DNA from: Sipunculus nudus
Taxonomy: Eukaryota; Annelida; Sipuncula; Golfingiida; Sipunculidae
DNA: 64,000 bases
Reading direction: 5' to 3'
Assembly: GCA_026874595.1 (NCBI GenBank)
Contig: CM049306.1
Coordinates: 64,114,019-64,178,018 of the forward strand
Numbering within the stretch: position 1 is the stretch's first letter; each line of letters opens with the position of its first letter. The notes under the pieces were generated by a model that did no database searches, was not told where the DNA came from, and saw only the letters and a list, made by a program, of their open reading frames with translations. Made by a program: the position numbers and the translations under genes. Below, one piece after another: positions 1-64,000 of this stretch.

Positions 1-44
1 ATAAGACTTAATGTCCATGAGTAATCTTACAAATATTATAGTAT

Positions 45-823
45 TGATACAGATGGGGTTGGGGATGTCCCCACACTGTATCACAAGCAGTTGCTGATGT
101 TGGTGGCTGACAATGTTCCAAGACCAGTTTGATGATAGAAGTCTTAATTCAATAGCAAGAGGTCTGGGACAGTCTCTCTCTGTGAGAGAGCCGCCCAGCC
201 TCCCTGACTCACTCTCTCTCAGTGCGCACTACAGATAGTTTTGTTACAGAGCTTTCACGTGACATATGAGATGTACATATCCATATTTCTGCATTTCGTC
301 ATAAAAGCTAAACCTTATTGGATGACTCAAAGTAGGTCACAATTACATCAGAGTTGTACGTGTTCTACCTAACTTTCGTGAGATCTGATTCGACAAAAGT
401 GCTACGGAAAATCCCAAGTCTGACCTGACATACATCCAGTTATAGACTGACCTACAAGTCCTATATGGAGGACAGTGCTTATATACACATGCGGAGTCTC
501 ATAAAATAACATGTTTTAATTGTGTTCTACCATTCCCTCATAAAGACTAAACACATAAGTCATTCTGTGACACTATTTCTGTTTGTACAGACTTAAAATA
601 GACCTTATAATGGTTTGGTGTACTGTTCTCTGATTAAATTGGGAGAGAAGCCTATATGTGTGTGTCTTGATGACTGGTTGTCGGGTGTCATCAATTATGA
701 GAAGTCATTAATTGTTCAGTCTGACATGCCTGAAACTGAGCTTAAATTTGTGAAATATGAAATGTGAAATATTCCTTGAAATATGTGTTAAGTCACAAAT
801 ATGCACTTTCCTACTCCATAACA
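45..823 (-). repeat. LTR (downstream copy in the minus reading)
   Basis: 779-bp terminal repeat with TG...CA ends. It contains a GGGGAT...ATGTCCCC stem near its left edge and runs of CTCTCT/GAGAGAG around 170-235. It matches 3641-4422 closely; the differences cluster in the first 60 bp. Confidence 0.9.
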
Positions 824-834
824 TATCCCTCTGG
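824..834 (-). other. Candidate polypurine tract
   Basis: Read on the minus strand this is CCAGAGGGATA immediately before the TG of the LTR. That is the position and composition expected of a plus-strand primer in LTR elements. It is short, and it is one of the reasons for choosing the minus orientation. Confidence 0.4.
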
Positions 835-3237
835 TATTTAGAATGAGGCTCCGGCCTCATTGGCTAAGTTTGAGAAAATTTAGTTATTTCAAGAAGGATA
901 ACTGGAATGTAGATGACAGAAATACATTATGTGTAAGGATCAAGATACACTGCTTAAGTCTGTATTTACTGCAAGATCAGGTGCCATAATGTAAATGAAC
1001 TAGCTGGCACTAGTGAAAATGTGATGGATATATGTCTGTAGAGAGTAAAGTATTACATCACTGAGGTGAATAGATTACACATATCAATATAGCCGGGGAA
1101 TACATTAACATGTCACATTTCGTGATGTAACAGTGTAAGGAATAAGGTACTGCCGTTTTTAAAATTATGTAGCAATACAACAACGCCTAAGCTAAAGCTT
1201 AATAAGCTGAGAAACAGCATATTTAAATCTATAGCTACACATACATGTTCTAAAGACAATCTTTTTTGTGAAATGACAATCCTAAACATTATCTAAAAGA
1301 TAAAATGCTGATGTATAAGGAATCAGGAACAACATTGCAACTATGATGACATAATTTGACATCTTAATATAAGCATTAAAACTTCAGATGTAAGTATGAC
1401 ACATCTAAATAGAATTAATAAATAAATATCTTAATAGATATGATTATAGCATCATGTTCATAATGAATGCACAGCTAGAATATACAAGTACTATGCATAC
1501 CATGTAAGCAATGGAATAATTCAAAGTATGTGAACCATTCTACCATACAGTAAGTGATGTTGAATAAACATGTTCTGTATAACAACAATATGCATTACCA
1601 ATTATAACAAGTGAATTAGCAATGCCTGTAGCTAAACATATGATTCCTATGGGAAAAGTGATCATGAATTCCTAATCTGACAAAGTATATATACTCTGTG
1701 CCTAAGAGTTTAATATATACAAAATGTACATGACTATCTGCCCTGTGTGTTGATCAGTACCAATGATTCAAAATACATCTTGGCTTTCATACTTGCCATT
1801 GGGACAAGTTGACTTGAGAATAATGGAAGGTTGATTTGCTATTCCTTTAGCAAAACACAACTGGTGTTTGGTACCAGCGGATAAGTACATGACAGAATGA
1901 GGTCATTCCTAACGATAGAGGAATGTTGTACATATATTCCCATTGATTACCAATTTTCTGTGCAGGAGCAAGGCGAAATATATGTGAAAACATATGACAA
2001 TATATGAAACAATTCTCTGACAGGTGCATGTATCGATCAAACCATATATATGGATTTTGATGGTAATTTTATTGCTAGCTATTTATGTGTAAGATCAAAC
2101 ATACATCTGTAGAGTGATGATTAAAATTAAAAGAATAATGTTAATGTTTGAAATCCTTGTCACTCCATATTTTGGTTTATGGGTTATCAGTATCATGAAT
2201 GCAGTGACCAGAATGCATTTGCTCATGAAACATGTCTGTCATAGTACGCGTAAATGTGAATTCCTATGAGAAGAATTCCTGTGCTAACCTACATTTCTTG
2301 CCTGGCATTTCCAGCTATTAATGAGGTTAACCATATCAAACCCTTGTTTGAGGCAATAATGTGACCACAGGTCAGTGTATTATTGATTTTTGGAGTCATC
2401 ACACTCCCCAGTTTGTCCAATTCCCTATATATTGGAGGGCTTCCCATGAACCCGTGTTTGAGGACCAAACTGTAACAATTGAAAATAAGCATCGCATTGT
2501 GCCTTGGTTACACAATGTGCTACCATTCCATTAAATTTAGCCAAGAGAGCATCATGATAACCATTGATTTGGTATGGAACAACACATGAGAAAATCTCAG
2601 TATAAATGAATGCTATCATGCGGTTGATGTTGCATTTTGCTCTACTCTAGGAATTATTGAATGTAAATCAATACAGTCATTTGTGACATTGCATATTAAC
2701 GTCTGAGATAGACATTACTGTATCAAATCTAACATTGACAGTTCTACATCTTTTGCTGTGGTCTTGTAAACTTATTCCTAACCATATCAATAAGATAGAC
2801 ACACTATAAATTATATCATTTTACAATTATGACACATCAATAAGAGAAAGTTATAGATTACTACACACATATTGTTTTTTTGTTTTACAACATATACATG
2901 CAAAATATTATGAAATGCCCCAAATTTACATTGGACATTTAAAATTCAGAGTCTCTGGTTTTGTTTTTCATTACCTCAGGAAATCTTGTCTTCTTTGGGT
3001 CTTCTTTGCTGACTTGGCTTCTTTTTCTCCCTGGAGTCATGGTATAGAAGGTGATGCAGAAGATAGCGGTAGAACGGCAAATCTGCTTCTAGTAGTTGCA
3101 GGAACATAGCGAGGACTTGTTGTCACACAAAACACAGTGCACGTGGTATTTGCCAGTAGTATTGTTGACATAGGCCCGAAGCTGGCTTGTCCCGATATTG
3201 ATTTTTTTGGTGTGGCTGGTCCGAAACAATGATGATC

Positions 3238-3531
3238 TCAGATTGAGATAACACCACTTTTTTGAAGTGAAAAAAAATCATTTTTGCAACTTGAAGTCAT
3301 AGTTAAAGCAATATGCTGATTACAGTGTCCTTTTGGTTTAAAGATACAGAGAGAGTCTTTGATCTTCTCAAGCAGAGCACTGAGAAACTGCAGCCAAGTT
3401 AAAGTTTGAAGAGAGAGTTCATAGCAAAGTTTGATACCTTCAGCAGAAGAGATTACATTCTTGATGTTAGGCTGTGATCCAGTACCTGGGTGAGGTTCTG
3501 GTGCATGGGTTGGAAGACCAGTCAATGGCAC
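3238..3531 (-). CDS. Small ORF just downstream of the primer site, unknown
   Basis: 97 codons on the minus strand, starting about 110 bp after the upstream LTR, where gag would be expected. The middle looks helical (LCYELSLQTLTWLQFLSALL), and it has a proline-rich start. I do not recognise a gag family. It could be the remains of gag or a chance ORF; the position is the only argument. Confidence 0.25.
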   Translation of the reverse strand: MPLTGLPTHAPEPHPGTGSQPNIKNVISSAEGIKLCYELSLQTLTWLQFLSALLEKIKDSLCIFKPKGHCNQHIALTMTSSCKNDFFSLQKSGVISI

Positions 3532-3619
3532 CTGTGGCTGTGAGGGGGGGGGGATCTTCTGTCTTCACTCTAGCTGGCAGCATTGTCGTTTTTTTCTGGT
3601 GCTGATGTGCTGGAAGTGA

Positions 3620-3637
3620 CTCCTGGTTCATCAACCA
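3620..3637 (-). other. Candidate primer-binding site
   Basis: Three bases inside the upstream LTR the minus strand reads TGGTTGATGAACCAGG. It begins with TGG, as primer sites complementary to the CCA end of a tRNA do. I cannot assign the tRNA. A competing plus-strand candidate TGGTATTTAGAAT starts near 833. Confidence 0.3.
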
Positions 3638-3640
3638 AAA

Positions 3641-4422
3641 TGATACAGAGGTGGGGTTCGGGGAATGTCCCCACCTGTATCACATACAGGTGCTGATGTT
3701 GGTGGCTGACAATGTTCCAAGACCAGTTTGATGATAGAAGTCTTAATTCAATAGCAAGAGGTCTGGGACAGTCTCTCTCTGTGAGAGAGCCGCCCAGCCT
3801 CCCTGACTCACTCTCTCTCAGTGCGCACTACAGATAGTTTTGTTACAGAGCTTTCACGTGACATATGAGATGTACATATCCATATTTCTGCATTTCGTCA
3901 TAAAAGCTAAACCTTATTGGATGACTCAAAGTAGGTCACAATTACATCAGAGTTGTACGTGTTCTACCTAACTTTCGTGAGATCTGATTCGACAAAAGTG
4001 CTACGGAAAATCCCAAGTCTGACCTGACATACATCCAGTTATAGACTGACCTACAAGTCCTATATGGAGGACAGTGCTTATATACACATGCGGAGTCTCA
4101 TAAAATAACATGTTTTAATTGTGTTCTACCATTCCCTCATAAAGACTAAACACATAAGTCATTCTGTGACACTATTTCTGTTTGTACAGACTTAAAATAG
4201 ACCTTATAATGGTTTGGTGTACTGTTCTCTGATTAAATTGGGAGAGAAGCCTATATGTGTGTGTCTTGATGACTGGTTGTCGGGTGTCATCAATTATGAG
4301 AAGTCATTAATTGTTCAGTCTGACATGCCTGAAACTGAGCTTAAATTTGTGAAATATGAAATGTGAAATATTCCTTGAAATATGTGTTAAGTCACAAATA
4401 TGCACTTTCCTACTCCATAACA
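3641..4422 (-). repeat. LTR (upstream, promoter-bearing copy)
   Basis: 782-bp terminal repeat almost identical to 45-823. On the minus strand it would drive transcription into the internal region. Confidence 0.9.
4077..4084 (-). promoter_or_regulatory. TATA box in the LTR
   Basis: Minus strand reads TATATAAG, followed about 37 bp downstream by TCAGTC, an initiator-like sequence. The same box is at 478-485 in the other LTR. It supports the minus orientation. Confidence 0.5.
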
Positions 4423-4686
4423 GTATGACCTGTCAGATGCAAAAAGTCAATGCCAATGAAATTTTGTTTTATTATAATCAAGCGGGGCATCTGATAACTA
4501 GCAATGAAAAGCAAACAAATGTGACCTAGATTTTAAAACCAAAAACAAATAGAAATGAATACTCCTAAGCCTTTGGGCAGTTAATGTTATATAATAGATC
4601 ATGAATGGTTAATTATATTTTTAGCTTTCAATTACTTTTTTAGCTCAGCTGACTATAAGTCATCTGAGCTATAGTCGTGGTCCATT

Positions 4687-4727
4687 GTCCGTCGTCCGTC
4701 CGTCTGTCCGTCCGTCCGTCCGTCCGT
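4687..4727 (+). repeat. GTCC/GTCT microsatellite in A
   Basis: Tetranucleotide repeat GTCY directly after the 5' hairpin. The same position is occupied by a GTCY repeat in A', B, E, F and G copies. Confidence 0.85.
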
Positions 4728-5501
4728 AGATGTGGCACGTTTTGAAACTGTAAGACCTAGGAATCCAAAATTCAGCACAATGTTAGATGTCCCCAAGATC
4801 TCCTACCAAGCCGAAAACTGGGTCTTTGCGACTTCGTTCCTTTGAGAAATTAAAGAAAAACCTCAATTTTTTATTAAAATCCTATTTTCACACTTCAGGA
4901 CTGCCTAATATCAAAACCACTCATCTGTTTTTCCTCATATTTACCATAAATATTCCTCTATATAGTTCCTATGTACATGCCAGAAATTAAGTCTGTAAAG
5001 TATAAATTCTTTAAGTTATTGGCCCAAACATAATGGACTTTGTAAAAAATCAGGAAAAATAATAACTCCCTTAAAATGAAAAATTTTGAAACTAGAGTCT
5101 ATTTTCTCAAGTATATAACTATGTTTAATTAAGATTCAATTGTTTACCCAAAATTAGATATGAATTTTGTAAATTTTTTAAGTTATTAGCATAAAAAAAA
5201 AATTAGTACCTTAAATTTTGCCCAACTTTGACCATGGCACGTTTTTTTCCTGTAAGCACTATTGATTTAATTTTCACAGCATGTAATCATAAATATTTAG
5301 TTTGTCTAAATCTGAAATTTGAATATAAAAGCTTGAAAATTAAGCTAGTTATTGATTTTTTTTTTCTGTAGTCACTTGCTTTGATTACAGATGCAGGGTC
5401 CCACTCCAGGTCACTGGAAGTCAGCTATGCCAGGGTTTCTGATTTGTTACAGTCACTGGGGAAGATCCCCTGCTGTGACTGGTGTAGTTATTCTCATATC
5501 A

Positions 5502-5541
5502 CCCCCCCCCCCCCCAACAACCCCCCCCCCCCCCCCCCCCC
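5502..5541 (+). repeat. Poly-C tracts (14 C and 21 C)
   Basis: C runs at 5502-5515 and 5521-5541 separated by AACAA, inside the 3' half of A. Equivalent C tracts occur in other A copies (9116-9132, 15589-15600, 32231-32244, 58772-58785). Confidence 0.9.
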
Positions 5542-6543
5542 GCAAACCCAACCCATCAAGTGTTATGCAGTAATTGTTATTGTTTCACTGTATCTCCTTA
5601 ATTGTAATGCTGTTTCCACTCCGATATGCAAAAACTTTCCTTGAAAAAATAATTCAAGGTGTAATCCAGAAGATGCAATGTTGTGTAATGTAGCATTTTT
5701 AAAGAAATCAATTTGCTTTTAAATGATTTTAACAAATATAAATGAACCCATCAGTATGCTTAAATTATTATAAAATATGAAGCAATTTATGGATAAATTA
5801 AGACACAATTAAAAATTGTGAAATCTTAATCAAGTATTATTTTTAGATATTTATTGTTTTGCAGATTTAAAAGATATATTTTTGTTGTAAAAAATAAATA
5901 AACATTTGTATGCATGATGTGGTGTTATCTGACAAGATTGAGATTTATGATGATGCAATTGAGAATTATGAATCAACTTATATATTCAGATATATATGTT
6001 AAATTGGAAATGTATAGAAATATAAACTTAAATTAGAAAATAATTGATGTGATAAAAAAATCAGGATTTAATACAAACATTTATTCATTATTTTCCTGCC
6101 TCAGCAGAATTTGAGATCAGGCTTTTTTTTTGCCCTGTTTTATGTTGTTAATTAGCTATATTTCAGCTGTATACATTTCATGAAAAAAATACATATATAA
6201 TTAAAAATATATATTATGCAAAAAAATAGATTCAGTTGAACAAATGTGTAAACTACTGAAATGTCAACAGTAAATTGAAAAACCAACTAATGATCATGGT
6301 AATAGTACAGATCATTTGTTCACAAACTGCTCACATGCTTTAGTTTCAACATAAGGAAACACATGGTCAGGTCACAAAATATTTTTTGCAACAATTTCTT
6401 GCTCATCAATACAAACCAATCATATAAACCAACCATGGCCTTTATTACCTCTTCCTCTTACACTTTATCTCCATTAGATATTATTTTAGATTTTTACCTT
6501 CAAGGTTAACGTCAGCTGACCACAGTGACCCATAGGTCCCTTG

Positions 6544-7362
6544 TTTTTCATTTTTACCAAAAATTTAAGGGCCTGTAATTTTTCTTGCGGGCCTGTGAAA
6601 CCTGTATGCATGTCAGCAGTAGTGCTAATTGTTATAAAATGAAAGTCCATGCTGGTAGTTAAGTTTAAATAAAACACTGGAGTCTCAAGGCCTGTATTTC
6701 GACTGTTTTTTTTGTTTTTTAAACTTTTGCATGAAATGTCATGCACAAATAAGGACTGTAAATTGGCGATGCCATTCAAAATCACATACTGGCTGTCAAA
6801 GGCATCTGCAGAAGGTGAGTGGCATAATCAGGGTAAGTCCAATATATGGGTTTATCTTTAAAATATGTACAGTTTTTCATATATTTGTATAAACATTTTA
6901 TATATTCTACTACCTTATAAGGCATTGACTTTAATTAATAAAGAGTTAATTTATTACCATCCTTCTTAATTATACCTCTTCATTTGCAAAGGAAATCTCA
7001 AATCGCACTCATTCATAAAATTCTGGCACTCCCATACAACACAAAATAAATGAGATATACATCAGTTATAATGCTTCCATGATAACATGCTTGACCATTA
7101 TTGGAAAAGTACTTGATCACTTTTCAAATACGTGAACATTTGACATGTACATGTACAAAGCATATTCTAAAACATTTTGAACCCGAGTACAAGATTTTAA
7201 GCATGTAATAAAACACAAAATCTATTCAGAGATACCTTGTTGTACATGTTGAATGGAATACGGGTATATGTACTATGACATACACCTCACATATGCAAAA
7301 ACCGGTAAAAAAAGGTGTAGTAAACTCGGGATCCTCCTTTTAAAAAAATATTTTTTTCCTCC
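6544..7362. other. No gene identified
   Basis: Low-copy AT-rich sequence. A possible 5' splice site AAG|GTGAGT sits at about 6814-6822 after a short open stretch, but there is no convincing acceptor and the reading frame is uncertain, so I do not call an exon. Confidence 0.4.
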
Positions 7363-8117
7363 CTACCTGATGACTTTTTTGGGACCAATGTTAGCCCAAT
7401 CACAAAAATTTTTAAGGATGGCCTTATCATCTGAACTTGACTGGTCAACAGCCATGGCATGTTCACTTTTCTTTCTTTTAAAGCGTCTTCCTTTACTAGT
7501 TATCTCATTATTGTCCTTAGAATAACATATCTGTGCGATATGGCTTCGTTGATGACACACAGTCTTTAATATAATGTGGACAGTCTGTGGAGTCTAAGTA
7601 CGTTCTTGAAGCTCAACTGCATCTCTAGATGCTGTTTCAATGGCTGCAGCAATCTCAACTGCACGATCAAACATAAGACTTCTTTTGAATGTTCTCATTT
7701 GATTTTGACAAACGACAAACTAATCTGTCCCTCAGTGCTTCATTAAGATTATCAAAGTCACAATACCTTGACAGACATTGCAGTTCAGCGACATAAGCAT
7801 TGACATTTTCAACTTCTTTTTGATCTCTCTTGTGGAAACGGTACCATTTTACAATCACCAGTGGCCGGGGGGCCAAAATTTTCTGTAACGCTTGCGTAAT
7901 GGTTTCCCCATGTCTGTGTTGCCAGTACTTTAGGAGCCAACAAGTTACGTAGTAAATCATAAGGCTTTGACCCAACAGAACTGAGTAAAATAGGTACCTT
8001 TTTATCTTGGTCAATGGAGTTAACACTCATTAACAGTTCAGCACGCTTGACATAAGTATTCCAATTCTCCATATCGGCATTGAAAGGGTCAAGTCTGTCA
8101 ATGTAACAAGCCGCCAT
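7363..8117 (-). pseudogene. gag: Broken Ty3/gypsy gag (capsid to zinc knuckle)
   Basis: Minus strand. Gag would start at the ATG at 8117 (MAACYIDRLDPFNADMENW), a typical gypsy gag opening, and runs through a segment rich in family-like motifs (DQDKKVPILLSSVGSKPYDLL, then in another frame RFHKRDQKEVENVNAYVAEL and ALRDRLVCRL). The next piece, FDRAVEIAAAIETASRDAVEL, is shifted again near 7673, and a zinc-knuckle remnant (CHQRSHIAQIC) follows at about 7520-7560 with the first cysteine spacing shortened. At least two frameshifts make it non-functional. Gag packages element RNA in cytoplasmic particles. No pol follows, so this is a gag-only fragment. The minus strand at about 8225-8245 (TGGCAACGACAGAGG) could be the old primer site. 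The assignment to gypsy gag is by recognition of family motifs. Confidence 0.8.
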
Positions 8118-8550
8118 CTTGTTGTGCGCTCCGGTGTCACCGCACTGAAAAAACACTTTGTTACAGAACAAACCCGCAAAGTTCACAATAAAAATCAGTC
8201 CCAAAAGACACAGCAGGTCATCTGTGACTGAACTTTTCCTCTGTCGTTGCCAGAAATGTTGGTTTTCATACATACAGCCCTAACATACATTGGTGCAAAC
8301 TCATAGACAACTGGCATCAACAGAACTATACTTTATATATTCGTCCACCAGTGCCCCATGACCCTGGGTATCTGAACATCATACAAAATAGTGCATCCAA
8401 TTTCCATAAATATTCGAGTTCACCGTAAATACACTAAAATATAAATTGTATACCCAAAATTAGATCTGAATTTTGTAAATTATTTAAGGTATTAGCATAA
8501 AAATAAGATTATGTACCTTTATGTACTTATGTACTGGGACATTAGTTTTT
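8118..8550. other. Gag leader remnant and A-derived scrap
   Basis: 8118-8330 is probably the leader of the gag fragment. 8437-8515 matches the interior of family A (TACCCAAAATTAGATCTGAA type sequence). No gene. Confidence 0.4.
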
Positions 8551-9395
8551 AGCTCAGCTGACTATAAGTCATCTGAGCTATAGTCATGTCCTTCGTCCGG
8601 CTGGCCGTCTGGCCGTCTATTGACAGGTACTATAAACCAGATTAATTAGCTATAAATGTTGAAGCAGTTTAGAAATGTGAATCAACTGAAATATTCACCA
8701 TCACATATATATGTTATTCTGTAAATGTATAGTAACATTTTTAAACCTGGAAAAAAATGATGTAATGAAAAAAAAGGAATTAATGCAAATATTGTTAATT
8801 TTTTCTTGGCTCAGTGGAAAAAGGGAAAAAATGATTTGCTTTGTTTCCCCATCTTACTGCTTGTTTTAAATATTAAATGATTATGAATAAAATTTTTTTC
8901 TTATAAGCACTTTTGAATTAAATTACATATCCTGTATGTATATGCAAGGGTGTTGTAACTCCCACTATCCCCTTCTTCACCCTACTGAGTCCTTGCTCCT
9001 TGGCACTGTGAACAATAGTTCTATTGCTATAGCATAAAAAAAAATTAAAATTTAATAATTAAAGAAAATATCTACAGAGAGACAGAGGCATCGTAAACTC
9101 CCATCATAACCTCCACCCCCCCCCCCCCCCCATCAGGTCATTCCACCTGTGGAGTGGGGACATTATGGCTACTGTATACATATCATAAAAAAAAGGTTTA
9201 TTAAATAAATTTGACAAATGTGTAAACTGGTAAACTGTCAACAGCTTATCAAAAAGGTAACCAATGGAAATGTATGGTCAGATCTCAAAATATTATTTGC
9301 AACAATTTTTTCAATCATATCAACCAACCATGGCCTAGATTACCTCTTCCTCTCAAACTTTATCTACATTTCATAATATTTTATATTTTAACCTT
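8551..9395 (+). mobile_element. Family A copy, 3' truncated
   Basis: Perfect A start with 5' hairpin, a short degenerate GTCC/GGCC repeat, then directly the A 3' half (the core unit is deleted), including a 17-C tract at 9116-9132. The match to A stops at ACCTTC near 9395, before the inverted copy and 3' hairpin. Confidence 0.7.
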
Positions 9396-9963
9396 CCGGT
9401 GTTTAAGTACTGTTGAATGCTCCATCCCCCCTCTCTCTCTGTCTTCTTTTCTCTCTACATCCAGTCCTTGCTGCCCTCACTATTCCCTTCTCCGAACCCC
9501 ATCCCAATGTCAGCTGCAGAAAACAAGAACAAGATAAATCAGATAAATTCATATTTTTATATTGGTATTGGTATATGCCAGAAATTACATCAATATTGTG
9601 TAATATGTAGATGTGGTGGGTATCAATATAATGTACCTTGTCAAGACGGAAGAGATATCATGTCATACAGTCACAGATTCATGAATCCCCTCATAAGTCA
9701 ATGATCATTAGTGAAAACCATTTCATGGGCTCTCTGCAGACACGCTTGTTCACCTCCATATCCACCTTGAATTTCTTTGAACACACTGGTTCTCATTTCT
9801 TTCGGAATAACAACTCTTTCCACCCGAAAAATGACATCCTGTACAGAGAGTCATTATGATATTTGTAATATGGGTGCAGATATGCAGGTACATCCTTTCT
9901 TTCTGTTGGTCATCCATGAAGAATATGAGATTATATGAATATGGAGTTGTAGGGTAATATTTT
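9396..9963. other. No gene identified; long pyrimidine tract
   Basis: A strong polypyrimidine tract (9420-9466) ends in ACATCCAG, which resembles a splice acceptor, and open frames follow on the plus strand. No donor or conserved protein sequence decides it. The rest is unassigned. Confidence 0.35.
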
Positions 9964-10152
9964 TCAGATAGATGCTCCAAAACCAATCCCAACTGAGGTA
10001 TGCATGAGAGCAATCACTGATCCAAATTTGAATGAAATCAGATAAAATTTAGGAATGTTATCGCACAGATAACGAAAAAACCTGAGAGACAGACAGAGGG
10101 ACAGACAGACAAACCCAAATCGATCTCCCCTGCTTCTGCAGAGCAGGGGACA
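9964..10152 (-). mobile_element. Family F rolling-circle-like repeat, 5' fragment
   Basis: Read on the minus strand it begins TGTCCCCTGCT with a perfect 9-bp stem (TCCCCTGCT / AGCAGGGGA, 10126-10150), then a GTCTGTCTGTCY repeat (about 10083-10112), then a core with the 'ATAAC...CAAATTTGG' logic of the other families. Its start cuts into a gag remnant. No 3' terminus was found. Confidence 0.5.
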
Positions 10153-10428
10153 AAAATTGCAAGTCTTTGACAGTTCAATGAGTTTGACTAATAATGAGAG
10201 CTCATCAAATTTCCATATGATCCCACAGTCTTCCGTTGAATGGAAACTAAGACTGATAAATATACAGATTCCTTTAGTGCCAGTACAGTGGAGAGACATG
10301 TCACACTGATAAGCAATGTCTTTCTTATCAAGTTCAACCAGCTGTTTGTATATTAAAAACTGCTGCTTAAAAATAAGCCATTCATCCTGGGGTTTATCAG
10401 AAAGTTTGAGCAGGGAAGGCGGACTCAC
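10153..10428 (-). pseudogene. gag: Ty3/gypsy gag N-terminal remnant
   Basis: The minus-strand ORF from 10428 opens with LLKLSDKPQDEWLIFKQQF and VELDKKDIAYQ and continues with a LHCTGTKG...SFHSTED...WKFDE pattern, which is typical of another gypsy gag subfamily (a capsid helix region that tallies with 'KWFKQQFEIY' and 'LLHxIG' blocks). After about 75 residues the family resemblance ends, and the ORF runs on through the F element, so the ORF's C-terminal part is an artefact. Non-functional. Confidence 0.65.
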
Positions 10429-12160
10429 ATGAACTCTGTGTCTGATGCCAGCACCGGGTTGGTTGCTGCTATCTTGGTCGCTCTGCCTCTCATACTGATA
10501 TGTCCACCAGCAGCTAAGTTATTCCAGATCAGAAATACACAGACACAAGTGTGACAGTCCATATAAACAACAGGATTCAGTTGAACCGCTGCCACCATGT
10601 ACAGATCAGACAAGACTCAGACAGCCATCTGAGATCAGTGTATTGAAGCGACACCTGGTGTACAAGAGTGAACTAATAACATAATATTTGCACATTATTA
10701 TCATTACCTTGTGCCCTGTGAGATTTCAGTAATATTAATTTTAACATGAAAGCAAGGGCTTCCCAGAACCAATAAGGTTGTTGACTTTGTGAGGGGATCT
10801 ACGATGTATGCTATCCTGGCCCCTGCCATATATTTGTGTGGGTAATCTTTGTAGCTACTGACCGGTGATTACTATATGAGGCCACCTGTCATATATGGTA
10901 TGACAGCAGTCCCCTGATCAGCTAATACATTTGCGTAGGGTTTCCTGGAAGCTGGTAGCTACCCAAGGAGACCAATGATGTGTGGTATACTCTAAGTCCC
11001 CTGCTAAACTAACACAAACATTGAGACTTTCTCCACTGCTACTATAACCAATGTGATAATTTTACGATAATTCAAATTATTATATTTTACCAATTGTCAT
11101 TAGATATTATAAGGTGATCAGTCCTATGGAATGAAACAGGTATTTAGCAGAATTGTGTGCAGGATAACTTTCTAATTACAATTCAGTTTATTATTTAACT
11201 GCCAGCTCTTTGATAAGTGTTCACAGAGAATTCATTAATAAATAGATAGATAGATAGATAGATATATTTTATTCACAATAACAACACATTCAGATCACAA
11301 TAAAATGAATAAATATAAAAATACATATATCTAAAAAAAATATATTCATAAAATCTGCAAGTGTAAAAAGCCATGAAAAAGGAGCACTTAAATGTAACCC
11401 TACATATACGTGTTCATACATTTGACTGGGTTTACTCTTAAAGTGACAGGCACAGATAAACTAATTAATTAACAGTTTAGACATAGATGTTCACAGGAGG
11501 GCAAGAAAGGTGTTTAATGTATTACACATTATGTCTTGTATTTATGCTGTAAGAAATTCCTAAATTGCAATTATTATTTTGGACAAATGTGTAAATAGAT
11601 ATACTGGTTACTGAACCAGAGAGTTAATGTCAGAGCTATAGAGAGGAGAGTACAATAGTTAGAGAGCCAAGATAGAGAGAGAAGATAGGAATAAGGACAG
11701 AGAGAAGAGATGCCAGAAACAGATAAGTGGAAAATAAGGCAAACTATCTGTGTATATTTTGGACATTTGTTATTTTTAAATTTGCCTGAATAAACTTGGA
11801 AGTAAGTTACTCCTGGACTTAAGAATTTGAGAAAATCAACAGCCTGTGAACTAAGGCACTTAAACGACTTGCTGGTGATACTACCAACTACTAACCCTCT
11901 TGCACCTGATATGGCAGCTTGGGTTGTATGAATGAACAGGCCCGAAAGACCAGGAAGGCAAAGTCAGATGAGACTGACACCATCAGTGATATCAGACTAT
12001 AAAAACCCTCACCTTTTACTAAAAGCTACCTGAGGGCCCTTGTTGTAAGAGGTATCCCAATAACCCCAAACTCAGTTGTGAAGCAATTGGCAAGTTGCAA
12101 GCAATTGGCAAGTTGCTTAAATAACTTCCTGACAAAATATCTGTTCATATCTCAATGTGA
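10429..12160. other. No gene identified
   Basis: Low-copy sequence with a weak, diverged tandem pattern at about 10790-11030, a TAGA microsatellite at 11243 and GA-rich stretches at about 11640-11710. I see no exon, RNA gene or transposon ends. Confidence 0.4.
11243..11264 (+). repeat. TAGA microsatellite
   Basis: Five perfect TAGA units plus TA. Confidence 0.9.
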
Positions 12161-12166
12161 TACCTA

Positions 12167-12207
12167 TTACACAGATTACCTGATTTGCAGTCAGGCAATC
12201 TGTGTAA
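12167..12207. repeat. 17-bp stem hairpin
   Basis: TTACACAGATTACCTGA, seven-base loop, TCAGGCAATCTGTGTAA: 16 of 17 positions pair. A third copy of TTACACAGAT lies at 12325-12334 as a direct repeat. Confidence 0.75.
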
Positions 12208-12238
12208 TTATACCCCTTCATTTTCAGTGAAATGACTG

Positions 12239-12304
12239 AACGTTTTAGTCATTTCATGTAATGACTTGTGGTCATAGGCATTACGCGAAATGACTGAAAT
12301 GTTT
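12239..12304. repeat. Imperfect 25-bp foldback
   Basis: Arms AACGTTTTAGTCATTTC.. and ..GAAATGACTGAAATGTTT pair at about 20 of 25 positions around a 15-base loop. Together with 12167-12207 this looks like a small foldback element. Confidence 0.6.
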
Positions 12305-12355
12305 AGGCATTTCATAAAATACTGATTACACAGATCAACTGTAACATAAACATAT

Positions 12356-12547
12356 CCCGATCCAGGATTTCAGAAAATGGGGGTCCAACCCAGGAGGACT
12401 TATGAAAACCTTAAAAAAAGGTTCCCAGGTCTGGTAAATGGGGTCCAGGCCGCAAAATTTTGTCTTAAACCTTTAAAAAGGTTGTTGACTAAAAAGGGGG
12501 GGGGGAGGGTTCAGACCCCCTGGACCCTCTTCCTCGATCTGCTTCTG
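12356..12547 (+). mobile_element. Short MITE-like repeat
   Basis: Begins near GATCCAGGATTT, contains GGTCCAACCCAGGAGGACTTA and ends CCCCTGGACCCTCTTC...CTTCTG. A clear relative is at 59364-59551 with the same internal blocks in the same order. The long ORF read through it (12377-12643) is incidental. Confidence 0.45.
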
Positions 12548-12668
12548 CTTTATACTATGAACAACAATCCCTGTGAAAAACACAGGATAAAAATATGCCA
12601 CATTCAATCCCTATCAGCTCAAGTACGAAACAATTTATCTTAAAGCACCATGGATGTGTAGCATTATT

Positions 12669-15600
12669 AGCAAACCTGTAAGCTTATGCAATGGCGTAGC
12701 GTCGTCTGTTGTCCTTTTGCTGTCAGCCATCATCTGTACGTTAACCAATGCTCTCTCAAAAACCATTTGACCTAGCATCATCAAATTTTATGCAAAAAAT
12801 TAGTCATCCAAAAAACTCTATCAAATTTTGGTTATTTTTTTGCTATCTGCATGCATTTACTTAGATGTTATAAGGGAAATGCTAAAAAAAACTTTTCAAA
12901 ATCTTCTTCTCTGAAAATGTCCTGCCAGATTTTTCACTTATTCACAGAAATAATCTCTGAAACAATCTCTCTCAGGTTTGCTCGATTGGTTATAGTTTGC
13001 TGAATTTTGGCTGAGTTAAAGGAACCTGAGCTTGGTCATTTGGCCTAAAAAGGGTACTAAGATAACAATTTCAGAAATGGCTGGAGCAGTCTTCACCAAA
13101 TTTTATATAATTGTTGGTCACGTGACTCATAAATGAATTTGAGGTATTGGTGGCGCCACCTGCATCAACCTTTTCCGACGAGGGTCATCGGTCATTAGTG
13201 CATTTGCCCATAATTTCTCGGGATTAGCAGGACCTAGAACCCCAAAATTTATGCAGAAATCTGTCGCATATCAAATGTTGTTGGATTGAGTGTCTTGTGG
13301 TTCTACCTGCATTAACTAAAATTTCACCGAGAAAAAGCTACAAACAAACCCAGAAAATCTTCTTCTTTGAAACCATTCAGCCAAATGGTTCAATATTTCA
13401 CAGAAAATGATACCAGAGATAAGCTCTCAGGTTTGTTCAAATGGTTTGGGTTTGATGAATTTTGGTGGAGTTACAGGAATTTGAACATAGTGAATTCTCC
13501 AAGTAAGCATACTGACATAAAAATCTCAGAATCGACTGGAGCAAGCATCACCAAATTTTATGCAAATGTTGGTCACATGACTCATATTTGAATTTATATT
13601 GACCTATTTTTAGCTCAGCTGAGCTATAGTCGTGGTCCATTGTCTGTCGTCTGTCCGTCCGTCCGTCTGTCATGCCGTCCGTCCGTAGATGTGGCACGTT
13701 TTGAAACCGTAAGACTTAGGAATCCAAAATTCGGCATAATGTTAGATGTCCTCAAGATCTCCTACCAAGCCGAAAACTGGGTCTTTGCGACTTCGTTCAA
13801 TTAAGGACAATTAAGGAAAAACCTCAATTTTTTATTAAAAACCTATTTTCACACTTCAGGACTGCCTAATATCAAAACGACTCATCTGTTTTTCCTCATA
13901 TTTACCATAAATATTCCTCTATATAGTTCCTATGTATATGCCAGAAATTATGTCTGTATTATATAATTTAAAAAAGTTATGGGCCCAAACATAATGCATT
14001 TGGTAAAAAATCAGGAAAGATATTTGATCACTTAACACAAAACATGTTAAAGCTATGGACTTTTTTCCAGTAATATAACTTTAATTAACCAATTAAATTG
14101 TATACCCAAAATTAGATTAAAATCTTTTAAATTTTTTAAAATGTTAACAAAAATAAAAAATTGGTACCTTAAATTTAGCCCAACTTTGACCATGGCACGT
14201 TTTTTTCCTGTAAGTACTGTGGATTTAATTTTCACAGCATGTTTTTGTTAGCATTTTGTCTGTTAACACCAAAAATTTGAAACCAGTTGATCAAAAACTG
14301 TAGATTTTATTCAAGTTTTCAAACACCATGTAACATATTGTTTACATCAAGCTAGTGTTATGCAGTTTGCAAGAGCTCAGCTCCCCAGCTTCAGCTCTCA
14401 GTTCCTAAAATTTGGCATACAATTAGATATCTCCAAAATCCCCTACCATGCCAAGAATTTGGTCACTAGGACTTAATACTTTCGAGATATTAATGAAAAA
14501 CTTCATTTATCCATTAAAAACCCATTGTTACACTTCAAGACTGCCTAATATCAAAACCACTGCTCTGACTTTAATCATATATAATATACATATTTTTCTA
14601 TACATTCTCTATGCACATGCCAGAAATGATGTCAGTATTGCGTAATTGTTTTAAGTTATGGGCCCAAACATAATGCACTTTGTAAAAAAAAAAAAAAAAT
14701 ATTTACTCCCTTAACAAGGAGATTGCTGAAGCTAGAGATTTTTAGCTCAGCTGACTATAAGTCATCTGAGCTATAGTAGTGGTCCTTTGTCCGTCGTCCG
14801 GCCATCCGGCCGTCCGGCCGTTAACAGGGCACGTTTTAAAACGGTTAGACCTACGAATCCAAAATTCTGCATACCAATAGATGTCCCCAAAATCTCCTAC
14901 CATACCGAAAATTGGGTCATAAGGACTTTGTTCCTTTGAGATATTAAGGAAAAACCTCTGTTTTCCATAAAAAAGCCATTGTTACACTTCAAGGCTGCCT
15001 AATATCAAAACCACTAATCTGTTTTTGATCATATTTATATTCACATTTTTTCATACATTTTCTATGAACATACCAAAAATTAGGTCAGTATTGGATATTA
15101 TTTTGAATTTATGGGCCAAAATATAATACAATTTTTAAAAAATCAGGAAATATATTTACTCACCTAACATGAGAATTGCTGAACCTAGAGACTTTTTTTC
15201 AGGAGTATAACTTTATTTAATCAAGATTCAATTGGTTACCCAAAATTAGATCTGAATTTTGCAAATTTTTCAAGTTATTAGCATAAATAAAAAATCAATA
15301 CCTTAAATTTTGACCAACTTTGGCAATGGCACGTCTTTTCCCTGTAAGCACTGTTGATTTAATTTTCACAGAATATATACATAAGGATTTAATCTTTTAA
15401 AATCTGAAATTTCAAAGAAATTGATTGGAAAGAATAGCTTTTATTCACGTTTTCATACACCATGTCAAGTGTTGTTTACATCTAGCCCACCTAGTAGTAC
15501 AGCCTTCACTTGCATTATGTAACCCACCCCAGGCAGCTTGCCTTGGTTCAGCTTGGCCACTACCAGCAGGCTTCCCCTCTGCCCTGTACCCCCCCCCCCC

Positions 15601-17585
15601 TTCCCCTCCCCCAGATGGTGCATTAACTAAATGAATGTTATAATTTTCTGTATTTTATTCATTCTTATTCTTGGCTATGCTACATTTTAGATTTTGTAGT
15701 GGACCACCAGTGTTACAATGATTAAAATGCACATTTAATTGTGTCCACAAAGTGGTGTATTGCTATGAAAATGTGGATATTCATTAGATATGTAATTACC
15801 TTCTTCAGAAGAGTAAAAACTTCACCAGGTGGGAAATTAACTATTAATTCAAGAAATAAATTATAGCTGAGATAGTAATTCTAAGCACAATGATATTGTT
15901 TGTCCCTCATTCTACCAACAGTGTCTATACTTTATTTGAAAAGATGTTTTTATTTTATCAAATTTACTGAATCTTTTATTTCAGTGAATAAAAGTAAGCA
16001 TGTACTGAAAACTCCAATGGGCAAAACTTTTTAATAGTGATTCGAGGAATAATCTTGAAGATGCCATGTTTTGGCATTATTTTCTTTTAAATTCAGTTTA
16101 AACATATGTGATTTAAAAATAATAAAATGTATGTGTATGCATAATATGACCCAATATGAGCTACACTCTGGATATATAATGATTGCAACTTAGAATTCTG
16201 ATATTTTAACTTATATTTTCAGATTTTTTTATTACAAATTTATTAAAACTTTTAAATAAAAACAGTGAATCGGGTACAAACTGTTAATGAAAAAAGTGGA
16301 TATGCTTAAAAAATAGGCTTATATATAAACTTAAATGCATTGTTCCCTTAGAAGTGAAACAAAGGTATTAGTCCATTCTGTTCACTTACCTGTCCAACTG
16401 TAAATTTTTCATATGCATCACAGTATCTGAAAACTTTTACTGTTTTTCTTTATGACAGTCTTGTCAGATTATTAGTTTTGCAATCATATATTTAGAACTT
16501 TACTGTAACCAAGTAGGAGGGCTCCTTTCCTCTTAGCTTGTCATATGCTTATATATATGAAAAACATTACCATAGAATTTTTGCATATTTTGCATTTGCA
16601 AAAATTTCAAACTTCAGCTGAGCACCGAGACCAATGGGGCCCTTGTTTTTCACAAGTATTATCCTAGAACATGGTTCTCTCAATTGTATAAGAATAGATT
16701 TGGTTTGTTGATTTTTGGTAGAGTCAAAGAAAGCTGAATTTGGGCTTGTGGCAAATAATAAGCCTATTTTAAACTGAGAACTGCAATAGTCTTCTTCTGC
16801 AAAACTGTTGTTTCAGCTTCTGTAACATTGTACTAAAACAAATTCTTAGGCCATTGTTCAATTTTACTTAAATGATTGTTGGCAGAATAATTGGACCTTT
16901 AACAATGAAAGGACTACATCTTTAGTTATTTTAAACATTTCAATAAAAATATCTAATGGATATGTTAGCTTGAAAAAAAAGCATTAAAGCCAAAGTCTTT
17001 CAGCATGTGTAAACAGATTAACCAACAGGCCAAGATTGTGTCTGTATCTATAAATAGCTTTGCAGCATGTCAACTATTTAAAATTTGGCAACAGGCCAAA
17101 AGTCACTCTGGATCTGTTTATAGCTTTGGTAGACCGCCAAATGTCAGATTATGCAACAGGTCAAGAGTTCACTAAGTGCAGTAGCTTGAGCCAGCAATTT
17201 GACACAGTTCACTCAGGACAACTGCCTTTCTCATCTTAGACTTGTCAGCCCAGTGCATCAAACTCAAGAGAAGTTTGATTTATTAGCCTGATATTTAAAC
17301 CTGTGTATACGTCTTTGATGGCTTTCTCATTCACAAAACTGGTGTCGCCACCTACAATGACTTTTGCTCAGTGTATGTGCCTGCTTCTTTCTCAAGAGGG
17401 ATATGAAATCCTCCTGAAAACGGGTATATTTATACATATCAGATAGCTTTGTTGAATACAAGACTGGTGGTGCCACCTACAATATTTTTTGCACAGTGTA
17501 TGTCCCTGCTTATTTCTCAGGATGGGTTTGATATATCAGCCTGAAATTGGGCATATGTATACATCTTAGATAGCTTCATCATATG
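12669..17585 (+). mobile_element. Family B repeat interrupted by A
   Basis: Starts AGCAAACCTGTAAGCTTATGC (family B start AGCGAACCTGTGAGC), then the B core with LTR-free tandem units and the palindrome GGTGGCGCCACC at 13149-13160. The A composite 13612-16645 interrupts it inside a T-run, and B sequence resumes at 16646 (TTTCACAAGTATTATCC, compare ATTTCACAGAAATGATCCC in other B copies). At 17586 it changes abruptly into A' core, so this copy has no B 3' end. Confidence 0.6.
13612..16645 (+). mobile_element. Family A composite with a second internal 5' end
   Basis: An A start (hairpin arm shortened: GCTCAGCTGAGCTATAG) leads into two core units. A second, complete A start with hairpin and GTCC/GGCC repeat follows at 14744, then a core unit, a C tract (15589-15600) and a degenerate 3' end (GCTGAGCACCGAGACCAATGG...CCCTTG) at 16645. 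It is either a nested insertion with loss of the outer 3' end or an end duplicated within the element. Confidence 0.6.
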
Positions 17586-19449
17586 CAGGGCACAAATTGT
17601 AACCACTGGACCTGGAATCTTCTTACTTTATATCCAGAGAGGTCCATGAAAAATCTCCTTGGAAACCTGAAATTAGGCCTCTGTTACCCATATTCTTCAA
17701 GCTACGGGGCTCTTAAGTACCCCCCAGAATAATGAAAAATTTGATACAAAAGCTCAAGTATCTGAACAACTAATGCATTGATCACCATGATTCTTTGCAT
17801 TTATATTGATCAGGGAGTGTTTCATCAATTTCTGCAGACTGGTGGCACCACCAGTATGTTTTTGACTTTTTACAATTTTTTTCTCTATTTTGAGACCTTA
17901 AATGATGTGGTCATCTGATAACAGGGCACAAATCGTTACCCCTGGACCTGGAATCATCTTACTCTATATCCAGAGAGGTCCATGAAAAGTCTCCTTGGAA
18001 ACCTGGAATTAGGTCTCTGTTACCTGTACTCTTCAAGCTATAGGGCTATGAAGTACCCCCCAGAATAATGAAAAATTTGATACAAAAGCTCAAGTATCTG
18101 AACAACTGATGCATTGATCATGATTCATTGCATGGAAATTGATCATGAAGTGTTTCATCAGTTTCTGCAGACTGGTGGCGCCACCTGTATGTTTTAGACT
18201 TTTTACAATTTTTACTCTATTTCTAGACCTTAAAAGATGCTGTCACCTGTTAACAGGGCACAAATTGTAACCCCTGGACCTGGAATCTTCTCACTTTACA
18301 TCTAGAGAGGTCCATGAAAAATCTCCTTGAATACCCGGAATTAAGTCTCTGTTACCCATATTCTTCAAGCTATGAGGCTCTGAAGTACCCCCAGAGAATA
18401 ATGAAAAATTTGATACAAAAGCTCAACTAATGCACTGATCACCATGATTGTTGGCATGGATATTGATCATGGAGTGGTTCATCAGTTTCTTCAAACTGGT
18501 GGTGCCACCTGTATTTTTTTATTTTTTACAAATTTGTTTATCTTTTTTTGAGACCTTAAAAGATGCCTTCATCTGTTAACAGGGCACAGTTCATAAACAC
18601 TGGACCTAGAATTTTCTTACTTTTAAATCAAGAGAGATCCATGAAAAATCTGAAAAACCTGGAATTAGGTCTCTCATACTAGTGGGCCACCTGGATTTTA
18701 AAAAAATTTAACACATTTTTTTTCTCTCTTTTTTTGATACCTTCAAAAATGCAGTCATCTGTTAACAGGGCAAAAATTGTAACCATTAGTCTTAGAATCT
18801 TCTAACTTGACATCAAGAGAGGTCTTTAAAAATATCCTTGAAAACTTGAAATTAGGTCTCTGTTACCCATATTTTCTGAGCTATGGGGCTTATAAGCACC
18901 CTCCAGCATAATTAAAAATTTGATACCAAAGCAGGGCACAAATCTTAAACATTGGACCTAGAATCTTCTGTCCTAAAATCCAGAGAGGTCCATGAAAAGT
19001 CTCCTTGGAAATGTGAAATTAGGTCACTGTTACCCATATTTTCTAAGCTATGGGGCTTAAAAGCACCCCTTAGAATAATTGAAAATTTGATACCAAAGTA
19101 GGGCACAAATCATTACCATTGGACCCAGAATCTTCTAACTTGACATCCTGAGAGTTCCTCAAAAGTTTTCCATAGAAACCTGAAATTCGATCACTGAAAT
19201 TCTATATTCTTAGAGTTTTGGGGTATGTTTGAGCACCCCAGAAATAATGCAAAATACATACAAATTGCCAGATCCCTCATGAAAGGCTGGTTGGATTGTC
19301 TTCAAATTTGTTGTGCTTATGGGTCTTGATGAACTTAAGCTAATATGCATGAACAATGATGCCACCTACATTATCTTAATTAGTTGTCTGTGCAAGGACA
19401 TATTGTCAACTTGTCAGTCGGCTGAGCGTCATGACCCATGGGTCACTAG
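17586..19449 (+). mobile_element. Family A' core array and 3' end, fused to B
   Basis: Units of roughly 330 bp beginning CAGGGCACAAATTGTAAC and including GGACCTGGAATCTTC and GGTGGCGCCACC (18174-18185), followed by degenerate shorter units. It ends GGCTGAGCGTCATGACCCATGGGTCACTAG at 19449, with a perfect TGACCCATGGGTCA palindrome. The 5' hairpin and GTCY repeat are absent because family B precedes it. Confidence 0.65.
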
Positions 19450-19589
19450 TTGTTCATGCATTTTCTTGTGCCTTTGGAAACTTCTGGGCCTGACCCCCCT
19501 TTGTCACTTCTAAGCAGTCATAATTTAATCTATACAAGTTGTAACAAAGACAAATCAAATTCTGTATTTTCAAGGATTTAAATGTGCCA

Positions 19590-20400
19590 TAAGGAACTCC
19601 ATAGTAGATGCTCTCTCTGGGATCTCTGTTACTTTGACAGGTTCTTGCCTGTGTGATTTCATTGTAACCTGACAGTCAAAGCATTGACCAACAATCTGTT
19701 TGGTCATTCTATTTTCCAGAAATCAGTATCTCGCTCTTAGCATCTGCTTGGTCATAGTCATACCAAGGTGACCTATTTCATGGGCTGTTTTTACAATCTT
19801 TTCTTTGCAGTTTGACAGGAACAATTTGATGTGATCTGAATATAAGTCCTTCTGTAATTTACAGTTCATGTCTAATAAAGTAAATGGCTGAATATCCAGA
19901 TCAGTGCAGGGTCTCTCCCGATCACCAGTATGAATTGTATCTCTCAGTTTACAGAGTTGTTTATCTTGTCTTGTTTCCTCTTTAATGTGGTCTAATACGC
20001 CTGCATGTTCTGCTTGTATAATGTGCTTGATGACTTTCTCTGTGTCGTCATTGACATTTATTGATAATGTGTGTCTTGACAGAAAATCAAGAGGATCTGC
20101 CTTGTCTTTTCCCGGTTCGTAGATCAGTTCATAATCAAAATCTTGCATATCGATTACCCACTTCTCGATTCGGGGTGGCAGTTTTTCTGTTGCTTTGTTA
20201 AAGAGTCTGTGTAGTGGCTTATACTCAGTGATAATGGTGAATCTGGAAGCTCTTGTCTCAGAATGCTGTACTAGCCTGTGCCTTCTCTATCTGGCAGGCT
20301 ACCCTGTTATCTGGCGAGTACTTTGCCTCCATAGGCGATTAGTGCATCCTTCTTATCTAAAGTATCTATGATTTTGAAGAATCTGAACTCTCTCGAGATC
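19590..20400 (-). pseudogene. pol: Ty3/gypsy pol fragment: RNase H end and integrase zinc domain
   Basis: Minus strand. The RNase H part shows IAYGGKVL, QIEKA, then in frame TEYKPLHRLFNKATEKLPPR and IEKWVIDMQDFDYELIYEPG, the usual junction before integrase. The integrase HHCC zinc-binding domain follows: HEIGHLG (two His) and QCFDCQ (two Cys), between them a TGA where the family has TGG (the W of RARYW), near 19722-19724. The upstream RNase H is frameshifted at about 20270-20320. It is cut off shortly after KVTEIPERA, before the DDE catalytic core. Integrase normally joins element DNA to the host genome; this copy cannot. Confidence 0.85.
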
Positions 20401-20872
20401 CCCTCTAGTCACTCCCCCAGGCTTTACCAGCTGCTATGGGTTTGTCAGGAAGTGTAAATGGCAGGGATCTGAGGCTATGAGAGTCCGCTAGGACACAAGT
20501 GTCTGTAGCTGCCTGAGGTAGTGACATGGCTCCTAATCACATGAAAAGAATAAGAACAGTCCTACCTCTGTCTGTCACCAATGATATATTTGTAACAACA
20601 GTCTACGCTTGGAAAAATCTGTTTATTTTCATGCACAACTATGTATGCAAAATTGGACCAGCAAGGTCTAAAGCTAACGTACCATAAACTGGTCTTATAT
20701 GTTTTCCCGTTGTCACAATACTGTATTTTACGGTTACCCTGCATTTAACTTGTGGATCTTACAGTTCTGTTTCAGAATGATGAGGACACTGAGAGCACAA
20801 GGCTGGAATGTAATCAGTAATTAAATACAGTAATTCTTCTTGTCTGATGAAGATGGTATTTTTCTGTTTCAG
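20401..20872. other. Probable intron; partial duplicate of an exon edge
   Basis: No complete gene. The acceptor-like string TTCTGTTTCAG plus ATGATGAG at 20765-20784 repeats that of the exon 97 bp further on, but the following frame closes quickly, so I regard it as a decayed or cryptic copy. Confidence 0.4.
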
Positions 20873-20933
20873 TATGATGAGCTGACCGTGAGGCTGAAGG
20901 ATACTGAAGAAAAACTTCACAAACTTCAGCAAG
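20873..20933 (+). CDS. Putative internal exon of a coiled-coil protein
   Basis: A polypyrimidine tract and TTTTTCTGTTTCAG precede, and CAAG|GTAACC follows, matching 3' and 5' splice consensus. The 61-bp exon is open in only one frame (the other two close at once) and reads YDELTVRLKDTEEKLHKLQQ, highly charged and with leucines at heptad-like spacing, as in a coiled coil. It ends in phase 1. GC content is clearly higher than in the flanks. I cannot name the gene. No partner exon is identified in the window, so its introns would be large and full of repeats. A chance match to splice sites is possible but the combination is good. Confidence 0.55.
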
Positions 20934-21306
20934 GTAACCAACACAAACACATGTATTCATACACATGGGATGCTTATAGAACATGCTAAGTGGCAATCTT
21001 CCTGGCCAGTTTAGAAAGTGATTAGAGTCCTCCTTCTTGCACACTCCTGAGATAAATGGCTGGATAAATGCCCTAAAGAAATAGGCTTTGATATAAAGTG
21101 GGTCATTCTATATAGTATGCACTTTTTGAAAAATTCATTTTGCCTCTTTTTTACGTTCCTTGAAACATTGTTGCATCCCCTTGGTGTGTCCTTCTGTCCA
21201 TCTGTCTGTAATACTGACTCTTTTTGGCATTTAAGTCAAACCATTTGACCAAAACCTTTCTTCTTTCACATATGGCTCACTGATCCATCAAGAGAGATTC
21301 ATTTTT
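20934..21306. other. No gene identified
   Basis: Low-copy sequence, presumably intron if the neighbouring exon is real. Contains a CACACATG-rich stretch around 20940-20965 only. Confidence 0.35.
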
Positions 21307-22077
21307 AGGGAACCTGTGAGCTTATGCGATGGTGTGGCGTCGTCCAGTGTCCATGTATGTCGTCCGTCTTCTGTACGTTAACCCATACTATCTTGAAAAT
21401 GGCAAGAGTTTGCATCACTAAATTTTATGAAAAATGTGTCATCTAAAAACTTCATCAGATTTGCTTACTTTTTTGGCTAACTGCATTTTCTTAGATTTTT
21501 TTAGGGAAAAAGCTAAAAAAGCTTTAAAAATCTTTTTCTCTGAAACTGTTCAGCCAAATTGTCCCGTATTTCACAGAAATGATTCCTGGAACAATCTCTC
21601 TCAAGTTTGTTTGAATGGTTCCCGTTTGATGATTTTGGCCGAGTTACAGGAAGTTGAACTTTGTCATATGTCCAAAAAAGCATACTAAACTTACAATCTC
21701 AGAAACGGCTGGAGCTATCATCACCAAATTTTATGCCAATGTTGGTCACATTAGTCATATCTGAAATTGAGGTATTGGTGGCGCCACCTGCATCGGCTAT
21801 TTTTGTATTGGTGTCATCAGTGCCTGTTTCATACTGACGGCTACAAAAAACTTCTTCTCTGAAACCATATGGCCAAATTGTTTAATATTGCACAGAAATA
21901 ATCTTAGAGTAGTGCTTTCTGAATTTTGTTCAAATGGTCTCAGTTCAGTGACTTTTGGCTGAGTTATGGGAAGCTGAATTTAGTTATATGCTATAACAGC
22001 CCATTTTAGCTCAGTGGCCACAAAGATCTTCTTCTCAAAAACCACTGGGCCAAATTCTTAAATCTCACACATTAATT

Positions 22078-23303
22078 GTATCCCCAGACAAAGTCGGGAT
22101 ACTATGGTTTCACGACGGTCCAACCGCCGCCGCCGCCGCAGAATAACATTGTGAGCGGGAAAACTCAAAAAATATTTCACTGATCTTTTTCAAACTTTAC
22201 ATTTGTATAGATATAGGTAAGGGGACGAAGCCTATTTAAAATGGGGTCATGACCTATGCTAGGAGAGTGACCTTGACCTTGAATAGGTCCATTTTTGCTG
22301 AAAATAACACAAATTCTTAAATATCTCAAGTAAGCTTGCTTGGATTTGTCCAAAAATCAAGGTGACCAAAGATCTTAGATAGCCTTGTGATATATACCAG
22401 AAACTGGTGGCACCACCTATTATCCTTTTCTTGTTTTTACGCCTTTTAATACCCCCATAATTGCCACTTAACAGTACTGTAAGCATTATAAGTAAAAAAC
22501 TGTTGGACAGATTTCTTTCATATTATGCACATGTAGAGAGATGGGTTATGGAATGAGGTCTGTTTACATTTGGGTCATGACCTTTACCATGAGAGTGGCC
22601 TTGACCTTTAATGTGTCCATTTTTGGTGAAAATCACACACCTCTTATGATATCGCCATTGTTGATAGCCATATGGATTTCAAACGTGACTTATGTATGGC
22701 CCACTACTAAAGTAAGAACCCTATAGGTTCTAGGGTCATAAGGTCAAAGGTCAAGGTCACAGGACTCGCATCTTAAAAGATACTGTGGATGCATTTTAAG
22801 CCAAACTTTCATCCCAGGTCTTCCATCTTGAATATATAGCTCACTTGCCAATAGAGGAAGACCCCTATCAATTTTGAGGTCACAAGGTCAAAGGTGAAGG
22901 TCACAGGAGCCATCTGTCCAAAAATAAGTTTCTGGATGATAATACCAGCTTTTAATGATTTATGGATTTCAAACTTGACTTGTATATGACCCGTTGGAAA
23001 AGCAAGACCTGAATTGATTTTGGGGTCACAAGGTCAAAGGTGAAGGTCACAGGACACATCTGTCCAAAAATTAGTTTCTGGATGATAATTCCTGCTTTTA
23101 TTGATGTAGCCTTGTGATGTGCCAAAAGGTCAAGGTCACAGGACCAACATCTTCAAAAAGATTGTGGATTGATAGATGGAAGAAACAATAATTGCTTGCC
23201 AAGTGTGAGTATATGCTGCTAAAAATGGGGGCCTATTCTTAAAGGGGGGGGGCATACTATGTCTGGGGATACTCTGGCACCAGCGGTGCCAAGAAATGTC
23301 TAG
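22078..23303 (+). mobile_element. Family C rolling-circle-like repeat, complete, nested in B
   Basis: Starts GTATCCCCAGACA with hairpin GTATCCC/GGGATAC, then a CCG repeat (22123-22140) and tandem cores rich in AGGTCA. Near the 3' end TGTCTGGGGATAC (23260-23272) is the exact inverse of the first 13 bases, followed by hairpin GGCACC-AGC-GGTGCC and terminal CTAG (23300-23303). The unoccupied site in the B copy at 41994-42030 reads ATTAATTATCC where here it reads ATTAATT | element | TTATC, so the element sits at TT. 1226 bp, non-coding. Confidence 0.85.
22741..22759 (+). promoter_or_regulatory. AGGTCA triple half-site (DR1 plus abutting copy)
   Basis: AGGTCA-A-AGGTCA-AGGTCA. The first pair is a direct repeat spaced by one, the layout bound by RXR/HNF4/COUP-TF-type receptors. 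The last two form TCAAGGTCA, the extended half-site of ERR/NR5A-type receptors. Regulatory use is inference. Confidence 0.4.
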
Positions 23304-24773
23304 TTATCTTTAGATGTTGATAATTCAAGTTTGTTCAAATGGTTTTGGTTCAGTGATTTTTGGCTGAGTTATGGGAAGCTTAACTTAGCCATTTTGCTGT
23401 ATTTTCCCATATGAGTGATAAACCTGCAAAACAAATTTTTGACTGACACCACCGAGGCCAATTTGTTTAATATTTTACAAGAATAATCCCCTGAATAACT
23501 CTTATAATAATTGTCTTTTATGGTTCCAAAGAATGAATTTTGGCTGAATTATAAAGATTGAATTGAGTCATTTTACCATATATGTTAGCTGTGTGAAGCA
23601 GATACATCTAGCCTGGCACCAGTTTATCAGCCTGCGATACATCATTCCTCTAGATATTTTGATAAAAAGTTTATGAATATGTCAGCTTGAAAAAAAAAAG
23701 CATTTTAGCCAGAGTCTTTCAGTATGTTTAAACAGATTTACCAACAGGCAATGATTGTGTCTGTATCTTTAAATAGGTTGAGAAACTGCCAACTGAATCA
23801 GATTTGGCAACAGATCAAGAGTTCATTCAGTGCAGCCAGATATAGGTCAAGAGTTCAATCAGTGCAGCCAAACACAAGGCATGTGATCACCTCATGGGTA
23901 TTATGTGATCACTTCATGTGTGTCATGCCCCTCAGGGCTGCATGTGGAGCTAATCTGTGAGCTTATGCAAAGGTGTGGCTACTATTTCAGATTTGGCAAC
24001 AGGCCAAAGGTCAGTCTGGATCTATTGATTGCTTTGGCAGACTGCCAACTGTGACAGATTATGCAACAGGTCAAGAGTTCACTCAGTGCAGCCAGGTTCT
24101 GGTCAAAAGTTCACTCAGTCTAGCCAGGTGCAGGTCATGAGTTCACATAGTGCTAGCAATTTGTCACAGTTAGCTCGGAGCAACTGCCTTTCTCACCTAA
24201 GCCTGGTCAGCCCCATGCATCCGACTCAAGGTAAATTTGATGTATTGGCCTGATATTTTGACCTATGGGTCTTTGATAGCTTTCTCATTCACAAGACAGG
24301 TGTCGCGTCCTACAATGACTTATGCACAGTGTATGTGCCTGCTTATTTCTACAGAGGAATTTTAAGTATCAGCCTGAGATTGGGCATATTTATACATATC
24401 AAATAGCTTTGTCGTATACAAGATGTGTGGTGCTACCTACAATGATTTTTGCACAATGGTGTCCCAGCTTATTTCTCAGGAGGGGGTTTGATATATCAGT
24501 CTGAAATTGGGCATATGTATATATCTCTGATAGCTTTGTTGTATACAAGACTGGTGGTGCCAGCTTCAATCATTTTTGTGTTGTGTGCACCCATGCCAGA
24601 ATTTCAGCAGTGATGTTTGTGTAATTGTTTCTTATATTCAAATTGTTTAGTAATTGCATTGTTCATATACATGAAAAGTAATAGTTCAGCATTGAAGCAT
24701 TATACCTCGTGTGTTTCCAAAGGCACAGGTTCGCATTAAGCCTGTAGGTATACAGTCACTTAAAATAAACTAG

Positions 24774-25269
24774 ACCAATGGTTCTAAAGATATATGTGTG
24801 TACTTTCTAGTAACACCTACCATGTGCGAGAAAAATTCAGTTTTAACTCAGTATATTGGTCAATCAACCTGCATGCTCCAATTATGTTAATTTTCATGCA
24901 AATGTGTAAAATTTATTTATTTAAAAAAAAAATAGGATTAGAAATAAACAAGATCTTATTGAAACATATTCTTGCCTGAGGAGAATGAACATAAAGTGAT
25001 AAGCTCTGTCATCGCCCCTCCGTTAACATTAAATATATATTAATTGTAAAATTATTCCTATTAAACTGTTGAAATAACTTTCATATGCTGTATGGGTATG
25101 GAATTAAGCTATTTAAGACTGAAATTTGAAAGCAAATTATATATTCAGTTGTGAATTATTGCAGATGTTAAACTTTAAAAAAATTTGATATAATAAATAA
25201 ATTAAGAAATGAATGAAACTTCATATATATTATCAGCTTTGTTTGTCTACCAGTCTGTCTGTCCTTTTT
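24774..25269. other. No gene identified
   Basis: AT-rich, low complexity in places. I see no repeats shared with the rest of the window. Confidence 0.4.
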
Positions 25270-27660
25270 AGCGAACCTGTGAGCTTATGCGATGGTGCAG
25301 CATCGTCCGTCGTGCGTTGTCTGTGGTGTGTCGTCTGTACGTTAACCATAGCTATCTCAAAAACGGCAGAAGCTAGCAACACCAAATTTTTTGCAAATAA
25401 TCAGTCATCTGAAAAACTCTATCGGATTTGTTTATTTTTAGCTCAGCTGACTATAAGTCATCTGAGCTATAGTCGTGGTCCATTGTCTGTCGTCCTTCTG
25501 TCTGTCCGTCCGTCTGTCCCTCCTTCCATCTGTCTGTAGATGTGGCACGTTTTGAAACCGTAAGACCTAGGATTCCAAAATTCGGCAAAAAATTAGATGT
25601 CCCCAAGATCTCCTACCAAGCCGAAAACTGGGTCTTTGCGACTTTGTTCCTTTGAGAAATTAAGGAAAAACCTCAGTTTTTTTTATTAAAAACCTATTTT
25701 TACACTTCAGGACTGCCTAATATCAAAACCACTCATCTGTTTTTCCTCATATTTACCATCAATAATCCTCTTTATAGTTCCTATGTACATGCCAGAAATT
25801 AGGTCTGTATTATATAATTTAAAAAAGTTATGGGCCCAAACATAATGCATTTTGTAAATAATCAGGAAAGAAATTTGATCACTTAACACAAAACTTGTTA
25901 AAGCTAAGCACTTTTTTCCAGTAATATTACTTTTATTAATCAAAATTAAATTGTATACCCAAAATGAGATCAAAATCTTTAAAATTTTTTTAAATATTAG
26001 CAAAAATATAAAATTGGTACCTTAAATTTTGCCCAACTTTGATCATGGCACGTTTTTTTTCCTGTAACTGCTGTGGATTTAATTTTCAAAGCATGTTTTT
26101 GTTAGCATTTCCACTGTTAACACCATGATTTGACACCAGTTAATCAAAAACTGTAGATTTTATTCAAGTTTTAAAGCACAATGTCACATATTGTTTACAT
26201 CAAGCTAGTGTTATGCAGTTTGCTAGAGCTCAGCTCCAGAGCTTCAGCTCTAAGTTCATTTGACATACATGCAGTTAGATGTCTCCAAAATCCCCTATCA
26301 TGCCAAGAATTTGGTCACTAGGACTTAATTCCTTCGAGATATTAATGAAAATCTTCATTTTTCCATTAAAAACCCATTGTTACACTGTAAGACTGCCTAA
26401 TATCAAAACCACTGATCTGACTTTGATCATATATATTATACATATTTTTCTATACATTCGCTATGCACATGCCAGAAATGATGTCAGTATGGCATATTTT
26501 TTTAAGTTATGGGCCCAAACATAATGCACTTTTTAAAAAATCAAGAAATATAATTACTAACCTAAGATGAGAATTGCTGAAGCTGGAGACTTTTTTTCAG
26601 GAATATAACTTTATTTAATCAATATTCAATTGTTTACCCAAACTTGATCTGAATTTTGCAAATTTTTCAAGTTATTAGCATAAATAAAAAATCAATACCT
26701 TAAATTTTGTCCAACTTTGGCAATGGCACGTTTTTTCCCTGTAAGCACTGTTGATTTAATTTTCAAAGCATATATACATAAGGATTTAATCTTTTGAAAT
26801 CTGAAATTTCAAAGGAATAGATTGAAAAGAGTAGCTTTTATTCAAGTTTTCATACACCATATCAAGTGTTGTTTACATCTAGCCCACCTAGTAGTACAGC
26901 CTTCACTTGCATTATGTAACCCACCCCAGGCAGCTTGCCTTGGCTCAGCTTGGCCACTACTAGCAGGCTTCCCCTCTGCCCTGCACACCCCCACCCCAGA
27001 TGGTGCATCAACTAGATGAATGTTATAATTTTCTGTATTTCATTTTATTCTTGGCTATGCAATGCTACATTTTAGATTTTGTGATTTTAATATGACCCAA
27101 TATGAGTTACACTCTGGATATATAATGATTGCAACTTAGAATTCTAATATTTTAACTTATTTTTTCAGTTTTTTTTAATACAAATTTATAAAACTTGTAA
27201 ATAAAAAAAAATTAATCAGATAAAACTATTTAATGGAAAAAGTGGATATGCTTAAATAATAGGCTTATTTATAAACTTAAATGCATTATTTCCATGAAAG
27301 TGAAATAAAGGTATTAGTCCATTCTGTCCACTGGCCTGTCCATCTGTAAATTTTTCATATGCATCACAGTATCTCAAAACTTTTACTGTTTTTCTTCATG
27401 ACAGTCTTGTCAGAGTATTAGTTTGCAAACATATATTTAGAACTTTACTATAACCAAGTAGGAGGGCCTCTTTCCTCTTAGCTTCTCATATGCTTATATA
27501 AATGAAAAACATTAAAATAGAATATTTTGCATTTGCAAACATTTCAAACTTAAGCTGAGCTCCGTGACCCATGGGTCCCTTGTTTTTCTAACTGCATTTT
27601 CTTAGATTTTACAGTGAAAAAAGCTAAAAAAAGCTTTAAAGATCTTCTTTTCCCAAACTG
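25270..27660 (+). mobile_element. Family B fragment carrying a nested A
   Basis: B start AGCGAACCTGTGAGCTTATGC at 25270, GTCGTCC/GTCGTGC repeat, B core up to TTTGTTTATTTTT; A (25440-27582) intervenes. B continues at 27583 with TTTTTCTAACTGCATTTTC, matching the unbroken sequence at 21459 and 41396. B is lost after about 27660. Confidence 0.7.
25440..27582 (+). mobile_element. Family A repeat, full length, nested in B
   Basis: A start with full 5' hairpin and GTCY repeat, two core units, a C-rich but not homopolymeric stretch at about 26985, 3' end GCTGAGCTCCGTGACCCATGGGTCCCTTG. 2143 bp. The B sequence on either side joins at a T-run, with no duplication beyond Ts. Confidence 0.8.
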
Positions 27661-28121
27661 GTTGAACCTCAGAAGATCATAAGACTAAACATCTTGACTA
27701 TTTAACCTTTGAAAGTAATGTTGGCAGTATAATAACAGTATTTTCAGTTTGGTCTTGTTTTACAGTTTTGAAAATTTTGTGGATGTGTACACGTGTGTGA
27801 AATGGGGGGGGGGGGGGGGTAAATTAGATGGGTCTCCATAAAAGAATAGGAATTCAGGTAAAAAACAGGTAAAAGTGAGAGTATTTGAATACAAATACTA
27901 TCAGTGTGTATTCATGAATGCATTCATGACGATATTCTATAATATTATTTTAATTATCCTTTATTTTATTTATATTATTTTAAAAAATCCATATGATCCT
28001 GTTATTATTTTTAATTAAAATTATATTTGGCATAATATTTGTTATTAAATTTTAATAAATAGTTAAACTCTAATATTACATGTGCTAGTGCTACTCTTGG
28101 GTTGGATAACCTGTAATTATT
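27661..28121. other. Type-H AT-rich repeat, with poly-G
   Basis: 27840-28121 resembles the AT-rich block at 33180-33470 and 40400-40690 (ATTCATGAATGCATTCA, TTTTAATAAATAGTTAAAC). A 16-G run is at 27804-27819. No gene. Confidence 0.5.
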
Positions 28122-28529
28122 GTATCCCCAGACAAAGTCGGGATACTATGGTTTAAGCAGATTTCATTTGGACGCAATAACTCAAAAAATATTTTAAGGA
28201 TCTTTACCAAACTTGACATGTGCATAGATATGGTAGAGAGGACAAAGTCTTTTCAAAATGGGGTCATGACCTTTATTAGGAGAGTGACCTTGACCTTGAA
28301 TAGTTCCATTTTTTTGGAAAATCACACAAATTCTTAAATATCTCAAGATATACATGGATTGATCCAAAATTCAAGTTGACCAAAGATCTTGGATAGTGTT
28401 GTCATGTACCGGAAACTGGTGGCACCACCTGTTATCCTTTTCTTGTGTTCATGCTGTTTAATACCCCATCATTGCCACTAAACAGTACTGTGAGCATTAT
28501 AAGTCAAAAAGTAATTGACAGATTTTTTT
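28122..28529 (+). mobile_element. Family C 5' fragment
   Basis: Starts GTATCCCCAGACAAAG with the C hairpin, inserted into type-H sequence after CTGTAATTATT. One core unit follows, with TGACCTTGACCT and GGTGGCACCACC (about 28419), then it is interrupted by A at a T-run. I cannot find its 3' half downstream. Confidence 0.65.
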
Positions 28530-28739
28530 AGCTCAGCTGACTATACATCATGTGAGATATAGTCGCGATCAATTGTCCGTCCATCCATCCAGATGTCTGT
28601 TGTTAAGACTGGCATGTTTCGACAACATTGGACCTACGAATCTGAAATTCGGCATACAGTTAGATGTCCCCAAAATCTCCGACCATGCCGCAAATATTAC
28701 TATGTTCCTTCGAGATATTAAGGAAAAACCTCAATTTTT

Positions 28740-31604
28740 AGATCAGCTGACTGAAAGTCATCTGAGCTATAGCGATCACTTTTTGTCCGTCATCCATTCG
28801 GCTGTGTGGCCATCAGTTAACAGGGCACAAATTGTAACCGCTGGACCTGGAATCTTCTTATTAGCATCCTGGGAGGTCCATAAAAAAATCTGCTTGGAAA
28901 CCTGAAATTAGGTCTCTTTTACCCATATTTCCCAAGCTGTTGGTCTCATAAGTACCCCCCAGAAAAATAAAAAAATTGATACAAAAGCTTAAGTATCTGA
29001 ATAACTACTGCATTGATCTCCATAATTCTTTACATGAATATTGATCATGGAGTGTTCCATCAGTTTCTGCAAACTGGTGGTGCCACCTGTATTTTTTCAT
29101 ATTTTTACTAATTTTTTTCTCTATTTTTGAGACCTTCGAAGAAGTTGTCAGTTGTTAACAAGGCACAAATCGTGAACACTGGACCTGGAATCTTCTTACT
29201 TGACATCAAGGGAGGTCCATGAAAAGCCGCTGTGGAAATATGAAATTAGGTCTCTGTTACCCATATTCTCGGAGCTATGGGGCTCATAAGTACCCCTCAG
29301 AATAATTAAAAATTTGATACAAATGCCCCAGTATCTGAATAACTAATGCATTGATCACCATGATTTTTTGCATGCATCCTGAACATTGACTGTTTCTTCA
29401 GTTCCTGCAGAGCGGTGGCGCCACCTGTATTTTTTCAAATTTTCACGTATTTTTTTCTCTATTTTTGAGACCTCAAATAAAGCCTCCTCTGTTTACAAGG
29501 CACAAATCGTAACCGCTGGACCTAGAATCTTCATACTTCACAACTCGTGAGGACATTAAAAAATATCCTTGGAAACCTGAAAATAGGTCTCAGTCACATA
29601 TATTCTCCAAGCTATTGGGCTAGAAAGTACCCCAAAGAATAATTAAAATTTTGATACAAACGCTCCAGTATCTGAATAACTAATGCATTGATCAACATGA
29701 TTCTTTGCATGCTTACTGATCATGGACTGTTTCTTCAGTTGCTGCAGGCTGGTGGCGCCACCTGCATTTTTCAAATTTTCACCATTTTGTTTCTAATTTT
29801 AGGACCATTCAAATAAAGCATCATCTGTTAACAGGGCAGAATCATCACTCTTTACCTAGAATCTTCAAGCTTATCATCAAAAGAGGTCCATGAAAAGTCT
29901 TCTTGGATACCTGAAATTATGTCTCTGTTACCCATATCCTCTGAGCTATTGGGCTTCTAATTACCCCCAGAATAATTAAAAATGTGATACAAAAGCTTCT
30001 GTAACTAATGCATTGATTGCTATGATTCTTTGCATGCCTTTTGATCATGGAGTGCTTCATCAGTTCCTGTAGACTGGTGGTGCCACATGTATTTTTTTAT
30101 TTTTCACGAATTTTTCTGTATTTTTGAGACCTTCAAATGAAGCAGTCATCTGTTAACAAGCCACAAATCATTACTGTTTGACCTAGAATCTTCTAACTTG
30201 ACAACCGGGGAGTTCCATGAAAAGACCTCACTCAAACCTGAAATTAGGTTTCTGTTACGCATATCCTCTGAGCAGTGGGGCTCATAAGCACCCCCAGAAT
30301 AATTAAAAATGTGATACAAAAGCTTCTATATATGAATAACTAATGCACTGATTGCTATGATTCTTTGCATGCTTTTTGATCATGGAGTGCTTCATCAGTT
30401 TCTGTTGACTGGTGGCTTTTGAAGTATTCCACATTTTGTCCTCTAGTTTGGTACACCAATTGTTTCCACCATTTTCTCAGATTAGGTCAAAACCTGGCAA
30501 CCTTGACCTTTCTCTTCAAGGTGAAATTGCCAAAATGTAACATTTTATGAATCTCATAACTTTTGTAGTATTTCCAATTTTGTCCTCAAATTTGGTACAC
30601 CAATTGTAACTACCAAGCATTCAGATGAGTTTGAAACCTGGTGACCCTGACCAGAATCTTCAAGGTAAAATCAGTGGAATTATAGTTATAGTTTTGTGGA
30701 CTAGATAACTTTTGAAGGGCTTCATATTTTCCTCCAAAATTTGCAACACTCATTGTTCCTACCAAAATCTTGGACATGATAGAAATCCTGTGACCTTGAC
30801 CTTAATCTTCAAGGTCAAATTTATGCAATTCTAGGCTGATGGGGACCCCAATAACTTTGTAAGTAGTAAAGATTTTTCTTCAAATTTGATACACCAGATC
30901 TTTCAGCCAAAATGTTATCAGAGTTAAAAAAACAGTGACCTTGACCTTCAAGGTCTAATCTGCCAAGATCTAGATTCATGGTTTTGAGATATTGCATATT
31001 TTACCCCTAATGTTTTGGGATGACCCATATGGGGGAAACATATATCTGTTTTGCACTGCACAAACTGAGCCATTTTAGTTTTGATTATTTTAACACATTT
31101 TTATGTCTATTTTTTAGAACTTAAAATTAAGCAGTTGTACATCAATAGGGCACAAATCATGATGTTAGACCTAGAATCTTCATACCTGACATCCTTAGAG
31201 TTCCATGAAAATATCCTTGGAAAATTGAAATTAGGTCATGGTTAACTATATTTTGCAAATTAGGGGAGAAAACATGATTTTTAAGCACCAAGTAAGTCAG
31301 GTGGGGCACAAATTGTTATCCATTAATCCTCATACATGACTTTCATGGAAGTACCTAAAAATCTCCTTGGAAACCTGAAATGTCACTCTAACCCATTTTC
31401 TACAAGCTGTGTGAAAGAACTTGATTTTAACACTTAATTAGTCAGGAGGGCATAAATGGAAGCAGCTGCATGTAGGTTAAGATCACTGTAACCTTTATCT
31501 AAGGGCTATTGGCAAAATTCATGATTTTGACTCTAAGAGTCTTTTTGCCCCTTTGTTCAAGGCTCCTAGAATTCAGCTGAGCGTCATGGCCCATGGGCCA
31601 CTTG
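28740..31604 (+). mobile_element. Family A' repeat nested in A
   Basis: Starts AGATCAGCTGACTGAAAGTC (A-type hairpin), GTCC/ATCC stretch, GTTAACAGGGCACAAATTG. About four 330-bp core units with the palindrome near 29073, 29413, 29750 and 30073, then different shorter units with TGACCTTGACCTT. Ends CAGCTGAGCGTCATGGCCCATGGGCCACTTG. 2865 bp. It lies exactly in the T6 run of A where another A' (50922) and a B (41263) also lie. Confidence 0.8.
31587..31600 (+). other. 3' palindrome with compensatory change
   Basis: TGGCCCATGGGCCA, against TGACCCATGGGTCA in other A' copies: both arms changed so pairing is kept. Confidence 0.7.
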
Positions 31605-33010
31605 TTTATTAAAATCTATTTTCACACTTCAGGACTGCCTAATATCAAAACCACTCATCTGGTTTTCTTCATATTTACCATAAATATTCCTCTATATAGA
31701 TCCTATGTACATGCCAGATATTAAGTCAGTATTATATAATGTAAAAAAAGTTATGGGCCCAAACATAATGGACTTTGTAAAAAAATCAGGGAAGATATTT
31801 GATCACTTAAGACCAAAAATGTTAAACCTAGGGACTTTTTCTCAGTAATACAACTTTAGTTAATCAAAACTTAATTGTATACCAAAAATTAGATCAAAAT
31901 CTTTTAAATTTTTTAAAATATTAGCAAAAATATAAAATTGGTACCTTAAATTTTGCCCAAATTTTTTCTCGTAAGTAAATTTATTTTTCACAGCCAGGAT
32001 ACATGTGGATTTAATCTGTTGCATTCTAAAATTTGAAAGTAAAAGCATAAAAATTGTTCTAATTATTTAAGTTTTTCAGATGCTCTTATGTATTTTTCAT
32101 TTTGTATATCCAAGACCAAGTATATCCAAGACCCCAGCCTTGCCTAGGAAACCTTATTAGTGATGCAGCACTGGCAGAACACCCCTGCTGTAATAAACAT
32201 ACACTTATTCTCATGGGCCCTACCCTAACACCCCCCCCCCCCCCACCACCACCACCACCACCATCACCAATTATATTGCAATACATGGTTTGTTATTGTC
32301 AACTGTATTTCTTTAAATGTAAAGCTGTTTTTGATTCAATGTGCACAACTTTTCTTGAAATATTAATTCAAAAGTAATCCAAGAGATGCCATGTTGTTCT
32401 GATGTAGCATTTTAAAGCAATTATTTCCTTTTGAATAATTAAACAAAATATAATTTAACCCATCAGTAGGCATAATTTGATAATATATGAAACAAATCAT
32501 GGATAAATAAAGGTGCAATTTAAAATTGTGAATTCAAGAGTGTTATTTTCATATATTTATTGCTTTGCAAATTTAAAAAATATATTTTATAAAAAAAAAA
32601 AGAAATATCTGTGTGCATAATGTGATGTTACCTGACTAAATTAAGTATAAATGTTGATGCAATTTAGATTTGTTAATCAATTTAAATATTCAGATATATA
32701 TGATATACTGTAAATATATGGTAAAATTTATAAACTTGAAAAAATGACTTAACAAAAGAAAAAATAGGATCTAATGCAAATATTTGTTCATTATTTTACT
32801 GTCTCAGTGGAATGGAAATTAAAGTTATTTGTTTTGTTTTCCATCTCTCTGCCTGTTTTTAAATATTTAAAAATAATTTAATTTCAATTAAATTTTATCC
32901 TTTTCATATATGTAGAGGTGCTGGAACTCCCACCAGTCACTGAGCCCTAGTTCCTGAGCACTGAGGATAGTATTTTTATCAGCTGTGCACAGTGACCCAT
33001 GGGTCCCTTG

Positions 33011-33793
33011 TTTGAATATAAATTAAAGCCATAAAACCAGGTACTTTAGATCATTATTTAAATTTGTGAAATTTGTATATTTTCTGGATTCTCAAAAACT
33101 TTGTTTTGCTGAAACTGAATAAATACCCGACATGGTGCTAATACTTTGCTATGAATATGAATATGTACTTCATAATTTCATGCATAAGAATAGGAATACA
33201 GGTAAAAATGAAAGAATTTGAATACAAATGCAAATACTTTCAAAATGTATTCATGAATGCATTCAAGAATATATTCTTTATTATTATTTTAATAATTATT
33301 TATTTTGATTATATTATTAAAAAAATCTTTTAAGATGATACTGTTATTATTTTTAATTTAAATTTTATTTGTCACAATATTTGTTACTAGTTTTTAATAA
33401 ATATTTTTACTTATATTATTTGTACTAGAGCTACTCTTTGGTAGGGAAAACCTGTAATTATTAAATAACAGTTAACTCATTTGTAAAAGCATAATTAACA
33501 TGATTGATAATGGACATTTTTTTTCCAAATAATTCTACTGCAATGTAGGTAAAGTTGTATGACCAAGTCAAAACCTATGTGACAATAGCACACCATTTCC
33601 AACTGTTAATAATATAAATGACATCAATCCTCTTCCCTGTCTCAAAATCTTACATAGCTTGAGTTAAACACCATCAACTTATAATACAGCTTATATTACC
33701 ACACAAAACCAGCATTTGCCTACCTCCTCTTCCAAATCATTCCAAATTTTGTGATCATATATAACAGCTGAGCGCCGTGACTCATGGGTCCCT
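33011..33793 (+). mobile_element. Type-H 3' part of an A-related element
   Basis: Begins TTTGAATATAAATTAAAGCC and ends GCTGAGCGCCGTGACTCATGGGTCCCTG. 40236-41026 is a close copy along its whole length. It has the A 3' end but a different interior, and no 5' hairpin in this window. Confidence 0.55.
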
Positions 33794-33901
33794 GAAATGA
33801 AGATAAAAATGAGTTTTTCCTTTTAATTGGAATTTTAAAATGATTATAAATATAAACATCAATATGAATATACAAAGGCATATATTTTGAAAATCTATAC
33901 T

Positions 33902-34473
33902 TAGTGGTCGGAGTCGGTTCCTATTTCATAATTGATCATCGGTTTGAGCAAACCGATCAATGAAATGAATAATTGGTTCAGGCAAATAAAAAGAAACATG
34001 CAGTTTTCTGAAAACTGTACATTCTTAACCAAGCCCGCTTGTTTTAGTAAAGAAAAGAAGTTTTTGCCTTTTTTATATTTTCCCATTATTAGTAAAATAT
34101 GCTTTTAAAAGTTTCATTTTAATTATTTATAAAAATCAAGAATTAAACCACAATCCAGGACATCTACTTGCTTCATAGACCCGGAGAATTTTTGGAGCAT
34201 TTTAACGCCATACCGCCCATATTGTGCAATGTACATCTCGTTACAAAACTCCCCGCTTATTCTGCAGCTCCCTGCCAGTTCACAGAGGTTTATTACGTCC
34301 TCTGTTCTCGCATCTACCGTAGTAAACTCAGTTACATACAGAAGTTATTTGGGAATAAAAGACTCATTATCATGATTATGATGTAATTGATAGTTGCCTT
34401 TGGTAATCGAGCGCTTGAAAGTGGCAGCAAACTGACTGACTTTCGATAAAACTCGATGATCGGCCCACCACTA
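33902..34473. mobile_element. hAT-type MITE with perfect 8-bp duplication
   Basis: Ends TAGTGGTCGG... and ...CGGCCCACCACTA are inverted repeats (TAGTGGTSGG), and TCTATACT is duplicated at 33894-33901 and 34474-34481. An 8-bp duplication with TAGTGG/CAGNGG-type ends is the hAT hallmark. Near the left end a perfect 9-bp stem ATCGGTTTG-AG-CAAACCGAT is a likely subterminal transposase site. 572 bp, no transposase; the ORF at 34168-34386 matches nothing I know. Confidence 0.85.
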
Positions 34474-34708
34474 TCTATACTATTGCTTTGGCATAATTAG
34501 TCCTAATTATAAATTTGTTCAAATAATTGAGTCAATTCATTCCCATGTCTCTTTTAAAATTTAAAATTCACTATTTGAAGACAGTTTGCTAGATTAAATA
34601 AATATCAAGTAACATTTATATTTTGAGTATAAATGGGCTTTATGAGCTGAAGCACATCAGAATTATGGTGGGTCTATTCCACTGATATGACATGTACAAT
34701 TCATCATT

Positions 34709-35090
34709 AGCGAATCTGTGAGCTTATGCGATGGTGTGGCATCATCTGTCCTCCTTGTCTGTAGGTTACACTATAGGTATACTATACTGTAGGTATACTA
34801 TACTGTAGGTATACTATCTTGAAAACGGCAGGATTTTATGCAAAAAAATTAGTCATCTGAAAGTGCTATCTGAAAAGCACTTTCAGATTTTGCTTATTTT
34901 TTAGCTAACTGCATTTTCTTAGATTTTATAGCCGGGAAAAAAGCTAAGAACCTTTAAAAATCCTCTCCCAAACTGTTTAGCCAAACTGTCCAAATTTTTC
35001 ATAGAAATGATTACTTGAACAATCTCTCTCAAATTTGTTTGAATGGTTCAAGATGAAAGGTTAATACTAATTGAAGAGGGAGATTATCAG
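34709..35090 (+). mobile_element. Family B 5' fragment
   Basis: AGCGAATCTGTGAGCTTATGCGATGG start, then a 16-bp tandem (AGGTATACTATACTGT, about 34777-34812) where the GTCY tract normally lies, then B core to about 35055. Interrupted downstream by the SINE. Confidence 0.65.
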
Positions 35091-35541
35091 ATAATAATAT
35101 AGATTAAACAGGCTTCCGTGGCTCATGGGTAGAGCACAGGACTCAAAGCCGGGAGGTCACGAGTTCAAATCTCAGCCGAGGCGATGAGATTTCATGGTCA
35201 GCCCCCTTGCAGGTTGAATGCTCTGCAGGCTTTATAGGAAGACTTTGCACAATAACTGTGTATCACTCACAGTTGAGTGTATCTTTGGGGGTTTCCTCAG
35301 TGTTATGACCCAGCTTGGGGATGATTACGCACCCATGACCTGCAGGTGCAGTAGACTCCGGGCCTAGGTGACACCAGGATACATAAATAATCTGATAGGA
35401 AGTGATTTCTACTGCCCTGTCATGTAGTCCAATCCTGAAATTGAATAGTGCAGATGTACATATTAGATAAGAGAGCATAAGAAATGGAGGGGGTTATCTC
35501 CACAAAAAACAATTATAAAAAAAAATAATAATATGGATCAA
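35091..35541 (+). mobile_element. tRNA-derived SINE with 17-bp target duplication
   Basis: Element 35108-35524. It begins GGCTTCCGTGGCTCATGGG, has internal RNA polymerase III boxes A and B, then a unique central body and an A-rich tail (AAAAAAAAATAATAAT). The direct repeats 35091-35107 and 35525-35541 (ATAATAATATRGATYAA) differ at two of 17 positions, so the insertion is moderately old. It would be transcribed by polymerase III and copied by a LINE's reverse transcriptase. I cannot name the SINE family. Confidence 0.8.
35119..35171 (+). promoter_or_regulatory. SINE internal pol III promoter
   Basis: A box TGGCTCATGGG at 35119-35129 fits TRGYNNANNNG. B box GTTCAAATC at 35163-35171 fits GWTCRANNC. 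Spacing of 33 bp is normal for a tRNA head. Confidence 0.75.
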
Positions 35542-36671
35542 TGCTTTACAACTCTTTTTCTGTTAATTTACATCACCATCTGTCATCTGTTCCATGAAAC
35601 GTCTCAGTTAAAATTATTAATAAGATTAAAAAAAGATATATTAACTGAAAGGCAAGATTCTTTCATATAAACTGGTTTTAATCCTTTCAGCTCCGATGAC
35701 TTTGACTATAACTTAGTGTGGTGGCTGTTCCTTTTAAAATATCCTTCCAGCCGTTTGAAAGTGCAAATATAGGGATTTCTTTAAAAATCTTCTTGGATAT
35801 ACTTACATACTTTGCAAGGAAACAGATATTCGATTCACGAGAAACATGCAAATATATGGCCTGATCAATCCTTCAGAATTTCACTAAAGTTTACAAAATT
35901 TAATGATTCGTTTGATTAAGTGTATACAGGAGATCAGCTTGAAAGTGATGGCTTCACTGATTTTCTCACAATTTGGTGTGTCGCAAGTTCTTGGATATCC
36001 TTGGCAGATACCCATGATGATGGAGTTTTGTTGTTTTACATTAAAAAGGGGAAGGGGGGTTATAAATAGTCTTTGTTTGGTAAACCAAGGAGTAGAAATA
36101 TAAAAGAATAATTAACAAGCCACATAAACCACTGACAGTCTTATCTGTCATATGTAACCTTGAGGTCAAATGTTCTCTATATTTTGGACTCTCTTTTAAT
36201 TATCTCCTATATATAATTTCCATTCATGATAGGGGGGGGACAGTATAGCTGACAGTGTACAAAGATTCACAACAATACAGTTCCACCTGCTCCCAGTCAA
36301 ACGTCAACTTTAAGCAGTATATTATATGACAGTTATTGTTTTGCAGAATTAAAACATGTATAATTAATATGTGAATACCAGAAGACATTTAAGGATCATC
36401 ATAGGTTCAGTATAACATATATGGTGTGCGAATATAGAAAAAGTCCTGTTCTAGGGTGTCCCTGTCAAGTAGTTGCAAAAATGGCCAAGGTATATATTAT
36501 ATCAGTAAAGAGGTATTCTCTCTCAAATATCCAGCAAAGTGATATTGTCATTAAATTGGAAATAAAACAGGTTTTCGTTTATCTGAACCTGTTTTCTCAG
36601 TCACTGACCAGTACTTTAGAACCGTCATGCAAGCTTGGCTTGCAAAACTAAAAAAAAATCATTAACTTTTT
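35542..36671. other. No gene identified
   Basis: Low-copy sequence. TTTAATCCTTTCAG at about 35686-35699 resembles a splice acceptor with a 26-codon open frame behind it, ending in a stop with no supporting feature. A G8 run is at about 36231. Confidence 0.35.
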
Positions 36672-38100
36672 AGCTCAGCTATCTAGAAGTCATCTGAGCT
36701 ATAGTCGTGGTCCTTTGTCTGTCGGCTGTCCATCCGTCTGTTAAACTGGCATATTTTGAAACCATTGGACCTAAGAATCTGAAATTCAGCAATCCATTAG
36801 ATATCCCCATAATCTCCTACCATACCAAAAATTGGGTCACTAGGACTTCGTTCCTGCAAGATATTCAGGAAAAACATCTGTTTTCCATTAAAAACCCATT
36901 GTTACACTTCAAGACTGCCTTATATCAAAACCATTGACCAGATATTGATCATTTTTAAAATATTAATTTCTCTATATATATTTCCTATCTACATACCAGA
37001 AATAAGTTCAAATTTTTTTTAATTCTTGAAGTAATGGGTCCAACCATAATGCACTTTGTAAAAATTCAGGAAATATATTTACTCCTTTAATTTGAGAATT
37101 GCTGAAGCTAGAGACTTTTTTTCAGGTATGTAACTATATTTAATCAAGATTCAATTGTATACCCAAAATTAGATCTGATTTTTCAAATTTAACAAGTTAT
37201 TAGCTTAAATATAAAATCAGTACCTTAAATTTTGCCCAAATTTGACCATGGCACATTTTTTCCTGTAACTGCTGTGAATTTAATTTTCACAGCATGTTTT
37301 CATAAGCATTTCATCTGTTAACATCTGAAATTTGAAACCAGTTAATCAAAAACTGTAGATTTTATTCAAGTTTTCAAGCACTCTGTAAAGTATTGTTTAG
37401 ATCAAGCTGGTGTTATGCAGTTTGCTAGAGCTCAGCTCCCATGCTTACCAGGCCGGCTCTCAGCTCCCAAAATTTGGCTTACAGTTAGATGTTCCCCAAA
37501 TCCCCTACCATACTAAATGTTTGGTCACTAGGACTTCATTCCTTCGAGATATTAAAAAAAACTTCAATTTTTCATTAAAAACCCTTTGTTACACTTCAAG
37601 TCTGCCTAATATCAAAACCACTGATCTGACTTTGATCATATAAAATATATATTTTCTTCTATACACTGTGCATGTGGCCAGAAATGATGTCAGTATTGGG
37701 TAATTTTTTTAAGTTATGGGCCCGAACATAATGCACTTTTTAAAAGATCAAGAAATATATTTACTCCCTTAACAAGAGGATTGCTGAAGCTAGAGACTTT
37801 TTTCAGGTATGTAACTATATTTAATCAAAATTCAATTGTATACCCAAAATTAGATCTGATTTTTCAAATTTAACAAGTTATTAGCTTAAATATAAAATTA
37901 GTACCTTAAATTTTGCCCAAATCTGACTATGGCACATTTGTTTCCTGAGAGCACTGTTGATATAATTTTCATATCATGCACACATAAGGATTTCAGCTTT
38001 TTAGTGTAGAAAGCTGAAAGAAATTGGCCAAAAATTGTAGCTTTTATTAATGTTTTTATGAGACCATGTCAGACCCAGGCTCTCTCCAGCCCCTCTTCAG
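36672..38100 (+). mobile_element. Family A copy, 3' truncated
   Basis: AGCTCAGCTATCTAGAAGTCATCTGAGCT start, GTCY stretch, two core units (from about 36745 and 37440). The match fades by about 38100 and there is no CATGGG hairpin end. Confidence 0.65.
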
Positions 38101-38435
38101 TCACCTGTATGTTGACCTTGTAGCAAATTATGCACGCTTAAGGTGAGGCATACACTGGGGCAGCCAGGCAGCGTATGGCCAGCCACAGTTGATCCAGGTG
38201 TCCAACCCAACTCATCTAGTAGTTGTTTTGACCGACAACATAACAATAAACAATAAATTTATAAATTTTTATTGTTTTTAATAACAAATTGAAGAAAAAT
38301 TAATAGAAAAGGAATTTGTTAGTTGATGAGTAACAGGAAATTAACTTGCAGTTACTGTTGATGTAAGAATCCTGTATGGATGGATAGAATGTCACGTATT
38401 CCAAGTAACACCATGCAGTCACCTATGGTATTTTT

Positions 38436-39612
38436 ATGCCCCCGCCACAAAGTGGCCGGGGCATATAGTTTTACCCATTTCCGTCCTTCTGTCCTTCCGT
38501 CCTTCCGAAATCAAACAGTTGTACGGACTTTTTTTCCCAATGCCTGCAGATATTGGCCTGATTTTTGGTGTGTAGGCAGATAATGACCAGTTACAGACCG
38601 AGTTCGCTTTTCGTCCCGGTTGACCTAATTTTGACCGTTTCACGGCTCCTTAACTTAGAAAATTTCATGAAAAATAAAAATTTTCATGACAAATACACAT
38701 GTACAGACTTTTTTTCGCAATGCCTGCAGATATTGGCCTGATTTTTGGTGTGTGGGCAGATATAGACCAGTTACAGATGAAGTTCACGTTTCGTCCCGGT
38801 TGACCTAATTTGGACCATTTTACAGCTCCTGAACATAGAAAATTTCATGAAAAATATGAAATACATGACAAATACACATGTACGGACTTATTTTTGCAAT
38901 GCCTGTAGATATTGGCCTGATTTTTGGTATGTCAGCAGATATTGATCAGTTACAGATCGAGTTCGCGTTTCGTCTTAGTTGACCTACTTTTGACTGTTTT
39001 ACGGCTCCTGAACATAGAAAATTTCATGTAAAATATAAATTTTCATGACAAATACACTTGTACAGAGTTTTCTTTGCAATACCTGCAGATATTGGCCTGA
39101 TTTTTGGTGTGTGGGCAGATAATGACCAGTTACAGATCGAGTTCACTTTTTGTCCCAGTTGACCTACTTTTGACCGTTTGACGGTGCCCTTACATAGAAA
39201 ATTTCATTAAAAAGTGCACATGTATGGACTTTTTTTCGCAGTGCCTGCAGATATGGGCCTGATTTTTGGTGTGTAGGCAGATAATGACTAGTTACAGATT
39301 GAGTTCTTGTTTTGTCCCGGTTGACCTACTTTTGACCATTTGACTGCTCCTAAACATAGAAAGTTTCATGAAAAATAGAAATTTTCATAACAAATGCATA
39401 TGTACTGACTTTTCTCCTCAATGCCTGCAGATACCACCCTGATTTTTTATGTGTGGGCAGATAATGACAGTTACAGATCGAGTTCATGTTTCGTCCCGGT
39501 TGACCTACTTTTGACCATACGACACCTCCTGAACTTAAAAATTTTTCCAAATTTTACAAATGTTTCTAATTTGCCCCAGGCGGGGGCATTCGTGTCGTTC
39601 CAACACATCTAG
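38436..39612 (+). mobile_element. Family E rolling-circle-like repeat, complete
   Basis: Starts ATGCCCCCGCC. The hairpin TATGCCCC-C-GCCAC-AAA-GTGGC-C-GGGGCATA is perfect apart from one C-C mismatch. A GTCCTTCC repeat follows (38483-38508), then six core units of about 178 bp (TGCCTGCAGATATTGGCCTG at about 38541, 38722, 38899, 39080, 39243 and 39422). GGCGGGGGCAT near the 3' end is the exact inverse of the start, followed by a GTGT/ACAC stem and CTAG (39609-39612) then TT. 1177 bp, non-coding. Confidence 0.85.
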
Positions 39613-40235
39613 TTCAGTTCAATTTTAATCATAAAAAAAATAAATCATATTATTCATTACTAATCATTAGGGATCATATGAAGGAAATTAATGATAGACA
39701 AAAATGCAGTTGATAATCTTAATCTTAATTTCCAGGTCTTTTACAAGTGTTTCAGCTTAATTAATTGTTATATTTCTTTCAAAATTTAAAAAAATATGTC
39801 AAAATTTTAAATTTAACACAGACAAGTACTGATTAATTAAAGATGTCAATATGTTTCACTATTGACTTTAAGACTCATGGCTGTATCAGCTGTCACAAGA
39901 CTATGTAAACAATGAAACTTTATATTACTGGTTTCTTTATTTCCGTTTTAAAATAAAATAAAACTACCCATCTCTAGTTTTCTTCTTGTGTAATTTACAG
40001 GGTTTTCTTATCCTTGGGTTATTTTTTACACATATAATGGTTTCATAGCTGAGATTACTTATAATTTTTCTGATAATTTTTTTTTAAATAAAAATATTTG
40101 AATATGATAAAAAATAAGTTCTTAGACAAGTTCTTATTATGATTTCTGTAATATTAATAATTGTCAAAAGACTCTTGCTATGTCTAGCTTAGATTGATGT
40201 GAAAGTAGTCCAAAGTGAATATAATAGTTTTATGT
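39613..40235. other. No gene identified
   Basis: Very AT-rich with many A and T runs. No shared repeats, no exons seen. Confidence 0.4.
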
Positions 40236-41026
40236 TTTGAATATAAATTAAAGCCATAAAACCAGGTACTTATGATCATTATTTAAATTTGTATATTCTG
40301 GATTCTCAAGAACTTTGTTTAACTGAAACTGAATAAATACCAGACATGGTGCGAATACTTTGCGAATGTATTTGAATGCGAATATGAATATGTACTCCAT
40401 AATTTCATGCATAAGAATAGGAATACAGGTAAAAATGAAAGTATTTGAATACAAATGCAAATACTTTCAAAATGTATTCATGAATGCATTCATAAATATC
40501 TTCTTAAATATTATTTTAATAATCATTTATTTTGATTATATTAATGAAAAATCTTTTCAGATGATACTGTTATTATTTTTAATTTAAATTATATTTGACA
40601 AAATATTTGTTAATTTTTAATAAATAGTTTAACTTATATTTTTTGTGATAGTGCTACTCTTGGGTAGGAATAACCTGAAATTATTTAATAACAGTTAACT
40701 CATTTGTAAAAAGCATAATTAACATGACTGATAATGGATTTTTTTTTCCAAATAATTATACTGCAATGTAGATAAAGTTATATGGCTAAGTCAAAACCTA
40801 TTTGACAATTGCCCACCATTTCCAACTGTAAATAATATAAATGACATCAGTCCTCTTCCCTGTCTCCAAGAATATTTTCAAAATCTTACATAACTTGAGT
40901 TAAACACCATCAACTTATAATACAGCTTATATTACCATACAAAACCAGCATTTGCCTACCTCCTCTTCCAAATCATATTTTGTGATCATATATAACAGCT
41001 GAGCACCGTGACCCATGGGTCCCTTG
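40236..41026 (+). mobile_element. Type-H 3' part of an A-related element
   Basis: Close copy of 33011-33793; ends GCTGAGCACCGTGACCCATGGGTCCCTTG. Only a T-run separates it from the next A start. Confidence 0.6.
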
Positions 41027-41032
41027 TTTTTT

Positions 41033-41262
41033 AGCTCAGCTGACTATAAGTCATCTGAGCTATAGTTGTGGTCCATGGTCCGTCTGTCTTGCTGTCAGTT
41101 GTCTGTCTGTCTGTCCATAGATGTGGCACGTTTGGAAACCGTTAGACCTAGGAATCCAAAATTTGGGATAAAGTTAGGTGTCCCCAAGATCTCCTACCAA
41201 GCCGAAAACTAGGTCTTTGCGACTTTTTTCCTTTGAGAAATTTAGGAAAAACCTCAATTTTT
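41033..41262 (+). mobile_element. Family A 5' fragment
   Basis: A hairpin and GTCTGTCTGTC repeat, core to CCTCAATTTTT, then replaced by family B. The rest of A is not found downstream. Confidence 0.7.
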
Positions 41263-42370
41263 AGAAAACCTGTGAGCTTATGCGATGGTGTGGCGTCGTC
41301 TGTCATCTGTACGTTAACCTATACTATCTCAAAAACAGCAGGAGCTAGCATCACCATATTTTTGGCAAATAATCAGTCATCCAAAAAACTATATCGGATT
41401 TTGCTTATTTTTTGGCTAACTGTATTTTCTTAGATTTTATATGGAAAAAGCTAAAATAGCTTTAAAAATCTTCTCCTCCGAAACTGTTCAGCCAAATTGT
41501 CCAATATTTCACAGAAATGATCCCTGGAACAATCTCTCTCAAGTTTGTTCGAATGGTATAAGTTCCGAGATTTTTGGCCGAGTTACAGATAGTTGAACTT
41601 AGTCATCTGTCCCAAAAAGCATACTAAAATTACAATCTTAGAAATGGCTGGAGCTATCATCACCAAATTTTATGCTAATGTTGGTCACATGAGTCATATC
41701 TGAAATTTAGGTATTGGTGGCGCCACCTGCATCAGCCTTTTTTTGTACGAGGGTCATCAGTGCCGGCATCATACTGACAGCTACAAAAAACTTCCTCTGT
41801 GAAACCATATGGCCAAATTGTTTAATATCGCACACAAATGATCCTAGGGTAGTGCTTTCTGAAGTTTGTTCAAATGGTCTCTTTTCAGTGACTTTTGGCT
41901 GAGTTATGGGAAGCTGAATTTAGTCATATGCCATAACAGCCCATTTTAGCTCAGTGGCTACAAAGATCTTCTTCTCAAAAACCACAGGGCCAAATTCTTA
42001 AATCTCACAAATTAATTATCCTCAGATGTTGATAATTCAAGTTTGTTCAAATGGTTTTGGTTCAGTGCTTTTTGGCTGAGTTAATTACTGGAAACTGAAC
42101 TTAGCCAGTTTGCTGTATCTTCCTATATGATTAATAAACCTGCGAAACGTTTTTCAACTGATGCCACTGAAGCTAGTTTGTTAAATATTTTACAAGAATA
42201 ATCCCTACAATAATTCTTATAATAATTGTCATTAATGGTTCCACATGAATGATTTTTGGCTGATTTATGGAGATTGAATTGAATCATTTTACCATATATG
42301 TTAGCTGTGTGATGCTGTTACATCCAGCCTGGCACCAGTTTATCAGCATCTATTACATCATTCCACTAGA
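41263..42370 (+). mobile_element. Family B copy, 3' truncated
   Basis: AGAAAACCTGTGAGCTTATGC start and a full B core including GGTGGCGCCACC (about 41717) and the undisturbed ATTAATTATCC that serves as the empty site for the C insertion at 22078. It stops after the GCCTGGCACCAGTTTATCAGC block. Confidence 0.7.
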
Positions 42371-43556
42371 CATTTAGATTTCAGGTTATCTTTGGTTAAT
42401 ATTGACAAGAATTTTTTTTAAAAGCTTTTAAAAAATTTAGATACATGATTTAAGTTATTCATCATACCAGGCAATGTTACAATCAGCTCTCTGTGGCTAT
42501 ATAAAGACAACTGTATGTGGATTATAAATTATTGGTATCCCTACTCAACTTAATTCAAGAATTTGCCATCAATGAGATATATCTGTATTTTAATTTTGCA
42601 TTCAGTTTGCATCCGTAAAAATTGTATCCCCAGACAAAGTCGGGATACAATGGTTTCACGACGGTCCCGCTGCCGCTGCCACCGCGGGATAACTCAAAAA
42701 TTATTTCACTGATCTTTTTCAAATTTTACATTTGTATAGATATAGGTAAGGGGACGAAGCCTATTTAAAATGGGGTCATGACCTATGCTAGGAGAGTGAC
42801 CTTGACCTTGAATACATCCATTTTTGCTGAAAATAACACAAATTCTTAAATATCTCAAGTAAGCTTGCATGGACTGGTCCAAAAATCAAGGTGACTGAAG
42901 ATCTTAGATAGCCTTGTGATATACCGGAAACTGGTGGCACCACCTATTATCCTTTTCATGTGTTTACGCCTTTTAATACACCCATAATTGCCACTTGACA
43001 GTACTGTAAGCATTATAAGTCAAATACTAATGGACAGTTTCTTTCATATTATGCACATGTAGAGAGATGGGTTATGGGATGGGGTCTATTTACATTTGGG
43101 TCACTACCTTTACCATGAGAGTGGCCTTGATCTTTAATGTGTCCATATTTGGTGAAAATCACACACCTCTTATGATATCTCCAGTGTTGATAGCCATATG
43201 GATTTCAGACGTGACTTATGTAAGGCCCATCACTAAAGTAAGAACCCTATAGGTTCTAGGGTCATGTGGTTAAAGGTCAAGGTCACTGGACTCGCATCTT
43301 AAAAGATACTGTGGATGCATTTTAAGCCAAACTTTCATCCCAGGTCTTCCATCTTGAATATATAGCTCACTTGCCAATAGTGGATGATCCATATCAATTT
43401 TGGGGTCACAAGGTCAAAGGTCAAGGCCACAGGAGCTATCTGTCAAAAAAATAATTTCTGAATGATAATTCCTGCTTTTATTGATGTATTGATTTCAAAC
43501 TTGACTTATATATGTCCCAATGAAAAAGCAAGACTCCAATTGATTTTGGGGTCATG

Positions 43557-43575
43557 AGGTCAAAGGTCAAGGTCA
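43557..43575 (+). promoter_or_regulatory. AGGTCA triple half-site
   Basis: AGGTCA-A-AGGTCA-AGGTCA, all three perfect. Near-perfect relatives lie at 43274, 43411, 43697, 43986 and 44134. Confidence 0.4.
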
Positions 43576-43844
43576 CAGGACACATCTTTAAAAAGATTGT
43601 GGATGCATTTTCAGCCAAACATTTCATCTCAGACCTTTCATCTTGCACATATAGTTCATTTGCCAATAGAGGAAGACCCCTATCAATTTTGAGGTCACAA
43701 GGTCAAAGGAGAAGGTCACAGGACCATCTGTCCAAAAATTAGTTTCTGGATGATATTTTCTGCTTTTATTGATGTATGGATTTCAAACTTGACATGTATA
43801 TGTCTGATTGGAAAAGCAAGACCCGAATTGATTTTGGGGTCATC

Positions 43845-43863
43845 AGGTCAAAGGTCAAGGTCA
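43845..43863 (+). promoter_or_regulatory. AGGTCA triple half-site
   Basis: Second perfect AGGTCA-A-AGGTCA-AGGTCA in the same C element, one core period after the copy at 43557. Confidence 0.4.
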
Positions 43864-44653
43864 CAGGACACATTTCTAAAAAGATGTGGATGCATTTTCA
43901 GCAAAACATTTTATCTCATATCTTTCATCTTGCACATATAGTTCACCTGCCAAGAGAGGAAGAACCCTATCAATTTTGAGGTCACAAGGTCAAAGGTGAA
44001 GGTCACAGGAGCCATCTGTCCAAAAATTAGTTTCTGGATGATAATTCCTCCTTTTATTAATGTATAGATTTCATACTTGACTTGTGTATATGTCCCATTG
44101 GAAAAGCAAGACCTGAATTGATTTTGGGGTCATGATGTCAAAGGTCAAGGTCACATCTTTAAAAAGTTTGTGGATGCACGGGATACTATGGTTTTATGAT
44201 GGTCCCGCCACAGAAAAAATTTTGTAAGCAAGATAACTCAAAAAAATTTCACGGATCTTTATCAAACTTTACATATGTATAGATATAGGTAAGAGGACGA
44301 AGCCTATTTATAATGGGGTCATGACCTTTGCTAAGAGAGTGACCTTGACCTTGAATAGGTCCATTTCTGCTGAAAATTACACAAACTCTTAAATTTCTCA
44401 AGGTCTTTTGCATGGACTGGTCCAAAAATCAAGGTGACAGAAGATCTTGGATAGCCTTGTGATGTGCCAAAAGGTCAAGGTCACAGGACGAACATCTTCA
44501 AAAAGATTGTGGATTGATAGATGGAAGAAACAATAATTGCTTGCCAAGTGTCAGTATATGCTGCTAAAAATGGGGGCCTATTCTTAAAAGGGGGGGGGGG
44601 TGCGTACAATGTCTGGGGATACTCTGGCACCTGCGGTGCCAAGAAATGTCTAG

Positions 44654-45498
44654 TTTTACATATATTTCTGATTTCTTTTTTATAAAAATCTATTTACATC
44701 AGCCTAAAATTGGGTATGTTTATACATATCGGGTAGCTTTATAGTGTACAAGACTGGTGGCGCCACCTACAATAATTTTTGCAAAGTGTATGTCCCTGCT
44801 TATTTCACAGGAGGGGTTTGACATATCAGTCTGACTTTGGGCATTTGTATATATCTCTTCGTTGTGCAGCCAGGTATAGGTAAAGAGTTCACTCAGTGCA
44901 TTAGCTGCATTCTATTTATAGCTTTGGCAGACTGCTCACTGCATCATATTTGGCACCAAAATTCAGCCTGAGTCTATTTATAGCTTTGGCAGACTGCAAA
45001 CTGTGTCAGATTATGCAACAGGTCAAGAGTTCATTCATTGCAGCCAGGTGCAGGTCAAGAGTTCACTCAGTACAGTAGCTTGAGGCAGCAATTTGTCAAA
45101 GGTCACTCAGGGGCAACTGCCTTACTCACCTAAACCTTGTCAGCCCAGTTCATCAAACTCTGGGGCAGTTTAATGTATTGGACTGATATTTTGACCTGTC
45201 TATGCGTCTTTGATGGTATTCTGATTTACAAGACAGGTGGTGCCACCTACCTTGACTTTTCGGTGTATGTGCCTGCTTATTTCTACAGAGGAATTTAATA
45301 CATCAGCCTAAAATTGGGCATGTTTATCCATATTGGGTAGCTTTATAGTGTACAAGACTGGAGCCACCTGCAATAATTTTTGCAAAGTGTATGTACCTGC
45401 TTATTTCACAGGAGGGGTTTGACATATCAGTCTGACATTGGGCATATGTATATATCTCCTCGTTGTATATAAGACTGGTGGTGCCAGCTACAAACATT
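44654..45498 (+). mobile_element. Family B 3'-side fragment
   Basis: Matches the downstream part of B (compare 24060-24560): GGTGGCGCCACCTACAATAATTTTTGC, CAGGTCAAGAGTTCACTCAG, and so on. Internally duplicated (44715-44860 and 45305-45470). Family D begins inside it. Confidence 0.55.
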
Positions 45499-47125
45499 GT
45501 ATCCGCCAAAACAGAGTTTTGCGGTACTTTTTTTTCAGTTGGACGCCGACGCTGCTGCCTTTGCCGCATAGGTTTCCATAGAACTCCTCCATAACCACTG
45601 GGCAGAATTTTTTAAAATTCCAAATTATTATCGGTCACGTGAACTGCAGCGCCCTCATTTTTGGTTGACCTCTGACCTTTCCTCTTTGCCCAGCGTCCAT
45701 TTGTGCGTCTGTTTCCACACATAAACCCACATATCTCGGGAAACGTTTGACCGACAAGGCTAAAGATTTTGCACAAATGTAGCCCTTGGAAAGCTTTATA
45801 ACATACACTTAAAATGGTGGCACCACCTGCAACCATTTTAACACAGCGTCCATCTGTTCAACTGCCTTGGGATAAAAACACTCATATCTCTACATTGGTT
45901 GGACTTATCCACCTGAAATTTTGCATGTGTATACATCCTGGACAGCTTTCTTGATTTTGACAGGTGGCGCCACCTACATTCACGTTTAAGCTGCAGACAT
46001 CCAAACTCATATCTCGGGAACCGTTTGACCAGTTGGGCAAAAAAAATTTTGCATGTGTATAGATCTCCCATAGCTCTGTATCATACACAAACTGATGGTG
46101 CCACCTGCAACCTTTTTTGCACAGCGTCCATCTGTTCATCTGCCTTAGGATAAAATCACTCATATCTTGGCAGTGGTTTGACTTATCCACCTGATATTTT
46201 GCAGGTTTATACATTCTTGACAGCTTTCTTGATTTTATGACAGGTGGCGCCACCTACATTCAAATTTAGGCTGCAGACATCCAAGCTCATATCTCAGGAA
46301 CCATTTGACCGATTAGGCAAAAATTTTGCATGTTTATAGATCTCACATAGCTCTTTATCATACACAAAATTGGTGGCGCCACCTGCAATCATTTTTGCAC
46401 AGCATCCATCTGTTTGTTTGCCGTGGGATAAAATCACTCATATCTCGGCAGTGGTTTGACATAGCTGCCTAAAATTTTGTAGGTTCATACATCTTGGATA
46501 GCTTTCTGGATTTTGTGGCAGGTGGCACCACCTACATTTATGTATATGATGCAGACATTCAGGCTTATATCTCAGGACTGTTTTGACATATCCCCCTGAA
46601 ATTTTGCATGTGTATAGATCTCACATAGCTCTTTCTCATACGCAAAATTGGTGGTGCCACCTGCCACCATTTTTGCACAGTGTCAGTCTGTTTGTCTGCC
46701 ATGGGATAAAATCACTCATATCTCAGTAGTGGTTTGACTTATCTGCCTAAAATTTTGCATGTTTATACATCTTGGATAGCTTTCTCGATTTTGTGGCAAG
46801 TGGCGCCACCTACATTTATGTATATGCTGCAGACATTCAGGCTTATATTTCAGGACTTGTTTGACAAATCCCCCTGAAATTTTGCATGTGTATAGATCTC
46901 ACATGTCTCTTAATCATACACAAATTGGTGGTGCCACCTGCAACCATTTTGCAAAGAATCTGTCTGTTTGTCTGCCGTGGGCTAAAATCACTCATATCTC
47001 AGTAGTAGTGTGACTTATCTGCCTAAAATTTTGCATGTTTATACATCTTGGACAGCTTTCTGGATTTTGTGGTAGGTGGCGCAACCTACATAGACATTTC
47101 GGCTGCAGACATCCAGGCTACTATG
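45499..47125 (+). mobile_element. Family D repeat, 3' truncated
   Basis: Starts GTATCCGCCAAAACAGAG; hairpin CGCCAAAAC/GTTTTGCGG. A TGACCT-C-TGACCT pair is at 45666-45678. The core is a two-part unit of about 279 bp: palindromes GGTGGYGCCACC followed alternately by TGC and TAC at about 45820, 45961, 46092, 46241, 46371, 46520, 46650, 46799, 46926 and 47073. No 3' hairpin or CTAG end is recognisable near 47125. Confidence 0.7.
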
Positions 47126-48740
47126 GAACACACCTCACTCTATTTCCCCTTGCCACTCAATCCATGCCTCACTTCACCTTTCCACTTCTAGTAGGCCTTG
47201 TTAATTAATCAAATGAATGGACTGCCTAATCCTTCTTTGTTATTTTGTATGTTCACAATCCGAATCTGGATTTTGGCTGGTATTCTAATGAATTCTGGAC
47301 TTTTAAAAATTATATGTTGAGAATAAAAGTTAAACCTTGAACATTTCATTTTATTCCAAAATGTAAAAGGAATGGAAAATAGATCCAAATGTATTCTGTC
47401 CAAGCCTCTTAGAATACTAGGTATAAATATAGAAAATCTGGGAGGTTTCAATCAGAGGTTTCAATCAGATATAAACAAATAGTGTTTTTGATCAATTTGA
47501 ATGTTTGAGCTAAAAATGCTAGTCTTTCTGATGAAAATAAAATCTAATTTAAATGTTTCAATTTCAAAATTATGAGTAGCAGCTCTACTATGGTCTCTAT
47601 CATGTTTAACTTACAACATTGCATGCAAATGCTCATATTCAGATTTGTTTTATGAAAATAAAAATAACTTCACATTGTTCAGTGGTTTCAACCAAAGAAG
47701 GGTATCCCCAGTTTGGTTGTCTTTTTCAAATTTATTTTTCAAACTTTATTTAATATAAGAGATTACTTTTGACACGCCACTTCATATTATTAAAGTTAGT
47801 GCTATTTTTCTCAGGTAATGCCATTTGTCACAAAACTTATAAAATCAATAAAAAATCATATATACATCGTTATAATTCTAAATGCTATACGTGTAAGAGT
47901 GCATAGCAGAAATGTGTTGAAAGCAATTATATCCCTGGATTTGTTCATCAGATTTATATTTTTAACTGCATCTGCAATGATTTATTTTTTGCAAATGCCA
48001 TTATGACTTTAAAATTCTGTGAATTATTATTTTTTGTTAATTTAAAAGTTCTTGTTAAAACTTTAAATTTACCTTTGTAACTTCATTTCAGTCGAGTTAA
48101 AGAGTACACAATGTATTGCCCTTGTCGTTTGCATGATATATAAACATCAAAGTTTTACTGTGCTCCAAAGGCTGATGTATACAATAATTATAAAAAAAAA
48201 ATCACTTATTTAATATCCTAAGAAGCTTAAAATTGTAAACTTTAAGGCTTGAAATATGCTGAATGACAATGTAATGTTTTTAATTAATTTGGCTCATCAA
48301 ATTGATGATTATAGAACAAATCTTGCCTCTTTCTATCCAAAATAACAGTAACATTTTAAAAGTATATGCCTTTTTAAAATTTTAAACTTTAAATTTTAAA
48401 ATTTGAAGGATAAATATTCAAAATAGAGTTTTGAAATAAATTCTGATGGATTTAGCACATCAAAATTAGGTAAACTGGTAGCTCTGATTGAATTTAGTAG
48501 TAAAAATATCTCCACATAACAGTTTCGTAGAGTGAACCCTTGACATTAACCTATATATTTTCAAGAAGTTATGTAATGCGATTAGTTTATAAAGTTGCCA
48601 ATTTCAAGCCTTTTGGACACTTTTCCAAAGGGATAATGTTTTGAAATATGATATCCATGAATCAATTTAACAGAAAATGGCACCAAACTTAATAATGATG
48701 GGGGTGCAGCAAAATTTAAAATTTCAGGATTGGCCCCAGG
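47126..48740. other. No gene identified
   Basis: Longest stretch without recognised repeats. Strongly AT-rich. Acceptor-like tracts at about 47805-47816 and 48080-48092 are each followed by short open frames, but there are no donors and no familiar protein sequence. Confidence 0.4.
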
Positions 48741-49060
48741 ACTATATTTCAAACTGAGGGCTGCAGTAGTCTTCTTCTGCAAAACTGTTGTTTCACCTTC
48801 TGTAACATTGCACAATAACATCTAAGAAATCTTATGGATATGTTAGCTTGTTAAAAAAGCATTGTAGTTTTCAGTGTGCGTAAACAGATTTACCAACAAT
48901 CCAAGATTGTGTCTGTATCTATAAATAGCTTCACAGACTGCCAGCTATTTCAGATTTGGCAATAGGTCAAAAGTTCTCTCATTACAGCCAGGTACAGGTC
49001 AAGAGTTCACTCAGTGCAGCCAGGTGCAGTTCAAGAGTTCACTCAGGCATTAGGAATTTG
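48741..49060 (+). mobile_element. Family B 3'-side fragment
   Basis: Matches 16780-17200 and 23660-23850 (GCAAAACTGTTGTTTC, AAACAGATTTACCAACA, ATCTATAAATAGCTT). Confidence 0.55.
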
Positions 49061-49584
49061 TTCTGCTTCACTCCAGCCTAAAATTTTCAATGTAGATTTA
49101 TCCAGCCACACACCCATGCATTTGATCAAACAAAGATAGAAAAAAAGGTCTGCCATTATGTCATTTATTAAAATGAATAAAAAACCAGCTGGCAGTGCCC
49201 AAAAATAAATGTCAATCATTCCAGGCATAAATGTAAGCAGAGTCCAAGATTGCCTGGGTGAGAATATCAATATATACTAGTTATTATAATGCATTATAGC
49301 TTCTCAAAGGGGCACTGCCAGGTAAAAGCAAACACCAAGTGATACAATTATTATTATAAACACAAAGCATAGTGCTGGGGGAACCAAAAAAAGGCCACCC
49401 AAGAATAAAAACACAAAGTCATAGAACTCAAGCATCATATATGTTAATGTGGTGCAAAATAGGGCACAAAAAAAGGAACCATAGCTGAGGTAATTTAACA
49501 AAAAAAAAAACAAGTTAACAAGCATACAAAAAAACAATTTGACAGAGGGTGGAGTATGGGAGGTGGATAAATTTTGCCATTTTT
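49061..49584. other. No gene; one 12-bp inverted repeat
   Basis: CTGGCAGTGCCC at 49189-49200 and GGGCACTGCCAG at 49310-49321 are perfect inverses 109 bp apart, possibly a small MITE. The minus-strand hydrophobic ORFs here (49043-49270, 49304-49537) are compositional. Confidence 0.4.
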
Positions 49585-49960
49585 AGCTCAGCTGACTGAA
49601 AGTCATCTGAGCTGTAGCAATCACCCTTTGTCTGTCTGTTTGTCTGTCTGTCTGCCTGTCCATTAACCAGGCACAAATCTTAACCGCTGGACCTAGATTC
49701 TTCTAACTTGACATCCAGGGAGATCAATGAAAATCTCCTTGGAAACCTGAAATTAGGTTTCTGTTACCCATATCCTGTGAGCTATGGGGCTCCAAAGTAC
49801 CCCTCCCCAGTATGATTGAAAAATTGATACAAAAGCTCCAGTATCTGAATAACTAATGCATTGATTACAATAATTGTTTGCATGCATATTGATGATGGAG
49901 TGTTTCATCAGTTCCTGCAGACTGGTGGCACCACCTGGATTTTCCTATGCTCTTTACACA
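49585..49960 (+). mobile_element. Family A' copy, 3' truncated
   Basis: AGCTCAGCTGACTGAAAGTC start, perfect GTCTGTCTGTC repeat, one core unit ending at GGTGGCACCACCTGGATTTT (about 49924), then unrelated sequence. Confidence 0.7.
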
Positions 49961-50921
49961 GCGCTTTACCCACAGGCCAACCACCTATATTGTATGCGCT
50001 GTTTGTTATGACCTTGTATCCTAAATCTCTACACCAGAGGGGAGCACTGTAATTTGGTCCAATTAGCCAAGTGAGGAATACACCAAGCCAATGTTGTTCA
50101 TTTTATTTTGAGTGACAGCTCTTCACCCCAGCGACCGTATGAACAGGCCACAGGCTCAGAGAATTGCCCCAGATTTCTTTTATTTTATGTATATACATAT
50201 ATATGGGTTATGGAATGATGTTTATTTAAATTGGGGTCATGACCTTTCCTATGAGAGTGGCTTTGACCTTGAATATTCCCATATTTGGAGAAATTCAAAC
50301 AAAATCTTTAATATCTTAGTAAGGGATACATGGAATGATAAAAAAATAAAATTGACCGAAGATCTTGGATAGCTTTGTCTTTTGCAGAAGACAGGTGGTG
50401 CCACCTTGTGTCGTTTTCTTGTTAAAATGATGTTAACGCAATAACTTTGTAAGAATTTGAGGTACAGTCACCAAACCCTCAGGTTCGATGCATCTTATCA
50501 ATGGCTAGGTCAAGTTTGAACATGGATGACCTTGATGTATTTTTTCAAGGTCACAGCAGCGATTATGCTAAAATGATATTAGGGCAATAACTCAAAAAGA
50601 ATTTTTGGTACAGTCACCAAACCTACAGTTTAGATGCATCTTATCAATGGCTAGGTCAAGTTTGAACATGGATGACCTTGATGCATTTTTTAGCTCAGCT
50701 GACTATAAGTCATCTGAGCTATAGTCATGGTCCATTGTCCGTCGTCCATCCATCCATCTGTCCATCCGTATGTCCGTAGATGTGGAAAATTTTGAAACCG
50801 TAAGACCTAGGAATCCAAAATTCAGCATAATGTTAGATGTCCCCAAGATCTCCTACCAAGTCTAAAACTGGGTCTTTGCAACTTCGTTCCTTTGAAAAAT
50901 TGAGGAAAACCCTCAATTTTT

Positions 50922-53481
50922 AGCTCAGCTGACTGTAAGTCATCTGAGCTATAGCGATCACTCTTTGTCCGTCGTCCGTATGTCTGTCTGTCCGTCTGTC
51001 CCTCTGTCCGTCTGTCCGTTAACCTGGCACAAATCGTAACCGCTGGACCTAGAATCTTGTAACTTGACATTCTGAGAGGTCCATGAAAAATCTCCTTGAA
51101 AACCAGAAATCAGGTCTCTGTTACCCATATCCTTCAAGCTATGGGGGCCCAAAGTACCCCCCAGAATAGTAACAAATTTCATACAAAATCGTCAACATCT
51201 CATTAACTACAACACTGATGGTCATGATTTTTTGCGTACATATTGATCATGAGATGTTCCATTAGTTCCTGCAGACTGGTGGCGCCACCTGTATTTTTCG
51301 ATTTTTTACGAATTTTTTTCTCTATTTTTGAGAACTTTAAAAATGTGGACATCTGTTAACAGGGCACAAATCGTAAAGACTGGACCTAGAATCTTCATTC
51401 CTGACATTCTGAGAGACCTATGAAAAGTCTCCATGGAAACTAGAAATTAGGTCTCTATTACCCATATCCTTCAAGCTATGGGGCCCCAAAGTACTCCCCA
51501 GAATAGTGAAAAATTTCATACAAAAACTTCAATATCTCATTAACTACATCACTGATGGTCATGATTTTTGGCATACATATTAATCATGCGATGTTTCATC
51601 AGTTTCTGCAGACTGGTGGCTCAACCTATATTTTTCGATTTTTTACGAATTTTTTTCTCTATTTTTGAGACCTTTAAAACTGTGGACATCTGTTAACAGG
51701 GCACAAATCGTTAAGACTGGATTTAGAAGCTTTATTCTTGACATTCTGAGAGACCTATGAAAAGTCTCCATGGAAACCAAAAATTAGGTCTCTGTTACCC
51801 ATATCCTTCGAGCTATGAGGCCCCAAAGTACCCCCCAGAATAGTGAAAAATTTCATACAAAAACTTCAATATCTCATTAACTACATCACTGATGGTCATG
51901 ATTTTTGGCATACATATTAATCATAAGATGTTTCATCAGTTTCTGCAGACTGCGGACGCCATCTGTATTTTTTCGATTTTTTTACGATTTTTTTCTCTAT
52001 TTTTGAGACCTTAAAAGATGCAGTCATCTGTTAACAGGGCACAAATCATAACAACTGGACCTAGAATCTTCATTTTTGACATTGGGGGAGGCCCATGAAA
52101 AGTCTCCTTGGAAACCTGGAATTAGGTCTCTGTTACCCAGATTCTTCAAGCTATGGGGCTCTGAAGTACCCCTGCTGAATAATGAAAATTTGATACAAAA
52201 ACTGAAATATCTGAACAACTAATGCATTGATTACCATGGTTCTTTGCATGGATATTGATCATGGAGTGTTTCATAGGTTTCTGCAGACTGGTGGCGCCAC
52301 CTGTATTTTTCGATTCTTTACAAATTTTTTTCACTATTTTTGAGACCTTTAAAGATATGAACATCTGTTAACAGGGCACAAATCATAACAACTGGACCTA
52401 GAATCTTCATTCTTGACACACTGAGAGACCCATGAAAAGTCTCCATGGAAACCTGAAATTAGGTCTCTGTTACCCATATCTTTCATGCTGTAGGGCCCCA
52501 AAGTACCCCCCAGAATAGTCAAAAATTTCATACAAAGAGATCATGAGATGTTTCATCAGTTTCTGCAGACTCCCTAGAAACCTGGAATTAGGTCTCTGTT
52601 ACCTATATTCTTCAAGCTATGGGGCTTGTTACACATTTTTACAATTTTTTTTCTCTATTTTTAAGACCTTTAAGGATGTGTTTATGTGTCAACAGGGTAC
52701 AAATTGTAACAACTGGACCTAGAATCTTCATTCTTGTCATGCAAGGAGGCCCATGAAAAGTGTCTGTGGAAACCTTAAATTAGTTCTCTGTTTCCCATAT
52801 CCTTCAAGCTATAGGACTCCGAAGTATCCCTCAGAATAATGGACAATTTGATACAAAAGCTGAAGTATCTGACCAACTAATGCAGAGGTCACCATGATTC
52901 TTTACATGCCTATTGATTATGGAGTGTTTCATCAGTTTTTTCAGACTTATGGTGCAACCTATATTTTATTAAATTTTTTTGAAGTTTTTTCTCTATTTTT
53001 GGGACCTTTAAGGATGCTGTCATCTGTTAACATGGCACAAATTGTAACAACTGGACCTAGAATCTTCATTCTTGTCATGCAAGGAGGCCCGTGAGAGTGG
53101 AAATCTGAAATTAGGTCTCTGTTACCCATATCCTTCACGCTATAGGACTCCGAAGTATCCCTCAGAATAATGGAAAATTTGATTCAAAAGCTGAAGTATC
53201 TGAACAATTAATGCAGAAATCACTATGATTCTTTGCATGGATGATGACCATTAAGTGTTTTTATTAGTTTCTGCAGACTGGTGGAACCACCTGTATTTTT
53301 TTTAAAGTTTACGCATTTTTTCTCATATTTTGAGATATATAAATTCAGAAACAATCTTGGCTTATTCTTTAATCTGTTTGATGCTTCAGTTGAATGGGTA
53401 TATACTACCATTCAGATGATAAAATTTCCTTTTGCAAATCTCTTCCCAGTCAGCTGAGCGTCATGACCCATGGGTCACTTG
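50922..53481 (+). mobile_element. Family A' repeat, full length, nested in A
   Basis: A-type hairpin (AGCTCAGCTGACTGTAAG...), GTCTGTCC repeat, GTTAAC, then core units of about 336 bp with the palindrome (51280, 51614 degenerate, 51950 degenerate, 52290) and shorter later units. 3' end AGTCAGCTGAGCGTCATGAC...CACTTG. 2560 bp. The start GCTCAGCTGACT and its 3' inverse AGTCAGCTGAGC match over 12 bp. Confidence 0.85.
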
Positions 53482-54187
53482 TTTTATTAAAATCCTATTT
53501 TCACATTTCAGGACTGGCTAATATCAAAACCACTCATCTGTTTTTCCTCGTATTTACCATAAATATTCCTCTTTATAGTTCATATGTACATGCCAGAAAT
53601 TAAGTCTGTTTAGTATAAATTCTTTAAGTTATGGGCCAAAACATAATGGACTTTGTAAAAAATCAGGAAAAATATTTACTCACTTAACATAAAAATGTTG
53701 AAACTAGAGTCAATTTCCCAAGTGTTTAACTATGTTTAATTAAGATTCAATTGTTTACCCAAAATTAGATCTGAATTTTGTAAATTTTTTAAGTTATTAG
53801 CATAAAAATGAAATCAGTACCTTAAATTTTGCCCAACTTTGACCATGGCATGTTTTTTTCCTGTAAGTACGATTGATTTAATTTTCACAGCAAGTAAACA
53901 TGAATATTTAATTTGTTTAAATCTGAAATTTGAAAATAAAAGCTTGAAAATTAAGCTAGTTATTGATTTTTTCTTGAGGCTCTATTGTTGTCATTTGCTT
54001 TGATTACAGATTACAGATGCAGGGTCCCACTCCAGGTCACTGGAAGTCAGCTATGCCAGGGTTTCTGATTTGTTACAGTCACTGAGGGAGATCCCCTGCT
54101 GTAACAGGTGTACAGTTATTCTCATATCACCACCCCAATCCCCCCCCACTCACGCAAACCCGACCCACCAAGTGTTATGCAGTAATT

Positions 54188-55645
54188 AGGGCCCCGCTTG
54201 ACAAGCGGGTGCCCTATAGTGATCACCGTGTCAGTCCGTCCTTCCGTCCATCCATTCTTCCGTCCTTCTGTCAGTGACACTTTCTTTCACACGTGATAAC
54301 TCAACAACAATATACTGCAGCTTTCCCAAATTCACAGGGATGATTGGTACCTATAAGGGCTCCAGACCTGTTGAATTACAGACTTGTCAGAATTAAATAT
54401 GGCCGCCACAGCCCGATTGCTGATTTTCTTTCGCACACAATAACTCAACAACAACATACTGCAGCTTTCCTAAATTCACAGGGTTGATTGGCACCTATGA
54501 GGGCTCCAGACCTATCGAATTACAGACTTGTCAGAATTCCAATATGGCCGCCACAGCCCTATCCCTGATTTTCTTTCACACGCTGTAACTCAACAACAAC
54601 ATACTGCAGCTTTCCCAAATTCACAGGGTTGATTGGTACTTATGAGGGCTCCTGACCTGTTGAATTACAGACTTGTTGAAATTCCAATATGGCTGCAACA
54701 GCCCAATTGCTGATTTTCTTTCGTGCACGATTACTCAACAACAACATACTGCAGCTTTCCAAAATGCACAGGGAGGTTTGGTACCTATGAGCACTCTAGA
54801 CCTATCAAATTACAGACTTATTGGAATTCCAATATGGCCGCCACTGCCCAATTGCTGATTTTCTTTCGTGCACGATTACTCAACAACAACATACTGCAGC
54901 TTTCCCAAATGCACAGGGAGGTTTGGTACCTATGAGCACTCTAGACCTATCAAATAACAGACTTGTCGTAATTCCAATATGGCTAAAACAGCCAAATTGC
55001 TGATTTTCTTTCGTGCGCAATAACTCAACAACAACATACTGCAGCTTTCCCAAATTCACAGGGTTGATTGGAACCTATGAGGGCTCCATACCTATCTAAT
55101 TACAGTCTTGTCAGAATTACAATATGGCCGCAACAGCCAAATCACTGATTTTCTTTTGTGCACGATAACTCAACAACAACATACTGCAGCTTTCCCAAAT
55201 TCACAGGGATGATTGGTACCTATAAGGGCTCCAGACCTTTTGAATAACAGACTTGTTGGAATTCAAATATGGCCACCACAGCCAAATCACTGATTTTCTT
55301 TTGCGCGCGATAACTCAACAACAACATACTGCAGCTTTCCCAAATTCACAGGGATGATTGGTACCTATAAGGGCTCCAGACCTATTGAATTTCAGACTGG
55401 CTCAAAATCAAATATGGCTAACAGATAACATTCGTTGATTTTTATATTGCACACATTATTTCAGACATATCTTCTTTAATATCATTTGATCCAGTAGGTT
55501 TTTTTCCCTCATGCATATGGATAAAAACGTGTTTCTGTTTGTCATATTTTTTCAAATTTAACTTAATTTTTCACCCACATTTAAACTAGTCCAGCACTTG
55601 CAGAAAAGCGGGGCCCTCTGAGGACCATTGTCCGACCACACCTAG
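54188..55645 (+). mobile_element. Family G rolling-circle-like repeat, complete, nested in A
   Basis: Starts AGGGCCCCGC; hairpin GGGC-CCCGCTTG-a-CAAGCGGG-t-GCCC. GTCC/TTCC repeat at about 54234-54275, eight core units of about 145 bp, then GCGGGGCCCT (55608-55617), the exact inverse of the first ten bases, a GGAC/GTCC stem, and CTAG at 55642-55645. The empty site in A at 5560-5580 reads GCAGTAATTGTTATTG; here it is GCAGTAATT | element | TTGTTATTG. This is the best-defined element in the window. Confidence 0.9.
54277..55434 (+). repeat. 145-bp tandem units in G
   Basis: TGATTTTCTTT recurs at 54421, 54565, 54711, 54856, 55001, 55146 and 55291 (steps of 144-146). Each unit has CTCAACAACAACATACTGCAG and an AATATGGCCGCCACAGC-like end. 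Confidence 0.9.
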
Positions 55646-56893
55646 TTGTTATTGTTTTCACTCTATCTCCTTTACTGTAATACTGTTTCCACTCTGATAT
55701 GCAAAATCTTTCCTTGAAAAAGTAATTCAAGGTTTAATCCAGAAGATGCAATATGTGTAATGTAGCATTTTTAAAGAAATAAATTTTCTTTTAAATGATT
55801 TTAACAAATATAATTGAACCCATCAGTATGCTTAAATTATTATAAAATATGAAGCACATTATGGATAAATAAAGACACAATTAAAAATTGTGAAATCTAA
55901 ATCAAGTATTATTTTTAGATATTTATTTGTTTTGCAGATTTAAAAGATATATTTTTGTGGTAAAAAATAAATAAACATTTGTATGCATGATGTGGTGTTA
56001 CCTGACAAGATTGAGATTTATGATGATGCAATTAAGAATTATGAATCAACTTTTGTATTCAGATATATATGTTATATTGGAAATGTATAGAAATATAAAC
56101 TTAAATTTAAAAAAAATGATGTGATAAAAAATGAGGATTTAATACAAACATTTGTTCATTATTTTCCTGCCTCAGCAGAATTTGAGATCATGCTTTGTTT
56201 GCCATGTTTTATGTTGTTAATTAGTTATATTTAAAAAAAAAATACATATATATTTAATAATATATATTATACAAAAAAATAGATTCAATTGAACAAATGT
56301 GTAAACTACTGGAATGTCAACAGTTAATCAAAAACCCAACTAATGGACATGGTAATAGTACAGATCATTCATGAACCTGCTCACATGCTTCAGTTTCAAC
56401 ATTAGGAAAAACATGGTCAGGTCACAAAATATTATTTGCAACAATTTCTTGCTCATCAATACAAACCAATCATATAAACCAACCATGGCCTTTATTACCT
56501 CTTCCTCTTACACTTTATCTCCATTTGATATTATTTTAGATTTTTACCTACAAGGTCAACGTCAGCTGAGCACAGTGACCCATGGGTCCCTTGTTTCAAG
56601 GTCACAGCAGCGATTATGCTAAAATGATATTAGGGCAATAACTCAAAAATGCATTTTGATGCATTTTTCAAGGTCACAGAGGCAATAACACTGAAATGAT
56701 GTTAACTTTAATATCTCACTGAGGGATGCATGGATTGGTCCAAAAATCAAATTGACATAAGATCTTTGATAGCATTGTTTTCTGTAGAAGACAGGTGGCG
56801 CCACCTTATGTTGTTTTCTTGCTAAAATGAAAATGCTAAATGGGTTAATTGTCAAGGGATACTATGGCACCTGCGGTGCCAAGAAATATCTAG

Positions 56894-57250
56894 TTTCAGT
56901 TATATTTTATTAAAAAAAATCATGATTCTCTTATTATTTAAAATAAAAATTATATTTGGCACAATACTTGTTATTAAATTTTAATAAATAGTTAAACTCT
57001 TATATCTGCTGCTTATAAGTTATATGGCTAAGTCAAAATTTGTGTGACATTAGCACTCCATTTGTTAATAAAATAAATGAAATCAATCCTCTTCCCTGTC
57101 TCCAAAGATACTATCAAAATCATACATGAGCTAAACACCTCATAATACATCTTATATTTATTACCACACGAAACCAGCACGTGCCTCATTTCCAAATCAT
57201 ATGTTTTAATCATATATAACAGCTGAGCGCCATGACCCACAGGTCCCTTG
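56894..57250 (+). mobile_element. Type-H 3' fragment
   Basis: Matches 27930-28110 and then 40790-41026. Ends GCTGAGCGCCATGACCCACAGGTCCCTTG. Confidence 0.5.
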
Positions 57251-59198
57251 TTTAAGAATTCAATTTTCTTTTAAATGATCTCAGCAAATTAAAATACAGT
57301 GAAAACTGGTCTAACGGACACATCACTTAGGCGGACAACTGGCCAACATATTTAAGTCCCTTGAAAATTCCCTATATGTTATGTATAAGAGGAACATCTA
57401 TAAGGCGGACACCTCACTACTGCGGACAATGGACAGCGGATTTCAACTCAAACTAACATTCTAAGAATTAATGAACCTGACAAATACGGACACGATACGC
57501 CATCTCCGGCGGACACTGATCACTCGCCCCGGACAACATCAAAGGCCACCGTTACTGTTGTTTGTGGGACTTGAACACAAAGGATTGAGAAATCCCCAGT
57601 TGTTACCTTAATGCGTGTAGGTGTTCATGTAACGGTGTGATGTGCTCAAAGGATAAACACAGCAAGGGTGAAGCGGTAAACTTCCTGTCACTTTATTTCA
57701 TGGTTGATCATTCACACGTTGCGAAGCTGCATATTATTCACTCATAAAAATGATTAAACGGCTGCTGATTACCTGTGTGTCCCTGATTTCACCACGCAAT
57801 ATCTAACTGTAAACTAACCACTTTGTTGTAGCAGGCTGTTTGATATAAATTAATTAGTTTTGCTCAATATATCTCAAACTGATCTGCTCAGTGTCATCCA
57901 TGTGCTCGCTCCGTAGGTATGCGTATCGTGCCACCATGCACAAGCTCCAGGGGTTCCTTTAATCTCGGGTGTCATCAACATCAAAGCAAATCAAAAGTCA
58001 AGCTTATTTGACTGAGGGAATCCACGAAAAAGAGCATACGCGCACTTGCAGAAGAATTTATGAACATTGTTTTTACTGATGATTTCCTAGACCTTTCTCC
58101 TCAGATTGTTTACTATTTGAGATAAGTAAAAATAATCACAGTTTGTATATGACTATTGTATGCATGATGTGTGCATGAATATGTTGTACATCTACATGAA
58201 ACCTGATATAATACAATAAACACATTTGCAGCTGTTTGTTGTCTTTATAATTATAATCCCTGAGTAATCAACCAAGGTCAACCGCCCTAATAAGGACACC
58301 TCACTATTAAGGACAAAAATAATTGAGTCCCTTGACTGTCTGCTTTAGACAGGTTTCACTGTATAATTAAACCCATCATTATGCATAAATTTATTAAATA
58401 TGAAGCAAATAATGGATGAATAAAGGCACAGTTGTGAAATCTGAATGAAATATATTTTTTTAGATATTTATTGTTTTGCAAGTTTAAAGGATATATTTCT
58501 GTGGTAAAAAAATAGATATACATTTGTATGCATGATGTGGTATATATCTGACAAGATTGAGATTTATGATGATGCAATTTAGAATTATGAATAAATTTTT
58601 ATATTCAGATATATATGATATATTGGAAATGTATAGGAATATTAATTTAAAATAAAAAAATTGATGTGATAAAAAAAATGAAGAATTAGAGATCAGGCCT
58701 TGTTTACCATGTATGTAAATGCAGAAGTGTAGTTAATCCCACCTTCCATGTAACTCCAATCATTCCATCATCCCCCCCCCCCCCCACCACCACCAAGTCC
58801 GTGCATCTGTGGACTGGGGACATTAGTTATATTTCAACTGTATACATATTATAAAATAAAAAAATACATAGATTTAATTATATATATATCATTAAAAAAA
58901 TGATCCAGTTGAACAAATTACTGAACTGTCAACAATTTATAAAAAAGCCAATCAATGATCATGTTAATAATATACATCATATGTTCACAATGCTTCAATT
59001 TTAACATTAGGAAATGCATGGTTTGGTCACAAAATATTATTTGCAACAATTTTGTACTCATCAATATAAAACAATCATGTCAACCAGCCATGGCTTATAC
59101 TACCTTTTCCTCTTTGACTTTATCTCCATTTGATATTATTTTAGATTTTTACCTTCAAGGTCAACTTCAGCTGAGCACAGTGACCCATGAGTCCCTTG
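57251..59198 (+). mobile_element. Family A 3' half, split by a Tigger-like MITE
   Basis: A interior from TTTAAGAATTCAATTTTC; the MITE takes 57297-58361; A resumes AATTAAACCCATCATTATGC, has a 14-C tract (58772-58785) and ends CAGCTGAGCACAGTGACCCATGAGTCCCTTG. Confidence 0.7.
57297..58361. mobile_element. pogo/Tigger-like MITE in a TA site
   Basis: Terminal inverted repeats CAGTGAAAACTGGTCTAACGG and its imperfect partner (CAGTGAAACCTGTCTAAAGC on the other strand), flanked by TA on both sides (57295-57296, 58362-58363). Related A copies (5715-5750, 55795-55825) show the unoccupied AAATATAAATGAACCC site. CGGACA recurs about eight times in the left 240 bp. 1065 bp, no transposase. CAGTG ends with TA duplication fit the pogo/Tigger branch of Tc1/mariner. 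Confidence 0.8.
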
Positions 59199-59585
59199 TT
59201 TCCCACTCTGCCAGAAATATAATGGGTGAAAACTGAAGGTTCCTTTTGTTCAATCTCTGTCACAAATAAAAAGGGAAAAGATTGAAGGTGCCCTAGGTTT
59301 AAGCTCTGCCAGAAAAATGTGAAGATTATGGTGCCCTTTGTACAAGCACTGCCAGAAATATAACAGGGGTGGATCTAGAATTTAGTAAAAGGAGAGGTCA
59401 GACCCAGGAGGACTAAAGACAAAAGTCCCCAGGTCCAGAAAAAGTGGGCCCAGGCCATACAAAGAGAAAATTATCTGAAACCCTTAAGAAAGGTTGCAGT
59501 GTCTGAAAAATGATGTATATGAAACCCCTGGACCCTCCCCATCTGCTTCTGTATAAAGTGTGAAAACAAAAGGTGCCCTTTGTCC
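59199..59585 (+). repeat. Degenerate left edge of the 49-bp satellite
   Basis: Diverged units of the form CTCTGCCAGAAATATAA..GTGAAAACTGAAGGTTCC, interrupted by the MITE at 59364-59551. Confidence 0.65.
59364..59551 (+). mobile_element. 188-bp MITE inside the satellite
   Basis: Ends CAGGGGTGGAT and, inverted, CAGAAGCAGAT differ only by transitions. TATAA is duplicated on both sides (the left copy is part of the satellite's AAATATAA). Internal blocks match 12356-12547. Confidence 0.55.
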
Positions 59586-61496
59586 AAGCTGTGCAATAAA
59601 TATAAATGGTTAAAACTGAAGCTGCCTTATGTTCAAGCTGTGCAATAAATATAAATGGTTAAAACTGAAGCTGCCTTATGTTCAAGCTGTGCAATAAATA
59701 TAAATGGTTAAAACTGAAGCTGCCTTATGTTCAAGCTGTGCAATAAATATAAATGGTTAAAACTGAAGCTGCCTTATGTCCAAGCTGTGCAATAAATATA
59801 AATGGTTAAAACTGAAGCTGCCTTATGTCCAAGCTGTGCAATAAATATAAATGGTTAAAACTGAAGCTGCCTTATGTCCAAGCTGTGCAATAAATATAAA
59901 TGGTTAAAACTGAAGCTGCCTTATGTTCAAGCTGTGCAATAAATATAAATGGTTAAAACTGAAGCTGCCTTATGTCCAAGCTGTGCAATAAATATAAATG
60001 GTTAAAACTGAAGCTGCCTTATGTCCAAGCTGTGCCAGAAATATAAATGGTTAAAACTGAAGCTGCCTTATGTCCAAGCTGTGCCAGAAATATAAATGGT
60101 TAAAACTGAAGCTGCCTTATGTCCAAGCTGTGCAATAAATATAAATGGTTAAAACTGAAGCTGCCTTATGTTCAAGCTGTGCAATAAATATAAATGGTTA
60201 AAACTGAAGCTGCCTTATGTTCAAGCTGTGCAATAAATATAAATGGTTAAAACTGAAGCTGCCTTATGTCCAAGCTGTGCAATAAATATAAATGGTTAAA
60301 ACTGAAGCTGCCTTATGTCCAAGCTGTGCCAGAAATATAAATGGTTAAAACTGAAGCTGCCTTATGTTCAAGCTGTGCCAGAAATATAAATGGTTAAAAC
60401 TGAAGCTGCCTTATGTCCAAGCTGTGCCAGAAATATAAATGGTTAAAACTGAAGCTGCCTTATGTCCAAGCTGTGCCAGAAATATAAATGGTTAAAACTG
60501 AAGCTGCCTTATGTTCAAGCTGTGCCAGAAATATAAATGGTTAAAACTGAAGCTGCCTTATGTCCAAGCTGTGCCAGAAATATAAATGGTTAAAACTGAA
60601 GCTGCCTTATGTCCAAGCTGTGCCAGAAATATAAATGGTTAAAACTGAAGCTGCCTTATGTCCAAGCTGTGCCAGAAATATAAATGGTTAAAACTGAAGC
60701 TGCCTTATGTCCAAGCTGTGCCAGAAATATAAATGGTTAAAACTGAAGCTGCCTTATGTTCAAGCTGTGCCAGAAATATAAATGGTTAAAACTGAAGCTG
60801 CCTTATGTCCAAGCTGTGCCAGAAATATAAATGGTTAAAACTGAAGCTGCCTTATGTTCAAGCTGTGCCAGAAATATAAATGGTTAAAACTGAAGCTGCC
60901 TTATGTCCAAGCTGTGCCAGAAATATAAATGGTTAAAACTGAAGCTGCCTTATGTTCAAGCTGTGCCAGAAATATAAATGGTTAAAACTGAAGCTGCCTT
61001 ATGTCCAAGCTGTGCCAGAAATATAAATGGTTAAAACTGAAGCTGCCTTATGTTCAAGCTGTGCCAGAAATATAAATGGTACAAACTGAAGCTGTCTTAT
61101 GTTCAAGATGTGCCAGAAATATGAATGGTAAAAACTGAAGCTGCCTTATGTTCAAGATGTGCCAGAAATATAAATTGTAAAAACTGAAGCTGTCTTATGT
61201 TCAAGCTGTGCCAGAAATATAAATGGTACAAACTGAAGCTGTCTTATGTTCAAGATGTGCCAGAAATATGAATGGTAAAAACTGAAGCTGCCTTATGTTC
61301 AAGATGTGCCAGAAATATAAATTGTAAAAACTGAAGCTGCCCTATGTTCAAGCTGTGCCAGAAATATAAATGGTAAAAACTGAAGCTGTCTTATGTTCAA
61401 GATGTGCCAGAAATATAAATGGTAAAAACTGAAGCTGTCTTATGTTCAAGATGTCCAATAAATATAAATGGTTAAAACTGAAGCTGCCTTATGTTC
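59586..61496 (+). repeat. 49-bp satellite, 39 units
   Basis: Unit AAGCTGTGCCAGAAATATAA...CTGAAGCTGCCTTATGTYC, exactly 49 bp in all 39 copies with no indel (59586 + 39 x 49 = 61497). Two main variants (TGCAATAAAT versus TGCCAGAAAT, and TCC versus TTC endings) alternate in blocks; 61056-61202 and 61203-61349 form a three-unit higher-order repeat. Because 49 is not a multiple of three and the unit has TAA and TGA, no frame stays open; it is non-coding. Confidence 0.95.
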
Positions 61497-62590
61497 AAGC
61501 TGTGAAAGAACTATCCGTTGTGAAAACTGAAGATGCTCTTTGTTAAAACTCCACCTGAAATATCAGTAGTGAAAACTGAAGATGCCTTTTGTTAAAGTTC
61601 TGGAAAATGTCTGTGGTAAATGCTGAAGGTACCTTTTCTTTAAATTCCACTTGAAATGTCATTGGTGAGCACTGAAGGTGTGCTTTTTTCACACACTACC
61701 ATATATGTCAGTGGTGAAAACTAAAGACGCCCATTGTCGTAGCTCTGCCAGAAGAGTCAGTGGTGAAAACTGAAGCTGCCTTTTTTTCCAAGCTGTGCCA
61801 GGAGGTAAATGGTGAAAACTGAAGGTGCCCTTTGTTCAAGCTCTGGAAAATGTCAGTGGTAAATGCTGAAGGTGCCCTTTGTTCAAACTCAACCTGAAAT
61901 GTCAGTGTTGTAAACTGAAGGTGCCTTTTGTTCAAACTCTACCAGAAATGTTAATGGTAAAAACTGAAGGTGCCCTTTGTTCAAGCTGTGCAAGAACTAT
62001 ATCAGTGGGGAAAACTGAAGGGGCCCTTTGCTATAGCTCTGGAAAATGTCAGTGGTAAATGCTGAAGATACCCTTTGTTCAAACTCCACCTGAAAAGTCA
62101 TTGGTGAGCACTGAAGGTGTGCTTTGATCACACTCTACCTAAATGTCAGTGGTGAAAACTAAGTGGTGAAAACTAAAGACGCCCTTTGTAATAGCTTTAG
62201 AAAATTTCAGTGGTAAAAAGCTGAAGGTGCCCTTTGTTCAAACTCCACCTGAAATGTCATTGTGAGCACTGAAAGTGTGCTTTGTACAAACACTACCAAA
62301 ATTATAAATGGTGAAAACTGGAGATGTCCTTTGTTGCACCTCTGCCAGATATGGTAATGGTGACAACAGTACTGCCAGAAATGTAAATTTTGAAAACTGA
62401 AGGTGCCCATTTTTCAAGCTCCACTGAAGATGTAAATTAAAAAAAAAAATGTCATTTGTTGTGAAACTTCCAGCAAAACCGTGTTGTTTTGCTCTGATGC
62501 CTACCAAAAATCTTTTAAACTGAAGTCTATCATATATATTAGTTTTGCTCTGATGCCTACCAAAATAAATAATTTTTCAAATCTTTAGAA
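61497..62590 (+). repeat. Degenerate right edge of the satellite
   Basis: Units drift in length and sequence (CCACCTGAAATGTCATTGG, GAGCACTGAAGGTGTGC, and so on). At the end a 24-bp direct repeat GTTTTGCTCTGATGCCTACC(AAAA) occurs at about 62486 and 62542. Confidence 0.7.
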
Positions 62591-62602
62591 TTGTAGTCTT
62601 GT

Positions 62603-62605
<3 letters not shown>

Positions 62606-62665
<60 letters not shown>
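62606..62665. repeat. TA microsatellite
   Basis: About 30 TA units with one AA interruption. The minus-strand ORF with repeated YI residues here is an artefact. Confidence 0.95.
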
Positions 62666-62666
<1 letters not shown>

Positions 62667-63308
62667 CAATGTGGGGTTTGGGATGTCCCCACCTGTATCA
62701 CAAGCAGGTACTGGTACAGGTTGCTGACTCTTCAACAGCAAGCAATCTGGGACAGTCTCTCTGCTGAGAGAATTGCCCAGTCTCTCTCTCAAAATGCACA
62801 CTACAAAGTTTTGATACAGAGCTGTCACGTGACATATGAGACATACATATCCATTGTTCTGCATTTCATCATAATTATTGGATGACCCTTGGTTAGACCA
62901 TTGATAGAAGCTGCTATTGGATTAGATGGTAATGGTGACCTGACATTTGATATAATTATGCATATCATCAGTTTACATAAGACTTTATTGACCTGACATA
63001 CATCCAGTTTTAGACTGACCTCAGTCTTATTTCCAGACACCTATTAACATGGTCATACCAACTCATCATGCAGTTAAAGCCCATTATGAAAGCTGCAATA
63101 AGGCTATATTAACATATCTGAATTATCATTGGATACTTGGTCATCTGATGACCATTAATACTTTGGCTCTGTCTGAATATCAGAGCAGACTGAAACCAAA
63201 ATTGATCTTTATTTGTTCCTGAAGTAATTTTAGATTTTAAAATGAAATATTGAAACATTCCTTAAATATATATAGTGTCACAAATACACCCTTTCCTACT
63301 CTATAACA
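62664..63308 (-). repeat. Old solo LTR related to the 45-4422 element
   Basis: Matches the LTR in order: TGGGATGTCCCCACCTGTATCAC, GGGACAGTCTCTCT, TACAGAGCTGTCACGTGACATATGAGA (in part), CTGACATACATCCAGTT and the end CCTACTCTATAACA. Many substitutions and a deletion of about 135 bp; no internal region follows. Confidence 0.7.
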
Positions 63309-63414
63309 ATATTTATATATATATATATGTGTAAACCCTGAAGTCTTCATTATTTATTATCTAGTCTTTTCTCAATAAACAATGCTGGCAATGAACTTAA
63401 CATTAGAAATAATT

Positions 63415-64000
63415 GTATCCGCCAAAACAAAGTTTTGCGGATACTATGTTTTTGACCGGGTTCCGCCGCCGCGGCGTTCGTTTCCGGAGAACTCCTCTGA
63501 GACTACTGGACAGATTTTTCCGAAACTTACACAAATTATCGGGTCACATGTGAACTGGTGCCTAACTAAGTGACCTTGACCTCTGACCTTTCTTCTCTGC
63601 CCAGCGTCCGTTTGTGCGTCTGTTTCCACACATAAACCCACATATCTCGGGAACCGTTTGATCGATCAGGAAAAAAATTTTACACAAATGTAGCCCTGGG
63701 ATAGCTTTATAACATACACAAAAAAAGGTGGCGCCACCTGCAACCATGTTTGCACAGTGTCCATCTGTTTGTCTGCCTTGGGTTAAAATCACTCATATCT
63801 CTGCAGTAGTTTGACTAATTCACCTAAAATTCGGCATGCGTATACATCCTAGATAGCTCTCTTGATTTTATGACAGGTGGCGCCACCTTCATTCACGTTA
63901 ACGCTGCAGACATCCAAGCTCATATCTTGGGAACCGTATGACCAATCAGGAAAAAAATTTTACACAAATGTAGCCCTTAGATAGCTTTATAACATACAAA
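63415..64000 (+). mobile_element. Family D repeat, 5' part, runs off the window
   Basis: Starts GTATCCGCCAAAACAAAG; hairpin TATCCGCCAAAAC / GTTTTGCGGATA. CCG repeat, then the D core with palindromes at about 63727 and 63875. It is better preserved than the copy at 45499. Confidence 0.75.
63571..63589 (-). promoter_or_regulatory. AGGTCA triple half-site in D
   Basis: TGACCT-TGACCT-C-TGACCT; on the minus strand AGGTCA-G-AGGTCA-AGGTCA, the same layout as in family C. Confidence 0.4.

Follow-up and report, generated by a model that had tools for sequence, protein, structure and literature searches.

Nested, locally co-oriented repeat families, probably non-autonomous Helentrons, in a 64-kb stretch of the Sipunculus nudus genome

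Repeat families of the window

The window analysed here is a 64,000-nucleotide stretch of the genome of Sipunculus nudus (genome size 1.43 Gb; GenBank assembly GCA_026874595.1, contig CM049306.1, positions 64,114,019 to 64,178,018 of the forward strand). More than half of it is composed of several unrelated non-coding repeat families, nested in each other (Table 1).

Table 1. Elements and element ends in the window (positions counted from its first nucleotide)
Feature	Position	Strand	Remarks
A, complete, reference copy	4638..6543	+	GTCC microsatellite 4687-4727; 3' subTIR 6511-6521, CTTG then TT
A in another A copy	14740..16645	+	left boundary visible, right flank unmatched
A in B	25436..27582	+	empty sites ~41404 and 21468
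A holding A' (28736-31604)	28526..33010	+	adjoins C fragment 28119-28528
A in 146-bp tandem array	50688..56593	+	holds A' (50918-53481) and G (54187-55645)
A'	50918..53481	+	336-bp tandem core; in A at library position ~235
A'	17586..19449	+	5' end unrecognised; 3' end CTAG
G in A	54187..55645	+	145-bp core x 7.9; empty site 5571-5575
C in B	22078..23303	+	empty site ~42013-42026
C, complete	42624..44653	+	288/145-bp core
E, complete	38436..39612	+	180-bp core x 5.8
F	63415..64000	+	5' part only; window ends there
F, second copy	start 45499	+	after D sequence; 278-bp core 45802-47119
B	21302..24773	+	5' end 21302; interrupted by C, probably by D
B 3' end, the only one recognised	24724-24773	+
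B in A (41028-41262)	41258..42620	+	A position ~235, left side read
K repeat	40236..41026	+	A-type 3' end, A element adjoins at TT; 5' end not found
D repeat	44695..45498	+	ends unresolved; left neighbour of F copy at 45499
Possible further HINE 5' end	10110..10160	-	after T run: hairpin with 7-nt loop, then GTCY

These families are very probably non-autonomous Helentrons (HINEs), because they combine a 5' subterminal inverted repeat (subTIR) and a local inverted repeat, a microsatellite, a core, a 3' subTIR, a palindrome, and insertion between two Ts (T-T) without a longer duplication. The original prediction had assigned them to the Helentron/HINE type, and the match of their layout to that of published Cg_HINE and DINE-1 elements, together with the T-T sites, supports this. 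Its count of eight families is reduced: the repeats and end motifs do exist, but A and A' have their ends in common and are thus one family. The full set of features said to be shared is complete in A/A', C, E and G, but not in F, B and D.

The end design itself is already published for DINE-1 and for the oyster Cg_HINEs, and the families of the window are further examples of it. According to the available passages on the Cg_HINEs of Crassostrea gigas (PMC7492417), these share with the present elements the subTIR, the local inverted repeat, a microsatellite (GTCY in several), a tandem core mostly of 140-180 bp, the 3' subTIR and palindrome, T-rich insertion without target duplication, and the adjoining of unrelated families; the likeness is stated for layout. 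DINE-1/HINE elements and autonomous Helentrons are likewise described (PMC4067079, in the part available) with subTIRs, an inverted repeat nested in the 5' subTIR, a 3' stem-loop, and TT insertion with a variable number of terminal Ts. Fusarium FoHeli/Helitron2 elements (PMC5148889, in part) also have asymmetric inverted repeats, and nested self-insertion is discussed for them; FoHeli1 and 2 have a 5' hairpin with a 3-nt GAA loop, 3 nt being the loop size here as well. Unlike the elements of the window, FoHeli elements are autonomous and have a shorter 5' hairpin, and for FoHeli1 and 2 the insertion point falls between TNAT and T.

A canonical Helitron (Helitron1: 5'-TC, 3'-CTRR, A-T insertion) is contradicted by the starts of the terminal tags (GC, GT, AT or AG, versus 5'-TC), by the 3' ends (CTTG at 10 of 12 A-type ends, although the CTAG of C, E and G would fit CTRR) and by the T-T sites. 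Searches of Rfam and for tRNAs gave no matches, viral and prokaryote sequence collections gave no match, and among the literature matches listed for the literal end motifs none was about these repeats by title or abstract. In the genome at large, the ends of C, E and G were found repeatedly: the exact 5' hairpin occurs 348 times forward and 347 times reverse for C, 1203 and 1196 times for E, and 11 and 7 times for G.

Anatomy of the ends and cores

The 5' ends start with a family-specific tag of 10-13 nt (X), and a local, imperfect inverse of it gives the hairpin. A 5' hairpin had been predicted for most families. It folds better than shuffled sequence in A, C, E, F and G (z-scores of -5.6, -2.6, -5.2, -6.3 and -6.2, respectively, for one copy per family); for B, where it had been called not obvious, there is indeed no fold (z = +0.28), and the ends of D were not located. 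The five hairpins are unrelated in sequence, and all have a 3-nt loop and one irregularity per stem, 6-8 pairs above the base. Wherever a 3' copy was found, the irregular position is restored in it. C and F both start with GTATCC, despite otherwise unrelated stems. Broken pairs occur in 5 of the 18 listed 5' ends. Eleven A 5' ends lie on the + strand; a twelfth (13625), its hairpin shortened, came from a structural scan.

The GTCY or CCG microsatellite seen in A, C, E, F and G is absent from some copies; it directly follows the hairpin in most copies, as predicted, the C copy at 28122 being an exception. F, as described, shows 5' features only; its 3' end was searched for and not found. Tandem core units are present in A', C, D, E, F and G, but the reference A copy (4637-6545) has none, unlike other A copies, which repeat a long internal unit.

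A position check confirmed that the 5' starts and their inverse copies lie where they had been placed. The perfection ascribed to the 3' inverse copies is found in C (13 of 13 letters in both copies), E (11/11) and G (10/10). In A/A' the inverse is mostly imperfect (9-11 of 11 letters; perfect in one of five complete A and one of two complete A' copies), and in B it comes to 10/11 or 11/11, the value varying with the 5' copy that is set against the single 3' copy. A palindrome follows the 3' subTIR in A, C, E and G; as a predicted 3' hairpin it folds clearly better than shuffled sequence only in C (z = -3.2, against values between -1.2 and -0.1 for A, A', E, G and B). A terminal CTAG or CTTG with TT after it, where T had been predicted, closes the 3' ends of C, E and G as well as 11 of the 12 A-type ends; B differs in that its sole 3' end precedes A.

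Insertion sites

Both sides of the insertion can be read in six nested cases: G in A, C in B, A in B, two of A' in A, and A in the tandem array. Comparison of these filled sites with their empty counterparts shows T-T insertion and none of the target duplications of cut-and-paste elements beyond TT; at the G and C sites a 2-bp TT duplication is indistinguishable from the element's own terminal Ts. It is therefore highly improbable that the families are cut-and-paste MITEs with terminal inverted repeats, even though they are non-coding, have inverted copies at their ends, and resemble DINE-1-like elements that were formerly annotated as MITEs (PMC4067079, in the part available): besides the six sites, the 3' inverse is subterminal and is followed by the palindrome and CTAG/CTTG.

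One site stands out, A position ~235, which received A' twice and B once, although the two A' insertions could be one old composite. A hairpin preceding a T run was considered as a general target and rejected: the two strands are alike (3.2% and 3.4% of T runs have a strong hairpin, a comparison of strands rather than of targets with non-targets), and the hotspot does not rank high in the score used. By eye, targets other than this hotspot are without a hairpin before the T run.

Coding content and the enzyme

The 12 longest stop-to-stop frames of the window yielded no Rep or helicase domain (10 frames scanned at E 0.1, two at E 0.001 only). For DINE-1 and Helentrons, in contrast, partners with Rep, helicase and endonuclease are known (PMC4067079, in part), whereas ten autonomous Repbase Helentrons could not be linked to the oyster Cg_HINEs (PMC7492417, in part).

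The hairpin geometry common to unrelated sequences speaks for a common type of enzyme. To judge by the sequences, however, the possession by each family of its own tag, matched at both ends, would suit family-specific enzymes equally well, and the original proposal that one Rep-helicase serves all families by reading structure over sequence goes beyond the evidence. The chances are not far from even that several Helentron Reps are at work, each reading its own X as sequence, with the common shape inherited from one ancestor. The retention of a family's own X at both ends fits such an arrangement, as does the match of non-autonomous elements to their partner Helentrons elsewhere (>95% in mosquito, 98% in flies; PMC4067079, in the part available); the recurrence of the irregular stem and 3-nt loop across five families whose stems are unrelated in sequence tells against it.

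Local co-orientation

All 271 matches to the repeat library in the window lie on the + strand. A strand-neutral structural scan gave 17 5' hits (14 judged to be ends) and eight 3' hits (six ends) on the + strand and none of either on the - strand, against a background of 0-3 per strand in six Markov simulations. Across the genome, consecutive E ends less than 50 kb apart are on the same strand rather than opposite ones by 26:2; the agreement is absent beyond 100 kb, and at 0.5-5 Mb consecutive ends lean towards opposite strands (6:18). Among 33 stretches picked by position, each of the 17 with hits has them on a single strand, and all nine with at least two family groups agree in strand. Against broad domains that span families, E and C at 50-100 kb are on the same strand in two cases and on opposite strands in eight; taking the nearest E for each C, the same:opposite ratio is 2:1 below 50 kb, 1:7 at 50-100 kb and 2:6 at 100-300 kb. 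Cg_HINEs occur genome-wide in both orientations, and the available passages of PMC7492417 mention neither local co-orientation nor the stem irregularity; the literature on Helitron and Helentron orientation, as far as its accessible portions go, yielded no report of local co-orientation.

Duplication, or composites moving as units, is a possible though not a favoured origin of this pattern. The A element with A' inside it occurs twice, with A' at the same A position; one stretch (L011) resembles an inverted local duplication; and direct duplications would remain co-oriented and are left uncorrected by the shuffle tests. On the other hand, many flanks and host sites differ, the families are unrelated, A copies are 72-94% alike, and agreement extends to all nine position-picked stretches with at least two family groups. 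Somewhat less likely still is selection within introns or transcription units that tolerate one direction. The ~50-100 kb scale could match large genes, and three retroelement-like peptides in the window, one with weak Pfam support, are all on the - strand; agreement is nearly complete, however, which is more than would be expected from selection on non-coding elements.

No more probable than selection, and put forward tentatively, is an origin in insertion itself: within domains of ~50-100 kb, unrelated HINE families would insert almost solely one way, the Rep joining its strand into one exposed strand (that of a replication gap or of an element already in place) and recognising the irregular 3-nt-loop hairpin, not sequence.

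On the main reading of the families, that of HINEs, a Helentron Rep-helicase encoded elsewhere would bind the 5' end in its folded, single-stranded form, nick at T-T, peel or copy the strand as far as the 3' palindrome, which would serve as terminator, and join it into another T-T. Keeping one hairpin shape in unrelated sequences would follow if what the enzyme family recognises is shape, loop and irregularity, and the pairing of X with its inverse X' would mark both ends of one element. The nests would come from a preference for landing within or close to elements already present, with the same orientation. The bacterial IS200/IS605 elements and REP hairpins offer an analogy only, the elements being unrelated: there too an irregular hairpin is read as a single strand, and the orientation of IS608 relatives follows replication (PMC8266576, PMC5371812, both in part).

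A shape rule that survives sequence change, if true, would provide a testable model of recognition by Helentron Reps. The local co-orientation of unrelated families, if it arises at insertion, would be a genomic record of the strand that these eukaryotic rolling-circle elements enter. If it arises by duplication or intron selection instead, the lesson is one of care in annotating nested repeats.

Strand patterns at other scales

The supply of T runs is balanced (285 T runs versus 296 A runs of at least 5), which rules it out as the cause of orientation. Replication-fork direction over megabases was likewise set aside: E agreement vanishes beyond ~100 kb, and such an explanation is unneeded at the megabase scale. 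Polarity by chromosome arm was also rejected, the C-family listing giving, by hand count, 16 + and 22 - below 62 Mb and again 16 + and 22 - above. Library matches obey an arm rule in 1,621 of 1,716 cases (same arm, 849 same-strand and 46 opposite; opposite arms, 772 opposite-strand and 49 same), as do non-library repeats in 53 of 76 (22 and 11; 31 and 12), a comparison in which matches are non-independent and the control is unclean, some non-library rows being judged unlisted HINE parts. In the stretches of one contig (C1), the left half has 39 clusters on - and 4 on +, the right half none on - and 12 on +, a skew that we take to reflect few samples plus local domains, odd as it still is. GTCY runs without a library match break the arm polarity, two on the - strand at 80 Mb (L030) and one on the + strand at 60 Mb (L026).

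The irregular 5' hairpin

The window lies on the + strand of contig CM049306.1 (C1) at 64,114,019-64,178,018, and the genome to which it belongs comprises 1,426,538,692 bases in 153 contigs. Nine repeat pieces taken from the window as a query library (A, A', B, C, D, E, F, G and K) account for 34,313 of its 64,000 bases. The end motifs of the original prediction are all present at the positions it assigned to them, and its blueprint of eight families describes known elements well; its family count is too high, A and A' having the same start, and a single enzyme for all families is too strong a claim. The candidate new features are a common irregular hairpin and local co-orientation.

A and A' have a common 5' start, C, E, F and G each have their own, and GTATCC occurs in both C and F. 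End A bears a resemblance to oyster repeats. Folding of one copy each as single-stranded DNA gives z values of -5.6 (A), -2.6 (C), -5.2 (E), -6.2 (G) and -6.3 (F), while the 5' end of the B copy folded yields no hairpin (z +0.28). The hairpin geometry (Table) comes from 18 5' ends written out for five families (A/A', C, E, F, G), with all pairs intact in 13; one pair is missing at 28739 and at 49584, two at 36671, and four each at 28529 and 45499. The stem is closed by a TATAG (A, E, G) or TATG (C, F) box, with exceptions at 42624, 45499 and 49584. Since perfect 7-bp hairpins in the window (loops of 3-12 nt) show no preference for a loop of 3 (23 of 317), the 3-nt loops of all five families are unlikely to have arisen by chance, unless they were inherited.

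Table. Hairpin geometry and coordinates of features (window positions unless marked).
Feature	Coordinates	Strand	Description
A/A' and E 5' hairpin			8 pairs, 1x1 mismatch (C opposite T or C opposite C), 5 pairs, 3-nt loop
F 5' hairpin			8 pairs, one C bulge, 5 pairs, 3-nt loop
C 5' hairpin			7 pairs, CA bulge, 3 pairs, 3-nt loop
G 5' hairpin			6 pairs, one T bulge on 3' side, 7 pairs, 3-nt loop
Candidate 5' end	10110-10160	-	7-nt loop
A position about 235	4866-4872, 28736, 41258, 50918		behind weak hairpin and T run
Mixed stretch L011	4687-9942 of L011 (C1 about 216.7-221.9 kb)	both	A and K pieces
Peptide 1	19726-20286	-	retroelement-like by eye
Peptide 2	7670-8279	-	retroelement-like by eye
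Peptide 3	9967-10518	-	retroelement-like by eye
Direct repeats	45-823, 3641-4422		about 780 bp, 98.9% identical
Piece related to direct repeats	62731-62874
Satellite	59552-62001		49-bp unit, 50 copies

These are multi-copy families: exact 5' hairpins of C, E and G number 695, 2,399 and 18 in the genome, against 0 matches for each read backwards. (GTCY)5 has 36,715 forward and 36,249 reverse matches (control 3,922 and 3,192; overlapping matches counted). The coincidence of family ends with hairpins was judged on window copies.

3' ends and insertion sites

An inverted copy of X, the family-specific 5' start tag, lies near the 3' end, in full in complete copies of C, E and G; none was found for F in the window. 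At the irregular place this inverse carries the pairing base for X, which is G in 7/7 complete A/A' copies. There follow a palindrome, CTTG or (in C, E, G and one A') CTAG, and TT. CTTG is found at 10 of the 12 A-type 3' ends and CTAG at one; the copy of K that terminates at 33797 reads CTGA. The single B 3' end has CTAG and then A.

Because copies nest inside one another, the same host can be seen filled and empty. G in A converts AATTG to AATT-element-TTG, and C in B converts AATTATC to AATT-element-TTATC. Where A lies in B or in a tandem array, and in both cases of A' in A, a T run gains 2-4 Ts in total. The sites are thus T|T sites, at which insertion with terminal Ts and duplication of TT are inseparable; no duplication other than of Ts was seen at the six filled/empty sites. 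For A in A (14743) and B in A (41264) the left side only was read. Position 235 or so of A took A' twice and B once. Helitrons adjoining or within other Helitrons are already known, and those of maize are said to prefer insertion near other Helitrons (PMC2267711, PMC3288121, PMC5148889).

Local co-orientation

All 271 library matches in the window, many of them overlapping matches of tandem units, lie on the + strand and represent about 35 insertions by hand count; sign tests that treat the matches as independent exaggerate the significance of this bias. Family-blind structural hits are distributed likewise (14 5' ends and 6 3' ends on +, 0 on -), and 2 of 772 matches are inverted in a plain self-comparison of the window. 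The sole exception found there, a candidate 5' end, does not fit the common hairpin.

The genome sample consisted of 36 stretches, 33 picked by position alone and three (L009-L011) set on listed GTCY runs. Library matches occur in 17 of the 33, each time on one strand only; two of the GTCY-placed stretches are single-strand and L011 is mixed. Family pairs, which are not independent since D and F cores cross-match, agree in 36/36 cases in the nine position-picked stretches with at least two family groups, and in 37/37 with L011 counted by majority. The mixed segment of L011, the only one, looks like a local inverted duplication. Among C1 stretches L009-L034 with library matches, those of the left half are on - (one mixed) and those of the right half on +; exact C ends (100 of 695 listed) show no such split.

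Agreement by distance was taken from exact E ends on C1 and from exact C ends, with both strands represented nearly to the end of each set of matches; the (GTCY)5 matches listed lack some reverse matches that L011 and L013 contain, and were therefore not used. Agreement of E with E within about 50 kb is strong: for the 100 of 2,399 ends listed, same:opposite pairs are 12:0 below 20 kb, 19:2 at 20-50 kb, 11:4 at 50-100 kb and 17:17 at 100-200 kb, and consecutive ends less than 50 kb apart are 26 same and 2 opposite, reached by 0/20,000 shuffles. For C (100 of 695 listed) the pairs are 7:0 below 50 kb (3:0 without the window's neighbourhood), 6:2 at 50-100 kb, 14:4 at 100-200 kb (5:4 without that neighbourhood), 14:6 at 200-500 kb and 20:24 at 0.5-1 Mb; consecutive ends less than 300 kb apart are 22 same and 7 opposite (91/20,000 shuffles). 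Cross-family agreement rests on the window, the sampled stretches and three E-C pairs: among the matches listed, E versus C is 3:0 below 20 kb, 0:1 at 20-50 kb, 2:8 at 50-100 kb and otherwise about even, so that the comparison between families is evidence against agreement at distances above 50 kb.

Seven A copies compared over their first 235 bp are 6-28% divergent, and the co-orientation therefore accumulated over time. It does not contradict the oyster paper, which has both orientations genome-wide.

Mechanism and coding content

Rep would nick the element, a strand would then be peeled off and joined, and the 3' palindrome would serve as terminator; by analogy with TnpA-REP, the hairpin may be read by its shape. 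One group of TnpA-REP needs a stem bulge (PMC8266576); in the Helitron Helraiser the hairpin is described as the terminator, yet the element does not strictly need its right end (PMC5876387).

A Pfam scan of the window's 12 longest stop-to-stop frames found no Rep or helicase. Three peptides are encoded opposite to the strand of the non-autonomous Helentrons. Peptide 1 has an integrase zinc-binding match (E 0.0014, below its Pfam cut-off) and looks like a Ty3/gypsy remnant; the other two peptides lack the weak integrase and RNase H matches that it shows. The direct repeats, whose starts are 3.6 kb apart, are LTR- or terminal-repeat-like, and the satellite lies a little downstream of an A-type 3' end at 59200.
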